This document shows, in pieces, positions 1 through 64,000 of a stretch of 64,000 bases of DNA; positions within the stretch are counted from its first letter, which is position 1, and each line of letters begins with the position of its first letter. This DNA comes from Chitinophagales bacterium (GTDB lineage Bacteria > Bacteroidota > Bacteroidia > Chitinophagales > Chitinophagaceae), in NCBI GenBank assembly GCA_021323755.1, contig JAJPKJ010000036.1, positions 124,001 to 188,000 of the forward strand, given 5' to 3'. Made by a program: the position numbers and the translations under genes. The notes under the pieces were generated by a model. That model ran no database searches. It saw only the letters and a program-made list of their open reading frames with translations, and was not told where the DNA came from.

Positions 1-1
1 T

Positions 2-463
2 GATACCATAAAGCTAAGTTCATACCAATTTAAATTGCAAAGTTCGGGTGCACATTATTTTCCGCTTGGGCATGCGACAACACTTAAACTCGGCTACAAT
101 GCCGGTTTATTCCAAAGTCCGAATAATTTTTTAAATGAACTTTTTCAAATCGGAGGTTATAAATTATTACGCGGTTTTGATGAAGAAAGCATTTATGCAT
201 CGAAATATGCAGTGGGCACTGTAGAATATCGTTACCTTATCGGGCAAAATTCTTTTCTGTTTTCTTTTGTTGATTATGGATGGGCCAATAATAATTTGTC
301 TGGATATAATTTAAACAGCATTTATTTAGGAATTGGGCTCGGGCTTGCATTTGAAACGAAAGCCGGCATTTTTAATCTCTCCTATGCGATCGGAAAACAA
401 GATGGCAGCAGTTTAAATTTCAGGCAGGCGAAAATTCATTTGGGTTATGCAACTTTTTTTTAG
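2..463 (+). CDS. Outer-membrane beta-barrel protein, Omp85/BamA-TamA-like, C-terminal part (5' cut by window edge)
   Basis: The reading frame is open from base 2 to a TAG at 461-463, so only the last 150 or so residues are seen. They look like the end of a 16-stranded Omp85 barrel: a GGYKLLRGF segment followed by alternating hydrophobic and aromatic strands, and a terminal phenylalanine as in most barrel proteins recognised by the BAM machinery. The LRGF-type motif lies in the barrel loop that folds back into the pore in this family. The TTG at 35 is an internal codon, not the true start. Family members insert or translocate outer-membrane proteins. Which member this is (BamA, TamA or a patatin-linked relative) cannot be told from the fragment. 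Confidence 0.7.
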   Translation, partial: DTIKLSSYQFKLQSSGAHYFPLGHATTLKLGYNAGLFQSPNNFLNELFQIGGYKLLRGFDEESIYASKYAVGTVEYRYLIGQNSFLFSFVDYGWANNNLSGYNLNSIYLGIGLGLAFETKAGIFNLSYAIGKQDGSSLNFRQAKIHLGYATFF

Positions 464-483
464 AAGTTCTTTATAATAAAACG

Positions 484-514
484 ATTGTTGAATTAAACTA
501 CTATAATATTTTTG
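484..514 (+). promoter_or_regulatory. Candidate Bacteroidota promoter for the DUF4271 gene
   Basis: ATTG (484-487), a 19-bp spacer, then TATTTTTG (507-514) matches the TTTG-N19-TAnnTTTG pattern of the phylum's primary sigma factor. Transcription would start near 521, leaving a leader of about 11 nt before the GTG at 532. Confidence 0.5.
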
Positions 515-531
515 TAACGCAACTACAAACC

Positions 532-1491
532 GTGATTAAATTCTTCCTCTCCTTTTTTACTGCGATCTTTTTTACAACCGGCCTGGTTGCGCAAACCAGT
601 AATGATTCAACCAAAAAAGACTCTCCGGTTGAAACTAAACTCGCACCCATCCGGGATTCAACGAACAATACAAAAGACAGTACCATAATAAAACCGGATT
701 CTTCAACTTTCCCAAATAAGGGATCAGAGTTCCCAGACGAGATTGTCTTATTCAAGAAAGTATTATCAATGAATGCTTATTTTAATTTTTTAGGGAAAAG
801 ACAAGTCCAGTTATCTCAGGAGCACAATTCATCATCAACAGATTATTTATTCTATTTGCTGGTAAGCATCCTGCTTTATTTTGGACTGATACGTGTGTTC
901 TTTGAAAAATACATGAACAACCTTTTTCAACTTTTCTTCCGGATTTCCATGCGCCAGCAACAGATACGGGAACAACTCTTGCAAACGCCATTGCCTTCAC
1001 TATTGTTAAACGTATTGTTTGTCATTTCAGGCGGATTATATGGCTGTTTTCTCATTGAATATTATCGGATGACCGATCAATTTAATTTTCCTTCATTATT
1101 GGCTTATTGTTGCGGAAGTCTGTTCTTACTGTACCTGGTAAAATTTGCCTTGCTCAAATGCTGCGGCTGGATATTCAATATAAAAAAGGCAGCGGATGCC
1201 TATATTTTTGTTGTTTTCCTGATTAATAAAATGCTGGGCATATTACTGATCCCCTTCCTCATTATAATGGCCTTTGCGAATAATAATGATGTTGACCAGA
1301 TCATCATTACCATTTCTTTTATCCTTTTGATCATATTATTCATTTATCGCTTTAGTGCAGGTTACAGGCAAGTAAGAACAGAAATAAAAATAAGTATATT
1401 CCATTTTTTTATCTACCTTTGCGCCTTCGAAATAACGCCGCTTATATTGATTTATAAGTTGTTCTTGTCGAATTTGGAAAAAGCTTTTTAA
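532..1491 (+). CDS. DUF4271 family membrane protein
   Basis: 319 residues from a GTG start. An N-terminal signal peptide (residues 1-20, ending LVAQ) is followed by a Ser/Thr/Lys-rich linker and then about seven hydrophobic segments from residue 108 onward. This arrangement, with hemD directly downstream, matches the Bacteroidota DUF4271 family, whose biochemical function is unknown. The hemD start lies 27 bp after the stop, so the two may be cotranscribed, although a promoter-like element also spans the end of this gene. A role linked to heme synthesis is suggested only by the neighbourhood. Confidence 0.75.
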   Translation: MIKFFLSFFTAIFFTTGLVAQTSNDSTKKDSPVETKLAPIRDSTNNTKDSTIIKPDSSTFPNKGSEFPDEIVLFKKVLSMNAYFNFLGKRQVQLSQEHNSSSTDYLFYLLVSILLYFGLIRVFFEKYMNNLFQLFFRISMRQQQIREQLLQTPLPSLLLNVLFVISGGLYGCFLIEYYRMTDQFNFPSLLAYCCGSLFLLYLVKFALLKCCGWIFNIKKAADAYIFVVFLINKMLGILLIPFLIIMAFANNNDVDQIIITISFILLIILFIYRFSAGYRQVRTEIKISIFHFFIYLCAFEITPLILIYKLFLSNLEKAF

Positions 1492-1496
1492 CTTTG
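1464..1496 (+). promoter_or_regulatory. Possible internal promoter for hemD
   Basis: CTTG (1464-1467), 21 bp, then TAACTTTG (1489-1496), an exact TAnnTTTG match overlapping the end of the DUF4271 gene and 23 bp before the hemD start. Its position inside coding sequence lowers confidence. Confidence 0.3.
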
Positions 1497-1518
1497 CAAA
1501 ATCTTATAGCTAATTCAC

Positions 1519-2325
1519 ATGATTAAAAACGGTGAAAAAAACGCTGGCAATTTATCGTCCGCTAAACTCATCAAGAAAATTTTAATCACCCAACCCAGGC
1601 CGGAAACTGATAAGTCTCCATATTTTGAATTGACCAGGAAATATGAGGTTGAATTGGCGTTTCATCCCTTCATTCGTCTTGAGCCTGTTGCCGCAAAAGA
1701 CTTTCGTAAGCAAAAAATAGATATTCTTAATTACACGGCAATCATTTTTACCAGCCGTCATGCAATTGATCATTTTTTCAGGATCTGTGAGGAAATGAAG
1801 ATAAATGTATCTCAGGACACGAAGTATTTTTGCATCACCGAGGCGGTAGCATTATATCTCCAAAAGTTTATTTTATATAGGAAAAGAAAAGTATTTTATG
1901 GTGCTGACGGCACCAATAAAAGCATGTTTGATGTGATCAATAAACACAAAGAGAATGAAAAATTTCTTTATCCCGGGTCCGAAAATCAGCAGGATAATGA
2001 AATTGTGAGCTGGCTAAAAAATAATAACTGCGAGTTCGCAACTCCTTTCATGTATCGCTCCATCAGCAATGATATTAAAGAATTGATGCTGAAAAGTGAA
2101 TATGACATCATTTGCTTCTTTACGCCAAGTGGGGTCAGGAGCCTTTTTGATAATTTCCCCAAGTTCAAACAAAACGGAACCAAGATCGGCGCTTTTGGAA
2201 ATAATACCTCCAAAGCTGCAGAAGATGCCGGATTAACATTGGATATTAAAGCTCCCTTACCACAGGCGCCATCAATGGTTTCTGCATTGGAAAAATATTT
2301 GTCTGCAACTATAAAAAAGAAATAG
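1519..2325 (+). CDS. hemD: Uroporphyrinogen-III synthase
   Basis: 268 residues. HemD closes and inverts ring D of hydroxymethylbilane to give uroporphyrinogen III in the cytosolic tetrapyrrole pathway. The sequence has the two Rossmann-like halves of the family: ITQPRPE near residue 23, IIFTSRHAIDHFF near 75, and in the second half IICFFTPSGVRSLF followed by IGAFGNNTSKAAEDAGL, the segment usually seen as 'G..TA.A....G'. The family is poorly conserved, so identification rests on these motifs, the length and the DUF4271 neighbour. A strong terminator follows 20 bp downstream. The tetrapyrrole branch would also feed the heme of the cytochrome c encoded near 59.6 kb. Confidence 0.85.
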   Translation: MIKNGEKNAGNLSSAKLIKKILITQPRPETDKSPYFELTRKYEVELAFHPFIRLEPVAAKDFRKQKIDILNYTAIIFTSRHAIDHFFRICEEMKINVSQDTKYFCITEAVALYLQKFILYRKRKVFYGADGTNKSMFDVINKHKENEKFLYPGSENQQDNEIVSWLKNNNCEFATPFMYRSISNDIKELMLKSEYDIICFFTPSGVRSLFDNFPKFKQNGTKIGAFGNNTSKAAEDAGLTLDIKAPLPQAPSMVSALEKYLSATIKKK

Positions 2326-2344
2326 TTTCTACTACATAAAATCT

Positions 2345-2377
2345 AAAAGGCAACTTCATCGTTGCCTTTTTAGTTTT
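2345..2377 (+). terminator. Rho-independent terminator after hemD
   Basis: A perfect 10-bp stem AAAAGGCAAC (2345-2354) and GTTGCCTTTT (2361-2370), 6-nt loop, then TAGTTTT. The A-rich flank on the left also allows function on the other strand. Confidence 0.85.
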
Positions 2378-2434
2378 AAAAAACTAAACCCATTTTTGCG
2401 ATAGATCATTAATAACTTACAGACAAAAAAAGCA

Positions 2435-4510
2435 ATGCCCGCTTTCAATAATCATCTAATCGACGAAACAAGTCCCTATCTCTTACAACACGCGCACAAT
2501 CCTGTGGATTGGTATCCATGGAGCGATGAAGCATTGCAAAAAGCAAAATCAGAGAACAAACCCATTTTAGTAAGCATCGGATATGCAGCTTGTCATTGGT
2601 GTCATGTAATGGAACGCGAAAGTTTTGAGGATGAAGACATCGCCAAAATAATGAATGCTCATTTCATAAATATAAAAGTTGACAGAGAGGAACGCCCCGA
2701 CCTCGATCATATTTATATGGATGCTGTACAAACCATCAGCGGAAACGGCGGATGGCCTTTGAATGTTTTTTTAACGCCGGATTGCAAACCATTTTATGGT
2801 GGCACGTATTATCCCCAAAAACGAGCCTTTAATCGTCCCTCCTGGAGGGAGATTTTGGAAAGTGTGATTGATGCATTTCAGAAAAAAAATGATGACTTGA
2901 AATTACAGGCAGAAAATCTTACTGCCCATATCATTCAATCGAATTCTTTCGGCATCCAAAATAGAGATCAACAAAATGAGTTTGAGCAAATATTTGATCC
3001 AACGCAAATGGATGAGATCTTTAATAACATTATGAAATCCGCCGATAGAACGGATGGCGGTTTTGGTATAGCACCCAAATTTCCCCAAACTTTCACCATC
3101 CAATTCCTGCTTCATTATTATTATCACACTGCAAACGAGTCTGCGTTAACACAGGCCTGTCTTAGTCTTGATAAAATGATAGCAGGAGGAATTTATGATC
3201 ATCTCGGCGGGGGGTTTGCAAGATATTCTACAGATAATGAATGGCTTGCTCCTCATTTTGAAAAAATGCTTTATGATAATGCACTCCTCATCATCGTTAT
3301 GAGTGAAGCTTACCAAATCACAAAAAAGGATATTTATGCCAACACTATAAAGCAGACAATGGAATTTATTAAGCGAGAATTGTTTTCTCCCCAACAAGGT
3401 TTTTATTCTTCCATTGATGCAGATAGTGAGGGAGAAGAAGGAAAATATTATGTATGGAGCAAGAAAGAAATTGATGAAATATTGCAGGAAGAAAGCCAAT
3501 TATTCTGTTCCTATTATGGAGTGACAGAAAGAGGAAATTGGGAAAACAAAAATATTCTTCACACAAATATCAGCCTGGATGAATTTGCAGCAGGAACCAG
3601 GATCAATAAAAATGAATTGTTGCAGCGGCTGGGCGAGGCCCAAAAAAAATTATTGTCTGAAAGAAACAAAAGAGCAGCCCCATTACTCGATGATAAGATA
3701 ATTCTAAGCTGGAATGCCTTAATGAACACCGCATGCAGCCACGCTTTTGCAGCTTTGGGAATCGAAGAGTATAAAGCACTCGCAATTAATAATATGAATT
3801 TCCTGCTTAAAAATTTTGAACAAAAAGGCTTGTTTTATTTCTCGCATTGCTTTAAGAATGACAGAACAAAATTTCCAGCCTTTTTGGATGATTATTCCTT
3901 TTTAATTGCTGCATTGATCAAACTCCAGGAAATATCTGGGGATACTTTTTACTTGATCAAAGCAAAGGAAATAACCTCATTTGTCATTGATCATTTTGAG
4001 GACGAAGAAACCGGCTTCTTTTTTTATACCCATCAGGATCAACAAGATATTATTTTGCGAAAAAAAGAAGTTTATGACGGAGCCATTCCATCGGGCAATT
4101 CCGTAATGGCATTAAATCTTCTATACCTATCGGTAATTTTCGACGAATCGGCTTGGAAAGAAAAGAGCATTCAATTATGTACCTCATTAGGTAAAGTAAT
4201 CATTAAATACCCTACCTCATTCGGCGTCTGGGCAACTTTGATACAGTCAATTTCGTATGATATACCTGAAGTGGTAATAACCGGTGAAAAATTAAATTCC
4301 GTAAGAAAGGAATTTTTGAGTAATTTCATACCTTTCAAAGTCTACCAATCCGCAACCCAAAAAGATGAACAATTTCCCCTCCTTAAGGGCAAACCTGTTA
4401 AAGACCAACCGCTGCTTTTTTTGTGCAAAAGCTATAATTGCCAATCACCTGTAACTGAAACTGCTGAATTAATCCGAGTCCTGAAAAATGTGCAAAAATT
4501 TAACGAGTAG
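2435..4510 (+). CDS. Thioredoxin-fold DUF255 protein (YyaL / SPATA20 family)
   Basis: 691 residues, the usual length for the family. The N-terminus has the signature block HNPVDWYPW (residues 21-29) and a thioredoxin-like CHWC motif (Cys53, Cys56) followed by VMERESFED. The rest looks like an alpha/alpha barrel related to N-acylglucosamine 2-epimerases and glycosidases, with [13 protein letters not shown] and SWNALM motifs. The family is widespread from bacteria to human SPATA20, but its reaction is not established; a redox or sugar-linked role is often proposed. No signal peptide is seen, so it is likely cytosolic. It is transcribed between hemD and gldK but separated from hemD by a terminator. 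Confidence 0.85.
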
Positions 4511-4642
4511 CAAAACAATAAAAAAGCCATAGGAATCGTTAAAATTAACTGTGTCTAAAGTTTTGACTTTTAAAAAATAAATTATAAAATTGTAATTAAG
4601 ATGGCGCGAATGAAAAATCTTTGCCCAATACCCTTTAATATT

Positions 4643-5935
4643 ATGAAAATGAAAAACCTTTATTTCCTGCTAATTCTCCCCGCAGCCTTTCTTGCAGTCA
4701 GTTGTAGCAAATCTGGTGGAAGTTCCGTAGGCAGAAGTTTTCCGGAAGACGGTCAGTTGCATGGTGTTGCGCCTGCAAGCAAGTACAATTTGTCAAAACC
4801 TCCGGGCATGGTCTATGTTCCCTCAGGGACTTTTCATATGGGACCCAGCGATGAGGACGTAAATTATGCGTTTACAGCACGAAATCGCCAAATTTCCATA
4901 AATGGGTTTTGGATGGATGCTACAGAAATCACCAATAATGAATATCGTCAGTTTGTAAATTGGGTAAGAGACTCAATTGCAGCCACTTTGATGAATTATG
5001 GGAAAGAAATTGACGGAAGATTTCAGGTTGATTGGAAAAAAGCAGAGATGATAAAATGGAGCGATAAAGCAACTATTGAAAAAATAGATCAAATTATTTT
5101 AACTCCCGATAACCGCATTTTTGGAAAAAAAGAGATCGATCCTTCAAAATTGAAGTTTCATTATGAGAGATTTGATCTAAAAGAAGCAGCAAAAAGAGAA
5201 AATGAAGGAAAACCCCGCTCAAAATTCATTGATTCCAGTAATGTGGCTGTTTATCCGGATACACTGGTATGGATCCGTGATTTCTCCTACTCTTACAATG
5301 AGCCAATGACCCAAAGATATTTTTCACACCCTGCTTTCGGAAACTATCCTGTTGTGGGGGTTAACTGGAATCAGGCAACCGCTTTTTGTGAGTGGAGAAC
5401 GCTTATCCAAAATTCAGCGCTGGAAAGGCAAAGAAAAGCCACAGAATCAAAGTATCGTTTGCCAAGTGAAGCTGAATGGGAATATGCAGCGCGCGGCGGA
5501 CGTTCACAATCAATGTTCCCTTGGGGTAACTATTATTTAAGAAATAAAAAAGGATGTTTATTAGCCAACTTCAAACCAGGTCGTGGAAACTATCCTGAAG
5601 ATGGCGCATTTTATACTGCCCGTGCCGATGCATATTGGCCAAATGATTTTGGATTGTATTGCATGGCGGGTAATGTTGCAGAATGGACATCATCTGTATA
5701 TTATGAAGGCGCTTATAACTTTGAACATGACATGAACCCGGATATTCGTTATAATGCCAAAGATTCTGATCCTCCTCGTATGAAACGTAAGGTTGTTCGC
5801 GGTGGTAGCTGGAAAGATGTTGGTTTTTACCTTCAGACAAGCACGCGTACTTACGAATATCAGGATACATCAAAATCGTACATTGGTTTCCGTTGTATAA
5901 TTGATCTTCCACCAACATTAGCTTATCACAAGTAA
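4643..5935 (+). CDS. gldK: Gliding motility / type IX secretion lipoprotein GldK
   Basis: SUMF1/formylglycine-generating-enzyme-fold lipoprotein that forms the periplasmic ring of the type IX secretion system with GldN, tethered to the outer membrane. I chose the ATG at 4643 because it gives a compact lipoprotein signal (MKMKNLYFLL, ending at a Cys in LAVSC); an ATG at 4601 would add 14 unhelpful residues. The SUMF1 domain runs from GMVYVPSGTFHMG to the end, with YRLPSEAEWEYAARGG, NVAEWTSS and VVRGGSWKD motifs. First gene of gldKLMN. A long inverted repeat separates it from gldL. Confidence 0.95.
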   Translation: MKMKNLYFLLILPAAFLAVSCSKSGGSSVGRSFPEDGQLHGVAPASKYNLSKPPGMVYVPSGTFHMGPSDEDVNYAFTARNRQISINGFWMDATEITNNEYRQFVNWVRDSIAATLMNYGKEIDGRFQVDWKKAEMIKWSDKATIEKIDQIILTPDNRIFGKKEIDPSKLKFHYERFDLKEAAKRENEGKPRSKFIDSSNVAVYPDTLVWIRDFSYSYNEPMTQRYFSHPAFGNYPVVGVNWNQATAFCEWRTLIQNSALERQRKATESKYRLPSEAEWEYAARGGRSQSMFPWGNYYLRNKKGCLLANFKPGRGNYPEDGAFYTARADAYWPNDFGLYCMAGNVAEWTSSVYYEGAYNFEHDMNPDIRYNAKDSDPPRMKRKVVRGGSWKDVGFYLQTSTRTYEYQDTSKSYIGFRCIIDLPPTLAYHK

Positions 5936-5964
5936 TTTTCTTAGAAATAACAAAATTTTTTTTC

Positions 5965-6018
5965 ATAAAATTCGTTTTTGATTTTAAGTCTTGAATAAAA
6001 AATCAAAACGAATTTTAT
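5965..6018 (+). repeat. Long AT-rich inverted repeat between gldK and gldL
   Basis: Arms 5965-5985 and 5999-6018 pair over 20 bp with a single bulged T (5979) and a 13-nt loop. A short T-run (TTATTTT) follows. It could act as a partial terminator or as an mRNA processing or stability element within the gld operon. Confidence 0.7.
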
Positions 6019-6067
6019 TTTCCGACAACCCTTTTAAACCTATTAAAAACAATTTAAACTTACAATT

Positions 6068-6832
6068 ATGGCCGGTGTTTCTAAACAAACTGAAAAATTA
6101 GTTAACGTAATAGTCTGTATGGGCGCTGCAATAGTAATCTTTGGCGCATGGGAAAAGATCACGCACCAAAAACTAGCTAACTTCTTTCTTACTGCGGGCT
6201 TGATTACTGAAGCTCTGATCTTCACCGTTTATGCGTTCCTTCCGCCTCCCGGATCTGAAATGCATGCAATTGCTGAAGCATTACCTAAATTGGCAGGCAA
6301 CTCCAGCGGAAATCCAGCTCTCGATAAATTTGACAAAATGTTACAGGAAGCAGAAATTACTCCTGCTAATCTTGGTCGTTTAAGCGAAGGATTCAAAAAA
6401 TTCGGAACTACAGTTGACAAAATAAGCGATGTATCGGGCGCAGTCGCGGCAACCAGTGAATATGCAGCTAAGACAAAAGAAGCCACTGCCGCACTCGACA
6501 GCATGAAAGGTGCTTATCAGAATGCAACTACCACAATAGGACATTTTAACGCAGCTGCAGAAAGCACAAAACAATTCCACGAGCAGGTTCAGGTGTTAAA
6601 TAAGAATTTAGGTTCTTTGAATGCTATTTATGAATTGGAATTGCAGGACACCAATAACCATTTAAAGGCAATGAACAGCTTTTATGGTAACCTGGTTCAG
6701 GCTTCACAAGCAATGCAGAGCAGTGTTGATGATGCGAAGAAAACACAGGAACAAATAGCTTTGTTGGCTAAAAACCTCGGCAGTCTTAACCATGTTTATG
6801 GTAACATGTTAACTGCAATGCAAGGAAGATAA
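6068..6832 (+). CDS. gldL: Gliding motility / type IX secretion motor protein GldL
   Basis: 254 residues. GldL and GldM form the inner-membrane, proton-driven motor that powers type IX secretion and gliding. Two transmembrane helices are visible near residues 12-27 and 38-58 (ending VYAFLPPPG), followed by a long cytoplasmic helical region. That region contains a near-duplicate motif KNLGSLNxxY at residues 179-188 and 235-244. Located between gldK and gldM with short spacers, as is standard for this operon. Confidence 0.95.
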   Translation: MAGVSKQTEKLVNVIVCMGAAIVIFGAWEKITHQKLANFFLTAGLITEALIFTVYAFLPPPGSEMHAIAEALPKLAGNSSGNPALDKFDKMLQEAEITPANLGRLSEGFKKFGTTVDKISDVSGAVAATSEYAAKTKEATAALDSMKGAYQNATTTIGHFNAAAESTKQFHEQVQVLNKNLGSLNAIYELELQDTNNHLKAMNSFYGNLVQASQAMQSSVDDAKKTQEQIALLAKNLGSLNHVYGNMLTAMQGR

Positions 6833-6889
6833 TAATTCATTAGTTGAACTATGAAACACCCGATTCTTTAAAATTAAACTACTAATCCA

Positions 6890-8434
6890 ATGGCCTTACC
6901 AAAAGAGCCCCGGCAGAAGATGATAAACATGATGTATTTGGTGCTCACAGCATTGCTGGCGCTAAATGTATCTGCTGAAATATTAAACGCTTTTAAAGTA
7001 GTTAACAATAGCATCAAAAACTCTAATGATGTTTTAACTACAGAAAATAATAATATCTATACTTCATTAAAAGCAAAACAAAGTACTGCAGAAACAAGGG
7101 ATAAAGCAGCCGTTTGGGCCCCAAAAGCATACGCAGTCGAACAGTTATCCAAAGATGTATACGATACCATCGAAGCTTATAAAACCAGACTCTTACGTGA
7201 ATCCGGATATGATTTGGCAAAAGGTGACACAACCTCCTACAAACCCGATGATCTTGATGCTGCAACAAGAATTTTTGATGAAGAAGGGGAAGGTCCTAAG
7301 CTGTATAATATGCTGGTAAATTATAAACAAAAGATCCTTCAGGATCCAGCTATCGCTAAAGAATTTGACGGAAAGCTGCCTCTTGATTTATCAGTTCCTC
7401 CCTCTCAGGAAGGAATTACTCCAAGCGGAGATATTTCAAGAAACTGGACAGTGAATTATTTCAACATGACTCCTACCGTAGCGGCCGTAACCATTCTAAG
7501 CAAATTCCAAAATGACATTAAAAACTCAGAAAATAATATCATCACTTATTGTCACGATCAGATTGGCGCTGTTGAAGTGCGTTTTGACAAAACAGGTGTT
7601 ATTGCCGGAGCAAATGCTACTTACTTAATGCCTGGCGATAAGCTTTCCGTTTATGCAGGCGTTGGCGCATTTAGTTCTGCTGCGCATCCTACGATCACCA
7701 TTAATGGGCAGCCAGTTGATGTTGATAAAGATGGTAAAGCAACAAAAGATATTACCGTTGGTGGTGGCGGAACACAGACCATCAGAGTAGGTGGTTCATA
7801 TAAGGATCAGGATGGAAAAACAATTCCAATCAATGAAGAAATTAAATACACCGTCGGTGTTCCTTCTGGTGTTGCAATTTCTGCAGACAAGATGAATGTA
7901 CTTTATATTATGGGAGATCAGCCGAATCCATTAACAATCAGTGGCGGATCCGGAAGTGAAAAAATTCAGGCAACCCTTACGGGGGGAACCTTAAAACACA
8001 TTCAGGGTTCTTCATGGGAGGCTTACCCGAAAACTCCCGGAGAACAAACCATCAATGTTACAATTGATGGAAAAGCAACCGCTAAAAAATTCCGTGTAAA
8101 ATATTTGCCTGATCCGATTGCCTTTGTTGGTACTCACAAGAACGGAACAATGTCCGCTGCTGAGTTCAAAGCCAATGCGGGTTTGATCACTCACCTTGAT
8201 AATGCCGAGTTTGAAGCCGCATTCAGAGTTATAAGTTATAAATTGAGTGCTGTGGGTGGAGCTTTTTCTATATACACGCAATCAAGTAATGACGGAACTC
8301 GTTGGACGGGAAAAGCTGCTGAGATCGTTAACAGGGTCACACCAGGTACGAAAGTATTTTTTGATGAGATCACCGTTATCGGTCCAGATGGAAGGCAAAG
8401 GGAAATTCAACCGATATCTTTTACTTTAAGATAA
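6890..8434 (+). CDS. gldM: Gliding motility / type IX secretion motor protein GldM
   Basis: 514 residues. GldM is anchored by one N-terminal helix (MINMMYLVLTALLALNVSA, residues 11-29) and projects a string of periplasmic domains that contact the GldK/GldN ring, transmitting motor force across the periplasm. The helical N-terminal domain runs to about residue 220 (NRNWTVNYFNMTPTVAA-like region), then immunoglobulin-like domains follow, starting near VRFDKTGVIAGANATYLMPGD. Length and order match known GldM proteins. It starts 57 bp after gldL. Confidence 0.95.
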   Translation: MALPKEPRQKMINMMYLVLTALLALNVSAEILNAFKVVNNSIKNSNDVLTTENNNIYTSLKAKQSTAETRDKAAVWAPKAYAVEQLSKDVYDTIEAYKTRLLRESGYDLAKGDTTSYKPDDLDAATRIFDEEGEGPKLYNMLVNYKQKILQDPAIAKEFDGKLPLDLSVPPSQEGITPSGDISRNWTVNYFNMTPTVAAVTILSKFQNDIKNSENNIITYCHDQIGAVEVRFDKTGVIAGANATYLMPGDKLSVYAGVGAFSSAAHPTITINGQPVDVDKDGKATKDITVGGGGTQTIRVGGSYKDQDGKTIPINEEIKYTVGVPSGVAISADKMNVLYIMGDQPNPLTISGGSGSEKIQATLTGGTLKHIQGSSWEAYPKTPGEQTINVTIDGKATAKKFRVKYLPDPIAFVGTHKNGTMSAAEFKANAGLITHLDNAEFEAAFRVISYKLSAVGGAFSIYTQSSNDGTRWTGKAAEIVNRVTPGTKVFFDEITVIGPDGRQREIQPISFTLR

Positions 8435-8490
8435 GAGAATATTGATAGATCAATGCTTTTGCGAATCATTAATAAGTAAATTCTTTTGAA

Positions 8491-9516
8491 ATGAAAAAAT
8501 GTGTTATCAGATTAAGCTTGTTTGCAATTGTAATTGCTTTAGCTGCAGGAACCGTAAATGCGCAAACAACAACGCGCAAGAAGAAAAAAAGAACCACAAC
8601 AGCTAAAAAAACTACAAATAAAAACAATGCTAATACTGCGGCAGTTACTCCTGCGCAAGACACAACAAAAAAAGTTGTTGAGATGGAAGCAGATATCAAA
8701 CTGGATACTCCGCTTAAATCTTTGCGCAATGATGCAGTAATAGAACGAAATCTTATTAAAGATCGCACTCCGCTTAATTATCAATATATCCGTGAAGATG
8801 ATGCGGTATACCGCCAGCGTGTGTGGAGAGAAATTGACGTACACGAAAAAATGAATCTGCCTTTTGCTTATGGAGCTATAGAGGATAATGGCAGCCAGCG
8901 TTTCATTAATATCTTATTAAATGGCATCAGAAGCGGTGAGATAACAGCATTTGATCCAATTGATGACAGATTTACAACGCCCTACACCTTCAAGCAAATT
9001 GCAACCAGCCTTGTTGGAAAGCCCCATACCATTCAGGTTCCAAATTTAGTACAAGACCCCGATGGTTCTAAAGGCATAATGAAGGACACTACCATTTCTG
9101 AATTATTTAACCCTGAATCAATAGAAAGATATTGGATCAAAGAAGAATGGGTATTTGACAAACAAACCTCAAGGATGTATGCCAGAATACTTGGTATCGC
9201 TCCTTTAAAAACAATTACCAATAGTGACGGAACTTTTCGTGATGTAGCTCCGGTATTCTGGGTTTATTATCCTGATCTCAGAGCAATGCTTGCAAAATAT
9301 GAAGCATATAATGGAAAAAATTATGGAGCAAGAATGAGCTGGGAAGAATTATTTGAAAGCAGAATGTTTGCAAGTCGTATTATCAAATCAACAATTGATA
9401 ATCCTGGCGATAAATACATAAAAGAATATGTAAAGGATCCTATTCTTGCTCTGCTTGAAGGAGATAATATCAAAGAAAAAATATTCAATTACGAACAGGA
9501 TCTCTGGTCTTATTAA
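8491..9516 (+). CDS. gldN: Gliding motility / type IX secretion protein GldN
   Basis: 341 residues with a clear signal peptide (cleavage after VNAQ, residue 25). GldN is the soluble partner of GldK in the periplasmic ring of the type IX system. After the signal comes a Lys/Thr-rich low-complexity stretch (residues 26-50) and then the conserved domain, with LIKDRTPLNYQYIREDDAVY and GARMSWEELFESRMFASRIIKS blocks. Last gene of the operon, followed 24 bp later by a strong terminator. Confidence 0.95.
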   Translation: MKKCVIRLSLFAIVIALAAGTVNAQTTTRKKKKRTTTAKKTTNKNNANTAAVTPAQDTTKKVVEMEADIKLDTPLKSLRNDAVIERNLIKDRTPLNYQYIREDDAVYRQRVWREIDVHEKMNLPFAYGAIEDNGSQRFINILLNGIRSGEITAFDPIDDRFTTPYTFKQIATSLVGKPHTIQVPNLVQDPDGSKGIMKDTTISELFNPESIERYWIKEEWVFDKQTSRMYARILGIAPLKTITNSDGTFRDVAPVFWVYYPDLRAMLAKYEAYNGKNYGARMSWEELFESRMFASRIIKSTIDNPGDKYIKEYVKDPILALLEGDNIKEKIFNYEQDLWSY

Positions 9517-9540
9517 TAATCAGCATAAAATTTGTTCACA

Positions 9541-9575
9541 AAAGGTATCGTAGATTTACGATACCTTTTTTATTT
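9541..9575 (+). terminator. Rho-independent terminator of the gld operon
   Basis: A perfect 12-bp stem AAAGGTATCGTA (9541-9552) and TACGATACCTTT (9557-9568), 4-nt loop GATT, then a T-rich run. Confidence 0.9.
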
Positions 9576-9705
9576 ATGTGAACATTTGCAAAAAAATTTT
9601 GCACATAATCAAAAAAAATTAAGTTGATCAAAAGCATTTATTGGTAAATAGAATTGTTTTATTATTTTTACCACGGTTTTTCATAGGATATTGGATTTTA
9701 AAAAC
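9576..9705. other. AT-rich gap between gldN and the peroxiredoxin gene
   Basis: No open reading frame. It contains an inverted repeat TGCAAAA-AAA-TTTTGCA (9587-9603), overlapped by a second pair, TTATGTG (9574-9580) and CACATAA (9602-9608). A weak plus-strand promoter-like pair, TTG (9624-9626) and TAGAATTG (9649-9656) with 22-bp spacing, lies ahead of the hairpin at 9706, so a short RNA is conceivable but unproven. Confidence 0.35.
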
Positions 9706-9740
9706 GGGGCTGGATTTTCATCCGGGCCCCTTTTTATTTT
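9706..9740. terminator. Bidirectional terminator hairpin
   Basis: GGGGCTGGA (9706-9714) pairs with TCCGGGCCCC (9721-9730) with one bulged G and loop TTTTCA. T5 follows on the plus strand, and A5 precedes it, giving T5 on the minus strand. It may back up the peroxiredoxin terminator. Confidence 0.7.
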
Positions 9741-9755
9741 ACAGCCTGCCTGGAA

Positions 9756-9784
9756 TGATAAAAGCCCCGCTGGTGGCGGAGCTT
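9756..9784 (-). terminator. Terminator of the peroxiredoxin gene
   Basis: AAGCCCCGC (9762-9770) pairs with GCGGAGCTT (9776-9784) with one mismatch. On the minus strand it is followed by TTTTATC. It sits about 35 bp past the peroxiredoxin stop codon. Confidence 0.7.
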
Positions 9785-9817
9785 CGTAGTATGAAAAAGA
9801 AATAGTTCTTTGGATAG

Positions 9818-10453
9818 TTATTTATTTGGTTGCGGGGTGTATCGTAAATATGGCTTAATAATTTTCACCCCTTTAGGAAATTTTTTCTGCGCATCTTCTG
9901 TTGAAACTGCAGGAACAACGATTACATCTTCTCCTTCTTTCCAGTCTGCCGGTGTTGCTACAGAATAATTGGCCGTTAATTGTAATGAATCTATAACACG
10001 CAAAACTTCATGAAAATTTCTTCCTGTTGATGCAGGATAAGTCAATGTAAGCTTCACTTTTTTATCTGGACCGATCACAAATAAAGAACGCACCGTGAAA
10101 GTCTCTGAAGCATTTGGATGGATCATATTGTACAAATTAGCAACTGTTCTTTCCGGATCAGCGATTATCGGAAAATTCACATTTACGTTTTGCGTTTCAT
10201 TTATATCCTTAACCCAACCAAGATGTTTATCCAGAGGATCAACACTGACAGCCAGCACTTTCACATTACGCTTGGCGAACTCTTCCTGTAATAATGCTGT
10301 TTTTCCCAGCTCGGTAGTGCAAACTGGTGTATAATCTGCGGGGTGAGAAAATAAAATACCCCAACCATTACCTAGATATTCGTAGAAATCAATATCCCCG
10401 GCTGTCGTTTTAGCCTGGAAATTAGGCGCTATGTCTCCTAAACGTAAACTCAT
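9818..10453 (-). CDS. 1-Cys peroxiredoxin (Prx6 type)
   Basis: 211 residues. Reduces hydrogen peroxide and organic hydroperoxides in the cytosol using a single peroxidatic cysteine. The active-site block PADYTPVCTTE places that cysteine at 45, and the VCTTE form together with the long C-terminal arm (TPADWKEGEDVIVVPAVS) is typical of the Prx6 subgroup rather than 2-Cys AhpC. Monocistronic: its own promoter lies 48 bp upstream and a terminator follows. Confidence 0.9.
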   Translation of the reverse strand: MSLRLGDIAPNFQAKTTAGDIDFYEYLGNGWGILFSHPADYTPVCTTELGKTALLQEEFAKRNVKVLAVSVDPLDKHLGWVKDINETQNVNVNFPIIADPERTVANLYNMIHPNASETFTVRSLFVIGPDKKVKLTLTYPASTGRNFHEVLRVIDSLQLTANYSVATPADWKEGEDVIVVPAVSTEDAQKKFPKGVKIIKPYLRYTPQPNK

Positions 10454-10500
10454 AAATATATTTTTTTAAAGTTAAAAAACAGTTTTTAAAAATAGGGCTA

Positions 10501-10533
10501 CAAAGATATTCATTCCCTACCAATATTATAGAC
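10501..10533 (-). promoter_or_regulatory. Promoter of the peroxiredoxin gene
   Basis: On the minus strand, TTG (10533-10531), 22 bp, then TATCTTTG (10508-10501), an exact TAnnTTTG match. The transcript would start near 10494, about 40 nt before the ATG. Confidence 0.5.
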
Positions 10534-10547
10534 TAAATTAAAAAAAA

Positions 10548-11699
10548 CTATATACAAGCAGCTTTCGAGATGGAATCTTTACCAAACCGGTTCTTTACCT
10601 CGTCGATCGTTTTATATAAAGCATTCTTTTTCTCGGTGTCATCAAATAAGTCTGCCTGAACAGCCTCATCGGTCAAATGGCTGAGTCTTACACCAACCAG
10701 GCGAACGGGCTTTTTGCCTTTATATAATTGTCTGAATAGTTCTTTTGCTTTACTGATGAGTCTATCATCATAAAAAGTGTGATCGATCGTAGTTTGTTTC
10801 GAAGTCGTTTCAAAATCAGAATATCGGATCTTAACAGAAATACAGCCAGCAATCATATTATCCTGCCTCAGTTCATACGCGATCTTCTCTGTCATGCGGA
10901 TAATTTCAGATAACAAAAAAGAGGTGTCGGTTAGATTTTCAAAAAAAGTATTCTCGGTTGAAATAGATTTTGACTGGCGGGAATGAACTACCTGCCGGGC
11001 ATGTATACCATTTGACTTATTCCATAAATCAAGGCCGTACTTACCAAAATATTTTTCTAATAATTTAACCGGCTGATCGCTGAGATCCTTAATTGTATTG
11101 ATTCCGATCTCGTACATGGCTTTGCAGGTGTGTTTGCCAACACCGGGAATCTTTGCAACGTTCAATGGTGCCAGAAATTCTTTTTCAGAGCCATATGGAA
11201 CATATAGATAGCCATTGGGTTTAGCTTCATCCGTTGCGATCTTTGCAACCAGCTTACTCGAAGCCATTCCAAATGAAATAGGAAGATTTGTTTTTGCAAT
11301 AATTTCTTCCCGCAAATTTATTGTCCACTGATAAGGATCAAAGAACCTATCCATGCCCGTTAGATCAATATAAAATTCATCTACGGACGCTTTCTCGAAT
11401 AAAGGAGCTTTCTCGGCAATGATATCCGTAACCCATTTTGAATATTTCCCGTAGTCATGGTAGGAGCCATTGACCACGATCGCATGAGGACACAAGCGCA
11501 TCGCCGTTTTCATGGGCATAGCAGAATGAACCCCATATTTTCTTGCTTCATAACTGCATGCAGACACTACTCCCCGCTCATTATGCCCGCCAACAATCAA
11601 GGCTTTGCCTTTTAGTGAAGGGTTATTCAAGCACTCTACGGACACAAAAAAAGCATCCAGATCAAAATGCGCAATTATTCTTTGTTTATTATCTGCCAT
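10548..11699 (-). CDS. dinB: DNA polymerase IV (Y-family translesion polymerase)
   Basis: 383 residues. Error-prone polymerase that bypasses lesions and stalled forks. Catalytic motifs are intact: DLDAFFVSVE with Asp13, and SVDEFYIDLTG with Asp107 and Glu108. The fingers/palm (VSACSYEARKYGV), the helix-hairpin-helix thumb (VAKIPGVGKHTCKAMYEIGI) and the little-finger domain (residues 245-355) follow in order. No LexA-type box was recognised upstream. A small unknown gene is transcribed divergently. Confidence 0.92.
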   Translation of the reverse strand: MADNKQRIIAHFDLDAFFVSVECLNNPSLKGKALIVGGHNERGVVSACSYEARKYGVHSAMPMKTAMRLCPHAIVVNGSYHDYGKYSKWVTDIIAEKAPLFEKASVDEFYIDLTGMDRFFDPYQWTINLREEIIAKTNLPISFGMASSKLVAKIATDEAKPNGYLYVPYGSEKEFLAPLNVAKIPGVGKHTCKAMYEIGINTIKDLSDQPVKLLEKYFGKYGLDLWNKSNGIHARQVVHSRQSKSISTENTFFENLTDTSFLLSEIIRMTEKIAYELRQDNMIAGCISVKIRYSDFETTSKQTTIDHTFYDDRLISKAKELFRQLYKGKKPVRLVGVRLSHLTDEAVQADLFDDTEKKNALYKTIDEVKNRFGKDSISKAACI

Positions 11700-11777
11700 A
11701 AAATATTCATTATAAATATACTAATTTTTTTAGTACAAAAATTCCAGGATAACTTAAAAAAATCTATTTTTAATATT

Positions 11778-12248
11778 ATGGAATGGTTAACGACAGGCAT
11801 ATCGCAATTAAAGGACCTGATTTCTTTTCTTCATAAAAAGTCGAAGACCAATGATGTACTGAAAAAGCATATCATTATTGAATTGCGGGACAACCTGAAC
11901 GTTTTCAGGAACGCTTTTATCAATGATGTTCCCTACGATAATCTGGTTGAACTTTTGCAAAACAACGCTTACCAGGATGCCATTAAGAATAGTTTTTCAT
12001 TTAGGAAATTGAGAAATGGCGCAATTGAAGCAAGACATGTATTTGAAGAAAGGAATAAAAGATACATTGGCTGGACAGTAGAAAAACTAGCCGATAAAAT
12101 TGACGAGAAAATCGTTGAATTGAAAAATATAAAGAAATTAAATGGAGGCTCTTTCAAGAATATTAAGAACGATATTCCACAGATGGTCAGTAATCTTTAT
12201 TATCGAATGAAGTTAATGGCAGATTTTATCAAATCCGGCTCTCATTGA
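11778..12248 (+). CDS. Hypothetical helical protein
   Basis: 156 residues from the ATG at 11778 (MEWLTTGISQ). An upstream start at 11667 would overlap the dinB start and add 37 residues of unlikely composition. No signal peptide or transmembrane segment is seen; the sequence is rich in charged helices (LKKHIIIELRDNLNVF, LADKIDEKIVELKNIKK). I recognise no family. Its 3' end overlaps the convergent rimM gene by 7 bp. Confidence 0.6.
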   Translation: MEWLTTGISQLKDLISFLHKKSKTNDVLKKHIIIELRDNLNVFRNAFINDVPYDNLVELLQNNAYQDAIKNSFSFRKLRNGAIEARHVFEERNKRYIGWTVEKLADKIDEKIVELKNIKKLNGGSFKNIKNDIPQMVSNLYYRMKLMADFIKSGSH

Positions 12249-12757
12249 TAAATATCAAGCAATCCATCCGGAAGGACGACATGGACCTGTTTATTTTTTT
12301 TATCAATTTTTTTTAGGGTTTCATCGTGCAGGGGAATCAGCGCTTCATTATTTTTGATAAAAATCTTACACAACAACTGGTGTGGAAGTTCAATCACTTC
12401 CACGATCTCTCCCAGATCAACTCCTTCATCCAGCAAATGAAATCCCACAAAAGAGGCCGGCGCCGTTGAATGCACATATTTATGAAAATCAGCATCGGTG
12501 ATCCACACTTCTTTTTTCAGGATCTTTTCTGCTATTTCTTTTGAATCAATTCCTTCTAATTTAATATATACCTCATTTTCACTCTTGATTTTTATCTGTT
12601 GAATGAAATAGGGAAACATCGCATCTTCCTTATTACTCAAAAAAATAGTTTCTAACCCCTTAAGGGAAGTTTTCTTCCCAAAATGATGTTGTAAAACGAC
12701 ATCGCCTTTAAATCCATAAACGGCGACCAATTTTCCTATGTTCCTGTATTCGTTCAT
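12242..12757 (-). CDS. rimM: Ribosome maturation factor RimM
   Basis: 171 residues. Binds S19 and helps process and assemble the 16S rRNA 3' domain of the 30S subunit. The N-terminal RimM barrel has IGKLVAVYGFKGDV, and the C-terminal PRC-barrel domain has VGFHLLDEGVDLGEIVEV and ends LPDGLLDIY, typical of the family. It lies 66 bp downstream of rpsP, the usual partner, with a terminator-like hairpin between. The common third gene trmD is not adjacent. Confidence 0.9.
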   Translation of the reverse strand: MNEYRNIGKLVAVYGFKGDVVLQHHFGKKTSLKGLETIFLSNKEDAMFPYFIQQIKIKSENEVYIKLEGIDSKEIAEKILKKEVWITDADFHKYVHSTAPASFVGFHLLDEGVDLGEIVEVIELPHQLLCKIFIKNNEALIPLHDETLKKIDKKNKQVHVVLPDGLLDIYQ

Positions 12758-12764
12758 TCAATAA

Positions 12765-12796
12765 TAAAAATCCCGATGAATGGCTTCACCGGGATT
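12765..12796 (-). terminator. Intercistronic terminator between rpsP and rimM
   Basis: AATCCCG (12769-12775) pairs with CGGGATT (12790-12796); an inner TGAA/TTCA helix extends the stem past one mismatch, with a 4-nt loop. On the minus strand TTTTTATTATT follows. It would let only a fraction of transcripts continue into rimM. Confidence 0.75.
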
Positions 12797-12823
12797 ATCA
12801 GTTCATTTGATCAGTTTAAAAAA

Positions 12824-13270
12824 TTATTCTGCTCCAACCTCTCCATCTTCTTTCTTTTCAACGCGTCTCACAGGAGGCTGACTTCTTTTTACAAATCTTG
12901 ACTTACGATGGTCTTCCTGGCGTTTCTTCAATTGCACTTCATGTTCTGAATGCCATTTCTGAAACTTTTCCATTGCCGCCGCGTCATCGAATAAACCCAA
13001 TTTTACGCCACGCAATAAATGCTTAAGATACAGAACGCCTTTATATGATAATATACGGCGAACAGTATCGGTGGGTTGAGCGCCTTTATGCAACCAATCG
13101 AGCGCTTTTTGACGGTCTAACTGAACTGCTGCAGGAACGATTAAGGGATTATACGTACCGATTTTTTGGATGAATTTCCCGTCTCTGGGAGCGCGGGCAT
13201 CGGCTACTACAATAAAATAAAAAGGTCTTTTTTTAGACCCATGTCTCTGAAGTCTGATTTTTACTGGCAT
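12824..13270 (-). CDS. rpsP: 30S ribosomal protein S16
   Basis: 148 residues, longer than the roughly 80 of E. coli because of a charged C-terminal tail ([16 protein letters not shown]... ending in acidic residues), as is common in Bacteroidota. The core [34 protein letters not shown] is unmistakable. S16 is an early-binding structural protein of the 30S subunit. A consensus promoter lies 52 bp upstream, and rimM follows after an attenuating hairpin. Confidence 0.95.
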
Positions 13271-13321
13271 CTTAAATAGATATTTAAATGCGTTAATTAA
13301 TAAGGTTAATTTTTAGGAATG

Positions 13322-13352
13322 CAAAGGTAATAAACCCATTGAACTACTCAAA
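13322..13352 (-). promoter_or_regulatory. Consensus promoter of rpsP-rimM
   Basis: On the minus strand, TTTG (13352-13349), exactly 19 bp, then TACCTTTG (13329-13322). This is a textbook match to the Bacteroidota -33/-7 consensus, with a leader of about 45 nt before rpsP. Confidence 0.75.
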
Positions 13353-13412
13353 ATTAATACATCGCGAACGAAAGCAATAATATTAAGAGCATTTTTTTAT
13401 CAACGGATGAAA

Positions 13413-14735
13413 TCATCTTTTCCCCAATCCAAAACGTCCACCAACGGGCATTTTGTTCATTGTTTTCATCATTTGTTTCATTTGGTCGAACTGCTTCATA
13501 AAAGCGTTTATTTCAGTCAAATCCTTCCCGCTTCCGGCGGCAATTCTTTTCCTGCGGCTTTGATCGATTACATCAGGATTGGCACGTTCCATGGGCGTCA
13601 TAGAGTTGATCATGGCCTCAATTCCTTTAAAGGAATCATTGCTAACGTCAATATCTTTTATTGATTTACCAACTCCCGGAATCATTCCCAACAAATCTTT
13701 GATATTTCCCATCTTTTTTATCTGTTCCAACTGCTGTTTGAAATCTTCAAAATCAAATTGATTTTTCCGGATCTTCTTTTCGAGTTTCTTGGCTTGTTCT
13801 TCATCAAATTGTGCCTGTGCTTTTTCAACTAATGTGGTGATATCACCCATGCCCAAAATACGCTGCGCCATTCTGTCCGGATAGAAAACATCTAAGGTGT
13901 CTAATTTCTCACCGGTACTAACAAACTTAATTGGTTTTTCAACGGTATATTTAATAGAAAGCGCTGCACCGCCACGAGTGTCGCCATCCAATTTCGTTAA
14001 TACAACTCCAGAGAAATTAAGACGCTCATTAAACGCTTTTGCCGTATTGACCGCATCCTGGCCTGTCATCGAATCAACAACAAATAAGATTTCCTGCGGA
14101 TTTACCGAAGACTTGATATTTGCCACTTCTGTCATCATCATTTCATCAATGGCTAATCGTCCTGCAGTATCAATAATCACCACATTTTTATTCCTGCTGC
14201 GGGCTTCTTTAACCGCATTCTGTGCTATTTGAACCGCATCTTTATTTTCAGGCTCATTATAAACGTCTACCCCGATCTGTTCGCCCAGGACTTTCAATTG
14301 TTCAATTGCCGCAGGACGATAAATATCGGCAGCAACCAATAATGGGGATAATCCTTTTTTTGTTTTGAGATAATTGGCGAGCTTTCCGCTGAATGTTGTT
14401 TTTCCACTACCCTGCAGTCCCGCAATCAGTATTACGGCAGGATTACCTTTTGCATTGAATTCAGTTTCACTGCCACCCATTAATTCAGCCAACTCATCCT
14501 TTACGATCTTGATCATTAACTGTCCCGGACTCACGGCAGTAAGCACTTTTTGACCTAATGCTTTTTCTTTGATCGTGTCGGTAAATTCTTTTGCGATTTT
14601 ATAATTCACGTCTGCGTCAATAAGCGCACGACGAATATCTTTAATGGTGGCAGCAATATTTAATTCGGTAATTCTTCCCTCACCTTTTATTTGTTTAAAC
14701 GCCGATTCAAGCCGATCTGATAAATTCTCAAACAT
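13413..14735 (-). CDS. ffh: Signal recognition particle protein Ffh
   Basis: 440 residues. The SRP GTPase binds signal sequences on the ribosome and delivers nascent membrane proteins to FtsY. Domains in order: N helical bundle; G domain with the P-loop GLQGSGKTT (106-114), DTAGR and TKLDGDTRGG; and the M domain from about residue 300, with MGNIKDLLGMIPG, RRKRIAAGSG and a methionine-rich tail (FDQMKQMMKTMNKMP). Single-gene unit between the sigma factor and rpsP. Confidence 0.95.
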   Translation of the reverse strand: MFENLSDRLESAFKQIKGEGRITELNIAATIKDIRRALIDADVNYKIAKEFTDTIKEKALGQKVLTAVSPGQLMIKIVKDELAELMGGSETEFNAKGNPAVILIAGLQGSGKTTFSGKLANYLKTKKGLSPLLVAADIYRPAAIEQLKVLGEQIGVDVYNEPENKDAVQIAQNAVKEARSRNKNVVIIDTAGRLAIDEMMMTEVANIKSSVNPQEILFVVDSMTGQDAVNTAKAFNERLNFSGVVLTKLDGDTRGGAALSIKYTVEKPIKFVSTGEKLDTLDVFYPDRMAQRILGMGDITTLVEKAQAQFDEEQAKKLEKKIRKNQFDFEDFKQQLEQIKKMGNIKDLLGMIPGVGKSIKDIDVSNDSFKGIEAMINSMTPMERANPDVIDQSRRKRIAAGSGKDLTEINAFMKQFDQMKQMMKTMNKMPVGGRFGLGKR

Positions 14736-14765
14736 GATCTATGATTTTACATTTCTTCAAGTACG

Positions 14766-14809
14766 CATAAAAAAACAAAGTGAATATAATTTGAGATCAT
14801 ATTCACTTT
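14766..14809 (-). terminator. Terminator of the sigma factor gene
   Basis: A perfect 11-bp stem AAAGTGAATAT (14777-14787) and ATATTCACTTT (14799-14809) with an 11-nt loop. On the minus strand it is followed by G and T7. It lies about 60 bp after the sigma-factor stop and upstream of ffh. Confidence 0.8.
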
Positions 14810-14870
14810 AAAGAATCGCAAATTTATGAAAATGGAGTAAAAGTTTATTGATGTTGTGCTTATGTTTTTA

Positions 14871-15740
14871 TTAAATTCCTAAAAAAGTTCTTAAAGATTC
14901 AGAACGAGTGTTGGTTCTGAGTTTCGTGATCGCTTTATCCTTAATCTGGCGCACACGTTCACGGGTCAGGTTGAATCTTTCACCGATGTCTTCCAAACTC
15001 ATCGGATGATCAATTCCAATTCCAAAGAAAAAGCAGATGACTTCTTTCTGGCGTTCAGTGAGGCTTTTCAGCGACCTGTCTATTTCCTGTTTCAGCGATT
15101 CATCGTGTTCGATATTCTTTTCCGCGCGTTCTGCATTCGGATTTTCCATCACGTCGATCAATGTACTGTCTTCTCCTTCAGATAAAGGGGTATCTACACT
15201 AACATGACGGGCTGATATGCCCAGGGTTGAAGAGACTTCATCGATATCCATGTCTAGTATTTCTGCCAATTCTTCTGCAGAAGGCTCGCGTTCAAATTCT
15301 TGTTCAAGTTGCGAATACGCCTTTTGGATCCGATTGGTCAGTCCCACTTTATTTAAAGGAAGACGAACAATTCTAGATTGTTCGGCTAAAGCCTGAAGAA
15401 TGCTTTGACGGATCCACCATACAGCATAAGAGATGAATTTAAAGCCGCGGGTTTCATCGAAACGCTGCGCTGCCTTGATTAATCCAAGATTGCCCTCATT
15501 AATTAAGTCTGGAAGTGAAAGTCCCTGATTTTGGTACTGTTTGGAAACAGACACCACGAATCGAAGATTTGCCTTGGTAAGTTTTTCAAGAGCCTTTTGG
15601 TCGCCTTGTTTTATGCGGACTGCAAGCTTTACTTCTTCTTCCGGTCCGATCAATTCAACTTTTCCGATTTCCTGGAGGTACTTTTCTAAACTCTGTGATT
15701 CACGATTAGTAATACTTTTCGTGATTTTGAGTTGACGCAT
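14871..15740 (-). CDS. rpoD: Primary sigma factor (RpoD/SigA, short Bacteroidota form)
   Basis: 289 residues from the ATG at 15740 ([10 protein letters not shown]), preferred over an ATG two codons upstream because the Bacteroidota protein typically begins this way. Region 1.2 ([15 protein letters not shown]), region 2 ([50 protein letters not shown]), region 3 and region 4.2 ([25 protein letters not shown]) are all present, while the long 1.1 region of proteobacterial RpoD is absent. This factor recognises the TTTG / TAnnTTTG promoters noted elsewhere in the window. Confidence 0.93.
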
Positions 15741-15746
15741 ACTCAT

Positions 15747-16150
15747 AGGTGAGCCGTTTTAAAGGGTTTAAATTAAATATTCAGTTATTCAATGGATTAT
15801 GTGATAATTAAAAACGCACAATTGAATGATTTCTTATGCAATTTTTTAAATAATCTGTGCACATCATTCAAGTGGATAGGTAATTTAAGGGTTTTATGGG
15901 TTACTAACAAAAAAAATTTTTATAATCAGTTGGTAGTCAGCCACGTTAGGTCTTAATTGCTTCAAAGTCAAGGTTATATTAATGGTAATATGAAGAAAAA
16001 AATTTTGATGGTTCAAATATTTCTTTATTATTGCACGTCATGTTTTCAATTTAAAAGTTGAGACAATTTTAATTACTGGTAAGCTGATGATGATAATATC
16101 ACCAAAAAATTTACCGGAATGTTTGATAAAAAGATTCAATTGATTTGTTG
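15747..16150. other. Long AT-rich intergenic region upstream of rpoD
   Basis: About 400 bp between the divergent sigma-factor and START-like genes with no open frame I would support. It holds one small AT-only hairpin (ATATTA-ATGG-TAATAT, 15976-15991). I could not place a consensus -7 element for either gene. Confidence 0.4.
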
Positions 16151-16531
16151 ATGAGCAAAAAACAATTATTTACGTTAGAGTATCCGGTAAGATGTTCTCC
16201 GTCTATTTTATATGAATTCTTAAGTAGTCCTTCAGGTTTGCAAGAATGGTTTGCCGACAAGGTTGATGAACGCGATAATGTATTCAGTTTTTCATGGAAC
16301 GGTTCGGTAGATAAGGCCGAAGTGCTAGAAACAGAATTGGAGAAATTCATTCGCTTTCACTGGACGCATGCACCAAAAGATGAATTTTTTGAATTTAGAA
16401 TTGAGAAGTCAGAAGTTACCAATCAAACCATTTTGATCATAAAAGATTTTGCCGATAAAAAAGATATAAAAGATCAAAGCCAATTATGGGGCTCGCAAGT
16501 AAAGGATCTTTTTCACCGCCTTGGCAATTAG
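16151..16531 (+). CDS. START-like domain protein
   Basis: 126 residues from the ATG at 16151; two TTG codons just upstream are not needed. The sequence MSKKQLFTLEYPVRCSPSILYEFLSSPSGLQEWFADKVD is the start of a START/SRPBCC-like domain conserved across Bacteroidota, which forms a helix-grip fold around a hydrophobic cavity. Ligand and role are unknown. Cytosolic, with no signal peptide. Its last 4 bp overlap the end of the convergent gene on the minus strand. Confidence 0.8.
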   Translation: MSKKQLFTLEYPVRCSPSILYEFLSSPSGLQEWFADKVDERDNVFSFSWNGSVDKAEVLETELEKFIRFHWTHAPKDEFFEFRIEKSEVTNQTILIIKDFADKKDIKDQSQLWGSQVKDLFHRLGN

Positions 16532-17133
16532 TGTTGGAGCGACCGCATCAATACTTCATAGAAATTCAACAATAATTTTTCAGCATCGTTCCACTGGTTC
16601 AGGTTTATTTTTGCAGAGAGCTTGCTAAATGAAGCCTGCAACAAATATTTTTGAATTACTAAATCGCTTGCTTCATTCAAGAAAATGTAATTGTGGGTAT
16701 CAATATTGTGGTGCCATTCGTCTTCGGTAATATTCAGATAAAAAAGATTATTCCCCAGATACCTGATATTACTTTTCAGCGCATCATTGAAAAGGTTTTT
16801 GAATTCGCCTTTTACATGCAGGGTAATACTGAAATAATTCGCCCACCAAAATAGTACCCGGATGGCAAAAATATTTTCTTTTGTAAAAAACCGTGGGTAG
16901 TCCAGCATTACATAAGGCAATCCTTTATAATTTTCTCCTTTGTAGATTTTGGGTGTCGTTTGGGAAATTTGTTGCGGTAATGAAAATTGTCGAGTTATAT
17001 TTTTCATTTCTTCGGCCAAGGAACCAAACAAAGAATAGACCTTTTCTATAATGATATTCTTTGTTAAAATCCACTCGCCGTTTTGCACCAATAATAATTC
17101 GTCTGCCGAAAGCTGTATTTTTGCTTTATTCAT
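16528..17133 (-). CDS. Conserved hypothetical protein
   Basis: 201 residues, no signal peptide or clear transmembrane segment. It starts MNKAKIQLSADELLLVQNGEWILTK and contains a tryptophan-rich stretch (FAIRVLFWWANYFSITLH) and a His/Asp patch (EDEWHHNIDTHNY). I do not recognise a named family. It is divergent from the LptF/G gene (36-bp gap) and converges on the START-like gene, so it probably forms its own unit. Confidence 0.65.
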   Translation of the reverse strand: MNKAKIQLSADELLLVQNGEWILTKNIIIEKVYSLFGSLAEEMKNITRQFSLPQQISQTTPKIYKGENYKGLPYVMLDYPRFFTKENIFAIRVLFWWANYFSITLHVKGEFKNLFNDALKSNIRYLGNNLFYLNITEDEWHHNIDTHNYIFLNEASDLVIQKYLLQASFSKLSAKINLNQWNDAEKLLLNFYEVLMRSLQH

Positions 17134-17169
17134 TCGCTAAAGTTATTATCATTTCAGAAAGTATAACGC

Positions 17170-18633
17170 GTGATAAAAAAATTAGACAAACTTATTGTTC
17201 AATCATTTGTAGGTCCTTTCATTGCCACTTTCTTTATTACTTTATTTGTGCTGGTACTTCAATTTTTTTGGCTTTGGATAGATGATTTTGTCGGCAAAGG
17301 TTTGGATACCATCACCATCGCCAAATTCATCGTGTATGTTTCAGCAACGCTTATTCCGCTGGCATTGCCACTTGCCGTTTTATTATCTTCTATAATGACA
17401 TTTGGCAATCTTGGAGAAAGATTTGAACTCGTAGCCATTAAATCTGCCGGCATCTCGCTGCTTCGTTTTATGATGCCTTTGTTTGTTGTTTGCATTTTTA
17501 TTTGCGGCATTTCTTTCTTATTCAACAACTATATCAACCCCGTTGTGAATTTAAAAATGCAAACGCTGCGATATGATATCATTGTTGCAAAACCTGCATT
17601 TGATATTAAAGAAGGTGTGTTTTATGATAAGATCGATGGTTATGTTATCAAGATCGGTAAAAAAGAAAAAGACAATTCAACCATAGAAAACGTAATCATT
17701 TACGAACAGCCGACAAGCGCCAATTCACTGCAGGATAATATCATTATTGCAGATAAAGGAAAGATGCGCGTAACGCCGGATAATTTTCTGGAATTCGATT
17801 TGCAAAACGGATCCTTATACCAGGAAACCGGGCAACACATGACGACCAACACGGAATATATACGGGTTGGATTTAAATATTATCGAAAAGTTTTTGATCT
17901 CAGCTCGTTTAAATTGAGCAGAAGTAATGACAATACTTTTAAGAATAATTATCAGATGCTTAACATCAGGCAATTGAGCATAACCATTGATTCTTTGAAG
18001 AAAAAGGACAATGAATATATCAATAGCACCAATAATAGCATGCAGTTGCAATTGAGTTTCCCAAAATATCTCGATTCAAACTGGAAAATAAATGCGCAAC
18101 AGAACAGTAAAGCAAAATCGTTTAAAGATCTGATACCAGACAGTGTGCAATCTGCCGTCAATAACAGGGGATCATCAGTGGTAAACAGTATCCGGAACAC
18201 TTTTGATCAGAACGATCTGGTATTTACCAGTGAACAAAAAGAATTGCGTCTGCATCAGATCGCATGGCATGAAAAGTTAACCATGTCTTTAGCATGCCTG
18301 GTCTTGTTCCTGATAGGTGCACCTTTGGGTTCAATCATTAGAAAGGGCGGAGTCGGACTCCCCCTGGTTTTTGCCGTTGTGTTTTTTGTTATATTTTATT
18401 TGCTTAATAACTATGGAACAAAATTCGTCAAGCAAGATGTATTAACGCCAATAGGCGGAATGTGGATGGCAACCTATATTCTTTTACCGATCGGAATATT
18501 TCTTACTTACAAAGCCTTACACGATTCGCAAATATTCAACAAGGAATCCTATTCGCGCGCATTAAAAAGAATAAAGCTTCTTTGGCAGCGATTACAAAAT
18601 AAATCAGGCGCTGATCATCAATCACCAGCCTGA
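17170..18633 (+). CDS. LptF/LptG family permease (YjgP/YjgQ)
   Basis: 487 residues from a GTG start. Transmembrane half of the LptB2FG exporter that extracts lipopolysaccharide from the inner membrane and feeds it into the Lpt bridge. Three N-terminal helices (residues 13-36, 53-76, 97-120) carry LDKLIVQSFVGPFIATF and ERFELVAIKSAGIS, then a large periplasmic beta-jellyroll domain (about 130-370, longer than in E. coli and with an Asn/Ser-rich insert), then three C-terminal helices (MSLACLVLFLIGAPLGSIIRKGG). Whether it corresponds to LptF or LptG cannot be decided; Bacteroidota often encode the two in separate loci. Confidence 0.88.
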   Translation: MIKKLDKLIVQSFVGPFIATFFITLFVLVLQFFWLWIDDFVGKGLDTITIAKFIVYVSATLIPLALPLAVLLSSIMTFGNLGERFELVAIKSAGISLLRFMMPLFVVCIFICGISFLFNNYINPVVNLKMQTLRYDIIVAKPAFDIKEGVFYDKIDGYVIKIGKKEKDNSTIENVIIYEQPTSANSLQDNIIIADKGKMRVTPDNFLEFDLQNGSLYQETGQHMTTNTEYIRVGFKYYRKVFDLSSFKLSRSNDNTFKNNYQMLNIRQLSITIDSLKKKDNEYINSTNNSMQLQLSFPKYLDSNWKINAQQNSKAKSFKDLIPDSVQSAVNNRGSSVVNSIRNTFDQNDLVFTSEQKELRLHQIAWHEKLTMSLACLVLFLIGAPLGSIIRKGGVGLPLVFAVVFFVIFYLLNNYGTKFVKQDVLTPIGGMWMATYILLPIGIFLTYKALHDSQIFNKESYSRALKRIKLLWQRLQNKSGADHQSPA

Positions 18634-18680
18634 TTCACAGATTATCATCTTAACAATAATAAATAATAGTTTTTGTTATC

Positions 18681-18688
18681 TACTTTTG
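18681..18688 (+). promoter_or_regulatory. Candidate -7 element of the CDF transporter gene
   Basis: TACTTTTG matches TAnnTTTG. No good -33 element is seen at the expected distance. It would give a leader of roughly 10 nt before the TTG start. Confidence 0.3.
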
Positions 18689-18704
18689 TCCAAATTTTTT
18701 TTAA

Positions 18705-19703
18705 TTGGACCAAAGCAATCAAAATCTTAAGACGCAACGATTGGTTTTTTTTGTTGCTGTTTTTTTGTTCTTGCTGAAATTTGCCGCTTATTTTTTAACT
18801 CACTCCGTTGCTATTTTAACTGACGCTTTGGAAAGTATCGTAAACGTCATCGCCGGCTTTGTTGGATTATACAGTTTGTACATTGCTTCCAAACCGCGTG
18901 ACCAGGATCATCCGTATGGTCATGGCAAGGCAGAGTTTCTCTCCGCTGCGGTCGAAGGCGTTTTAATAATTATTGCAGGAATCATTATTATTTATGAAGC
19001 CATCAAAGGGCTGATTCATCCGCGTCAGCTTGAAAAGCTTGATTATGGTATTTTGCTGATTGCCTTCACCGGTGTTGTCAATTTTATCGTCGGTTATATC
19101 AGCATCAAACGTGGAAAAAAGAATAATTCTGTTGTATTGATCTCGAGTGGTAAACATCTCTATACTGACACTTATTCTACCATCGGCATTATTGTAGGTT
19201 TAGGATTGATCTATTTCACGCACTATCCCTGGCTTGACAGTGCCGTTGCGTTGATCTTTGCCTTAATCATTATTAATACTGGTTACCGCGTTTTGCGCGT
19301 ATCCATTGCCGGAATAATGGATGAGGCCGATGAAAAAATATTAACCAAACTGGTGGAATCATTGAATACAAGTCGCCGCGAGAACTGGATTGATCTGCAT
19401 AATCTGCGGGTGATCAAATATGGTAATGTGCTTCATATTGATTGCCATCTCACCATCCCCTGGTATTTAAATATCCGCGAAGCGCACGATGAAGTAGAAG
19501 CATTGATAGCACTCGTCAAAAAAGAATTCGGTGATGCTGTGGAAATGTTCGTTCATACAGACCCCTGCGTTGACTTTTCCTGCAAAATTTGCCTGAAAAA
19601 AAATTGCGGAGTAAGAAAAGAAGAATTCGGCAAAAAAATAGAATGGACTCTGCAAAATGTGATCACAGACCGTAAACACTCTATCAAAAGCAATAGTGAG
19701 TAG
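18705..19703 (+). CDS. Cation diffusion facilitator (CDF) metal transporter
   Basis: 332 residues from TTG; an in-frame TAA directly precedes this codon and no ATG lies nearby, so TTG is the best start. Exports divalent metals such as Zn, Fe or Mn in exchange for protons as a dimer. Six helices are visible, with the metal site in SVAILTDALESIVNV (helix 2) and GKHLYTDTYSTIGI (helix 5), and the family motif DQDHPYGHGKAEFLSAAVEG. After the cytoplasmic domain (DLHNLRVIKYGNVLHIDCHL) there is an unusual cysteine cluster at 288, 293, 296 and 301, which could bind metal. Confidence 0.88.
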   Translation: MDQSNQNLKTQRLVFFVAVFLFLLKFAAYFLTHSVAILTDALESIVNVIAGFVGLYSLYIASKPRDQDHPYGHGKAEFLSAAVEGVLIIIAGIIIIYEAIKGLIHPRQLEKLDYGILLIAFTGVVNFIVGYISIKRGKKNNSVVLISSGKHLYTDTYSTIGIIVGLGLIYFTHYPWLDSAVALIFALIIINTGYRVLRVSIAGIMDEADEKILTKLVESLNTSRRENWIDLHNLRVIKYGNVLHIDCHLTIPWYLNIREAHDEVEALIALVKKEFGDAVEMFVHTDPCVDFSCKICLKKNCGVRKEEFGKKIEWTLQNVITDRKHSIKSNSE

Positions 19704-19761
19704 TGGTAAACGGATCTATTGAAATGATCGCACCTAATAATTCTTGTTTTAATAATATTTT

Positions 19762-19807
19762 TTGAATTTAATTCTGAAAATTATTAAATTAGCAGAATAA
19801 AATTCTG
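19762..19807 (+). promoter_or_regulatory. Pair of Lrp-like operator sites upstream of the Lrp-type gene
   Basis: CAGAAT-AAA-ATTCTG (19793-19807) is a perfect 6+6 palindrome that ends 2 bp before the start codon. A second copy, TTGAAT-TTA-ATTCTG (19762-19776), lies exactly 31 bp upstream, three helical turns away and therefore on the same DNA face. By eye the first matches 13 of 15 positions of the E. coli Lrp consensus YAGHAWATTWTDCTR, and the second 12 of 15. Confidence 0.6.
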
Positions 19808-19809
19808 AG

Positions 19810-20295
19810 TTGGAAATCTCTATCGATATAACGGATATTAAAATTCTCGCTGCATTACAAGCGGATGCCTGTCTGCAAAACACGGAACTGGCAAAAAGAC
19901 TTGGAATGGCCCCATCGGCTGTTTTAGAACGAGTAAAGAAACTAGAACAAAAAGGTATCATTCAGGCCTACACTACGCGCATCAATCCGGATATTCTGGA
20001 TTTGAAATTACTTGCATTCGTTTTTATCAAAACCAGTGAGGGTCCGGGAAATGTAGCCGTGGCAAAGCATTTGGTAAAAATTCCTGAAGTGCTCGAATTA
20101 CATCACATCGCCGGCGAAGATTGTTATTTGATGAAAGTGCGTGCTAAAGATCCCATCTCGCTGATTCATTTTATGCGCGAAAAAATGAGCAAGATATCAG
20201 GCATTTTATCTACCAAAACAACAATAGTTTTAGAGACATTGAAAGAAGATAATTATTTGCCCATACCAAAACCAACAGCATGGAAAAAACACTAG
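19810..20295 (+). CDS. Lrp/AsnC family transcriptional regulator
   Basis: 161 residues from TTG. N-terminal winged-helix domain (DITDIKILAALQADACLQNTELAKRLGMAPSAVLERVKKLEQKGII, residues 6-51) and C-terminal RAM ligand-binding domain (LAFVFIKTSEGPG ... HIAGEDCYLMKVRAKD). Such feast/famine regulators form octamers or hexadecamers that sense amino acids. The gene overlaps the following exporter by 16 bp, so the regulator probably controls that exporter and itself through the palindromes just upstream. Confidence 0.9.
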   Translation: MEISIDITDIKILAALQADACLQNTELAKRLGMAPSAVLERVKKLEQKGIIQAYTTRINPDILDLKLLAFVFIKTSEGPGNVAVAKHLVKIPEVLELHHIAGEDCYLMKVRAKDPISLIHFMREKMSKISGILSTKTTIVLETLKEDNYLPIPKPTAWKKH

Positions 20296-21203
20296 CCTTG
20301 AAAGAGCCTTCCAAAGCGCTTATCATTGCTGCGTTTGCGTCAGTGTATATTTTCTGGGGATCCACTTATATCGCTATTGCGCTGGCTATAAAGAGCACAC
20401 CGCCGTTTTTGATGGCTGCCATCCGTTTTTTTATAGCGGGGATTATTTTATTTATATGGTGCATGGCAAGAGGCGAAAAAGTTCCTGATAAAATGTCTGT
20501 CACAAAAAATTCACTCGCGGGGATACTAATGTTGTTTTTCGGAACCACCTCATTAATTTGGGTCGAACAATATCTTCCTGCAGGACTATGTTCCATCATT
20601 ATCGCCACCACCCCTTTTTGGTTCATTCTTCTGGACAAAAAACATTGGAAAGATAATTTTTCCGATAAATTTATTTTGATCGGGCTGATGATCGGTTTAA
20701 CAGGCATCATTATGCTTTCTGCAAACAAGGGCTCCATCAATTGGCACGGAGGTAAGATGCAGATCATTAGTTTTTTTGTTTTGTTGATGGGCAGTGCTTT
20801 ATGGTCAACCGGTTCATTGTATTCAAAATATTCAGTAACCTGTGGCAGCACCAGCATCAAGGCAAGTATTCAAATGATGGCTGCAGGTTTATTTGCGTTG
20901 TTGATTTCATTGATAGTGGGCGAGTTCAACAATTTTGCCTGGAGTCAAATTACGTGGAGCTCTATCAACGCGATGCTTTACCTGATCACCTTTGGTTCTC
21001 TCGTTGGTTTTATCGCATATATATGGCTATTGGATGTTCGTCCGCCCGCTATTGTCGGCACCTATGCTTATGTAAACCCCGCCGTTGCCATGTTTCTTGG
21101 ATGGTGGATACTCAGCGAAAAAATCACAGGCATTCAGATCATTTCGCTGTTCATTATCTTATCAGGCGTATTATTGGTGAACTTGTCGAAATATAAAAAG
21201 TGA
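20280..21203 (+). CDS. EamA/DMT-superfamily exporter
   Basis: 307 residues with ten predicted helices arranged as two EamA repeats (FASVYIFWGSTYIAIALAIKSTPPFLMAAIRFFIAG in the first; GSLVGFIAYIWLLDVRPPAIVGTYAYVNPAVAMFLGWWILSEKI in the second). Inner-membrane drug/metabolite transporters of this type often export amino acids or metabolites. Overlap with the Lrp-type gene suggests an amino acid or related compound as substrate; this is inference from context. Confidence 0.85.
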   Translation: MEKTLALKEPSKALIIAAFASVYIFWGSTYIAIALAIKSTPPFLMAAIRFFIAGIILFIWCMARGEKVPDKMSVTKNSLAGILMLFFGTTSLIWVEQYLPAGLCSIIIATTPFWFILLDKKHWKDNFSDKFILIGLMIGLTGIIMLSANKGSINWHGGKMQIISFFVLLMGSALWSTGSLYSKYSVTCGSTSIKASIQMMAAGLFALLISLIVGEFNNFAWSQITWSSINAMLYLITFGSLVGFIAYIWLLDVRPPAIVGTYAYVNPAVAMFLGWWILSEKITGIQIISLFIILSGVLLVNLSKYKK

Positions 21204-21312
21204 TCTTGCTCGCTGCTGACAATGTCTATCGAGTATCGTTACATTGCATTTCTGTATAGCAACATTTCCATTGAGGGAATTTGGTGTGTGTGCGATTAAT
21301 TTATGTGGATTT

Positions 21313-22110
21313 TCATCGCCGGTTTCTGCGATTATCATTCTCTATTGCAATTAAGAATGCAACGCCGCTAAACAATATTGCCTCAAAAACGCTGGTCATT
21401 TCATTTGCTTTATCAGCTATTTCAGGATGTCCGATCGATCTTGGTATGTGAAGCACGATAACCCAAATAAATAACATTATGCCTGCAAGCATGCAAACCA
21501 ATCTTCGTTTGATATTTAAAATAATCGATAATCCGGTTCCTATTAATGCAACACCCGCCAGATCGCTCCAGAAAACGATATTACCGATCCAATCCGGAAC
21601 AAGTGTGGAAACAAATTGCACATATAAAAAGTGATCGATCCCAAACAACAACAGCATTATGCCAAAAAATACTTTCCCGTAAGGAATAATGGCTGCTAAA
21701 ACTTTCATCATTGCATTATCTCTCGTTACCCTTGAAGAATAGGAGCCTGCGACCACAAAAGCACTTCCTGATAATGCGAGTACTTTAAGCGGATCGGTCC
21801 ATGATCCCAAATGCCACGGATATGGATATACGATAAGCATATACGGAATTTGAGCGACCACGAGAAATAGCAAAAAAATTCCGCCGAGCAATAATGCACA
21901 ATCTTTCGCTTTTCTATTTAAGAGAATGAAAAGACTGAAAAGAATAAATATGGTGCTCAAAATATAAGCGCATGTCAGCATGCCGGGAAGCCATGACGGC
22001 CAAAGTGGAACCATCACAGGACGAAAGCCCTTATAATAAAATTGGAGCACACCAATTCCGGCAATACCAATACAAAAAAAGGCTCTTGCAATAGCAGTTA
22101 AGTTCTTCAT
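21313..22110 (-). CDS. DoxX-like multi-pass membrane protein
   Basis: 265 residues from the ATG at 22110 (MKNLTAIARAFFCIGIAGIGVLQFYYKGFRPV); a longer frame to 22158 would add a poor leader. About eight hydrophobic segments and motifs such as FGIDHFLYVQFVSTLVPDWI and GVALIGTGLSIILNI suggest a tandem DoxX/DoxD-type membrane protein. Function unknown. The last residues (NDNRRNRR) form a basic cytoplasmic tail. Confidence 0.6.
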   Translation of the reverse strand: MKNLTAIARAFFCIGIAGIGVLQFYYKGFRPVMVPLWPSWLPGMLTCAYILSTIFILFSLFILLNRKAKDCALLLGGIFLLFLVVAQIPYMLIVYPYPWHLGSWTDPLKVLALSGSAFVVAGSYSSRVTRDNAMMKVLAAIIPYGKVFFGIMLLLFGIDHFLYVQFVSTLVPDWIGNIVFWSDLAGVALIGTGLSIILNIKRRLVCMLAGIMLFIWVIVLHIPRSIGHPEIADKANEMTSVFEAILFSGVAFLIAIENDNRRNRR

Positions 22111-22195
22111 GGCGAGCAGTCGTTTGGGATTCAAAGAAATGGAACAATCATAACCCAAGTTAAAATTTATTAATCAGAACCCTGATCAATCACAC

Positions 22196-22450
22196 TCAGT
22201 TTTTATTTATTCTAGTTGAATTTTTTATGGTTGTGCTGTCTGTTTTGCTTATTGCCTCACCATTGCAGGTTGTAAAATAAACATAGTTTCCCATGTCAAA
22301 AAAGCGGTACACTTTGCATCCCGCATGTTCAAAGAGATATTCTACGGTGTATGTGCCATTATTTACCGCCCTGATAGAAGACAGCGGCTTTTGAGTCGGT
22401 TTACATGATGCAAAAATCAGCATTGTAAAAAACGGAAAATATTTTTTCAT
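22196..22450 (-). CDS. Small hypothetical lipoprotein
   Basis: 84 residues with a lipoprotein signal (MKKYFPFFTMLIFASC, cysteine 16). The mature part has VEYLFEHAGCKVYRFFDMGNYVYFTTC, a pattern I associate with short Bacteroidota lipoproteins (possibly the DUF4884 type), and two further cysteines that could form a disulfide. Probably in the periplasm, attached to a membrane. Function unknown. Confidence 0.6.
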   Translation of the reverse strand: MKKYFPFFTMLIFASCKPTQKPLSSIRAVNNGTYTVEYLFEHAGCKVYRFFDMGNYVYFTTCNGEAISKTDSTTIKNSTRINKN

Positions 22451-22844
22451 AAAATTATTTTCCTAAAGATAACCCGGTGAATGAGTTGGGAAGATTACTT
22501 CTCTATTATTTTTCTCCCAATTATAATACCGGTCATAAAAAGTGACGGACAGATGAAAATGTTAAAATGAAAATCGGCAACAATGATTCCGATGAAAGTT
22601 TTTGGCAGGGTTGACGAAAACACCTGACTCTTTGGTCGCAGCTCCCGCCCATATAGAAATCCGGAACAATCTTATCTCGCCGTTTGTAAAACTGAAGTTC
22701 ATCAGCGCCCGAAGATCCCAATGGGCTGTAGCGATGATTAACAAATTATCGACACTGATTGCAAAAAAAACCCTCAGCTTAAGTTTTATTTTTTTAATTT
22801 TTCCTTTTTACTTTTCATTACATTCGTTTTTAAAATAAAATTTT
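22451..22844. other. Intergenic region, no supported gene
   Basis: 394 bp between divergent genes. Short overlapping minus-strand frames (22533-22744) have no recognisable family features and read like noise or a decayed fragment. Loose inverted repeats TTGGGA/TCCCAA are present near 22490-22520. I see nothing firm. Confidence 0.35.
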
Positions 22845-24212
22845 ATGCAGGCCTGGAAGGATTATCAGCAAAAAAATAAAGATCGTTTTTTGAATGAGTT
22901 GTTTGACCTGTTGCGCATTTCATCAATAAGTGCACGCAGTGAATTTTCAAACGAAATGAAAAAATGTGCGGGGGCGGTAAAACAAAAATTTTTAGAGGCC
23001 GGAGTGGATAAAGCGGAAATATATGAAACCGATGGTCACCCGGTTGTATTTGCTGAAAAGATAATTGATAGGACCAAGCCGACCGTTTTGGTTTACGGCC
23101 ATTATGATGTGCAACCGCCCGATCCTCTGAACTTATGGCACAGCGGTCCTTTTGAGCCGGTAATCAAAGATGGAAAAATTTACGCTCGCGGCGCCTGTGA
23201 TGACAAAGGTCAGTTTTACATGCATGTCAAAGCATTTGAAACAATGGCGAAGACAAATTCACTGGTTACCAATATCAAATTTATTATTGAAGGTGAAGAA
23301 GAAGTGGGTTCACCGAATCTTGGAAAATTTATTTCATCACATAAAGATCTGTTGAAAGCGGATGTGATATTGATCAGCGACACGGCGATGATAAGCCTGG
23401 AGCATCCATCAATTGATACAGGTGTTCGCGGACTATCGTACATACAAGTTGAGGTGACTGGTCCAAACCGCGATTTGCACAGCGGCGTTTACGGGGGTGC
23501 TGTCGCTAATCCAATCACGATGCTGGCCAAGATGATCGCAACTTGTCACGATGAAAATAATCACATTACCATTCCCGGGTTTTATGGTGATGTAGTTGAA
23601 TGTTCAGTGGCAGAAAGAAAAATGTTGGGGGAAGCTCCTTTTGATGAAGAAGAATTCAAGAATGATCTGGGCATTAAAGCTGTGTGGGGAGAGAATGGAT
23701 TCACCACCAATGAAAGAACTGGCATCCGCCCGACATTAGAGCTGAATGGAATTTGGGGCGGATATACTGAAGAAGGGTCAAAAACAGTTTTACCATCAAA
23801 AGCTTACGCAAAAATATCTGCCAGACTGGTTCCAAATCAATCATCAAAAAAAATCACGGAATTATTGATAAAATATTTTGAGCGCATCGCGCCGCCAGGA
23901 GTCACCGTGAAAGCAGAAGAACACCATGGCGGTGAACCGTACATGACACCGATTGATTCAAAAGCATATCGCGCAGCAGAAAAAGCCATTGAAGCCACAT
24001 TCAATAAAAAACCAATTCCGGTTCGCGGTGGTGGAAGCATTCCGATCTGTTCATTGTTTGAAAAAGAATTGGGGATTAAAATTGTCTTTATGGGTTTTGG
24101 ATTGGATAGCGATAATCTTCATTCGCCAAATGAAAAATTCGATCTCGCTAATTTTTATAAAGGCATTGAAACGATCCCTTATTTCCATAAATATTTTGCA
24201 GAAATGAGTTGA
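22845..24212 (+). CDS. M20 family dipeptidase (zinc metallopeptidase)
   Basis: 455 residues. Cytosolic di-zinc peptidase hydrolysing dipeptides or related amides. Zinc-ligand motifs in order: VYGHYDVQPP (His and Asp), ARGACDDKGQFYMHV (bridging Asp), EGEEEVGS (catalytic and ligand Glu), ISDTAMISLEHPSI, and a late His in LDSDNLHSPNE. The dimerisation lid begins near residue 200 (GLSYIQVEVTGPNRDLHSG). Sequence and length match the M20 'dipeptidase' clade that includes carnosinase-like enzymes. The following S4 gene starts 26 bp after the stop. Confidence 0.88.
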   Translation: MQAWKDYQQKNKDRFLNELFDLLRISSISARSEFSNEMKKCAGAVKQKFLEAGVDKAEIYETDGHPVVFAEKIIDRTKPTVLVYGHYDVQPPDPLNLWHSGPFEPVIKDGKIYARGACDDKGQFYMHVKAFETMAKTNSLVTNIKFIIEGEEEVGSPNLGKFISSHKDLLKADVILISDTAMISLEHPSIDTGVRGLSYIQVEVTGPNRDLHSGVYGGAVANPITMLAKMIATCHDENNHITIPGFYGDVVECSVAERKMLGEAPFDEEEFKNDLGIKAVWGENGFTTNERTGIRPTLELNGIWGGYTEEGSKTVLPSKAYAKISARLVPNQSSKKITELLIKYFERIAPPGVTVKAEEHHGGEPYMTPIDSKAYRAAEKAIEATFNKKPIPVRGGGSIPICSLFEKELGIKIVFMGFGLDSDNLHSPNEKFDLANFYKGIETIPYFHKYFAEMS

Positions 24213-24238
24213 ATTTCATCATAAAATTTTCATTGCAA

Positions 24239-24625
24239 ATGCCTGCCGAAAAAATTCGTTTGGATAAATATCTCTGGTCAATCCGATTATTTAAAACACG
24301 GGCGCTTGCCACTGAAGCCTGCGACAAAGGAAAAGTGAAATATAACGGAGCTCAGGTAAAGCCCTCCAAACAAGTTCATGTTGATGAAGAATTTGAAGTA
24401 AAAACAGAAGCAAAAAGGTGGAGAATTAAAGTGACCGGATTATTAGATCATCGTGTTCAATATGGGGAAGCAATAAAATATTACCTCGATATTACTCCCG
24501 CGGAAGAAATAGAAAGAATAGAATTTCAATCCGCCAGTTTTCATACCGGGAAAAGATTAAGCAAGATCGGCAGGCCTACAAAAAAACAACGCAGGGATCT
24601 GGGTGAATTTTGGGACGAAAAATAA
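24239..24625 (+). CDS. S4-domain RNA-binding protein (Hsp15-like)
   Basis: 128 residues from the ATG at 24239 (MPAEKIRLDKYLWSIRLFKTRALA). The S4 fold covers residues 5-60, with ATEACDKGKVKYNGAQVKPSKQVHVDEEF, and a basic tail (GRPTKKQRRDLGEFWDEK) follows. Hsp15 relatives bind 50S subunits carrying stalled peptidyl-tRNA and free the nascent chain. Probably cotranscribed with the M20 peptidase. Confidence 0.88.
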   Translation: MPAEKIRLDKYLWSIRLFKTRALATEACDKGKVKYNGAQVKPSKQVHVDEEFEVKTEAKRWRIKVTGLLDHRVQYGEAIKYYLDITPAEEIERIEFQSASFHTGKRLSKIGRPTKKQRRDLGEFWDEK

Positions 24626-24641
24626 GTTTATGGCTTTGGGA

Positions 24642-25463
24642 TTATAAGTTGTAAAACTGAACTGCATTCAATCTAAAAAATTTTTCCTTATCTTCTTCTA
24701 TAAAATGCTGCATATAATTCTCCAGCAAACTTTTCCATTGCACATACATCCCGGACAAAAGGATCACCGGCCAATCGCTTCCAAACATTAACCGATCGAC
24801 TCCAAAATATTCAAAAACCACATCAAGATATGGATAGAATTCACCAACACTCCACCCTTTCCATGCCGCTTCAGTAAATAATCCTGACACTTTGCAATAA
24901 ACATTTTGTTGCTGTGCAATTTCTTTTATCATCATTTTCCAATCGTCAATGTTTTTATTTTTTATATCCGGTTTTGCGCAATGATCTATTATTAGTTTCT
25001 GATCTGGAAATTTCGTTACAAATTTTGCAACATCCGGTAATTGATCATGATAAACTAAAATATCGTATGAGTAATTGTATTTTTTTAGCGCAGCGACTCC
25101 ACGCAAAAAATTATGCTCCAACAAAAATCCTTCAGGTTCTGCCTGTACAATATGTCTGTACCCCTTTATGGTAGTGTATTGTGAAAAATGCTCCAGCCTC
25201 TCATCAATATTATCCGCAGAAAGATCGACCCAACCCACAACGCCTTTGATGATATCGTGTGTTTTTGCAAGCTCACACAAAAATCTTGTTTCAACTTCCG
25301 ATTGATCCGCTTGAACGGCAATGCAGCCGTCAATGCCATTTCTTTTTAAATTGAGTGATAAATGTTCAGGCAAATAATCCTGCTGCAATATTTTCATCTC
25401 AGCCATCCATGCGTCGCGTTGTTTATCGTATTTCCAGAAATGAACATGAGAATCTATAGTCAT
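24642..25463 (-). CDS. Amidohydrolase-family lactonase (L-fuconolactonase-like)
   Basis: 273 residues, COG3618-type TIM barrel. The HxH motif (TIDSHVHFWKYD, His6/His8), the DHCAKPDI block and MFGSDWPV (catalytic Asp) are present. Members hydrolyse sugar lactones such as L-fucono- or L-rhamnono-lactone, or 2-pyrone-4,6-dicarboxylate. The neighbouring sugar mutarotase gene, in the same direction and just upstream, points to deoxy-sugar oxidation. No sugar dehydrogenase is adjacent, so the pathway is incomplete here. Confidence 0.8.
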   Translation of the reverse strand: MTIDSHVHFWKYDKQRDAWMAEMKILQQDYLPEHLSLNLKRNGIDGCIAVQADQSEVETRFLCELAKTHDIIKGVVGWVDLSADNIDERLEHFSQYTTIKGYRHIVQAEPEGFLLEHNFLRGVAALKKYNYSYDILVYHDQLPDVAKFVTKFPDQKLIIDHCAKPDIKNKNIDDWKMMIKEIAQQQNVYCKVSGLFTEAAWKGWSVGEFYPYLDVVFEYFGVDRLMFGSDWPVILLSGMYVQWKSLLENYMQHFIEEDKEKFFRLNAVQFYNL

Positions 25464-25502
25464 AAAATTGAGTGGTGTTTGTAGCCTTTGCTAGATAAAT
25501 AT

Positions 25503-25838
25503 TTATTTTTGTAAACTAAAAATCTCTTCCAACAAGATCCATTTTTCATTTTCCTTTGCCCAGGGTATCGGTTGCTGAAATTTCCACATTAATCTTTCCC
25601 ACTCCTGCACTTTTACATTTGCTGCGTCGTCAGCGGCCTTTTTCTCAAAACTAAAATCCTCACTGACTTCGATAATCATGAACAACCGGTTTCCTGTTCT
25701 GTAAATATTCATTGCTTCAATTCCTGAACCTTTAATACTCGCAATGATTTCTTCCCAAACCTGCGTGTGATAATGTTCGTATTCAGCAATTAATGAGGCA
25801 TCATCTTTCAAATCAAGGGCAAGACAATATCGTTTCAT
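25503..25838 (-). CDS. L-rhamnose/L-fucose mutarotase family protein
   Basis: 111 residues from the ATG at 25838 (MKRYCLALDLKDDASLIAEYEHYH), the usual start and size for the RhaM family; a longer frame to 25874 is less likely. The ferredoxin-like dimeric alpha/beta-barrel fold is supported by HYHTQVWEEI, GIEAMNIYRTGNRLFMIIEV and a Trp-rich C-terminus (WERLMWKFQQPIPWAKENEKW). It interconverts alpha and beta anomers of a 6-deoxy sugar and sits 39 bp upstream of the lactonase, an expected pairing. Confidence 0.85.
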   Translation of the reverse strand: MKRYCLALDLKDDASLIAEYEHYHTQVWEEIIASIKGSGIEAMNIYRTGNRLFMIIEVSEDFSFEKKAADDAANVKVQEWERLMWKFQQPIPWAKENEKWILLEEIFSLQK

Positions 25839-25886
25839 CAATTTTTGTTTTATTGAAGTTATAAAATTGTTCACTCATTATTGCCT

Positions 25887-25894
25887 CAAAGATA
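25887..25894 (-). promoter_or_regulatory. Candidate -7 element of the mutarotase-lactonase operon
   Basis: TATCTTTG on the minus strand, an exact TAnnTTTG match. No convincing -33 element. The transcript would start near 25880. Confidence 0.4.
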
Positions 25895-26041
25895 TTAATG
25901 GTAAATTATTTATTTCTAACTTTAAGAAGGCGAAATGCGCAAATGCGCTCGACTAAAACCTTTAATTGAAAAAAGGGCTTACTCAGTAGTTTGTGATTTA
26001 AAAACTCAAAAAGAAATACACCAATAATCTTTTTAGTTTTT

Positions 26042-26233
26042 ATGGATGCAAATCAAATTGAAATATTGAGAGCTGAAGTAATTGAAAAATATGAATTGTA
26101 TTTAAAAGCAGAAAAATTTTTGAGTAATGCAAAAAAAGATTGGATTGATGCCGAAAGCAAATGGCAGGATGCGTTAATGGAATATGCAAATGAATTGTAT
26201 GAAAGAAAGAAGAACAAAAAAAAACCGGATTAA
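26042..26233 (+). CDS. Small hypothetical coiled-coil protein
   Basis: 63 residues, almost entirely charged helix (EILRAEVIEKYELYLKAEKFLSNAKKDW) with a lysine-rich tail. No family recognised. An 18-bp perfect palindrome AACCGGATT/AATCCGGTT (26223-26240) overlaps the stop codon and is preceded by a run of A, so it would resemble a terminator only on the minus strand. Coding potential is plausible from its regular composition but unproven. Confidence 0.5.
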   Translation: MDANQIEILRAEVIEKYELYLKAEKFLSNAKKDWIDAESKWQDALMEYANELYERKKNKKKPD

Positions 26234-26304
26234 TCCGGTTGGCTGTTCCGGAACCAGAACGCTCTTCAATTATCATTAAGATTTGATCAATTATTATGGC
26301 TTTT

Positions 26305-26332
26305 TCAAAAACTAACAGTCATTAGTTTTTGA
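26305..26332 (+). promoter_or_regulatory. Perfect inverted repeat overlapping the icmF promoter (candidate repressor operator)
   Basis: TCAAAAACTAA (26305-26315) and TTAGTTTTTGA (26322-26332), 11-bp perfect arms, 6-bp spacer. It covers the -33 to -15 zone of the promoter whose -7 element starts 3 bp later. The ACTAA...TTAGT core resembles operators of TetR-type regulators. Confidence 0.55.
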
Positions 26333-26334
26333 AT

Positions 26335-26342
26335 TACATTTG
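26335..26342 (+). promoter_or_regulatory. -7 element of icmF, implying a leaderless or near-leaderless mRNA
   Basis: TACATTTG matches TAnnTTTG exactly. With usual spacing the transcript would begin at about 26347-26349, essentially at the ATG at 26348. Confidence 0.45.
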
Positions 26343-26347
26343 CATGA

Positions 26348-29300
26348 ATGAACGCCTCTTTCAAAAATAAGATCAGGATAATCACCGCTGCCTCTTTGTT
26401 CGATGGACATGATGCTGCCATTAATATCATGCGCCGTATCATGCAGGCAAAAGGCGCAGAGATCATTCATCTCGGACATAATCGGAGTGTACATGAAATC
26501 GTAGAAGCCGCCATAGAAGAGGATGTACAAGGTATTGCCATAACTTCTTACCAGGGAGGGCATGTGGAATTTTTTAAGTATATGAAAGACTTGCTTGATG
26601 AAAACGGATGCGGGCACATTAAAATTTTTGGTGGCGGCGGCGGGACTATTTTACCCCAGGAAATCAATGAACTCCATAAATATGGCATTGCTAAAATCTA
26701 TTCGCCGGATGATGGAAGAAAAATGGGATTGGAAGGAATGATTGAAGACCTGCTGTTGCGTTGCGATTTTTCACTGAATGGGAATGGAGAATATAAAAAT
26801 AAAATGACGCTTGGTGAATGGAAAGATGTTAGAAAAATCGCAAGAGAGATCACTAATGCAGAGAACAATCTTTCAACTGAGAACCGCCAGCAGCAGACTC
26901 CTGCGCCTGTTCTCGGAATTACCGGAACCGGCGGCGCGGGCAAATCTTCGGTAACAGATGAAATTGTTCGTCGGTTTTTGAATTCTTTTCCCGAGAGAAC
27001 GATCGCTGTCGTTTCTGTTGATCCGTCAAAGAAAAAAAGCGGAGGCGCTTTACTTGGCGATAGAATAAGAATGAATTCCATTTCTTCGCCGCGTGCTTAT
27101 ATGCGTAGTCTTGCAACCCGCGAAAGCGATAGATCATTAAGCGAGCATGTTGAGGAAGCGATCAATATTTGCAAAAAAGGCGGTTACGATTTCATCATTC
27201 TTGAATCGGCGGGCGTTGGACAAAGTGACGCATCAATTCTTGATTACTGCGATGTGAGTTTATATGTGATGACGCCGGAATATGGTGCTGCATCGCAGTT
27301 GGAAAAGATCAACATGCTAGATTATGCTGACATCATAGCCATTAATAAATTTGACAAATCCGGGGCTCTTGACGCATTAAGCGATGTGCGTAAACAATTT
27401 AAACGCAATCACAATCAATTTTCCGCAAAGGATAATGAACTGCCGGTTATCGGCACGATAGCGGCACAATTCAATGATAAAGGAGTGAATGAACTATTCT
27501 CGCTTTTATTAAAAAAAGTGGGCGACAAATGCGGGGTAAATTTTGGCGAATCAAAAATTAATGTGCTATCAGAAAGAGGCTTTGGAAGTGAAGCGATCAT
27601 TCCCCCTTCGCGCATAAGATATCTTGCTGAAATATCCGGCATCGTCAGGGATTACAATGATAAAACAACTGAGCAATCTGCGATTGCATCAAAGATATAC
27701 CAGCTCAATGGCGCTTTGGAGATTTTGAAAGAATCAAATAGTGACAGCGCAGTGCAAAAAATTTTGTTTGATGCAAAATCAAAATTGGAAGACCAGTTAA
27801 TGACCATTTCCAAAAAACTTATTCACGAATGGGAAGAAACCAAAAAGCTCTATCAAAAAGATTTTTTTGAATATGATGTTCGCGGAAAAATTATTGAACA
27901 ACCATTATTCACTGAATCAATATCGCACACCAAAATTCCAAAAATATCGGTTCCCCGATTTAAGGATTGGGGGGATATTTTAAGATGGCGACTGCAGGAG
28001 AATTTTCCAGGAAAATTTCCATTCACCGCGGGCGTATTTCCCTTAAAACGCTCGGAAGAAGATCCCACAAGAATGTTTGCTGGAGAAGGTTCGCCCGAGC
28101 GCACCAATAAACGTTTCCATTATGTGTCTCTCGACCAGCCTGCAAAGCGCCTCAGCACGGCGTTTGACAGCGTTACTTTATATGGAGAAGATCCCGCCAT
28201 ACGCCCGGATATTTTTGGGAAAGTAGGAAACAGTGGCGTTAGCATTGCAACTGTTGATGATGCAAAGAAATTATACAGTGGCTTTGATTTGTGCGATCCA
28301 AAAACTTCTGTTAGCATGACCATTAACGGCCCGGCGCCGATCATTCTTGCATTTTTTATGAACGCAGCAATTGACCAGCAATGTGAAAAATGGATTGAGC
28401 AAAGTGGTAAGTGGGATGAGACGAATGTGAGGATCAATGAAAAATTTCTTCGTCTCCCTAAACCATCTTATTATAACCCCTCTTCTCCGGAAAGATTACC
28501 AGAAGGGAATAACGGACTTGGCTTAAAATTGTTAGGCACCAGTGGAGATGAAATATTGCCAGCCAATATTTACGAAAAAATAAAAGCCGAAACATTATCT
28601 CAGGTCCGCGGAACCGTACAGGCTGATATTTTAAAAGAAGATCAGGCGCAGAACACTTGTATTTTTTCTACGGAGTTCGCATTAAAATTAATGGGTGATG
28701 TGCAACAATATTTTATCGGAAATAAAGTGCGCAATTTTTACAGTGTAAGCATTAGCGGTTATCATATCGCTGAAGCCGGCGCCAATCCGATAACACAGCT
28801 TGCTTTTACATTGTCTAACGGGTTCACCTACGTGGAGTATTATCTCAGTCGGGGAATGCACATAGATGACTTTGCGCCAAACCTTTCCTTCTTTTTCAGT
28901 AACGGGATGGAAGCAGAATACAGCGTGATTGGTCGTGTGGCGCGTCGAATTTGGGCGAAAGCCATCAAAATCAAATACCAGGGAAACATTCGCTCACAAA
29001 AATTAAAATACCATATCCAAACATCCGGAAGGAGTTTGCACGCGCAGGAAATTGACTTCAATGATATCCGCACAACGTTACAGGCATTATATGCTATCTA
29101 TGATAATTGCAATTCGCTTCATACCAATGCTTATGATGAAGCGATCACTACACCAACAGAAGAAAGCGTTCGCCGCGCAATGGCAATTCAGTTAATAATA
29201 AATCGGGAACTCGGTTCAGCAAAAACTGAGAATTTTATTCAAGGTTCATTTATCATTGAAGAATTAACCGACTTGATTGAAGAAGCTGTAATGAAAGAAT

Positions 29301-29707
29301 TTGATCGTATCACCGAAAGGGGCGGCGTGCTTGGTGCAATGGAACGAATGTATCAGAGAAATAAGATCCAGGAAGAAAGTTTGTACTACGAAATGCAAAA
29401 AAATTCCGGTGAACTCCCATTGATAGGTGTAAATACTTTTCTTAACAAGAAAGGCTCACCAACAATAATTCCAAACGAAGTGATCCGCAGCACGCGCGAG
29501 GAAAAGGAACAACAAATCGCCAACTTAAAAGCATTCCACAAACGCAATGAAAAAATTGCAGCCGAAAAGTTGACTGTGTTGAAAAATGTTGCCATCAATA
29601 ATGGAAATCTTTTTGCAGAATTAATGGAGACCGTAAAATATTGTTCACTCGGTCAGATCACGCATGCACTTTATGAAGTTGGTGGTCAATACCGAAGAAA
29701 TATGTAG
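26348..29707 (+). CDS. icmF: Fused isobutyryl-CoA mutase IcmF (B12-dependent acyl-CoA mutase)
   Basis: 1119 residues. IcmF interconverts isobutyryl-CoA and n-butyryl-CoA (some members also isovaleryl-/pivalyl-CoA) using adenosylcobalamin, and carries its own GTPase chaperone. Domain order fits exactly: N-terminal B12-binding domain with [14 protein letters not shown] (His21 as the lower ligand) and [14 protein letters not shown]; MeaI-like G domain with the P-loop [12 protein letters not shown] (190-201) and ESAGVGQSD; linker; and the mutase TIM barrel from about residue 560, with [17 protein letters not shown] near the active site. It links branched-chain amino acid and fatty acid metabolism. 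No regulator or partner gene is adjacent, but an operator-like palindrome precedes it. Confidence 0.93.
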
Positions 29708-29959
29708 CGATTATAATATCATCAGTATTGCTGCTATCGGCTCCGGTTGGGTTACTACCTGTAATTTCCCCAACTGTGTTCAGTAATAGATATTGCCGAA
29801 TTTGAGCAAATTATTCCCCACTCCTTTGAAAAACAACTGCATTCATTACCCATTCTCCCTTCCATACTTATTTACTTCGTTCATTACTAACCAATATATA
29901 ATCGGAACAGAATTTGAATTTTCGAATAGTAAATTATTCATCAGCTAAAATTATTTATT

Positions 29960-30316
29960 ATGAAAATCAAAGCTCTGATTGCTACGCTCACCATTTTTTT
30001 TGCATTAAGCAACACAAAAACTTTTGCAATCTCGCACATTAGCAACGACTCAACCATTATTTATAAATCATACAAAGAAAAGGCTGCATTAATGAGTCCC
30101 GAACAAAAGCAGGCCAGGATAGACGAAATGAAAGCGCGCGTTAAAGAAATAAAAGCTATGGATAAATCGCAACTTACAAAAGAACAACGCAAGGCATTAA
30201 GACAAGAGTTGCGTGATATGAATAAAGAAGCAAGAGCAATGGGAACAACTTACGTTTACATTTCAGTCGGAGGTCTTATTCTTATCATTATTCTGCTGAT
30301 CCTGATTCTTCATTAA
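29960..30316 (+). CDS. Small secreted or membrane-anchored helical protein
   Basis: 118 residues. Signal peptide (MKIKALIATLTIFFALSNTKTFA), a charged helical middle (SPEQKQARIDEMKARVKEIKAMDKSQLTKEQRKALRQELRDMNKEARAMG) and a C-terminal transmembrane helix (YVYISVGGLILIIILLILILH). Similar small proteins are common in Bacteroidota; no function is known. It precedes the dienelactone hydrolase gene by 53 bp. Confidence 0.65.
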   Translation: MKIKALIATLTIFFALSNTKTFAISHISNDSTIIYKSYKEKAALMSPEQKQARIDEMKARVKEIKAMDKSQLTKEQRKALRQELRDMNKEARAMGTTYVYISVGGLILIIILLILILH

Positions 30317-30329
30317 AATGCAATACCAT

Positions 30330-30337
30330 TATTTTTG
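30330..30337 (+). promoter_or_regulatory. Candidate -7 element of the dienelactone hydrolase gene
   Basis: TATTTTTG, an exact TAnnTTTG match 33 bp before the ATG. No clear -33 partner. Confidence 0.35.
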
Positions 30338-30369
30338 TGATCATTATTTAAAGCATCGCAAAAAAAATC

Positions 30370-31077
30370 ATGCAAAAGCAAATTGTTACGCTCAAGGTAA
30401 ACGATGCAAGCGATATGAATGCGTATATCGTTTCACCTGATGATAAAAACAGTTATGCAGCTGTGATCATTTTGCAGGAAGCATTTGGCGTGAACAATCA
30501 TATAAAAAAGGTAACGGAAAAGATTGCAGCCGAAGGTTATATCGCTATTGCACCAGAATTATTTCATCGTTCGGCGCCGCCAGGACTTACCATGAGCTAT
30601 ACTGATTTTGAATCAGTAAGGCCCCATATCGCGCAATTAAACACTGAAGCGCTGATGGAAGATCTGCGTGCAACATATGATTGGTTGCAGCAAAATACAT
30701 TTGTTATAAAAAATAAAATTGGCGCAGTGGGTTTTTGTCTCGGAGGGAGAGTGGCTTTTCTTGCTAATGCTAGCTTTCCGCTTGCAGCATCAGTTTCCTA
30801 TTACGGCGGTTCGATGCACACGATTGCAGACAGAATCAAAAATATCCAAGCCCCGCAATTATTTTTTTGGGGCGGGTTGGATAAACATATTTTGCCTGAA
30901 CAAATTGATACGGTAATAAAAGAAATGAAAAACGAATCAAAAGAATTTATTAATGTGATGATCTCTTATGCTGATCATGGATTCAATTGCGATGAGAGAC
31001 CGGCTTACCATCCAAAAGCAGCAAAAGAAGCATGGGCAATGACAATGGCATTCCTGAAAAATAATCTTGCACCATAA
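30370..31077 (+). CDS. Dienelactone hydrolase family protein
   Basis: 235 residues, alpha/beta hydrolase fold without a signal peptide. The nucleophile is Cys123 in GAVGFCLGGRVAF, as in classic dienelactone hydrolases; the acid lies in FFWGGLDKHILPE and the histidine in SYADHGFNCDERPAYH, near residue 204. Members hydrolyse dienelactones or other small esters. Substrate unknown here; no aromatic degradation genes are nearby. Confidence 0.88.
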   Translation: MQKQIVTLKVNDASDMNAYIVSPDDKNSYAAVIILQEAFGVNNHIKKVTEKIAAEGYIAIAPELFHRSAPPGLTMSYTDFESVRPHIAQLNTEALMEDLRATYDWLQQNTFVIKNKIGAVGFCLGGRVAFLANASFPLAASVSYYGGSMHTIADRIKNIQAPQLFFWGGLDKHILPEQIDTVIKEMKNESKEFINVMISYADHGFNCDERPAYHPKAAKEAWAMTMAFLKNNLAP

Positions 31078-31387
31078 TAAGCGCCAAGATGAACCAACAA
31101 AACCCCTCAAAAATGCAGGGCTTTTATTTTCTTCTATTTTTAATAAAGTGGTGACCAACGGAGATAAAGTTCCATCACCCGGCTAAATATATTTGTTTTG
31201 GCCTGCGCTTTGCATTTGTGAAATCATGTACTCCTGATCATATCTCTGAAAGCTTCATTAGGATGCGGAATATTAATTTTTAAATGTACCTTTTCAACTT
31301 ATTGATTTTATTATTTTCGCAGTGCCTTGTATTTAAAAAAAATCGCATTATAATTTATTTATTATTGCCGTAACTAAACGCGTTTCC
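31078..31387. other. Intergenic region upstream of the efflux operon
   Basis: 310 bp. A weak hairpin (AAAACCC near 31097 with GGGCTTTT near 31115) may terminate the hydrolase transcript. No consensus promoter was found for the downstream operon; near matches such as TATTATTG (about 31357) have one mismatch. Confidence 0.35.
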
Positions 31388-32716
31388 ATGGTAAGAATAT
31401 CAGTGATATGTTTACTTTTATTAGCATCAGCAGGTCTTGTGCATGCACAAGATACCTCGCAGCTGCCTGCAAAATGGAGTTTACAACAATGCATTGAATA
31501 TGCGGATAAAAATAATATCCAGATCAATGGCTTACGGCTAACCGAACAAACTGCAGAGCAGGAGTTATTATTATCGAAAGCGGCAAAATTACCGGGTGTC
31601 AACGGATCAGCATCAGCTTCATTAACAAACAGCAAAAATGCAAATCCGGTTGTTGGGGGTTTTCAAACACAAGCAAGTTTTGCAAATAATTTTTCCGTGA
31701 GTTCATCCTGGATAATTTATAACGGTGGTTATTTAAATGATGTAGTAAAACAAAATCAGCTTAATATACAATCTGCCAATCTCAACATTCTACAGCAGGA
31801 AAATAGCATCACATTGCAGATCACCCAGGCCTATTTGAATATCTTATTGGCAAAAGAAAATGTGGTGTATTTGCAAGATCTTCTCACTACCTCACAAGCA
31901 CAGGTTGATCAGGGGCAAAAACAATATAACGCGGGAAGTATTGCAAAAGTCAGTTTGATAGAATTGCAATCACAGCTGGCTGCCGACAAATACAATCTTG
32001 TTACGGCAAAAAATGTTGAGCGACAAAATGCATTAACGCTAAAACAATTGTTGTTACTGCCAACGGAAGTGCAATTTGATATTGTTATTCCTGATACATT
32101 AATGGCATCAGCGCTTGCCCCTTCATTGGAAGAAGCACAAAAAACAGCCTTGCAAACAAGACCAGAAGTTAAATCCAGCGAGTTGGGTGTGCAGATCGCA
32201 CAATTGGATCTTGCCAAAGCAAAAGCTGGTTATTATCCTGTCGCATCGATCGGCGCAGGATTGGCAACCGGTTATTCCGACAATTTATCTGCTACTTATT
32301 TAAAACAATTGGATAATAATTTCTATCAACAGATCGGTCTCACCCTATCCATTCCCATTTTTACAAAAAGAATCAATAAAACAAATGTTGAGAATGCAAA
32401 AATTGAAGTGGCGCAATCGAAGTTGACCTTAAAAAACACAAGAGCTGTTCTATCGCAAAGCGTTGAACAATCTTACATCAATGTGTTGAATGCACAAGCG
32501 CAATATGATGCATCGATAGAACAATTGAATGCTTCTAAAGAAAGTTATCGCATCGTTACAGAAGAGTTGAAGGTTGGCGCTGCAAACCTGGTAGATTATC
32601 TTACCCAGAAAAATTTATATGTGCAGGCTTTACAGGCCTACATTCAGGCAAAATACAGTACAGCCCTTAATATCAGAATATATCAATTTTATACAGGAGA
32701 ACCTATTAAACTATAA
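31388..32716 (+). CDS. TolC family outer-membrane efflux protein
   Basis: 442 residues with a signal peptide (ending GLVHAQ). The TolC fold, two repeats of long coiled helices and a small beta-barrel, is supported by SLQQCIEYADKNNIQINGLRL at the start, YLNILLAKENVVYLQDLL, and the second repeat with VEQSYINVLNAQAQYDASIEQLNASKESYRIVTEELKVGAANLVDYL. Forms the outer-membrane channel of a tripartite pump with the three downstream gene products (12-bp spacer to the next gene). Confidence 0.9.
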   Translation: MVRISVICLLLLASAGLVHAQDTSQLPAKWSLQQCIEYADKNNIQINGLRLTEQTAEQELLLSKAAKLPGVNGSASASLTNSKNANPVVGGFQTQASFANNFSVSSSWIIYNGGYLNDVVKQNQLNIQSANLNILQQENSITLQITQAYLNILLAKENVVYLQDLLTTSQAQVDQGQKQYNAGSIAKVSLIELQSQLAADKYNLVTAKNVERQNALTLKQLLLLPTEVQFDIVIPDTLMASALAPSLEEAQKTALQTRPEVKSSELGVQIAQLDLAKAKAGYYPVASIGAGLATGYSDNLSATYLKQLDNNFYQQIGLTLSIPIFTKRINKTNVENAKIEVAQSKLTLKNTRAVLSQSVEQSYINVLNAQAQYDASIEQLNASKESYRIVTEELKVGAANLVDYLTQKNLYVQALQAYIQAKYSTALNIRIYQFYTGEPIKL

Positions 32717-32728
32717 ATCGAAACAGCT

Positions 32729-34027
32729 ATGAAAAGTTTAAAAGTCATTATCATTATTATTCTCATTGCTGGTGTAGGACTTGGAGTATGGTTTTATCTC
32801 TCGAAAGAAGAAGCAAAACCTCTTGTTGTTGAATATGTGCAACCGCAATACGGTTATATATCCCGAAGTGTAACAGCAACGGGTACCGTACAACCTGTTG
32901 ACACTGTTTCTGTAGGTACGCAGGTTTCTGGAACCATCAAAAATATTTATGCCGATTTCAATTCAAAAGTTAAGAAAGGAGAATTAATTGCTGAACTGGA
33001 CAAATCGTTATTATTGGCTTCCGCCAATCAATTCAAAGCCAATCTTGAGGTGGCAAAAAGTCAATTGGTATATCAAAAAAGCACCTACGACAGGCAAAAT
33101 CTTTTATATCAAACCGGAGCGATAAGCAAGGCAGATTATGAAACTGCTTTGTACAATTACAATAGCGCACAGGCAAATGTGCAAAGTGTGCAATCACAGT
33201 TGGATGCTGCAAATAAAAATCTCTCCTATGCAAGTATCTATTCGCCGGTTGATGGGGTGATAATGACACGTAATGTTAGCACCGGGCAAACTGTTGCGGC
33301 CAGTTTTAGCACGCCAACACTTTTTGTAATTGCAAAGGACATTACCAAAATGCAGATACAAGGCGCAGTTGATGAGGCAGATATTGGTAATGTAAAGCAA
33401 GGTCAGCGTGTAACATTTACTGTTGATGCATATCCTGATGATGTTTTTTACGGAACGGTTTCGCAAATTAGGCTGGAGCCAACCGTATCTTCGAATGTTG
33501 TTACGTATTCGACCATTATCAGTGCTCCCAATGATAATATGAAGTTGAAACCAGGAATGACGGCCAATATTGCCGTGTACACGAAAGAAGACAGTAATGC
33601 ATTATTGATTCCTGCAAAAGCATTAAAATTTCAGCCGCCAGCAGAATTAGCAAAACAATTCAAGATTGGAGAACCAATTGTTGATTCTTCTTCAACCCAT
33701 AAGAAAAGAACGGGACTGGATACATCAAGAAAGAAAATGAGTGATACTGCCGGCACAGTGAAGAAAACGAGAGCTTATGTTTGGGTTAAAAAAGATGATA
33801 GTCTTGTCGAAAAGAGAATTATTTACGGATTAAATGATGACACGAATGTCGAAGTATTTTTTGGACTTACGACAAATGATGAAGTGATAACAGGAGTTGA
33901 AGCTCCGCAGGCAAACAGCAGCGCTAAAAGTAATTCACAAAGAAGTCCGTTTATGCCGGCACGTCCGGGTGGCAATCGTGCTTCAGGTGCTGCAGGTAAT
34001 CGTCCGCAAGGAAGCGGCGGAAAATAA
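32729..34027 (+). CDS. MacA-type periplasmic adaptor (HlyD/RND membrane fusion protein)
   Basis: 432 residues. N-terminal anchor helix (LKVIIIIILIAGVGLGVWFYL), barrel-sandwich/lipoyl halves (VSVGTQVSGTIKNIYADFNSKVKKGELIAELD; YASIYSPVDGVIMTRNVSTGQTV), a helical hairpin between them, and a beta-barrel domain (MQIQGAVDEADIGNVKQGQRVTFTVDAYPDDVF). Bridges the MacB-like ABC transporter and the TolC-like channel. The C-terminus carries a Ser/Gly/Pro-rich low-complexity tail, unusual for MacA, after residue 395. Confidence 0.9.
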   Translation: MKSLKVIIIIILIAGVGLGVWFYLSKEEAKPLVVEYVQPQYGYISRSVTATGTVQPVDTVSVGTQVSGTIKNIYADFNSKVKKGELIAELDKSLLLASANQFKANLEVAKSQLVYQKSTYDRQNLLYQTGAISKADYETALYNYNSAQANVQSVQSQLDAANKNLSYASIYSPVDGVIMTRNVSTGQTVAASFSTPTLFVIAKDITKMQIQGAVDEADIGNVKQGQRVTFTVDAYPDDVFYGTVSQIRLEPTVSSNVVTYSTIISAPNDNMKLKPGMTANIAVYTKEDSNALLIPAKALKFQPPAELAKQFKIGEPIVDSSSTHKKRTGLDTSRKKMSDTAGTVKKTRAYVWVKKDDSLVEKRIIYGLNDDTNVEVFFGLTTNDEVITGVEAPQANSSAKSNSQRSPFMPARPGGNRASGAAGNRPQGSGGK

Positions 34028-34062
34028 AAATTGAGTGATGATCAGCAAACATTTTTAAGGAC

Positions 34063-34812
34063 ATGGGCAATAAAATTTTAGAACTACAAAATATCAAACG
34101 CGAATTCCGGATGGGCAGTGAAATTGTTCGGGCACTAAAAGGTGTTTCGTTCGATGTAAATGCGGGTGAATTTGTAACAATAATGGGCAGCAGCGGTTCA
34201 GGTAAAACAACATTATTAAATACACTGGGATGTTTAGACAAACCAACGGAGGGAAATTATTTATTGGATGGCGTGAATGTAGGAACGCTTTCACGCAATG
34301 AATTGGCCAGATTAAGAAATCACAAAATTGGTTTTGTCTTCCAGTCTTATAATTTATTACCCAGAACCTCAGCATTGGAAAATGTTGAGCTGCCGCTTTT
34401 ATACAATAATGCCATCAGTTCAAAACTAAGAAGAGAAAAGGCAATGAAGGCACTGGAAGCCGTGAAGCTGGCAGACAGGCTTGATCATACCCCGAATCAA
34501 TTGTCCGGCGGACAACAACAACGGGTGGCCATTGCACGCGCACTGGTGAATGAACCGGTAATGATATTGGCCGATGAAGCAACCGGTAATCTTGATTCAA
34601 GAACATCATTTGAAATAATGGCGCTAATGCAGGAATTGAATCAACAACAGGGAAAGACAATTGTCTTTGTTACGCACGAACCCGATATCGCCTCCTTCAG
34701 CAGCAGAACAGTGATGTTGCGCGATGGAAAAGTGATAAGAGACACGATGAATGAAAACAAGCGCTCGGCCAGGGAAGTGCTTGCATCATTGCCGGTGAGT
34801 AATGATTATTGA
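34063..34812 (+). CDS. MacB-type ABC transporter ATP-binding protein
   Basis: 249 residues. Walker A is GSSGSGKTT (near residue 43), followed by the Q-loop ([12 protein letters not shown]), signature [15 protein letters not shown], Walker [13 protein letters not shown] and H-loop VTHEPD. This clade (LolD/MacB) powers mechanotransmission rather than transmembrane substrate passage. Here ATPase and permease are separate genes, whereas E. coli MacB is a fusion. Confidence 0.93.
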
Positions 34813-34827
34813 GAATATGAGGATGCA

Positions 34828-34888
34828 GTTCATGGTTGATGGACAATAGGATTTCTTACGACCATGAACGATGAATCATCAACCACGA
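34828..34888 (+). repeat. Overlapping inverted repeats between the ATPase and permease genes
   Basis: GTTCATGGT (34828-34836) can pair with ACCATGAAC (34861-34869). TTCATGGTTGAT (34829-34840) can also pair with ATCAACCACGAA (34877-34888, one mismatch). The two hairpins share their left arm, so they exclude each other. Confidence 0.5.
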
Positions 34889-34903
34889 ATTAAAAACTTT
34901 TTT

Positions 34904-36124
34904 ATGAATGTATTCAGTCTTATTCGAATTGCAGTAAATGCTTTGCAACGCAATAAGTTGAGGGCATTCTTAACGATGCTTGGGATCATTATCGGCGTTG
35001 CTGCTGTTATTGCGATGGTTGCTATCGGGCAGGGTTCGAAAAAAAGTATCCAGGATCAGTTATCGAGTATGGGTTCAAATATGATCACTATTCGTCCCAA
35101 TAGCAACGTGGCCGCTGGTGTTCGTTTGGATGCAACCAATGTGCAAACATTGACCATCGCCGATGTGAAAGCAATAGAAAACCAGGCGCAATATATTAAT
35201 GGAGTTTCACCGGCCGCTTCTACCAGAGGGCAAGCTATTAATGGCTCACTGAATTGGTCAACCAGTATGCAGGGAGTTAGTCCGGCCTATCTGGACATTC
35301 GCAATTGGCCAATAAAAGATGGTGTTGTTTTTTCTTCATCAGATGTTACGAGTGCTGCGAAAGTTTGCTTGCTTGGCCAAACTGTTGTGAATAATATTTT
35401 TTCCCCGGGTGAAAATCCTGTCGGGGCAACCATTCGTTTTAATAAGATTCCATTTAAAGTTATCGGCGTGCTTGCAACAAAAGGAGAAAACGCATTTGGA
35501 CAAGATCAGGATGATATTATCCTTGCTCCTTATACAACTGTTCAGGAAAGAATCACCGCCACTATTTATTTTCAAAATATCTATGCTTCAGCAAGAAATG
35601 AAAGTTTAACTGATTCAGCAACGAATGAAATTTCAGAAATATTACGCGCATCGCACAGATTGAAACCATCGGACATTGATGATTTTGCAGTGAGAACACA
35701 AGCCGAACTTATCAACACGTTCAGTTCAACCAGTCAATTATTAACTGTGCTGCTCACGGCCATTGCAGGCATTTCATTGGTCGTTGGCGGCATCGGAATT
35801 ATGAACATCATGTATGTTTCTGTTACGGAACGCACGCGTGAGATCGGCTTGCGCATGTCAATTGGTGCTCGTGGAGTTGATATCTTGTTACAGTTTTTGA
35901 TAGAAGCCATTTTAATTAGCATCACCGGTGGATTGCTTGGGGTTGCACTGGGCATCACTGCATCCAAACTGGTATCATCATTCTTGGGATGGCCAACATT
36001 GGTTTCTGAATCATCCATCGGATTATCATTTTTTGTTTGTGCATTAACAGGAGTATTCTTTGGCTATTATCCGGCGCAAAAAGCATCGCGGCTTGATCCG
36101 ATAGAAGCATTAAGATATGAGTAA
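34904..36124 (+). CDS. MacB-like ABC transporter permease (FtsX family)
   Basis: 406 residues from the ATG at 34904 (MNVFSLIRIAVNALQRNKLRAFLTMLGIIIGVAAVIAMVAIG); an ATG at 34871 would add 11 residues. Four helices: one N-terminal, a periplasmic MacB_PCD domain (about residues 45-260), then three at the C-terminus including LTAIAGISLVVGGIGIMNIMYVSVTERTREIGLRMSIGA. With TolC, MacA and the ATPase it forms a pump for macrolides, siderophores, lipopeptides or other periplasmic molecules; substrate unknown. Confidence 0.92.
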   Translation: MNVFSLIRIAVNALQRNKLRAFLTMLGIIIGVAAVIAMVAIGQGSKKSIQDQLSSMGSNMITIRPNSNVAAGVRLDATNVQTLTIADVKAIENQAQYINGVSPAASTRGQAINGSLNWSTSMQGVSPAYLDIRNWPIKDGVVFSSSDVTSAAKVCLLGQTVVNNIFSPGENPVGATIRFNKIPFKVIGVLATKGENAFGQDQDDIILAPYTTVQERITATIYFQNIYASARNESLTDSATNEISEILRASHRLKPSDIDDFAVRTQAELINTFSSTSQLLTVLLTAIAGISLVVGGIGIMNIMYVSVTERTREIGLRMSIGARGVDILLQFLIEAILISITGGLLGVALGITASKLVSSFLGWPTLVSESSIGLSFFVCALTGVFFGYYPAQKASRLDPIEALRYE

Positions 36125-36254
36125 ATAAATGTTAGCTATTAGTTGACGGCAACTTTACACAATTATTTTTCAAATTATTACGTTACTCTCAACGTGTGCA
36201 AAAAATTTGCTTTTCATCTAGCTTGGAAAAATGTAAATTACGTATGATCTAAAG

Positions 36255-36272
36255 TTTGACAGACCGGTCAAA
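36255..36272. promoter_or_regulatory. TetR-like operator palindrome
   Basis: TTTGAC-AGACCG-GTCAAA. The outer arms are perfect 6-mers, and the inner GACCGGTC is itself a perfect 8-bp palindrome. The GACCGGTC core recalls operators of TetR-family repressors. It lies 130 bp after the efflux permease and 96 bp before the glycogen-binding-domain gene; no TetR gene is in the window. Confidence 0.4.
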
Positions 36273-36367
36273 ATGCATTCAATTCTGTTGTCTTCCCGTT
36301 AATAATCCTCTGCCCGTTGAACCTACATTGATGGTAGTGCCATTTTAGAAATTTAAAAATTGCTCTT

Positions 36368-36667
36368 ATGAAACTACAGGAATTGCCTTTTATTCACAAG
36401 AAAAAAAGAACGATAGAGTTTATTATCCATCATCTTGATTGCGCAAAGAAAGTTTCACTTGCCGGAACTTTCAATCATTGGGAAAAAAATGAGTTGCCGA
36501 TGAAACATGGCCGAAAAGGCGACTGGAAAATCGAAATTCCAATGCTGCCGCACGGTAAATATTTTTACAAATTTTTTATTGATGAAAAGATGTGGATGGA
36601 AGATATCGAAAACCCGCTTCGCGAACCTGATGGTGTTGCCGGATGGAACAGCGTGTTAACCATTTGA
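36368..36667 (+). CDS. AMPK-type glycogen-binding (CBM48-like) domain protein
   Basis: 99 residues, a single E-set immunoglobulin-like domain: CAKKVSLAGTFNHWEKNELPMKHGRKGDWKIEIPMLPHGKYFYKFFIDEKMWMEDIENPL. The W and K residues of the glycan-binding surface are present. Such stand-alone domains bind alpha-glucans such as glycogen or act as regulators; no catalytic domain is attached. Single-gene unit. Confidence 0.85.
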   Translation: MKLQELPFIHKKKRTIEFIIHHLDCAKKVSLAGTFNHWEKNELPMKHGRKGDWKIEIPMLPHGKYFYKFFIDEKMWMEDIENPLREPDGVAGWNSVLTI

Positions 36668-36689
36668 CGGTTAAATTTTTTTTTATTAT

Positions 36690-37382
36690 TCAGGCCTTAT
36701 TATACACTTTATAAACGGATTCACGAAGTGGCAAGCCTTTATCACTACAAATAAATTCCAGTATTTCAGCAATTTGTTCTGGCTTCACCCAAATATCGAA
36801 ATCCGCCTCAGGCATGCTTTGCCGATTCAGTGCCGTATCAATGGTGCTTGGAACAACAACTGATGCGACAACATTTTTTCCCTTCGCTTGAGCATTTAAT
36901 AATTCTGCCAACCGAAATAATAATGATTTCGATAGAGCATATCCAATTGCAGTTTTTCCCTGCTCAGGCACTAATGCTGGGCGCGCGCCAATAAAAATTA
37001 TCCTCCCATAATCGTTCTTCATCATGTCCTGGAATAAAGGTTTGGCAAGAAAGAAAGCGGTCTCGAAATTCAGAGAATACATTTTTTTAAGATCGTCACC
37101 GGTTACATCATTAATATTTCCCATGGCAAATCCACCTGCTAATAATAATAGTCCATCAATTTTTTGATGTTTGGAAATAATTTGCTGAACAAAATTGTGC
37201 ACATCATTTTCACGTAAAAGATCAATGTTTATCAATTCAAACAAAGAGTTATTTTCGGCAAAACTTAAATGACTTCCTGAATGATCAACAGCAACAACTC
37301 TGTATCCCTCTTCTAAAAATTTTTTAACTGTTGCCGTTCCCAAATTTCCGTTTGCGCCAGTAATGATGATCGTTTTAGGCAT
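36690..37382 (-). CDS. Short-chain dehydrogenase/reductase (SDR)
   Basis: 230 residues. Nucleotide-binding TGANGNLGTATVKKF (residues 6-20) and catalytic YALSK are present. The catalytic serine strand reads IIFIGARPALVPEQGK, with no clear Ser at the usual place, as in some dihydropteridine-reductase-like members. It follows the SGNH hydrolase on the same strand with a 48-bp spacer and may be the last gene of the mannan operon. Substrate unknown. Confidence 0.8.
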   Translation of the reverse strand: MPKTIIITGANGNLGTATVKKFLEEGYRVVAVDHSGSHLSFAENNSLFELINIDLLRENDVHNFVQQIISKHQKIDGLLLLAGGFAMGNINDVTGDDLKKMYSLNFETAFFLAKPLFQDMMKNDYGRIIFIGARPALVPEQGKTAIGYALSKSLLFRLAELLNAQAKGKNVVASVVVPSTIDTALNRQSMPEADFDIWVKPEQIAEILEFICSDKGLPLRESVYKVYNKA

Positions 37383-37430
37383 GAGGCTTTTTTAAAAAAT
37401 TGGAACAAAATGTGATGAAAAGTCTGCTTT

Positions 37431-38108
37431 TTATTTCGATAACAATACTTCAAGCATTTTGTTTGCGACAAGTTCATTGCCTTTGGGATTGAGATGAACG
37501 CGATCGACAGTTAATATTCCCGATTCTTTATTCTCGGGATTATTTTTCAGGTTATAAGAAAGAAAATTTTCGCGAAGGTCAACCAGATCGCAATGATAAT
37601 TCTTCGCGAGTCCTCGAATAATTTGCGCATATTTATTCAAATCTCCATCTTGCTGGTTCGTAAAATCTGTTTTTTCTCCGATACATGCGGGTGTACAAAG
37701 AATCACGCGGATGCCTTTGTCCTGCAATTTTTTAATTATTGCTACATAGAATTTTTCAAACTTATCAGGATCAGTCCCTGTTCCAGAACTTGCTTTATGC
37801 CAAACGTCATTTACGCCAACCCAAATAAAAACGATATCGGGATTTTTCGCCAGCACATCGTCTTCCATACGCAAATACAAGTCGTAGACTTTATTTCCGC
37901 CAATGCCGGCGCCAATCAGTTCATAATCCTTCGCCAACCCTTTCTGTTCAAGCAGCTCCCCTATTTTTGTAATATAGCCGCCCGGGTTAACACCCATTTG
38001 GGTAATAGAATCGCCAAAAAAAACTACTCGTTTTGGTTTTTGTATGATCATAGATGTTGCCAGAAAAAATAATGCGGTAGCAAGAATTGACCGAAAAAAG
38101 AATTTCAT
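37431..38108 (-). CDS. SGNH/GDSL hydrolase, secreted
   Basis: 225 residues with a signal peptide (MKFFFRSILATALFFLATSM). Block I VVFFGDSITQMG (Ser34), block II GAGIGGNKVYD, block III VGVNDVW (Asn100) and block V DRVHLNP (Asp202, His205) are complete. Such enzymes often deacetylate plant polysaccharides. Its place between the AGE epimerase and the SDR in the mannan locus suggests removal of acetyl groups from mannan or manno-oligosaccharides; this is inference. Confidence 0.85.
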   Translation of the reverse strand: MKFFFRSILATALFFLATSMIIQKPKRVVFFGDSITQMGVNPGGYITKIGELLEQKGLAKDYELIGAGIGGNKVYDLYLRMEDDVLAKNPDIVFIWVGVNDVWHKASSGTGTDPDKFEKFYVAIIKKLQDKGIRVILCTPACIGEKTDFTNQQDGDLNKYAQIIRGLAKNYHCDLVDLRENFLSYNLKNNPENKESGILTVDRVHLNPKGNELVANKMLEVLLSK

Positions 38109-38118
38109 ATAGCTAATT

Positions 38119-39339
38119 TTATTTCAAATCTACAATTTGAGCGGGATTAGAGCGCACTTTAATTCGATTAATAATTTCACAACATGCCCTGCTGTTATGG
38201 TAAGGGCATTTCCAGAATCCTACCTTATCCTGATCTTTCATAATGGACAAATCCTCATTGACTCCCCAAAACCATTCTCCATTTTTTTTATCTCTGATGT
38301 ATTTTTTCACAAACTCCCAGCTTTTTAATGATTGCTCAAGATATTTTTTTTGTTGTGAATTTTGAAAGGCATTGTAATAACCGACCATTGCCTCAGCCTG
38401 TACCCACCAGTGTTTCTGATTGTTTTGACGATCCCCGTCTTTTTCATATTTCATGCCTCCATCATACTGCCAGCCCTGTGTAGCAGCTTCTGTGATCTTT
38501 AATGACTGTGATTTCATCGTGATGATCCAGCCTGCATGATTAATGATCTCCGCTGCATGTTGCAATAACCACGCAGCTTCGATTTCATGTCCGTAAGAGA
38601 TCAGATTCGATTCGCTCGTCCAGTCTTCATCAAAGAATAAGACAAGATGATGCGTTTTATCGTCTATAAAATGATGCGCAAAAACTTCAAGAAGATTTTC
38701 GATTTGCATTCCAAGAAAACCATCCTGCCAAATGCTGTATAAATTTGCATAAGCCTCCAAGAGGTGCAAATGTGTATTCATTGTTTTTGCATAATTCTCG
38801 TCTTTCGCGCTTAAACGCAGATCACTGACCGGTTTCCAATTGTGCGAAAATGCTTCATAATATCCTTTCCGTTTTTCGTCGTAACTGTGCTTTTCAACGA
38901 TCTTGAACAGTGTTATCGCATGATCGGCTGCATCACTTAATCGCGTTGCTTTATAATATTCGCTGAATGCATAGATACAAAATGCCAAACCATAAATTTG
39001 TTTGCGGTTGTTTGAAACATTTCCCTGGTGATCAACACTCCAATAGACACCACCATATTGCTTATCAATAAAATGATCGACAATATAATGATAAGCACGC
39101 TTTGCAAAAATCAGGTATTCATCTTTTTTTGTATGATTATACGCTGCCGCGAAACTCCATAATATCCGTGCATTTAAAACAACTCCTTTCTCCGCTTCGG
39201 GATAAGCATTATTAGACTCATCAATCCTTCCATAAAAACCTCCATAGTCATTATCTGGCGGATATTTCATCCAATACCGCAAAATATTTTCCAGTTCGCG
39301 ATGCAATTCTTTTTTGTATTGTAGGAGTTGGTCCTGCAT
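38119..39339 (-). CDS. AGE-family 2-epimerase (cellobiose/mannobiose 2-epimerase)
   Basis: 406 residues, alpha6/alpha6 barrel. Catalytic histidines lie in NTHLHLLEAYANL, SYGHEIEAAWLL and KCPYHNSRACCEI, and the KHWWVQAEAM block is intact. Cellobiose 2-epimerases convert the reducing-end glucose or mannose of a beta-1,4 disaccharide; acting on mannobiose they give mannosyl-glucose, the substrate of the neighbouring GH130 enzyme. Cytosolic, no signal peptide. The 37-bp spacer from GH130 suggests one transcript. Confidence 0.9.
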   Translation of the reverse strand: MQDQLLQYKKELHRELENILRYWMKYPPDNDYGGFYGRIDESNNAYPEAEKGVVLNARILWSFAAAYNHTKKDEYLIFAKRAYHYIVDHFIDKQYGGVYWSVDHQGNVSNNRKQIYGLAFCIYAFSEYYKATRLSDAADHAITLFKIVEKHSYDEKRKGYYEAFSHNWKPVSDLRLSAKDENYAKTMNTHLHLLEAYANLYSIWQDGFLGMQIENLLEVFAHHFIDDKTHHLVLFFDEDWTSESNLISYGHEIEAAWLLQHAAEIINHAGWIITMKSQSLKITEAATQGWQYDGGMKYEKDGDRQNNQKHWWVQAEAMVGYYNAFQNSQQKKYLEQSLKSWEFVKKYIRDKKNGEWFWGVNEDLSIMKDQDKVGFWKCPYHNSRACCEIINRIKVRSNPAQIVDLK

Positions 39340-39376
39340 ACCAGCTAATTATCCAATATTTGATTTAAATGTTGAA

Positions 39377-40576
39377 CTATGTCACCGCTAATTTTTTCCT
39401 GGTGATTATAGATTTATTCTTGGTAATAATTTTATTCAATGTGTTCACAGAAGTTGAGGAAGTAAACCCATCTTCCGGCGTATGCATCACATAATCAAGC
39501 AACTTTTCTATGGTAGTTGTAGCAACATGCAAACGCGTATCTGATGAAGCATAATAGATAAATATGCTGCCATCATCATCCTTGATCCATCCATTCGAAA
39601 AGACTACATTGGAAACATCGCCAACCCGTTCTTCTCCCTGTGGTGCAAGAAAATAACCGCCGGGCTTATAAATGATTTTTGCAAGATCATTCAGATCGGT
39701 CATAAAAACATACAGAACACAACGCAGACCATTAGCCGTATTTCTAACACCATGCGCAAGATGAAGCCATCCGAATTTTGTTTTGATTGGCGCCGGACCC
39801 AAGCCATTCTTTGCTTCATTAACGGTATGATAAATTTTAGGGTCCACAATGATTTCTTCATCAATCACGGCATTGGTTATGGAAGAAGAAAGACCAAATC
39901 CAATACCCCCCCCGGTTCCGGTGCCGATAAAGCCATCCTGGGGGCGTGTGTAAAAAGCGTATTTACCATTGACAAATTCAGGATGTAACACAACATTGCG
40001 TTGCTGAGGAGATGGTGTTCTTAAATCGGCAAATCGTTCCCATTTCTTTAAATCCTTTGTTCGCGCAATTCCACATTCTGCAATTGCGGCAGACTGGTCA
40101 TAATCGGGCGCAGCAAAATCTTTTCTTTCTGCACAAAATAAACCATATATCCATCCGTCTTCATGTTCAGTCAATCGCATATCATAAATATTTGTGTCAG
40201 GCAAATCCGTTTCCGGCATCCTTACCGGATAATCCCAAAAACGAAAATTATCAATTCCATTATCGCTTTCTGCAATGCCAAAAAATGATTTTCTGTTTAT
40301 TGATTCCACTCTGGCCAGCACGATATACTTATTCTTCCATTTCATCGCTGTGGCATTAAAGACCGCATTCACTCCAAATCTTTCCATGAGGTAAGGATTG
40401 TTTTTTTTATCAAGATCGTAGCGCCAAAATAATGGCGTGTGCTCTGCAGTAAGAACAGGATATTTATACCGGTTGAATATTCCATTATCATCCTCGATCA
40501 TTACATTCCTTTTCGAAAGCAATTCTTCATGGTTTTTTTTCAGCTTCTTCAACCTTTTTTCAAACACATCCTTCAT
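39377..40576 (-). CDS. GH130 4-O-beta-D-mannosyl-D-glucose phosphorylase
   Basis: 399 residues. Five-bladed propeller enzyme that splits Man-beta-1,4-Glc with phosphate into mannose-1-phosphate and glucose. The proton-donor Asp is 132 in TNIYDMRLT, and phosphate-binding Arg/His blocks (QRNVVLHPEF, GPAPIKTKFGWLHLAHGVR) match the mannosylglucose phosphorylase subfamily (GH130_1). Cytosolic. It completes the sequence mannobiose, mannosyl-glucose, hexose phosphate with the epimerase next door. Confidence 0.9.
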   Translation of the reverse strand: MKDVFEKRLKKLKKNHEELLSKRNVMIEDDNGIFNRYKYPVLTAEHTPLFWRYDLDKKNNPYLMERFGVNAVFNATAMKWKNKYIVLARVESINRKSFFGIAESDNGIDNFRFWDYPVRMPETDLPDTNIYDMRLTEHEDGWIYGLFCAERKDFAAPDYDQSAAIAECGIARTKDLKKWERFADLRTPSPQQRNVVLHPEFVNGKYAFYTRPQDGFIGTGTGGGIGFGLSSSITNAVIDEEIIVDPKIYHTVNEAKNGLGPAPIKTKFGWLHLAHGVRNTANGLRCVLYVFMTDLNDLAKIIYKPGGYFLAPQGEERVGDVSNVVFSNGWIKDDDGSIFIYYASSDTRLHVATTTIEKLLDYVMHTPEDGFTSSTSVNTLNKIITKNKSIITRKKLAVT

Positions 40577-40600
40577 AAAATAATATTTTGCATCAATAAA

Positions 40601-42448
40601 TTAATATTCGCCAAGTCGGTTCCACCAGGTTTTTTTTAGGACCAGGATAATTATGAAAAGAATGAGAACGGTAATGAACAATGGAAGTTTAAGCCATAAT
40701 ACAATGTACATGGGCAAGATGGTTAAACACAGTTGCCCGATTATCCCCAGCACAATGTTGAACATGTTTATGCCGAAATTTTTATTGGCAATGAATTGAG
40801 GATCTTCTGCAAGAACCATTTCGTGAACAGGCTTCCAAAATCCCCAAGGACGAACATTCTTATAAAAAGATTTCAATGTCCCTGCATTTACCGGGGGCGA
40901 TGCATAAGTTCCCACAACAGAACCGAGCAATGATAAAACAAAAAGAACTGGCCAATAATAAAGATCTAACCCATGCAATACATCTTTGGATTTTAAAATT
41001 GCCAAGGCAATTGCCGGAAGAATTCCAGCGAGCATGCCCCAAAAAAATCCATTGGCATTGAAACGCCACCAATGCCACTTCAACATATTGGCTGCGATAT
41101 ATCCTCAGTACAATCCGGAAACGATCCATTGCAAAACAGTATTCACATCTTTTACAAACAATCCCAAAACAACGCCTATCGCAACAACTGCCAAACCTGC
41201 GAGATAATTCATTGATATGATTTTCTTGTTGGAAGCGTTCGGGTCAACGTATTTAAGATAGATGTCGTTTACAATGTAGGCTTGTGCTGCATTTAATGTT
41301 CCTGAAAATGTTCCCATAAAAGCGCCGAGTAAACCGGTAAGGACCAATCCCATCAAACCGATCGGTAAAAAATTATTGATAGCAGCCGGTAACACTTTTT
41401 CAAAATCAGTTCCCCCTGGTGTTTGCAGGTCGCCGTGAATTTGCGAATAATATAATAATGCAAGAACGGTCAATCCGATTATCATTGAATACCGGATCGG
41501 TAACAGGATAATAGAAACAAATCCGCTCATCTTGCTTGCTTCCTGAGGAGAACGTGTGCTGAGCACTTTTTGCATATCGTAGTTTGGCGCTGGCCCGGCA
41601 ATACTTGCAAACACCCCTTTGAACAACATCATCATAAAAAATATTCCGAACATCGAAAAGCCATCATCATTTATTTTTTTATTCGCATCGTCCACAATGT
41701 TGGTCCAATTCAAATTTAATTTCCATCCAAAGAAAGGATTTGCCCAGCCATTTGGAACATTTACCCTGTTTCCGCGCAAATGAATCATAGCGATAATGGC
41801 AATGCTGATGCAGGCAACTGTCATTATTAGATATTTGATCACGTCACCGAGGACGATACTGTGCATGCCGCCAAGTATTGAATAAAACATGGCGAATAAA
41901 GTGAAGATAATTCCATAAACATGCGGCACATATTCTGCTGCGACATGAAACGGAATATATGGTTGAATGATATTCCAGGGAATAAATATTTGCATGAATT
42001 TCCCCAGACCAACAAAACCATAAGCCATAAATCCAAGACAGCTTAATAATGCAAATGCCACTACCACATTATGTGATGCCTTCACTCCTTTGCCTGAATT
42101 ACCAAACCTGCTGACTAACCATTCAGCTCCCGTTGTTGCATTTGAGCGGCGAAGCCATCTTGATAAATACATCATTAAAAAAACCTGGTTGAAGACGGGC
42201 CACAGCCATGGAATCCAGATGCTTTTCATTCCATAAACAAAACACAAGCTCACCATCCACATGGTTCCTGAAATATCAAACATATCAGAAGCGTCGCTGA
42301 GTCCAAGCATATACCAGGGAAGCGATTTGCCACCGAGCAAATAATTTTCTTTATTTATCCTGGCTTTCTTACGCATGATCCATCCGATGCATACCATCGT
42401 GATCAGGTATGCAGCAATAATGATCAGATCAATAGCGTGTAATTTCAT
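40601..42448 (-). pseudogene. Sodium:solute symporter (ManB-like), interrupted by an in-frame TGA
   Basis: SSS-family transporter expected to import manno-oligosaccharides. The ORF from ATG 42448 runs 447 codons to TGA at 41107-41105 and then continues in the SAME frame for 167 more codons to 40601: ...WIVSGLY-stop-GYIAANMLKWHWWRF.... The family normally has a Gly here (LYGGYIAAN), and TGA differs from GGA by one base. The combined length of 615 fits the family. The second part carries three more helices. The N-terminal part keeps the sodium-site motifs (LLGGKSLPWYMLGLSDASDMFDISGT). It is either a fresh nonsense mutation, a sequencing error, or read through. Confidence 0.85.
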
Positions 42449-42543
42449 TTATACTTTTTTGCGCTAACGTGCACCAATATACGAACACGAAGAGTTGAGC
42501 ACAATAACCAATTTTTATTAGTCTTCAAAAGATTAATGCAGTA

Positions 42544-43659
42544 TCAATGGTATAGATTTTCCTTTGTTATTTCCTTTTGAAATAATGTTTTCGGATCGTC
42601 ATAAAACTTTACAAAATCATTTGCCGAGACCTGCCCTTTATATGGAACATAAAATTCAGAGCTTCCATTTCCTTTGAAACCTGCATTACGCCATGCTAAA
42701 GCATAGGCAATTTTATATGGCGCAATTGCTTTCAGCAAAACATTTGTCCACCAGGTGCTATCGGGCAAGCCACCATATCCAAATTCTGTCAGTGCTGGAA
42801 TTTTATTATTTTCTGTTGAAATGCTATCCAGCATGCTGAGCATATTTCCGGCAAGCTTAATGAAATCATTATTTGAAGCAGTGTTATAAGCCTGGTAAAT
42901 ATCAAAACCCAGAACATCAACATAATCATTACCCGGATATCTTTCCATGTATTCACCGCGCGAATAAAATTTATCAGTATTGTAGGCGTACAAGAGATTG
43001 TGAACATTTTTTGTGTCGCGCAAATACGATTCAGTGAAGCGGTACAATTGCTTCAGTTCATCAGGCGTGCAATTTTTTCCGCCCCACCAAAACCAGCTTC
43101 CATTCAATTCATGAAACGGGCGGAAGATCACCGGAATATACTCCCCCTTTTCCCCTTTCAGGCTCAGCATAAAAGCTGCAATCTTATCGAGCCAGCTTTT
43201 ATATAATTCATTTTTTTCACCGCCGGGTAAAATTGCAGCAACGGTTCCGGGTGCAGGATTCCATGCCGTTTTTCCTGTTAACGGATTATTGAGATGCCAG
43301 CTAATGGTGATTACTCCTCCCCGATTGTAAATTTCTTTGATGAACATTCTCATTTTTTCGAAAGGAACGCTATCGAGATTAACATCATGATCCAATTCAA
43401 GTCTGCCCAATTCCCAACCATAAATGGCAGGATAATCGCCGGTCACATCTTTAATGTCGCTTCGTCCATTTTCATATTTCCATCCAACGCCATAAGCGAG
43501 GTCGTCCTGGTGACCGATCATAAAACCTTTATCGAGTAATTTCTTTAGATTGTGATAAAGATTAATTGTTTCCTTAGTTGCGTTTTTATCGGCAGGAACT
43601 GGCTGCGAAAATGCAATGAAAGTTAATGGTGATAAGATTAGCAATAGAAGCAATTTCAT
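42544..43659 (-). CDS. GH26 beta-mannanase, secreted
   Basis: 371 residues from the ATG at 43659 with a signal peptide (MKLLLLLILSPLTFIAFSQ); the ATG at 43686 would spoil the signal. Endo-1,4-beta-mannanase of the GH26 TIM-barrel family: acid/base Glu184 in FRPFHELNGSWFWWG, nucleophile Glu292 in PALTEFGYGG, plus ISWHLNNPL (His122) and the family marker GHQDDLAYG. Releases manno-oligosaccharides, mainly mannobiose, from mannan or glucomannan. First gene of the mannan operon; a TAGATTTG element lies 150 bp upstream. Confidence 0.92.
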   Translation of the reverse strand: MKLLLLLILSPLTFIAFSQPVPADKNATKETINLYHNLKKLLDKGFMIGHQDDLAYGVGWKYENGRSDIKDVTGDYPAIYGWELGRLELDHDVNLDSVPFEKMRMFIKEIYNRGGVITISWHLNNPLTGKTAWNPAPGTVAAILPGGEKNELYKSWLDKIAAFMLSLKGEKGEYIPVIFRPFHELNGSWFWWGGKNCTPDELKQLYRFTESYLRDTKNVHNLLYAYNTDKFYSRGEYMERYPGNDYVDVLGFDIYQAYNTASNNDFIKLAGNMLSMLDSISTENNKIPALTEFGYGGLPDSTWWTNVLLKAIAPYKIAYALAWRNAGFKGNGSSEFYVPYKGQVSANDFVKFYDDPKTLFQKEITKENLYH

Positions 43660-43686
43660 ATAGCAGCCAATTAAAAGTGAAAGCAA

Positions 43687-44042
43687 TAAAATAATTGATT
43701 ACGAAGAGTCAATTTTTTGCTGAACCCGCCGGAGAATTGTTTTTTTATTGCGGATTGCTGAGCATTATCCAAACCAGCAAAACTCTTTTTTAATGACAGG
43801 CAATCTTACACCAAATCTAAAACCGACAGATGCCTTTTAACTAATACTTTTTTACCTATTAATCGCTGAAGTTTATCTTTTTACCGCTTATCCTGATCCT
43901 AATGAATTGTACATAAGCAAATTGAACAGAATCCTTGCCCAAATCATTATTGTACTTATTTATCCCAATAAACACTTTTTTAGGGTTTTTTTGAAATTCG
44001 TGCAGCTAAGGCTTTGCACAAATTGTCTTTTGACACACTGCT
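43687..44042. other. Divergent control region of the mannan locus
   Basis: 356 bp, AT-rich, between the GH26 and AraC genes. One exact -7 match for the operon on the minus strand, TAGATTTG (43819-43812), gives a leader of about 145 nt. No clear AraC direct repeats or consensus promoter for the regulator were found by eye. Confidence 0.45.
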
Positions 44043-44921
44043 ATGCCAAAGGATATTATGCGGGAGATCATTCCGCTAACGCCAAGCGACTGTTACACTC
44101 TTTTTTCCCGGACAAAAAAAGAGTTCAATTTCCCACTTCATTATCATGATGAATTTGAGCTGAATCTTATTTTAAATGCATCAGGTGCCAAACGAATTGT
44201 TGGTGATAGTATTGAAGTGATTGATGATCTTGAATTAGTGCTAATAGGTCCAAATTTATACCATGCCTGGTTCACCCATCAATGCAAAAGCAAGAATATT
44301 ACCGAGATCACCATACAGTGGCACAGAGATCTATTGGATGATAAATTGCTATGCAGAAATCAACTCAATTTTATCAAGTGTTTGCTTGAACGTTCGCAGA
44401 GAGGAATTTCCTTTTCAAAAGAAACCATTGAGCGTATCATACCGAGGATCAAATCGATTGAACAAAAAAGCGGGTTTGCGTCCGTGCTGGAACTGATGTC
44501 AATACTGCATGAACTGTCCGTTTCTTCTGAAATAAGAACATTATCGGATTCAACATTTGTCAATAATCAACTCAGTCATAATAGTCGTCGTATTGAAAAA
44601 GCATTTCAATATATGAATCACAATTACGACAGAGGTGTCACACTTGGCGAGGTGGCAAAGCTGGTTAATATGACGGACGTTTCGTTCAGCCGCTTTATAA
44701 AGAAAAGAACAGGGAATACCTTTATTGACACCTTGAATGAAATTCGTTTGGGACACGCTTCAAAAATGCTGATTGACACCACTCATTCTATTGCAGAAAT
44801 TTCCTACAACTGCGGCTTTAATAATATCTCCAATTTCAACAGGATCTTTAAAAGAAAAAAAGGATGCACACCAAAAGGCTTCCGTGATAATTTTGCATCG
44901 GGAACGAAAGTGTTTATTTAA
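44043..44921 (+). CDS. AraC-family transcriptional regulator
   Basis: 292 residues. N-terminal cupin-like sensor (HYHDEFELNLILNASGAKRIVGD, residues 36-60; LVLIGPNLYHAW) and two C-terminal helix-turn-helix motifs (VTLGEVAKLVNMTDVSFSRFIKKRTG; SIAEISYNCGFNNISNFNRIFKRKKGCTPKGFR). Divergent from the mannanase operon and therefore the likely sensor of its sugar. Its 3' end faces the end of the GMC operon. Confidence 0.92.
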   Translation: MPKDIMREIIPLTPSDCYTLFSRTKKEFNFPLHYHDEFELNLILNASGAKRIVGDSIEVIDDLELVLIGPNLYHAWFTHQCKSKNITEITIQWHRDLLDDKLLCRNQLNFIKCLLERSQRGISFSKETIERIIPRIKSIEQKSGFASVLELMSILHELSVSSEIRTLSDSTFVNNQLSHNSRRIEKAFQYMNHNYDRGVTLGEVAKLVNMTDVSFSRFIKKRTGNTFIDTLNEIRLGHASKMLIDTTHSIAEISYNCGFNNISNFNRIFKRKKGCTPKGFRDNFASGTKVFI

Positions 44922-44953
44922 AGGTTACAAGAAATTTATCGAATTGGTAGAAA

Positions 44954-44982
44954 TAAAAAAAACCGCTAAAGTCATTTAGCGG
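44954..44982 (-). terminator. Terminator of the GMC dehydrogenase operon
   Basis: A perfect 8-bp stem CCGCTAAA (44963-44970) and TTTAGCGG (44975-44982), 4-nt loop GTCA. On the minus strand it is followed by eight or more T (A-run 44954-44962). It is 30 bp past the subunit-3 stop and also lies between convergent genes. Confidence 0.9.
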
Positions 44983-45012
44983 CAATTGGTTTTAATACGT
45001 TTAATTGCAATA

Positions 45013-45585
45013 CTATGTCGCCCAGGCTTTATCTCCTTTTTTATAAGGAATGCAACCTTCATATTTTCCGGGAACCGCCACATAGCGGAGCGCCTTTGTT
45101 GCACCTGGTTCTGATGTGAAGTAACCCCATAAAGTCAATTCCTTCATCATCCGGAAATAATGCGTAGGGTCCTCAGGTTTTTTCTTGCTCATATAATCTT
45201 TTGCTTCTTTATCCAACGCAACTAAAAAGTCGTGTTTGTCCGTATCAGCAAGATCAACAAAGTTCTTTTTATACTTTGCAACAGCGGCATCATTCAATTT
45301 CTTCATGCCATCTAAAAATATTTTCTGGTCTTTATCTTCATAACAATCGTTTACAATAACTGTCATAAACTGACCAACTTTGGCTTCTTTCGCGCCCGGA
45401 GTAGAGGTAGCAGGAATAATGGTCTCAGCTACTTCATCCAAAAAAGATACATCGTCTGGAGTAAAAGTTAAACTCGCTCCATATTTTTTATCAGCAGGGC
45501 CGCAACCCGATAAAAATACTTCTGCGCCAACGATTGTTCCGCCGAGCAAAAGTGCAACACTTGATAACGCTTCACGTCTATTCAT
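45013..45585 (-). CDS. Gluconate 2-dehydrogenase subunit 3 family protein (Tat-exported lipoprotein)
   Basis: 190 residues. Small partner subunit of membrane FAD dehydrogenases. The N-terminus MNRREALSSVALLLGG has a twin arginine (3-4), and LSGC (Cys28) is a good lipobox, so it should be Tat-exported and lipid-anchored. The mature part has FTPDDVSFLDEVAETIIPATSTPGAKEAKVGQFM, the family hallmark. In characterised FAD-glucose dehydrogenases this subunit escorts the folded flavoprotein through Tat. It is the only such gene in the window, against five GMC catalytic genes directly upstream in the same operon. Confidence 0.88.
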   Translation of the reverse strand: MNRREALSSVALLLGGTIVGAEVFLSGCGPADKKYGASLTFTPDDVSFLDEVAETIIPATSTPGAKEAKVGQFMTVIVNDCYEDKDQKIFLDGMKKLNDAAVAKYKKNFVDLADTDKHDFLVALDKEAKDYMSKKKPEDPTHYFRMMKELTLWGYFTSEPGATKALRYVAVPGKYEGCIPYKKGDKAWAT

Positions 45586-45718
45586 AATTTATTTTTTTAG
45601 AACGTTATGAAATTAAATTTCCTGATTTTTATTGATATAACAATGATTTTATTTTTGATTTATGCTTTAATGATGTTTGATTTTTCTCATAGAATTAATC
45701 ATTATTAATTTTCCATTA

Positions 45719-47449
45719 TTATAGATTGCCTTTTTTCAGTTCACTCACAGCATAGTTTGCTGCGCGTGCTGTTAATGCCATATAAAAAATGGAAGGGCTT
45801 TGATTTGCCGTGCTCGTCATACAAGCGCCATCTGTTACAAAAACATTTTTGCAATTGTGAAACTGGTTCCATCCATTAAGCAAAGATGTCTTTGGATCTT
45901 TTCCCATCCGGCAACCGCCCATTTCATGAATATCCCTACCCGGTGCCCAATGATTATCGTGTTGTGTAATATTCTTTATTCCGCACTGATCAAACATCTC
46001 GCTACTCTGGATTAAAAAATCTTTCAATAATTTTTCATCATTATCATCATACCCAACATTTGTAACCAGTAATGGAATTCCCCATTGATCTTTCTTGTCC
46101 TTGCTTAATGTTAATGTATTGGTTTCTTTCGGAACAGTTTCTCCCTGCATATAAATATAAACTCCCCAGGGACCCGCTTCACTCATGGCATCTTTATAAG
46201 CGGCGCCAATTTGATCTGCAGATGGATCGTTGATCCCGCGCTCACGATAACAGCCCATGAAAGCCATATAACCGCCGACAAAATCCATATCGTTCTTATG
46301 AATATTTCTGAAATTAGCCATCATGCATTCCGCCGTTCTGCGTCCATAAAAATATTTGTCTTCATAACCTTCGATACTTCCGCCAACAGAACCGCGATAA
46401 TTTTGAAAACATGCATATTTTCCAAGCAATCCATTGTCATTACCAAAGCCATTTGGAAAACGATTTGAAGTTGAATTGAGCAAGATCAAATTGCTGTTAA
46501 GCGCAGAACCATTGACAAAAATTATTTTTGAAAAATATTCTGTTGCCTGGTGAGTGTTTGTATCGATGATTCTTACACCCACTGCCTTATTTTTTTTCTC
46601 ATCATAAATGATGGAATGCACCACTGAAAAAGGACGAATGGTAAGATTACCTGTCTTTTCCGCCCAGGGTAATGTAGAAGATACCGAGCTGAAATAGCCG
46701 CCAAACGGGCATCCGCGCATGCATTCGTCGCGTGCCTGGCATTTGGCGCGGCCCTGTTGAATATGAATGTCTTTGGGCTGTGTCAATTGCGCCCATCTGC
46801 CCTGTATCATGAATCGATCCTTGTAATGAGCGCTGATTTTATCGCGCAGGTCTTTTTCAGGACAATTAAAATCGAAAGGTGGCAAATATTCTCCATCGGG
46901 CATTGCTTCTAACCCATCGCGATTGCCACAAATTCCTGCAAATGTTTCTACATGCGAATACCAGGGAGCAACATCATCATAACTTATGGGCCACTCAATG
47001 CCATAACCATATTTTGCTGGATTGATGAACTCATATTTACTCCAACGGGGACAAGCTCTTCCCCATATCAACGATTTTCCCCCAACCTGGTAACCCCGGA
47101 TCCATTCAAAAGGTTTCTCCTGGACATAGGGATGATCTTTATCTTTTATGAAAAAATGAGATGTTGATTCGTCAAAACCAGCGGCTTCTGTTATCAATGG
47201 GTTTTCATCAACAAATTTCTTCGGCATTTCTCCGCGATGCGGGAAATCCCATGGATTCATCGTTGCTGTTGGATAATCTTTATTATGCACCACCATTCTT
47301 CCACGCTCCAACACCAATGTTTTTAATCCGTGATCACATAATTCCTTCGCGGCCCAACCACCGCTGATCCCGCTGCCAATAACAATAGCATCGAATGTGT
47401 TCTTGCCAACACCGCCAGCATTAATATTGACATTTGTTGTATCGCCCAT
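45719..47449 (-). CDS. GMC-family FAD dehydrogenase, catalytic subunit (paralog 1 of 5)
   Basis: 576 residues. Gluconate 2-dehydrogenase/glucoside 3-dehydrogenase-type flavoprotein; oxidises a sugar hydroxyl and passes electrons to cytochrome c. FAD motif FDAIVIGSGISGGWAAKEL (residues 19-37); cysteines 237, 243 and 247 in C-x5-C-x3-C spacing, as reported for the 3Fe-4S site of FAD-glucose dehydrogenase; catalytic His508 in HEMGGCRMG. The usual Asn of the QNPS motif is Ser551 here, which may lower or alter activity. No signal peptide. Shares the leader MGDTTNVNIN and the GGC motif with paralog 2. Nearest to the subunit-3 gene. Confidence 0.88.
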   Translation of the reverse strand: MGDTTNVNINAGGVGKNTFDAIVIGSGISGGWAAKELCDHGLKTLVLERGRMVVHNKDYPTATMNPWDFPHRGEMPKKFVDENPLITEAAGFDESTSHFFIKDKDHPYVQEKPFEWIRGYQVGGKSLIWGRACPRWSKYEFINPAKYGYGIEWPISYDDVAPWYSHVETFAGICGNRDGLEAMPDGEYLPPFDFNCPEKDLRDKISAHYKDRFMIQGRWAQLTQPKDIHIQQGRAKCQARDECMRGCPFGGYFSSVSSTLPWAEKTGNLTIRPFSVVHSIIYDEKKNKAVGVRIIDTNTHQATEYFSKIIFVNGSALNSNLILLNSTSNRFPNGFGNDNGLLGKYACFQNYRGSVGGSIEGYEDKYFYGRRTAECMMANFRNIHKNDMDFVGGYMAFMGCYRERGINDPSADQIGAAYKDAMSEAGPWGVYIYMQGETVPKETNTLTLSKDKKDQWGIPLLVTNVGYDDNDEKLLKDFLIQSSEMFDQCGIKNITQHDNHWAPGRDIHEMGGCRMGKDPKTSLLNGWNQFHNCKNVFVTDGACMTSTANQSPSIFYMALTARAANYAVSELKKGNL

Positions 47450-47549
47450 TCGATTTTAGATTTACGATATTAGTTGTACGATTCTTTTTTTTCTGATATA
47501 CCTTATCCCTTATCTTCAGTAACCAAATGTCATCAGACAATAGCTTTGG

Positions 47550-49277
47550 TCAAATATTTCCTTTCTTCAATTCTTCCACTGCATGATTTGCCGCTCTCGC
47601 CGTCAAAGCCATAAATGTTATTGAAGGATTTTGCGTGCTTGTTGATGCCATGCTTGCTCCATCTGTTACAAAAACATTATTTACATTATGAAACTGATTC
47701 CATTTATTCAGCATTGATTTCTTTGGATCTTTACCCATCCTGCAACCTCCCATTTCATGAATATCCAAACCAGGCGCCTGCTTACTGTCATTCGGGCTAA
47801 TATTCTTGCACCCTGCTTTTTCTAACATCTCAGAAGTCTGAGTTAGAAAATCTTTCAACACTTTTTCATCATTCGCATCGTAACCAACAGAAGTTATTAA
47901 CTGCGGAATGCCCCATTCATCTTTTTTATCATCACTTAACCGAACATGATTGGTTTCTTTCGGAACGGTTTCTCCCTGCATCATCGCAAACACACCCCAG
48001 TCCCCGGCTTCAGTGATTGCATCTTTGAATTTCCCCCCCAGTTGCTCATCCCCTTCCTTTACATAGGCATTCCCACGACTCGCGCTGTAATGAACCATAT
48101 ACCCACGCAGAAAATCCATTTCTTGTTTATATACATTTCTGAAATTTGGCATCATGGCCTGCGTTGGTCTTCTGCCGAAATAATATTTGTCTGCCGGTCC
48201 ATCATAAGAGGCATATACGGTGCCGCGATAATTATGAAAACAAACATATTTTCCAAGCAAGCCGTTATCATTACCTAATCCATTTGGAAAACGATTTGAT
48301 TTTGAATTCAGCAATATAAGATTGCTGTTAAGACAAGCCGCATTAACGAATATTATTTTGGCAAAATAATCTGTGGATTGTTTGCTGTGTGCATCAATAA
48401 CTTTTACGCCGATTGCTTTCCCTTTTTTATCATCGTAAATAATTGAATGAACAACGGAATTCGGCTGCAATGTGAGATTACCGGTTTTCAAAGCCCATGG
48501 AATTGTGGTTGAGTTAGAACTGAAGTATCCACCAAAGGGACAACCGCGCTCGCACAAACTTCTTGCCTGGCATTGCTGGCGACCCTGTTCAATATGAATG
48601 GGGTTTGGTTTTGTGAGATGCGCGCAACGTCCAACAATCGGATATCGGTCTTTGTAATTTGAAGCAATTTTATCCTGTATATTTTTTTCAACGCAATTCA
48701 ATTCCCATGGCGGAAGAAATTCTCCGTCAGGCAAAGTTTCCAATCCATCCCTGTTGCCGCTAATGCCTGCAAAGATTTCAACGTGTGAATACCAGGGCGC
48801 AATATCTTCATAACGGATCGGCCAATCTCCAAAACCATCACGCGCCGGCCCCTCAAAGTCAAATCTGCTCCAGCGTTGCGTTTGGCGAGCCCATAATAAA
48901 GATTTTCCACCAACCTGGTAGCCGCGTATCCAATCGAAAGGTTTTTCCTGTATGTATGGATGCTCTTTGTCTTTTACAAAAAAATGTTGAGATGATTCAC
49001 CGAAAGCATAACATCTTGCCACAACCGGATTTTCATCCAAAACTTTAACAGGCATTTGACCGCGATGCGGAAAATCCCATGGGTTTTTTGTCGCGGTGGG
49101 ATAATCTTTTAAATGAACAACATTTTTTCCCCGTTCGAGCATTAATGTTTTCAATCCATGATCACATAATTCTTTTGCAGCCCAACCACCGCTGATGCCG
49201 CTGCCAATAACAATTGCATCGTACGTGTTCTTTGCAACACCACCGGAGTTAATATTGACATTTGTTGTATCGCCCAT
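47550..49277 (-). CDS. GMC-family FAD dehydrogenase, catalytic subunit (paralog 2 of 5)
   Basis: 575 residues and closest to paralog 1: same MGDTTNVNIN leader, HEMGGCRMG around His507, and no signal peptide. It keeps the catalytic Asn550 (QNPS) and the cysteine cluster at 236, 242 and 246 (CQARSLCERGC). The variable region between residues 85 and 160, which should shape the substrate pocket, differs from the other four (ARCYAFGESSQHFFVKDKEHPY). 100 bp separate it from paralog 1 and 88 bp from paralog 3, consistent with one long transcript. Confidence 0.88.
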   Translation of the reverse strand: MGDTTNVNINSGGVAKNTYDAIVIGSGISGGWAAKELCDHGLKTLMLERGKNVVHLKDYPTATKNPWDFPHRGQMPVKVLDENPVVARCYAFGESSQHFFVKDKEHPYIQEKPFDWIRGYQVGGKSLLWARQTQRWSRFDFEGPARDGFGDWPIRYEDIAPWYSHVEIFAGISGNRDGLETLPDGEFLPPWELNCVEKNIQDKIASNYKDRYPIVGRCAHLTKPNPIHIEQGRQQCQARSLCERGCPFGGYFSSNSTTIPWALKTGNLTLQPNSVVHSIIYDDKKGKAIGVKVIDAHSKQSTDYFAKIIFVNAACLNSNLILLNSKSNRFPNGLGNDNGLLGKYVCFHNYRGTVYASYDGPADKYYFGRRPTQAMMPNFRNVYKQEMDFLRGYMVHYSASRGNAYVKEGDEQLGGKFKDAITEAGDWGVFAMMQGETVPKETNHVRLSDDKKDEWGIPQLITSVGYDANDEKVLKDFLTQTSEMLEKAGCKNISPNDSKQAPGLDIHEMGGCRMGKDPKKSMLNKWNQFHNVNNVFVTDGASMASTSTQNPSITFMALTARAANHAVEELKKGNI

Positions 49278-49365
49278 TCAACATACTATTTATGATGCAG
49301 CCTTTCTAATTTGCGGTTATAGGTTACATCTGATTTTCTTTTTTTTCAATTGCCTTTATCAATCA

Positions 49366-51045
49366 CTAAATATTCCCTTTCTTCAACTCACTCACCGCAT
49401 AATTTGCTGCACGTGCTGTTAATGCCATATAAGTAAGAGATGGATTCTGGCAAGCGCTTGATGTCATGCAAGCTCCGTCCGTCACAAAAACATTTTTTGC
49501 ATCCCAAACCTGGTTGTGCATATTTAGTACCGATGTCTTCGGGTCCTTTCCCATTCTTGCCGTTCCCATTTCATGAATACCATCACCAATTTCATGACCG
49601 CCATCCCATGTTTTCACATCTTTGATTCCTGCAGACTCAAACATTGCTTTTGCTTCTTCAACGATCGCTTTGCGCATCTTCTTTTCATTATCCTTCAATT
49701 CTGCATCCATCGCCAGCACAGGTAATCCCCATTTATCTTTTTTATTTTTATCTAGCGTGATCTTATTTTCATGATAAGGTAATAATTCGCCAAAGCCTGT
49801 CATACCAATTGTCCAGGCGCCCGGCTCCGTCAATTCTTCCTTGAATTGCGCGCCGATACTTAGTTCTGCAACACTTCTGCTCCATCCCTCCCGACTTGCG
49901 CCCCCCTGGTACCCAAAGCCGCGAAGAAAATCTCTTTTATCTCCAAACAAATTTGCGAAGCGAACAATATAAAATCCATTTGGTCTTCTTCCATAATAAT
50001 ATTTGTCTTCATAACCTTCAACCAAACCTGAAGCTCCAACATTGTAATGATGATCCATAATATTATGACCCAATTCACCACTGCTGCTGCCCAAACCATC
50101 GGGCCAAATATCAGTTGCCGAATTCATTAATACCCATGCGCTGTTTAATGCAGATGCATTTACAAAAACGATTTTTGACAGATAAGTATATGTTTGATTA
50201 TTCTCGGCATCAAGAATTTCAACCCCCTTTGCTTTTTTCTTATCCTTATCGTATAAAATTCTTGTAACAATACTCCAGGGACGAACAGTGAGGTTACCGG
50301 TTTTTTTTGCTGCCGGTAAGGTCGATGATTGTGTGCTGAAATATGCACCAAACGGACATCCTTCCCAGCAACGATTACGAAACTGACATTGCGTTCTTCC
50401 TTCGATCGGTGCGGTCAAATTTGCACTTCGGCCAATGATCAGGTGTCTGTTACCGTTATATTTTTCTTTTATCCTTGCAGAAACATCTTTTTCAACACAA
50501 TTCAATTCCATCGGCGGTAAGAAATGCCCGTCAGGCAATTGTTGCAAACCTTCGAGAGATCCATTTACACCAATGAATTTTTCCACATGATCGTACCAGG
50601 GCTGAATATCTTTATAACGAATTGGCCAATCAATCGCCCAGCCATCTTTCGCGTTGGCATTAAAATCAAAATCACTCCAGCGATAACTTTGTCGTCCCCA
50701 TAAGATAGAACGTCCTCCCAGTTGATACGATCGCCACCATTTAAACGGTTTGACCTCAGTGTAAGGACAATCAACATCATTAGCCCAATAATCCATAATT
50801 GGTTCAACCTTGCCCCAGGTGCGTGCGATGATAGGATGCTGTTGTAATTGTGCTTGCGTTGCTCTTCCGCGATGAGCAAAATCCCATGGGTTTTTATCGG
50901 CAGATTTATAATCTTTGAGATGTTCGAAATTTCTTCCGCGTTCAAGCATCAATACTTTCAATCCGCTTTCGGTAAGCTCTTTTGCAGCCCAGCCACCGCT
51001 GATTCCGGAGCCGATTACAATTGCATCATAAACATTATCGGGCAT
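49366..51045 (-). CDS. GMC-family FAD dehydrogenase, catalytic subunit (paralog 3 of 5)
   Basis: 559 residues from the ATG at 51045 (MPDNVYDAIVIGSG), chosen because paralogs 4 and 5 start at the same place; a frame to 51069 adds 8 residues. Belongs to the second subtype with HEMGTARMG (His491), QNPS (Asn534) and CQFRNRCWEGC (Cys220, 226, 230). It lacks the N-terminal extension of paralogs 1 and 2. The putative pocket segment (PIIARTWGKVEPIMDYWANDVDCPY) is distinct from paralogs 4 and 5. Confidence 0.88.
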   Translation of the reverse strand: MPDNVYDAIVIGSGISGGWAAKELTESGLKVLMLERGRNFEHLKDYKSADKNPWDFAHRGRATQAQLQQHPIIARTWGKVEPIMDYWANDVDCPYTEVKPFKWWRSYQLGGRSILWGRQSYRWSDFDFNANAKDGWAIDWPIRYKDIQPWYDHVEKFIGVNGSLEGLQQLPDGHFLPPMELNCVEKDVSARIKEKYNGNRHLIIGRSANLTAPIEGRTQCQFRNRCWEGCPFGAYFSTQSSTLPAAKKTGNLTVRPWSIVTRILYDKDKKKAKGVEILDAENNQTYTYLSKIVFVNASALNSAWVLMNSATDIWPDGLGSSSGELGHNIMDHHYNVGASGLVEGYEDKYYYGRRPNGFYIVRFANLFGDKRDFLRGFGYQGGASREGWSRSVAELSIGAQFKEELTEPGAWTIGMTGFGELLPYHENKITLDKNKKDKWGLPVLAMDAELKDNEKKMRKAIVEEAKAMFESAGIKDVKTWDGGHEIGDGIHEMGTARMGKDPKTSVLNMHNQVWDAKNVFVTDGACMTSSACQNPSLTYMALTARAANYAVSELKKGNI

Positions 51046-51129
51046 AAAATATTTTATGTAATTACTCAAATCGAAAATCGCTCAATGGCTCAGAACAGCC
51101 ATCATACCACTTTCATATTTTCACCTTGT

Positions 51130-52806
51130 TCAAATATTCCCTTTTTTCAATTCACTCACCGCATAGTCTGCGGCGCGCGCGGTTAAAGCCATATAAGTTA
51201 ATGATGGATTTTGACATGCTGCTGATGTCATGCATGCTCCATCTGTCACAAAAACATTTTGGGCATCCCAAACCTGGTTCCATTTATTAAGAACAGAAGT
51301 TTTCGGGTCTTTTCCCATTCTTGCTGTTCCCATTTCATGGATACCCCGACCCAGGAATGGATTTGCATCGCGTGAATGAATATTCTTTACGCCAATTGCT
51401 TCGAGCATTTCCTGCGCATCATTCAGCATATCTTTTCTCATCTTTAATTCATTTTCTTTTAACTCGGCATCAATGGCTAAGACAGGCAATCCCCATTTGT
51501 CTTTTTTTGTCTTATCAAGCGTTGCTTTATTATCATGGTAAGGAAGCGTCTCTCCGAATCCGCCAAGATTCATTGTCCATCCTCCCGGTTCTGATAATGC
51601 TTCTTTCAGGTCAACGCCAAGTGCAATTTCTTCTGCAGAGCGTGCATAGCCCGAACGCGCGCCGCCGCCCTGGTAACCGAATCCGCGGATATAATTTCTT
51701 TTATCGCCAAAGAAATTCCTGTAACGCGGTATATAAACTCCGTTCGCACGACGCCCGAAATAATATTTGTCCTCATAACCATCAACAGACCCTGACGCCC
51801 CGACATTTAAATGATGATCCATTAAATTATGTCCAAGCTCTCCGCTGCTGCTACCTAATCCATCCGGCCAAACATCCGTTGCGGAATTCATTAAGACCCA
51901 AGCACTGTTCAATGTAGATGCATTAAGAAAGACAATTTTGGCTTTATATTCATAGGTCTTCATCGTTTCTGCATCAAGTACTTCAACACCGGTTGCTTTT
52001 TTCTTGTCCTTATCATACAAAATTTTTGTAACGATGCTCCAGGGGCGAAGTGTGAGATTACCGGTTTTTCTTGCTGCCGGTAAGGTGGAAGATTGCGTAC
52101 TGAAATAGGCGCCAAACGGGCATCCCAGCCAACATTTATTTCTGAACTGACATTGAGTTCTTCCTTCGATCGGCGCAGTGAGATTTGCGGTACGACCGAT
52201 TATCATATCTCTGTTCTTGAACTTTTCTTTTAATCTGACCGCTGCATCTTTTTCAACGCAGGTCATATCCATCGGTGGGAGAAAATGTCCATCCGGCAAT
52301 TGCACCAAACCGTCTTTGTTGCCGCTGATGCCAGCAAATTTTTCAACATAATCATACCACGGTTCAACATCCTTATAACGGATCGGCCAATCAACTGCAA
52401 TTCCATCTTTTGCATTCTCTTCAAAATGCATGTCGCTCCACCGATAACTTTGTCTGCCCCACATTAACGAGCGACCGCCGGTGTGGTAACCGCGAAACCA
52501 ATCGAATCGTTTTACTTCCGTGTAGGGACATTCAGCATCTTTCACCCAATAGCTGAGGTTGGTTTCATTGAGCGGATAATCTCTTTTTAAAACGGGATAA
52601 TCTTTTATCATCTCCTGTGTCCGTCGTCCGCGGTGCGGAAAGTCCCATGCTTCCATGTTCGCCGTTTTGTAATCTTTGACGTGCTCAATGTGTTCACCGC
52701 GTTCGAGCATGATCACTTTTAATCCTTTTTCAGTAAGCTCTTTCGCAGCCCAGCCACCGCTGATCCCTGAGCCTATCACAATGGCATCATAAATATTTTC
52801 AGGCAT
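51130..52806 (-). CDS. GMC-family FAD dehydrogenase, catalytic subunit (paralog 4 of 5)
   Basis: 558 residues. Very similar to paralog 5 over its whole length, pointing to a recent duplication. FAD motif YDAIVIGSGISGGWAAKEL, cysteines 219, 225 and 229 (CQFRNKCWLGC), His490 in HEMGTARMG and Asn533 in CQNPS are all intact. Lacks a signal peptide and so presumably depends on the shared Tat-bearing subunit 3 for export. Confidence 0.88.
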   Translation of the reverse strand: MPENIYDAIVIGSGISGGWAAKELTEKGLKVIMLERGEHIEHVKDYKTANMEAWDFPHRGRRTQEMIKDYPVLKRDYPLNETNLSYWVKDAECPYTEVKRFDWFRGYHTGGRSLMWGRQSYRWSDMHFEENAKDGIAVDWPIRYKDVEPWYDYVEKFAGISGNKDGLVQLPDGHFLPPMDMTCVEKDAAVRLKEKFKNRDMIIGRTANLTAPIEGRTQCQFRNKCWLGCPFGAYFSTQSSTLPAARKTGNLTLRPWSIVTKILYDKDKKKATGVEVLDAETMKTYEYKAKIVFLNASTLNSAWVLMNSATDVWPDGLGSSSGELGHNLMDHHLNVGASGSVDGYEDKYYFGRRANGVYIPRYRNFFGDKRNYIRGFGYQGGGARSGYARSAEEIALGVDLKEALSEPGGWTMNLGGFGETLPYHDNKATLDKTKKDKWGLPVLAIDAELKENELKMRKDMLNDAQEMLEAIGVKNIHSRDANPFLGRGIHEMGTARMGKDPKTSVLNKWNQVWDAQNVFVTDGACMTSAACQNPSLTYMALTARAADYAVSELKKGNI

Positions 52807-52918
52807 AGTTTTGAATTTATGAATTACGGTTATACATAGCTGTTAGCAGACAGCCATTCGTTAAAGTATTTTATAGAAATGGACATAATATCAAATCTTC
52901 ATTATCAATGATCAATTC

Positions 52919-54595
52919 TTAAAGGTTTCCTTTTTTCAATTCACTTACTGCATGGTCAGCTGCGCGTGCGGTGAACGCCATATATGTCAATGAGGGATTT
53001 TGGCAAGCTGCAGAAGCCATAAATGACCCATCAGTTACAAATACATTCGGTGCATCCCATACCTGGTTGAATTTATTGAGTACTGAAGATTTTGGATCTT
53101 TTCCCATTCTTGCCGTTCCCATTTCATGGATGCCCCTGCCGAGATAAGGTTCACTATCTCCGCCCTGAACATTTTTTACGCCAGCCGCTTCAAGCATTTC
53201 TTTGGCATCATTCAACATATCCTTGCGCATCTTCAATTCATTCTCTTTAAGCTCCGCATCAATGGCAAGAATATTCAATCCCCATTTATCCTTTTTGGTT
53301 TTATCAAGCGTTACTTTATTATCGTGATATGGTAAAGTTTCGCCAAAGCCTCCCATCCCAAAATTCCAACCACCCGGTTCAGCAATCGCTTCTTTAAATT
53401 CTTTGCCAATGCTGTATTCGGCAACTTCATGTCCCCAGCCCTCGCGACCGCCACCACCCTGATATCCGAAGCCGCGGATATAATCTCTTTTATCACCAAA
53501 AAAGTTACGGAAACGTGGAATGTAAACACCATTGGCACGACGTCCTGCATAGTATTTGTCCTCATAGCCATCAATTGTACCGCCTGCCCAAACGCCTAAA
53601 TGGTGATCCATTAAATTATGACCAAGTTGATCACTGCTGCTACCCAATCCGCCCGGCCAAATATCAGTTGCAGAATTCAATAATACCCATGCGCTGTTCA
53701 ATGTAGAGGCGTTGACAAACACGATTTTCGCTTTGTATTCAATGGTTTGATTGGTTTGCGCATCAAGTACTTCAACGCCGGTCGCCCGTTTCTTATCTTT
53801 ATCGTATAAGATTTTTGTAACGATGCTCCAGGGACGAACCGTCAATTTTCCTGTTTTTAACGCAGCGGGTAAGGTAGCAGATTGTGTACTGAAATAACCG
53901 CCAAACGGACAGCCATACCAGCATTTATCGCGGTACATGCATTGACGACCATTCAATGGAACAGTTGCGTGTGCGCATCTTCCGATAATCATTTTACGGG
54001 CGCCTTTATAATGTTCTTTGATCCTAGCAGCAACATCTTTTTCAACACAGGTCATATCCATTGGTGGTAGAAATTCACTATCCGGCAACTCTGCCAATCC
54101 TTCTTTTGATCCACTGATGCCCGCAAATTTTTCAACATAACTATACCAGGGTTCAATGTCTTTATATCGCACGGGCCAATCCGTGCCGATTCCTTGTTTT
54201 GCATTTTCTTCAAAATATAGATCGCTCCAGCGATACGTTTGACGACCCCATAGTAATGAGCGACCGCCAACATGGTATCCGCGGAACCAGTCGAACCGTT
54301 TTATCTCTGTGTATGGGGAATCTTTATCGCTTGCCCACCAGGAGAGATTTCTTTCATTAAGCGGGTAATCTCTTTTAAGATTAGGGTAATTTTTGATCAT
54401 CTCCTGTGTTCGCTCCCCGCGATGCGGATAATCCCAGGCCTCTTTATTTGCTTCGGTATAATCTTTTACGTGCACGATATCCATTCCACGTTCGAGCATG
54501 ATTGTCTTCAATCCTTTTTCAGTTAATTCCTTTGCAGCCCAGCCACCGCTGATACCTGAGCCAATTACGATTGCGTCATACACATTATCTGCCAT
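52919..54595 (-). CDS. GMC-family FAD dehydrogenase, catalytic subunit (paralog 5 of 5)
   Basis: 558 residues, first of the five in transcription order, 80 bp after the isomerase gene. Cysteines 219, 225 and 229 (CMYRDKCWYGC), His490 and Asn533 are intact. The segment before the cysteines (CAHATVPLNGRQ) resembles paralog 2 (CAHLTKPN) more than paralog 4 (TANLTAPIEGRTQ), a possible trace of exchange between copies. Confidence 0.88.
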   Translation of the reverse strand: MADNVYDAIVIGSGISGGWAAKELTEKGLKTIMLERGMDIVHVKDYTEANKEAWDYPHRGERTQEMIKNYPNLKRDYPLNERNLSWWASDKDSPYTEIKRFDWFRGYHVGGRSLLWGRQTYRWSDLYFEENAKQGIGTDWPVRYKDIEPWYSYVEKFAGISGSKEGLAELPDSEFLPPMDMTCVEKDVAARIKEHYKGARKMIIGRCAHATVPLNGRQCMYRDKCWYGCPFGGYFSTQSATLPAALKTGKLTVRPWSIVTKILYDKDKKRATGVEVLDAQTNQTIEYKAKIVFVNASTLNSAWVLLNSATDIWPGGLGSSSDQLGHNLMDHHLGVWAGGTIDGYEDKYYAGRRANGVYIPRFRNFFGDKRDYIRGFGYQGGGGREGWGHEVAEYSIGKEFKEAIAEPGGWNFGMGGFGETLPYHDNKVTLDKTKKDKWGLNILAIDAELKENELKMRKDMLNDAKEMLEAAGVKNVQGGDSEPYLGRGIHEMGTARMGKDPKSSVLNKFNQVWDAPNVFVTDGSFMASAACQNPSLTYMAFTARAADHAVSELKKGNL

Positions 54596-54675
54596 AATTA
54601 TTGATTTTAAAATTATTCAATTTGAAATTACTCAATGCCCGATGAAGCGATTGAGTAATCGAGATATTTTCATAT

Positions 54676-55563
54676 TTACACGTCACATAATTCAATCGCT
54701 TTTTTAAGCGATCCGATCTTATCTGGTGCCGCTGGAATGAATTCCTGCGCAACATATCCTTTGTAACCAGTATCCACAATGGCTTTCATAATTGCTGGAT
54801 AATATAATTCCTGGGACTGATCAATTTCATGTCTTCCGGGTACACCGCCTGTGTGATAATGCCCAAAATATTTAACATTTTCACGAATTGTTCTTATCAC
54901 ATCGCCTTCATCGATCTGCATGTGATAAATATCGTAGAGCAATTTAAAATTGGGTGAACCAACCCGCTTGCATAATTCAACACCCCATGGAGATCTGTCG
55001 CACATATAATCTTTATGATCAATTTTGCTGTTCAATAATTCCATATGGACCGTAATGCCGCTCTTTTCTGCTGCGGGTAAAATCTTTTGCAGCCCCTCAA
55101 CGCAATTTCTGAAGCCAGTTTCATCATCCATTCCGCGGCGACTTCCGCTAAAGCAGATAACATCTTTGTAACCGGCCTTAACCATCAGCGGAAAAACGTC
55201 GAGATAATCTTTGATCAGTTGCCCGTGAAATTTTTTCTCATTAAACCCATCTGTTAAACTGACATTCCCGCCATGATAGCACATGGAAGAGTAAATGCCA
55301 TATCCCTGAATAGTTGGCCAGTCCTTGGGTCCGAGAAGATCGATGGCATTAAAACCGATCTGTTTTACGGCTTTACACAATTCATCAAGAGAGAGAAAAT
55401 TGTAAGTCCACTGGCAAACGGAATGATTGATATTACCTTTCAATTCAATTTTTTTTTGAGTTTCGCTTAATACATAGGTAGGTAAAAGTGATGCGGTGCC
55501 AAGTGCGGCTGTTCCTGCAACAATATTTTTGATAGCACTTCGGCGAGAATGTTTTTCGGGCAT
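54676..55563 (-). CDS. Sugar phosphate isomerase/epimerase-like TIM barrel, Tat-exported
   Basis: 295 residues of the xylose-isomerase-like (AP endonuclease 2) fold. The start has SRRSAIKN (Arg7-Arg8) followed by an alanine-rich hydrophobic core (IVAGTAALGTASLLPTYVLS), a Tat signal, so the barrel acts outside the cytoplasm. Metal ligands are seen in HMELLNSK (Glu), LLYDIYHMQ (Asp/His), YFGHYHTGG (His) and VAQEF (Glu). It resembles hydroxypyruvate-isomerase-type proteins. In this operon it may rearrange or cleave 3-keto-sugars. It lies between the MFS and GMC genes. Confidence 0.85.
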   Translation of the reverse strand: MPEKHSRRSAIKNIVAGTAALGTASLLPTYVLSETQKKIELKGNINHSVCQWTYNFLSLDELCKAVKQIGFNAIDLLGPKDWPTIQGYGIYSSMCYHGGNVSLTDGFNEKKFHGQLIKDYLDVFPLMVKAGYKDVICFSGSRRGMDDETGFRNCVEGLQKILPAAEKSGITVHMELLNSKIDHKDYMCDRSPWGVELCKRVGSPNFKLLYDIYHMQIDEGDVIRTIRENVKYFGHYHTGGVPGRHEIDQSQELYYPAIMKAIVDTGYKGYVAQEFIPAAPDKIGSLKKAIELCDV

Positions 55564-55656
55564 GAATTCAACCGTTAAAAAAGTAATTTACAAAAATGAA
55601 TGTTATTTTATGGCGATTATTTTATAAGCTACGCTAATTTTTTAATAAACGGGAAA

Positions 55657-56904
55657 TCACAACTCTCCAATCGGGCTAAGCGTTTCTTTAGCTGCAGCAT
55701 AATGTTTTCGGCGAACAACATAAATCAGCACAAAAATGACCAACAAGATCGCGGGCATTATGGCAACTTTCAAAAAAGTATTGGAGCCAGCTACTGCGTC
55801 AGCCTGTGGGCCGGTCAATCCTTTGGCCACTGCTGCGGATTTGAAGTCATCGTACCACCTGCCCATAAAAGGAATAATGATTGCAGTGGAAAACATGCCT
55901 GCACCGCCCATTAATGATAAACCCAATGCTCCGGTATTGGGCAAATATTCAGAAACAAAACCCAGCATGGTAGGCCAAAAAAAACAGACGCCGGCAGCAA
56001 AAACAAAAGCTGCGCCAAATGCCATGTAGCCCGTTGAATAACTTAATAATATCAATCCAATACCTGCTAAAAATGCGGAGGTGATAAGCATTCCGTTGGG
56101 ATTAAGTTTATGCACAACGGGTCCCGCGAACGATCTGCCCAAGGCCATCAACCCGTTAATAAATACAAGAATCAAGATCCCGGAAACATTTGCGCCCTGC
56201 AGCAAAGCAACAATCCAGGTATTTGTTCCCAATTCCGTGGCGCCGGTCATAAACATGCAAATCAGGATGACCAAAAACAAAGGCGTAAGACAGGAAAGGA
56301 ACATTTGTTTGGTACTGACTCCTTTGGTCACCCTTTCCGTTTGCGGAAGTTTTAATTTCAAAAACAGGAACCCGTAAATTATCGCCGGAATGAATAATAA
56401 TGCAATTAAGTAATGCCAATCAATTTTTAATTGTTCAATAAACAGATAAGAAAGTAATCCACCAATTACAATACCTCCCGGAAACCATACATGGAACCGA
56501 TTCAGCATGGTTGTTTTGTTTTCAGGGAATAAAGTAACCGTTAAGGGATTACAGGCAGCTTCCACCATGCCGTTACCAATCCCGATGCACACTGTTCCGG
56601 CAAATAGCATGGTTGCATCTTTAGCCACGAGATAAATAATAACGCCAGCAATGTGTCCGACAAAAGCGATTCCTAATAAATTCTTCATTCCAATTACATC
56701 GCACAGAGGACCACCAAAGACCATTGCCAGTGTAAATCCCCAAAAAGCCGGGCTAAATATCCAGCCAAGTTGTTCTTTGGTGAGATGAAAAGATTCTCCC
56801 CACACCCCTTCCAGCGATGCGCGAAAAGCAAATGTCATGGCTGTAAATATTAAAGCGATGCGAGCGGCAACAAAAAGTTTATTGCGCTGAATGGTAGAAG
56901 TCAT
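55657..56904 (-). CDS. MFS transporter (sugar uptake, putative)
   Basis: 415 residues with twelve predicted helices. The first helix pair (IALIFTAMTFAFRASLEGVWGESFHLTKEQLGWIFSPAFWGFTLAMVFGGPLCDVIGMKNLL) carries the MFS loop 2-3 motif, and GNGMVEAACNPLTVTLFPENKTTMLNRFHVWFPGG is reminiscent of the FucP-like hexose symporter group. First gene of the minus-strand operon, so it probably imports a glycoside or the keto-sugar product. The last residues form a cytoplasmic tail (RRKHYAAAKETLSPIGEL). Confidence 0.85.
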   Translation of the reverse strand: MTSTIQRNKLFVAARIALIFTAMTFAFRASLEGVWGESFHLTKEQLGWIFSPAFWGFTLAMVFGGPLCDVIGMKNLLGIAFVGHIAGVIIYLVAKDATMLFAGTVCIGIGNGMVEAACNPLTVTLFPENKTTMLNRFHVWFPGGIVIGGLLSYLFIEQLKIDWHYLIALLFIPAIIYGFLFLKLKLPQTERVTKGVSTKQMFLSCLTPLFLVILICMFMTGATELGTNTWIVALLQGANVSGILILVFINGLMALGRSFAGPVVHKLNPNGMLITSAFLAGIGLILLSYSTGYMAFGAAFVFAAGVCFFWPTMLGFVSEYLPNTGALGLSLMGGAGMFSTAIIIPFMGRWYDDFKSAAVAKGLTGPQADAVAGSNTFLKVAIMPAILLVIFVLIYVVRRKHYAAAKETLSPIGEL

Positions 56905-57251
56905 GGCAAGTTATTTTGGTTTAGAAATCGTTAGTCACTGTTTTTTTATTTTCACAAGGTTTTCGAACAATGTAACTTTATTGCCGTTCTTTCAAAAAAA
57001 GTTTTTTTAAAAACAGCTCATAAATGTAATTTTTTATTTTTAAAAATCAATAGCAATAACTGTTATTTTGACAATTTCTAAAAAAGATTTTTATTTTTTT
57101 ACTCACAGAAAAATTTTGAAGATTAGCAATTCAAAAAAATAATACAATGATTATTCGGTGAGCCCTCATAAAAGTTTTTAAGCGATTAATATTAGTTATG
57201 ATGGATTTTTATTGCAAATGATACGCGAATTAATAATCAAAAAATAAACAC
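56905..57251. promoter_or_regulatory. Divergent control region of the glycoside-oxidation locus
   Basis: 347 bp of very AT-rich DNA between the MFS and Gfo/Idh/MocA genes. It contains a perfect palindrome AATAAC-T-GTTATT (57055-57067), a candidate operator. No exact TAnnTTTG element was found for either direction. It is the only sizeable non-coding stretch of the locus, so both transcripts are likely controlled here. No regulator gene lies in the locus. Confidence 0.5.
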
Positions 57252-58424
57252 ATGAAACGAAAGTTGCGAATGGGAATGGTTGGCGGAGGCAAAGATGCTT
57301 TCATCGGCGCCATTCACCGCATTGCTGCCAATATGGATGGATTGGTTGAATTATGTTGTGGCGCACTGAGCATTAATCCCGAGATTGCTAAAGACAGTGG
57401 TAAAATGCTTTTTCTTCCTGAAGACAGAACTTATCTCACCTTCGATGAAATGATCAGTAAAGAAAGCAAACTGCCTGCCGATAAACGAATTGATTTTGTA
57501 ACCATCGTTACGCCAAACTTCGCGCATTTTGCTCCGGCAATGATGGCGCTTGATAATGGCTTTAATGTAGTCATTGAAAAGCCAATTGCTTTTACTTTAG
57601 ATGAAGCAAGACAATTAAAAAAGAAAGTGGAAGAGACCGGATTGATATTGTGTTTAACACATACATACTCAGGATATCCAATGGTGAAGCAGGCAAAGCA
57701 GATGGTGAAAAATGGTGCATTGGGAAAGATCAGAAAAGTTTGGGTTGAATATCCTCAAGGATGGTTAAGTAAATTAACCGAACGCGAAGGAAACGCGCAA
57801 GCTGCGTGGAGAACGGACCCAAAAAAATCAGGAAAGAGCGGATGCATGGGCGACATTGGAACACATGCTGCTCATCTTGCGGAATATATTTCCGGATTGA
57901 AGATCACCCATCTATGCGCCGATCTTAATGCAATGGTCGAAGGTCGTGCGCTTGATGATGATGGAAATGTTTTATTAAGATTTGATAATGGCGCCACCGG
58001 CGTACTGATGGCATCACAGGTTGCTGCCGGTGAAGAAAATGCATTGAGAATCCGAATTTACGGTGAAAAAGGTGCGTTGGAATGGGCGCAACAGGAACCA
58101 AACACATTAATTTCAAAATGGCTTGATCAACCAACGCAAATTTTACGCGCGGGGGTTGGATATAAAGAACCATTATCAAGTTATGCAACTCATAATTTCC
58201 GTACTCCCGGCGGACATCCGGAAGGATATCTGGAAGCATTCGGAAATATATACCGAAATTTTGCGCTCACACTTTCTGCGAAACTCGAGGGCAGGGAACC
58301 ACCAAAAGAAGCATTGGATTTTCCTGGGGTTGAAGATGGCGTTCGCGGAATGGCTTTCATTGATAATGTGGTGAAGAGTAACGAAAGCACAGAGAAATGG
58401 ACATTCTTTGAAATGCCACAATAA
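57252..58424 (+). CDS. Gfo/Idh/MocA family oxidoreductase
   Basis: 390 residues. NAD(P)-binding Rossmann domain (RMGMVGGGKDAFIGAIHRIAA) and catalytic EKPIAFTLDEA (Lys near 115), then the C-terminal domain with GDIGTHAAHLAEYISG carrying the catalytic histidine. No signal peptide, hence cytosolic. In known 3-keto-sugar routes such an enzyme reduces 3-keto-glucose back to glucose or oxidises the C3 hydroxyl; reduction fits better here because the GMC enzymes can do the oxidation. First gene of the plus-strand arm. Confidence 0.88.
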   Translation: MKRKLRMGMVGGGKDAFIGAIHRIAANMDGLVELCCGALSINPEIAKDSGKMLFLPEDRTYLTFDEMISKESKLPADKRIDFVTIVTPNFAHFAPAMMALDNGFNVVIEKPIAFTLDEARQLKKKVEETGLILCLTHTYSGYPMVKQAKQMVKNGALGKIRKVWVEYPQGWLSKLTEREGNAQAAWRTDPKKSGKSGCMGDIGTHAAHLAEYISGLKITHLCADLNAMVEGRALDDDGNVLLRFDNGATGVLMASQVAAGEENALRIRIYGEKGALEWAQQEPNTLISKWLDQPTQILRAGVGYKEPLSSYATHNFRTPGGHPEGYLEAFGNIYRNFALTLSAKLEGREPPKEALDFPGVEDGVRGMAFIDNVVKSNESTEKWTFFEMPQ

Positions 58425-58528
58425 ATTGTAGCCGGTATCAAGTTGCCATTAACTTGTTTAATGAAATGACCGGCCGGGTTGCTGGCAAATGAACAGAAAA
58501 CAAAACACGACAAACCATATACGCGATT

Positions 58529-59584
58529 ATGCAAACAATAAAAGGTCCTGCCATTTTTTTGGCGCAATTCTTGGGCGATAACCCACCCTTCAATACGTTA
58601 GAATCAATTTGCAAATGGGCAAAGAGTTTAGGATTTGTGGGTGTACAAATTCCATCATGGGATGCGCGATGCATTGATTTAAAACTAGCTGCTGAAAGTA
58701 AAAATTATGCAGACGAAATCAAAGGCATCATTAATGAGGCAGGTTTACAGATCACAGAATTATCAACCCATTTGCAAGGACAATTGGTTGCGGTGCATCC
58801 CGCATATGATGCATTGTTTGACGGATTCGCGCCGGCAGAAGTTCATAATAATAGCAAAGCAAGAACGGAGTGGGCAGTTCAACAATTAAAATATGCAGCA
58901 AAAGCATCGCAAAATTTGGGGTTAGCTGCCCATGCCACATTTAGCGGCGCCTTGTTATGGCCAACAGTTTACCCGTGGCCCCAACGACCGGCGGGATTAG
59001 TAGAAACAGGTTTCAAAGAATTAGCCAATCGCTGGATGCCGATCCTAAATGAGTTTGATAAATGCGGCGTCGATCTTTGTTATGAAATTCATCCTGGCGA
59101 AGATCTGCATGATGGAATTACATATGAAATGTTTTTGAAACACACCAACGATCATCCGCGTGCGTGCTTGCTGTACGATCCGTCTCATTTTGTATTGCAA
59201 TGTCTCGATTATCTTACTTACATTGATTATTATCATGAACGAATAAAAATGTTTCATGTAAAGGATGCAGAGTTTAATCCAACTGGAAAACAAGGAGTTT
59301 ATGGTGGTTATCAGGGTTGGATAGACAGGGCGGGAAGATTTCGTTCCTTGGGTGACGGGCAGGTAGATTTTAAATCTATTTTTAGTAAATTAACTGCCTA
59401 CGATTTTAAAGGATGGGCTGTGCTGGAATGGGAATGTTGCATCAAACATCCTGAAGATGGCGCAAAAGAAGGCGCAATATTTATTAAAGACCACATCATT
59501 CGAGTGACAGAAAGGGCATTTGATGATTTTGCAGGAACGGGCAGCGATGAAAATTTTAATAGAAAAGTTTTAGGTTTGAACTAA
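58529..59584 (+). CDS. Sugar phosphate isomerase/epimerase-like TIM barrel, cytosolic
   Basis: 351 residues, no signal peptide. The xylose-isomerase-like barrel has metal ligands in VDLCYEIHPGEDLHDG (Glu), LLYDPSHFVLQ (Asp/His), MFHVKDAEF (His) and WAVLEWE (Glu). This larger type commonly sits beside Gfo/Idh/MocA genes in Bacteroidota. Related folds include C-glycoside deglycosidase subunits and keto-sugar isomerases, which fits a 3-keto-sugar pathway. 104 bp follow the Idh gene, 56 bp precede the cytochrome gene. Confidence 0.85.
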   Translation: MQTIKGPAIFLAQFLGDNPPFNTLESICKWAKSLGFVGVQIPSWDARCIDLKLAAESKNYADEIKGIINEAGLQITELSTHLQGQLVAVHPAYDALFDGFAPAEVHNNSKARTEWAVQQLKYAAKASQNLGLAAHATFSGALLWPTVYPWPQRPAGLVETGFKELANRWMPILNEFDKCGVDLCYEIHPGEDLHDGITYEMFLKHTNDHPRACLLYDPSHFVLQCLDYLTYIDYYHERIKMFHVKDAEFNPTGKQGVYGGYQGWIDRAGRFRSLGDGQVDFKSIFSKLTAYDFKGWAVLEWECCIKHPEDGAKEGAIFIKDHIIRVTERAFDDFAGTGSDENFNRKVLGLN

Positions 59585-59640
59585 ATTACTTCCGATTTTG
59601 AATTTATAAACGATCTCATAACCTTTAGTTATAATTAATC

Positions 59641-60039
59641 ATGAAAAAAACATTCATTATTTTTTCTTCCGTATTGCTACTAACAGCTTGTGGAAGTTCG
59701 GGTGATAAGAAATCTGAAAAAACAGATACCACAACAAGCACCACCACAACAGTAAGCCCGAGCGCAGAAAAAGCGCTGGAATTGATTGGACAAAGCGATT
59801 GCACAACTTGTCACAAGCTGGATAAAAATGCGACAACAGGGATGGCCATCGGACCAGCTTATAGCGATGTAGCTGCAAGATATGCTCCTGCTGCAGATAC
59901 AACTATTGACCGTTTGGTTAAAAAAGTTATTTCAGGTGGAAGTGGTGTGTGGGGAACGGCTCCCATGACAGCGCACCCAGGATTAAAAGAAGACGATGTA
60001 AAGACGATAGTTACCTATATTCTTACTTTAAAAAAATAA
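59641..60039 (+). CDS. Lipoprotein cytochrome c (c-551/c-552 type)
   Basis: 132 residues. Lipoprotein signal with LTAC (Cys17), a Ser/Thr linker, then one heme c site CTTCH (Cys54, Cys57, His58) and the axial methionine in GTAPMTAHP (Met109). Electron carrier in the periplasm. Its location within the glycoside-oxidation locus makes it the likely acceptor for the GMC/subunit-3 dehydrogenases. Only 4 bp separate it from the DUF1080 gene, so the two are cotranscribed. Confidence 0.9.
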   Translation: MKKTFIIFSSVLLLTACGSSGDKKSEKTDTTTSTTTTVSPSAEKALELIGQSDCTTCHKLDKNATTGMAIGPAYSDVAARYAPAADTTIDRLVKKVISGGSGVWGTAPMTAHPGLKEDDVKTIVTYILTLKK

Positions 60040-60043
60040 ATTT

Positions 60044-60778
60044 ATGAAAAGGGCTTTGATTGTTCTTGCTGCAATCATGACGGTTGCATTAATTTCATTT
60101 TCGTTCATAAAAAAAAATATGGCAACTGATAATACTAAAAATATACTTTCTGCTGCCGAAAAAAATGACGGATGGGTATCCTTATTCGATGGAAAGACAA
60201 CAGATGGCTGGCACACTTACAATGAAGCAAAAGCAGGCAGTGCATGGAATGTAGCAGATGGCGCTTTGCACCTGGATCCAAAAATTAAAGATGGCCGAGG
60301 GGATATTGTTACAAGCAAAGAGTTCAGCAATTTTGATCTCAAAATTGAATGGAAGATTTCTCCGAAAGGAAACAGCGGAATAATATTCTTTGTAAAAGAA
60401 GATCCAAAAATTGAAGCATCGTTTGAAAGCGGACCTGAAATGCAGGTTTTAGATAACGACGGGCATCCGGATGGAAAAATTCCTAAGCATCGCGCCGGCG
60501 ATTTATATGACCTGATCTCCTGCTCAAAAGAAACCGTAAAGCCTCTCGGTGAATGGAACCAGGTTGAGATCATCGCCAATCACGGCGACCTGAAACTTTT
60601 TTTGAACGGATACAATGTTGTTCACACAACAATGTGGGATGACAATTGGAAAAAAATGGTTGCGGGAAGCAAATTCAAAGAATGGCCGGTGTTCGGGACA
60701 TTTACAAAAGGCAGAATTGATTTGCAGGACCATGGAAACGAAGTGTGGTTCCGCAATATTAAGATCAAAGAATTGTAA
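60044..60778 (+). CDS. DUF1080 protein, 3-keto-disaccharide hydrolase family
   Basis: 244 residues. N-terminal signal/anchor (MKRALIVLAAIMTVALISFSFI) and one concanavalin-like beta-sandwich: GWVSLFDGKTTDGWHTYNEA, FSNFDLKIEWKISPKGNSGIIFFV, GPEMQVLDNDGHPDG and IDLQDHGNEVWFRNIKIKEL are the family motifs. The family (PF06439) has been renamed for its ability to cleave 3-keto-glycosides. Exported, hence placed to hydrolyse products made by the GMC dehydrogenases in the periplasm. Confidence 0.9.
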   Translation: MKRALIVLAAIMTVALISFSFIKKNMATDNTKNILSAAEKNDGWVSLFDGKTTDGWHTYNEAKAGSAWNVADGALHLDPKIKDGRGDIVTSKEFSNFDLKIEWKISPKGNSGIIFFVKEDPKIEASFESGPEMQVLDNDGHPDGKIPKHRAGDLYDLISCSKETVKPLGEWNQVEIIANHGDLKLFLNGYNVVHTTMWDDNWKKMVAGSKFKEWPVFGTFTKGRIDLQDHGNEVWFRNIKIKEL

Positions 60779-60826
60779 ACTTATCATATCACTCTTCTCG
60801 GGTCTATTCCATTTAAAAAACTTTGT

Positions 60827-61582
60827 ATGAAAATATCAAGATTAATAAGATTTGCTGCTGCACCTGCATGCATTATTCTTTGCTTGTTTTTTATCAGCGC
60901 AACACACCATGCAGCTAAACCTAAAGTGCTGATATTTTCGAAAACGAATGGTTTTCGTCATGCAAGTATTCCGGTTGGCATTGAAGCAATAAAGAAATTA
61001 GGGGCAGAAAATAATTTTGATGTTGATGCCACAGAAGATTCAACTGCTTTCAGAACTGATAATTTAAGAAAATATGCCGCCTTGATCTTTTTAAGTCCGA
61101 CAGGAAAGGTTTTCGGTCCCGATGAAGAAAAGGCTTTGCAGGATTATATCCACGGTGGTGGTGGATTTGTCGGGATCCATGCTGCCACGGATTGTGAATA
61201 TAACTGGCAGTGGTATGGAGACCTCGTCGGTGGATATTTTAAATCTCACCCCAAACAGCAGCAGGCAAAATTTATGGTGGTAGATAAGAATCATCTCGCA
61301 ACCAGTTTTCTGCCTGATGTATGGGAACGTTTTGACGAGTTATACAATTTCAAATATCTCAGTCCGCATATTCATCCTTTGATTAAAATAGATGAAACAT
61401 CTTACGATCCGGGAGATGGAAAAATGGGAGACAATCATCCGATGGCATGGTATCAATATTATGAAGGTGGGCGCTCATTTTACACGGAGCTTGGGCACAC
61501 CAATGAATCATATTCAGATCCAAATTATCTTAAACATGTCTTAGGCGGCATTCAATGGGCGATGACGAAAAGAGCGATGTAA
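60827..61582 (+). CDS. ThuA-like domain protein, secreted
   Basis: 251 residues with a signal peptide (about 1-27). Class I glutamine-amidotransferase-like fold of the ThuA family: KPKVLIFSKTNGFRHASIPVGIEAIKKLG, GGGGFVGIHAATDCEYNWQWYG and PMAWYQYYEGGRSFYTELGHTNESY. ThuA was named from trehalose utilisation through 3-keto-trehalose in rhizobia, and the family often accompanies DUF1080 and Gfo/Idh/MocA genes. Exact reaction unknown. Last gene of the plus-strand arm; no clear terminator was seen. Confidence 0.88.
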   Translation: MKISRLIRFAAAPACIILCLFFISATHHAAKPKVLIFSKTNGFRHASIPVGIEAIKKLGAENNFDVDATEDSTAFRTDNLRKYAALIFLSPTGKVFGPDEEKALQDYIHGGGGFVGIHAATDCEYNWQWYGDLVGGYFKSHPKQQQAKFMVVDKNHLATSFLPDVWERFDELYNFKYLSPHIHPLIKIDETSYDPGDGKMGDNHPMAWYQYYEGGRSFYTELGHTNESYSDPNYLKHVLGGIQWAMTKRAM

Positions 61583-61691
61583 TTTAGCGAGGGGCGCATA
61601 ATGATTAACCTTGTCCCATGTATTTTGATCAGAAGACAAAGGACGAAATTGAATCATCCATAGTAAATTCAAATTTCTCGAATTAAAGTCG

Positions 61692-62855
61692 TCAGCATTT
61701 GTCCAGTGTCTGCAAAATATCATTTAAAATATCATCACGGTGTTCGAGTCCAACTGAAATGCGTATAAGCCCCGGCGTTATATTCACAGCTTGTCTCTCC
61801 GCTTCGGTAAGCTTTGCATGAGTTGTACTTGCCGGATGCGAAGCAATGGTTTTCGTATCGCCAAGATTTGCAGTCATAGAAAGCATTCTTAGATTATCTA
61901 AAAATCTTCTGCCGCTTTCCAGTCCGCCTTTTAATTCAAAGCATAAAAGCGCTCCACCATTTTTCATTTGCTTTTTTGCGAGTTCATGTTGCGGATGACT
62001 ATTCAAAAATGGGTATTTCAAAAAAGAAATCTTGGGGTGATTCTCCAATTTCTGCGCAACATATAATGCATTTGATGCATGCCTTTCCATCCGTACGTCT
62101 AGCGTTTCGAGACTCTTACTTAATACCCATGCATTGAATGGAGAAAGCGCCGGTCCCGTACTTCGGCAAAACATATAGATTTCATGAATCAAATCTTTTT
62201 TTCCAACTACCACACCACCAAGAACGCGTCCTTGTCCGTCAATCCATTTTGTCGCTGAATGAATTACCAAATCTGCGCCAAATTGTATCGGCGTTTGGTT
62301 TACCGGCGTAGCGAAGCAATTATCAACATTAAAAATGAGATTATACTTACGGGCGAGTCTGCCAGTAAATTCAAGATCAATAATTTCCAGCCCTGGATTG
62401 GTTGGTGTTTCGATATAGATCATTTTGGTGTTGGGACGAACAGCTCTTTCCCATGATTGAGGGTCATTGGCATCAACGTAGGTATATTCAATGCCATATT
62501 TGGGAAGATATTTTGTGATGATCGTATGGGTGCTTCCGAAAATGGCATTGCAGGCAATAAGGTGATCGCCTTGTTTTAAAAAAGTCATGAATGATGCAAA
62601 CACGGCGCCCATGCCGGAAGCAACGGCATAACCCGCTTCGGCGCCCTCAAGTGCGCACATTCTGTCTACAAATTCCTGGACGGTAGGATTGCTGAAACGA
62701 CTGTAAATATTATCGTTTGTTTCATCGGCAAAGGCTGCACGCATTTCTTCTGCAGTATCAAAACAAAAACTGCTTGTTAAGAATAGTGGAGAAGAATGTT
62801 CCATTTCATTGGTCCGTTCTGCCCGGGTGCGTATTGCTTTAGTTATGGGATGCAT
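61692..62855 (-). CDS. metZ: O-succinyl/O-acetylhomoserine sulfhydrylase (Cys/Met PLP enzyme)
   Basis: 387 residues. PLP-dependent trans-sulfuration enzyme; the Schiff-base lysine is Lys203 in VIHSATKWIDGQGRVLGGVVVG, and YSRFSNPTV, ASGMGAVFASFM and YIETPTNPGLEIIDL are conserved. The WIDGQGRVLGG form is typical of MetZ, which makes homocysteine from activated homoserine and sulfide. The metX gene 550 bp away on the other strand supplies the activated homoserine, supporting this over cystathionine gamma-synthase. Confidence 0.87.
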   Translation of the reverse strand: MHPITKAIRTRAERTNEMEHSSPLFLTSSFCFDTAEEMRAAFADETNDNIYSRFSNPTVQEFVDRMCALEGAEAGYAVASGMGAVFASFMTFLKQGDHLIACNAIFGSTHTIITKYLPKYGIEYTYVDANDPQSWERAVRPNTKMIYIETPTNPGLEIIDLEFTGRLARKYNLIFNVDNCFATPVNQTPIQFGADLVIHSATKWIDGQGRVLGGVVVGKKDLIHEIYMFCRSTGPALSPFNAWVLSKSLETLDVRMERHASNALYVAQKLENHPKISFLKYPFLNSHPQHELAKKQMKNGGALLCFELKGGLESGRRFLDNLRMLSMTANLGDTKTIASHPASTTHAKLTEAERQAVNITPGLIRISVGLEHRDDILNDILQTLDKC

Positions 62856-62906
62856 TTATTCTATTTATGATTTCTGATTTATTGATCTTTATTATCTTTC
62901 GATTAC

Positions 62907-63335
62907 TTACCATTCACTGGTCAGTTTCACCACCCAGCTAATGTGGCAACCCGCTTTTCGTAAAGTCGCTGCAACAGAGCAATATTTTTCCATAGAAAGT
63001 TCACAGGCTTTTTTTGCCTTCTCAGGATCGATATTCCCTTTCAACTCAAAAACTATACTGATGTTTTTCCATAAAGAAGGGTCATTTCCTGCTTCTCTTT
63101 CTCCATTAATGTGCATTCGAAATCCTTCAACTTTTTGCCGCTGCTTTTTTAAGATCGAAACAATATCAATACCGCTGCATCCGCCCAGACCCATTAATAA
63201 CATTTGCATCGGGCGGACACCATAATTGGTGCCGCCGGTTTCAGGACTGGTATCCAATTTCACCACATGACCATTTGCATCTCTAGCCTCAAAACCAAAG
63301 TCGCCGTTTGTGCGCTCAACCTCAATTTTTATCAT
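62907..63335 (-). CDS. OsmC family protein
   Basis: 142 residues. OsmC/Ohr fold with the two redox cysteines in LLMGLGGCSGIDIVSILKKQ and MEKYCSVAATLRKAGCHISW. Members reduce organic hydroperoxides as dimers; many in this YhfA-like subgroup are uncharacterised. Its stop is 51 bp upstream of metZ on the same strand, so the two may be cotranscribed. Confidence 0.87.
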   Translation of the reverse strand: MIKIEVERTNGDFGFEARDANGHVVKLDTSPETGGTNYGVRPMQMLLMGLGGCSGIDIVSILKKQRQKVEGFRMHINGEREAGNDPSLWKNISIVFELKGNIDPEKAKKACELSMEKYCSVAATLRKAGCHISWVVKLTSEW

Positions 63336-63341
63336 AAAAAA

Positions 63342-63379
63342 TATTTTTGCAAATGTAATGCATGCATGCCCTTATTTTG
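63342..63379. promoter_or_regulatory. Back-to-back promoters of osmC and metX
   Basis: TATTTTTG (63342-63349, plus) abuts TACATTTG (63357-63350, minus); both match TAnnTTTG exactly. A further pair for metX is TTTG (63346-63349), 22 bp, TTATTTTG (63372-63379, one mismatch). The two directions must compete for polymerase. Confidence 0.45.
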
Positions 63380-63403
63380 CATCCTTAAATCAGAAACTGT
63401 CCA

Positions 63404-64000
63404 ATGCAGCATTTTTCTTATCAACGGCAATTTGAGTTGGAGAATGGGGAACAATTGAATGGCATAACCATTGCCTACCACACTTATGGGAAGCTAAATG
63501 AGGACAAAAGCAATGTTGTGTGGGTTTGCCATGCATTAACAGCCAATTCCGACGCCGCAGACTGGTGGAATGGATTGGTTGGGCAAGGCTCCCTCATCAA
63601 TCCTGAAAAATATTTTATTGTATGCGCAAATATGCTGGGATCATGTTATGGCAGTACTGGACCATTGGACATTAATAAAGACACGCAAAAACCATATTAT
63701 AGCAGCTTTCCAATAGTAACGATCCGTGATATGGTAAAAGCTCATATACTTCTCCGTGAGTACCTCGGTATTGAAAAGATTTTTTTGGCAATGGGCGGAA
63801 GTATGGGCGGATATCAAATTTTAGAATGGTGTGTGATGGAAAAACAAATCATTCAAAATATTTTTCTTGTTGGGACATCTGCAACGGAAAGCGCATGGGG
63901 GATAGCCGTGCATACCGCACAACGATTGGCAATTGAAGCTGATGCAACCTGGAAAGATGAATCTGATAATGCCGGCAAAAAGGGATTGAAAGCGGCGCGC
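63404..64000 (+). CDS. metX: Homoserine O-acetyltransferase MetX (3' cut by window edge)
   Basis: The first 199 residues are visible from the ATG at 63404 and the frame is open to the window end. Alpha/beta hydrolase fold: YHTYGKLNEDKSNVVWVCHALTANSD, CANMLGSCYGSTGP (family hallmark) and the nucleophile Ser133 in AMGGSMGGYQILEW. Transfers an acetyl (or succinyl) group to homoserine in methionine synthesis and feeds MetZ. Confidence 0.9.
   Translation, partial: MQHFSYQRQFELENGEQLNGITIAYHTYGKLNEDKSNVVWVCHALTANSDAADWWNGLVGQGSLINPEKYFIVCANMLGSCYGSTGPLDINKDTQKPYYSSFPIVTIRDMVKAHILLREYLGIEKIFLAMGGSMGGYQILEWCVMEKQIIQNIFLVGTSATESAWGIAVHTAQRLAIEADATWKDESDNAGKKGLKAAR

Follow-up and report, generated by a model that had tools for sequence, protein, structure and literature searches.

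Why should one locus carry five GMC flavoproteins beside a single gluconate-dehydrogenase subunit 3 and a single cytochrome c? The locus lies at 45013-61582 of the window (the whole stretch of DNA that was analysed, 64,000 nucleotides), from a bacterium that is probably one of the Chitinophagaceae, the family meant below. Every gene that the initial annotation named there is indeed an open reading frame with Pfam support, and the locus is divergent as it said, with two opposed blocks: a minus block (45013-56904) of MFS, TIM1, five GMC genes and one subunit 3, and a plus block (57252-61582) of Gfo, TIM2, cytochrome c, DUF1080 and ThuA. Each of the five GMC proteins matches PF00732 and PF05199 above cut-off, and the rest of the locus gives one PF13618, one PF00034, one PF06439, ThuA, two AP_endonuc_2, one Gfo/Idh/MocA and one MFS match. 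The features are:

45013..45585, minus: subunit 3 (Gluconate_2-dh3, predicted Tat hitchhiker), 190 aa; PF13618 132.7 bits; the block's last gene
45502..45585, minus: N-terminus of subunit 3, twin-arginine motif R3 R4 and lipobox L25-S-G-C28, read by eye
45719..47449, minus: GMC1, class E flavoprotein, 576 aa; PF05199/PF00732; class E clade support 1.0
45797..45799, minus: GMC1 codon 551, Ser at the second catalytic position (Asn in the other four), from the alignment
45926..45928, minus: GMC1 codon 508, catalytic His retained, from the alignment
46274..46276, minus: GMC1 codon 392, Gly against Arg in classes A-D, from the class comparison
46709..46741, minus: GMC1 C-x5-C-x3-C (C237, C243, C247), the 3Fe-4S ligand spacing of Burkholderia glucose dehydrogenase
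47550..49277, minus: GMC2, class D, 575 aa (Pfam, tree)
49366..51069, minus: GMC3, class B, 567 aa as called from TTG (Pfam, tree)
51130..52806, minus: GMC4, class A, 558 aa (Pfam, tree)
52919..54595, minus: GMC5, class A, 558 aa, adjoining TIM1 (Pfam, tree)
54676..55563, minus: TIM1, AP_endonuc_2 protein with a Tat signal (PF01261)
55657..56904, minus: MFS transporter, the minus block's first gene (PF07690)
56905..57251, no strand: divergent intergenic region, presumed control region
57252..58424, plus: Gfo/Idh/MocA oxidoreductase, presumed 3-keto-sugar reductase, without signal peptide (Pfam)
58529..59584, plus: TIM2, cytoplasmic 2-hydroxy-3-keto-glucal hydratase homologue (PDB 8ro4 match)
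59641..60039, plus: mono-haem lipoprotein cytochrome c, 132 aa (PF00034; lipobox by eye)
60044..60778, plus: DUF1080 / 3keto-disac_hyd protein, N-terminal signal by eye (PF06439 175.7 bits)
60827..61582, plus: ThuA-domain protein, N-terminal signal by eye (PF06283 264.8 bits)

Our main reading, to which we give a probability of roughly 65%, is that the locus belongs to the lacABC/DUF1080 kind and degrades glycosides in the periplasm, proceeding by oxidation, elimination, hydration and reduction, in which five GMC proteins would take different glycosides with one subunit 3. A GMC protein would take up FAD and a 3Fe-4S cluster as it folds in the cytoplasm, and then bind subunit 3; Tat would carry it out on the signal of subunit 3, which would remain as a lipoprotein anchor. 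The GMC protein would oxidise a glycosyl residue at its C3 hydroxyl, and electrons would pass from FAD to the 3Fe-4S cluster, the lipoprotein cytochrome c and a terminal oxidase. The DUF1080 protein, possibly helped by the Tat-exported TIM1, would split the 3-keto-glycoside by beta-elimination, TIM2 would hydrate the 2-hydroxy-3-keto-glucal, and the cytoplasmic Gfo protein would be the 3-keto-sugar reductase. Four old GMC classes (A twice, B, D and E) would be kept for accepting different glycosides while one subunit 3 serves them all, and GMC1 would be a working but re-shaped enzyme with His/Ser for His/Asn, most likely for a different sugar. Every reaction of this pathway we infer from sequence, and the C3 position is suggested by the neighbour genes only.

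Judged by its gene content, the locus is a known kind of system. According to PMC9007349, lacABC is important for growth of Caulobacter on lactose, as are genes for a DUF1080 protein, a transporter, two epimerases and a reductase, and the set named in that text is present here: a three-part dehydrogenase, DUF1080, a transporter, two epimerase-like genes and a reductase. The likeness to Caulobacter LacA, LacB and LacC is at family level (profile matches in the Caulobacter control genome), and compared with the lac locus as described in its text, ours differs in having five GMC proteins of four classes per subunit 3, one changed catalytic pair, and ThuA. The same source mentions lacA-like and DUF1080 genes in Pedobacter, Indibacter and others; it finds a lactose phenotype for 0/10 DUF1080 genes of Pedobacter, for which its authors suggest possible redundancy. 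The Agrobacterium GlycDH-OGE-HYD-Gfo operon is described as working by oxidation, elimination, hydration and reduction, the hydration role of its TIM protein being called preliminary (PMC10628242). Our locus would share that logic, and it has hydratase and Gfo family members; unlike the operon as presented there, it holds subunit 3, cytochrome c and DUF1080 within the locus, and for its putatively Tat-exported TIM1 the solved AtOGE, 8BVK, is neither among the 27 matches of the profile nor in the best 50 of 1882 fold matches.

The export and electron-transfer parts resemble Burkholderia cepacia glucose dehydrogenase (BcGDH, PDB 6a2u), for which PMC6719666 gives the 3Fe-4S ligands Cys212/218/222 and a gamma subunit that is a Tat hitchhiker, and Gluconobacter fructose dehydrogenase (FDH, 7w2j): the GMC fold, the 3Fe-4S spacing, the predicted Tat hitchhiker and, in 4/5 GMC proteins, the His/Asn pair are common to them. 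The C-x5-C-x3-C spacing, from which the cluster is predicted, occurs in 5/5 window GMC proteins and in every class examined. None of the five has a signal peptide, and subunit 3 carries both a twin-arginine motif and a lipobox, so that by its motifs the locus shows the BcGDH/FDH arrangement of a Tat-signal small subunit with a signal-less catalytic one, which predicts export. RR is present in 136/137 unique orthologues of subunit 3, and RR together with the strict lipobox pattern in 117/137. Unlike BcGDH and FDH, whose cytochrome is a three-haem membrane subunit, the locus encodes a mono-haem lipoprotein cytochrome c with one CxxCH, has a lipobox on subunit 3, and has His/Ser in GMC1. One CxxCH is found in 98/99 orthologues of this cytochrome, and a lipobox-like motif in 73/99.

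The dehydrogenase of the Bacteroides BT2157/BT2158 pathway, the subject of a 2024 Nature paper, is reportedly of the Gfo type, and the NCBIfam name agrees. The window Gfo lies far below the cut-off of that family, BT2158-type glycoside 3-dehydrogenase NF058561 (34.4 bits against 750), and below that of levoglucosan dehydrogenase NF052479 (112.5 bits against 650). The likeness is rather in the pairing of a periplasmic glycoside 3-dehydrogenase with a DUF1080 protein, which BT2157/BT2158 are described to provide and which some disaccharides need (PMC11300592, PMC11501099).

Concerning the chemistry, the frame of the pathway in the initial annotation is supported: a DUF1080 protein accompanies a periplasmic GMC dehydrogenase with its subunit 3 and cytochrome c, and uptake would lead to a Gfo protein in the cytoplasm. 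What it left out is the hydration step to which the homology of TIM2 points. Both of its TIM-barrel isomerase-like proteins are there, with the correction that one starts with a twin-arginine signal and the other, TIM2, is a signal-less hydratase homologue. TIM2 is 70% identical over 349 aligned positions (E 1.2e-176) to PDB 8ro4, named '2-hydroxy-3-keto-glucal hydratase' by its depositors, and it falls below the cut-off of IolE (myo-inosose-2 dehydratase, TIGR04379; 63.3 bits against 290). Given this identity, cleavage by elimination is implied, as in the Agrobacterium operon in the account of PMC10628242. One may object that DUF1080 is a true hydrolase and that the TIM proteins are only epimerases acting on the keto-sugar. 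The name of the family is 3-keto-disaccharide hydrolase (the window protein scores far above the 26.8-bit cut-off of PF06439, with 4jqt, 8tda and 8rr2 among its 14 PDB matches), PMC9007349 proposes hydrolysis of 3'-ketolactose, and among the best 50 of 1882 fold matches of the TIM1 model psicose and tagatose epimerases come first, with the C-glycoside lyases DgpB-C and CGD lower. TIM1 has invariant E175, D211, H237 and E274, and a Tat-like motif is present in 119/124 of its orthologues. Simple hydrolysis nevertheless seems fairly unlikely to us: TIM2, the close hydratase homologue, is found in 56/73 complete family loci, whose fetched stretches often end before it, and its presence counts against this view because a hydration step would be without use after hydrolysis. 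The GMC proteins might instead, some or all of them, oxidise other positions or free sugars and polyols (C1, C2, C5) in a locus for general sugar oxidation. The GMC1 model is indeed closest to fructose dehydrogenase and BcGDH, and fructose and glucose dehydrogenases are the closest solved structures, but the identity of GMC1 to them is only 19-23%; moreover, the linkage to hydratase, Gfo and DUF1080 recurs among the loci compared, and plasmids of Hymenobacter, Xanthomonas and Paracoccus show it in slightly altered form; we regard general sugar oxidation as distinctly improbable. All window GMC proteins fall below the cut-off of pyranose oxidase TIGR02462 (35.8 to 65.3 bits against 544.9).

We return to the array of the main reading. 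The same gene order recurs in many relatives, single-contig genomes (G126, G049) included, which rules out chance or an annotation artefact. Our family search covered 147 genomes, of which 106 have a PF13618 match and 92 contributed one fetched locus each; the 14 without a fetched locus include the window's own genome, and for G034 a second locus (L008) was not counted. Nineteen loci were fetched first; of the remaining 73, 70 were placed by a subunit-3 match (in several, a match near a GMC was used and not the best-scoring one) and three (G017, G026, G063) by a GMC match. The run from TIM1 to subunit 3 is complete in 73/92 loci and incomplete in 19. Arrays of several GMC genes beside one subunit 3, for which the initial annotation proposed looking in other genomes, are found: 30 of the 73 complete loci have 2 to 6 GMC genes, the numbers being one in 43, two in 19, three in two, four in three, five in five and six in one, in a sample that is partly selected, as the first 19 loci were picked partly for a multi-GMC look. 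One further locus has seven. Within the fetched stretches of the 73 complete loci we see Gfo in 63, TIM2 in 56, DUF1080 in 51, cytochrome c in 49, MFS in 39 and ThuA in 3; the absences in part reflect where a stretch ends, yet about half of the loci seem to be without this type of MFS. The 79 named loci, those nearest to GMC5 (80 kept of 505) and thus a biased sample that overlaps the family sample, are complete in 53/79 cases with 1 to 5 GMC genes; loci with a single GMC in the stretch occur in Hymenobacter, Paracoccus and Xanthomonas sacchari plasmids. As to the earlier remark that such a modular design had not been seen described, we recognised no description of GMC arrays with one subunit 3 among the best-ranked matches in the open-licence literature, which is no proof of absence from print; on the other side, other genomes have such arrays as well, and the lac-type gene set is known.

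Judged from the tree, the array GMC proteins are old classes and not recent copies. Clade support is 1.0 for each of E, B and C, 0.999 for D+E+M, and only 0.521 for D; sequences after the first 212 were assigned to classes by their best BLAST hit. Recent tandem duplication is ruled out by the tree for the A, B, D and E groups and is possible for the two class A genes. The GMC position adjoining TIM1 is class A in 73/73 complete family loci, and GMC5 is 71.9, 66.1 and 63.3% identical to the GMC of the single-GMC loci of Hymenobacter, Xanthomonas sacchari and Paracoccus. The TTG start called for GMC3 adds 8 residues; an ATG near 51045 fits the paralogues better and is the likelier start.

GMC2-5 have the His/Asn catalytic pair, and GMC1, with Ser551, does not. 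The second catalytic residue is Ser in 27/27 class E sequences (overlapping loci included; 20 are distinct) and Asn in 302/303 of the other classes. Residue 392 is Gly in class E and Arg in classes A-D (1.0 against 1.0), and in the best-hit set Gly in 9/9 class E and Arg in 21/21 others. The FAD motif, the catalytic His and the Fe-S cysteines are all retained in class E; because the His/Asn pair is missing, GMC1 is placed in the FAD dehydrogenase complex by homology and other features only. The non-synonymous divergence of GMC1 from its closest relative is 0.074, within the 0.061-0.084 of the other four; since synonymous distances are saturated, we claim this equality and no dN/dS. Together with the class-wide conservation of Ser and the kept motifs, it rules out a decaying pseudogene. 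As read from these alignments, what is new here is class E, with the catalytic Asn replaced by Ser and Arg392 by Gly; a description of a His/Ser GMC class was not found among the best-ranked matches in the open-licence literature, although this does not prove its absence from print.

Class E accounts for 9 of 30 fetched best hits from 395 genomes: the window's own, one in an array and seven outside arrays. The seven, six of them from other families, have neither subunit 3 nor another GMC in the fetched stretch (in one case a contig end truncates the stretch on one side) and no evident signal peptide, and several lie beside other sugar genes; their genomes do carry other GMC genes elsewhere. 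These stand-alone genes argue that the substrates are distinct and that the partner can be used in trans.

It may be asked whether the array only raises the amount of enzyme, its copies sharing one substrate range through dosage or neutral duplication. GMC4 and GMC5, both of class A, are similar to each other, and relatives have between 1 and 6 copies. However, the four window groups recur together in different genomes, the classes differ at fixed sites, and members of B, D and E are also found outside the array, in some cases next to SusC/SusD or other sugar genes; in our opinion dosage is an unlikely answer. Likewise, GMC1 may be suspected of being a non-catalytic partner in a mixed complex with active GMC proteins, given that no class E protein examined retains the second catalytic residue and that class E is accompanied by a class A gene in 9/9 complete family arrays that have it. 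Against this, class E stands alone with its own subunit 3 in L120, and without other GMC genes in the seven stretches just described; with its key motifs kept, it would need no adjacent active sister, and we find such a partner role quite unlikely.

The suggestion that the subunits are exchangeable on one partner is thus upheld in part: the classes are old, and there are more GMC genes than subunit-3 genes, some of them a long way from the nearest subunit 3, but the catalytic pair is altered in one of the five. Across 109 family genomes there are 467 GMC to 268 subunit-3 matches, a ratio that overstates the excess because PF05199 also counts GMC enzymes needing no subunit 3; GMC exceeds subunit 3 in 71/109, equals it in 36 and falls short in 2. 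Pairing can also be specific: a second subunit 3 of the locus type lies near the array in 4/92 family loci (L006, L133, L143, L168), the class M genes of Mucilaginibacter are accompanied by a divergent subunit 3 of their own, and the class E gene of L120 has one to itself. Sharing of subunit 3 and substrate differences among the GMC proteins are presumed from sequence comparison. Going further, we put forward tentatively, at less than even odds, that Bacteroidota have a plug-in periplasmic glycoside oxidation in which a single lipoprotein partner exported by Tat works, in trans across the genome as well, with GMC dehydrogenases that vary in number and type, some of them lying in polysaccharide utilisation loci, and that class E represents a novel type of GMC dehydrogenase, with conserved His/Ser and loss of Arg392, for a different substrate or oxidation position.

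Cleavage of glycosides by way of 3-keto intermediates is a second route beside classical glycosidases, and the oxidising enzyme is its first step. Genomes with one to seven oxidases per partner offer a natural series for learning which residue changes decide the glycoside opened, and class E lets one ask directly if the GMC catalytic pair tolerates another residue in its second place. Should one subunit 3 serve in trans, orphan-looking GMC genes of Bacteroidota, otherwise read as cytoplasmic, may be exported respiratory dehydrogenases.

The one Bacteroidota promoter pattern tried has 5 matches in the window against 6.25 expected, none of them in the locus, 56905-57251 included. The adjacent mannan operon gains no support as a substrate hint: a similar AraC (>50% identity) is seen only in the close relative L022 among L001-L172, in a comparison of fetched stretches, many of which end soon after subunit 3. 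The whole genome has six GMC_oxred_C and two Gluconate_2-dh3 matches. The sixth GMC and the second subunit 3 form a separate pair on contig C64, which is of a distant type and was ruled out as part of this system; its subunit 3 is 26% identical to that of the locus, which is the only one of its type in the genome. The genome also carries one TatC and two COX1-family genes.

Every family assignment in the gene content proposed by the initial annotation is backed by Pfam, and the genes fall into two divergent blocks:

45013-45585, minus strand: subunit 3, a Gluconate_2-dh3 protein (PF13618), last in its block
between subunit 3 and TIM1, minus strand: five GMC flavoproteins, in the order GMC5, GMC4, GMC3, GMC2, GMC1 when read from TIM1
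54676-55563, minus strand: TIM1, an AP_endonuc_2 TIM-barrel protein, after the MFS gene
55657-56904, minus strand: MFS transporter, first from the divergent region
57252-61582, plus strand: Gfo (Gfo/Idh/MocA oxidoreductase), TIM2 (the second AP_endonuc_2 TIM-barrel protein), cytochrome c, DUF1080 protein and ThuA, in this order

GMC3 (49366-51069) is called from a TTG; an ATG near 51045 would give an N-terminus resembling those of GMC4 and GMC5. Of the six GMC_oxred_C matches in the genome (99.81% complete, 75 contigs) the locus accounts for five, and of the two Gluconate_2-dh3 matches for one. The remaining GMC and subunit 3 form a pair of distant type on contig C64; this subunit 3 has 26% identity to that of the locus, and this GMC has 83% identity to a GMC near the array in L006, a relative's locus.

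Loci with this gene set, and their part in glycoside use, have been described before: in Caulobacter, PMC9007349 has lacABC together with a DUF1080 gene, a transporter gene, two epimerase genes and a reductase gene, and it reports related genes in Pedobacter and Indibacter. Our literature search found no description of GMC genes of several classes arrayed with a single subunit 3, nor of a His/Ser GMC class. All five GMC proteins of the window carry C-x5-C-x3-C. In Burkholderia cepacia glucose dehydrogenase the 3Fe-4S ligands Cys212, Cys218 and Cys222 are spaced in this way; PMC6719666 also gives His476/Asn519 as the likely catalytic pair of that enzyme and describes its gamma subunit as a Tat hitchhiker. 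A PDB sequence search with the GMC proteins has fructose dehydrogenase and the B. cepacia enzyme as top matches, and fructose and glucose dehydrogenase rank first in a fold search with the predicted GMC1 model (pLDDT 83.0, pTM 0.87), at a TM of about 0.75 by query length and 19-23% identity. In the alignment the catalytic His is present in all five proteins and the catalytic Asn in GMC2 to GMC5, its place in GMC1 being taken by Ser551. Fructose dehydrogenase has Asn in this column; the PDB holds an entry for its N1190A variant, and we read N1190 as that Asn. Two defining features of the glucose/fructose dehydrogenase type are absent, the His/Asn pair from GMC1 and the three-haem cytochrome from the locus. 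The locus, as far as its sequence tells, would work like a complex of this type, but is not one in all respects.

Location signals were judged by eye from the protein sequences. From its start, MNRREAL, and its lipobox, LSGC, subunit 3 is expected to be a lipoprotein exported by Tat. Of 137 unique orthologues, 136 have RR and 117 have RR together with a strict lipobox pattern; most of the eight non-matching orthologues inspected have EGC at the lipobox site. The five GMC proteins have their FAD motif within a few residues of the start and are without signal, as are Gfo and TIM2. A Tat-like motif occurs in 119 of 124 TIM1 orthologues, DUF1080 and ThuA have Sec-type N-termini, and the cytochrome c carries a lipobox (a lipobox-like motif in 73 of 99 orthologues). 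The genome encodes TatC and two COX1-family genes.

The initial annotation suggested a search of other genomes for arrays in which one subunit-3 gene adjoins at least three GMC genes, and such arrays do exist. Among 92 genomes of the window's family, each represented by one locus, 73 have an unbroken TIM1-to-subunit-3 run. Of these 73 loci, 43 contain one GMC and 19 contain two; three, four, five and six GMCs occur in 2, 3, 5 and 1 loci, so that 11 of the 73 carry at least three. The multi-GMC share is perhaps inflated, because the 19 first-chosen loci were selected partly for a multi-GMC look, and in several other genomes a subunit 3 near a GMC was chosen. An array of seven was found in L111 (L043 has the same gene order on a contig of equal size). 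Limnovirga soli (L032) is a named organism with five GMCs; the remaining five-GMC loci among named records are metagenome-assembled. Foetidibacter luteolus (L028) has an array of classes A, A and D, with no subunit-3 match in about 8 kb after it.

A tree of 212 GMC proteins has groups that turn up again in different genomes. Class B (31 sequences, with GMC3), class C (10, no window member) and class E (18, with GMC1) each have support 1.0, and D, E and the Mucilaginibacter group M together (47) have 0.999. Class D (23, with GMC2) has a support of only 0.521, and group A, the remaining 117 sequences including GMC4 and GMC5, is not established as a single clade. Class A adjoins TIM1 in all 73 complete family loci. 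Since identical classes stand adjacent in different genera, the array did not arise by recent copying, perhaps with the exception of GMC4/GMC5.

Class E stands out by changed residues. In the loci up to L172, overlapping ones counted, His508 and Ser551 (GMC1 numbering) are present in 27/27 class E proteins (20 distinct sequences), and Asn in 302/303 proteins of classes A, B, C, D and M, the remaining one being a truncated ORF. Position 392 is a conserved Arg in classes A-D and Gly in all of class E. Between GMC1 and its counterpart in L022, the nearest relative, non-synonymous divergence amounts to 0.074; this lies in the range of the other four (0.061-0.084) and indicates similar constraint. 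A search of 395 genomes of the window's taxonomic class, with 30 loci fetched, gave nine class E proteins, all with Ser551 and Gly392 (the 21 scored proteins of other GMC classes all have Asn and Arg). One of the nine is GMC1, one lies in a known array and seven lie outside arrays, one of these from the window's family and six from two other families. The wider fetched stretches around these seven contain neither a further GMC nor a subunit 3 (L204 ends on one side at a contig end), and a signal peptide is evident in none of them; in L206 the ORF as called has a hydrophobic extension upstream of a likelier ATG. Three of the seven genomes have their closest subunit 3 at about 14 to 25 kb from the class E gene; in two more the distance is about 190 and 380 kb, and in the last two it lies on other contigs.

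Several stand-alone genes have sugar-related neighbours: in L205 Gfo, glucosamine-isomerase-family and ketohexokinase-family proteins, DUF1080 and a rhamnosidase; in L206 a like layout of Gfo, a 244-aa protein, kinase, class E and DUF1080 (the family scan covered the kinase only); in L209 SusC, SusD, GH123, GH3, MFS and the Gfo/isomerase/ketohexokinase trio; and in L210 GH43, GH3 and GH97 following class E. The context in L204, L207 and L208, where the scan covered a minority of genes, gave nothing clear. In L205, L206 and L209, which come from another family of bacteria, the partners point to a follow-up route other than the window's. Given the fixed residues, the constraint, the stand-alone genes and these neighbours, we read class E as an active enzyme for another substrate.

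Class E genes, and in L212 genes of classes B and D beside SusC/SusD, occur without a subunit 3 in the fetched stretches, and for this reason we read subunit 3 as usable in trans. Other observations speak against strict sharing of one subunit 3. A second subunit 3 of the locus type is present in 4/92 family loci (L006, L133, L143, L168), class M genes are accompanied by their own divergent subunit 3, and GMC and subunit-3 counts are equal in 36/109 genomes. In L120 the gene directly after class E is a subunit 3 of its own, and class E is the sole GMC of the 15.5-kb stretch.

Regarding the pathway, TIM2 has 70% identity over 349 aligned positions to PDB 8ro4, named as a 2-hydroxy-3-keto-glucal hydratase. 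PMC10628242 describes a four-step route for an Agrobacterium operon (flavin dehydrogenase, TIM-barrel beta-eliminase, hydration protein, Gfo reductase), its evidence for hydration of 2-hydroxy-3-keto-glucal by the operon protein being preliminary. One-GMC loci lie on plasmids of Hymenobacter volaticus, Xanthomonas sacchari and Paracoccus liaowanqingii; in the last, an ABC transporter replaces MFS and cytochrome c is absent from the stretch. A Phyllobacterium plasmid (L216) has the hydratase and Gfo with a sugar ABC transporter and LacI, and no GMC or DUF1080 in 15 kb, as though this cytoplasmic half of the pathway scavenged products formed elsewhere. Taken together, the TIM2 homology, the Agrobacterium operon and the plasmid loci favour a route in which the 3-keto-glycoside would be split by elimination in the periplasm, the product imported, and then hydrated and reduced in the cytoplasm.

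DUF1080 and TIM1 are both candidates for the eliminase. TIM1 keeps an E/D/H/E residue set in the orthologue alignment, which could bind a metal; among the best 50 of 1882 fold matches to its model (pLDDT 78.9), ketose 3-epimerases come first, with C-glycoside lyases and a 3-keto-glucoside 4-epimerase lower. DUF1080 has eight matches in the genome, which makes redundancy likely; in PMC9007349, none of ten Pedobacter DUF1080 genes has a lactose phenotype. The window's MFS protein has at least 70% identity to 9 of 99 MFS proteins of relatives' loci (overlaps counted) and 42-51% to the other 90; it seems that the transporter was exchanged with its position retained.

A mannan-type operon neighbours the locus at 36690-43686 (GH26, SSF transporter, a 161-aa protein with no Pfam match, GH130, GlcNAc 2-epimerase family, GDSL esterase, SDR); an AraC regulator lies at 44043. 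Further away, a B12-binding domain, a MeaB-type GTPase and a domain of methylmalonyl-CoA mutase are combined in a single 1119-aa protein (26348-29707), a make-up like that of the fused isobutyryl-CoA mutase IcmF.
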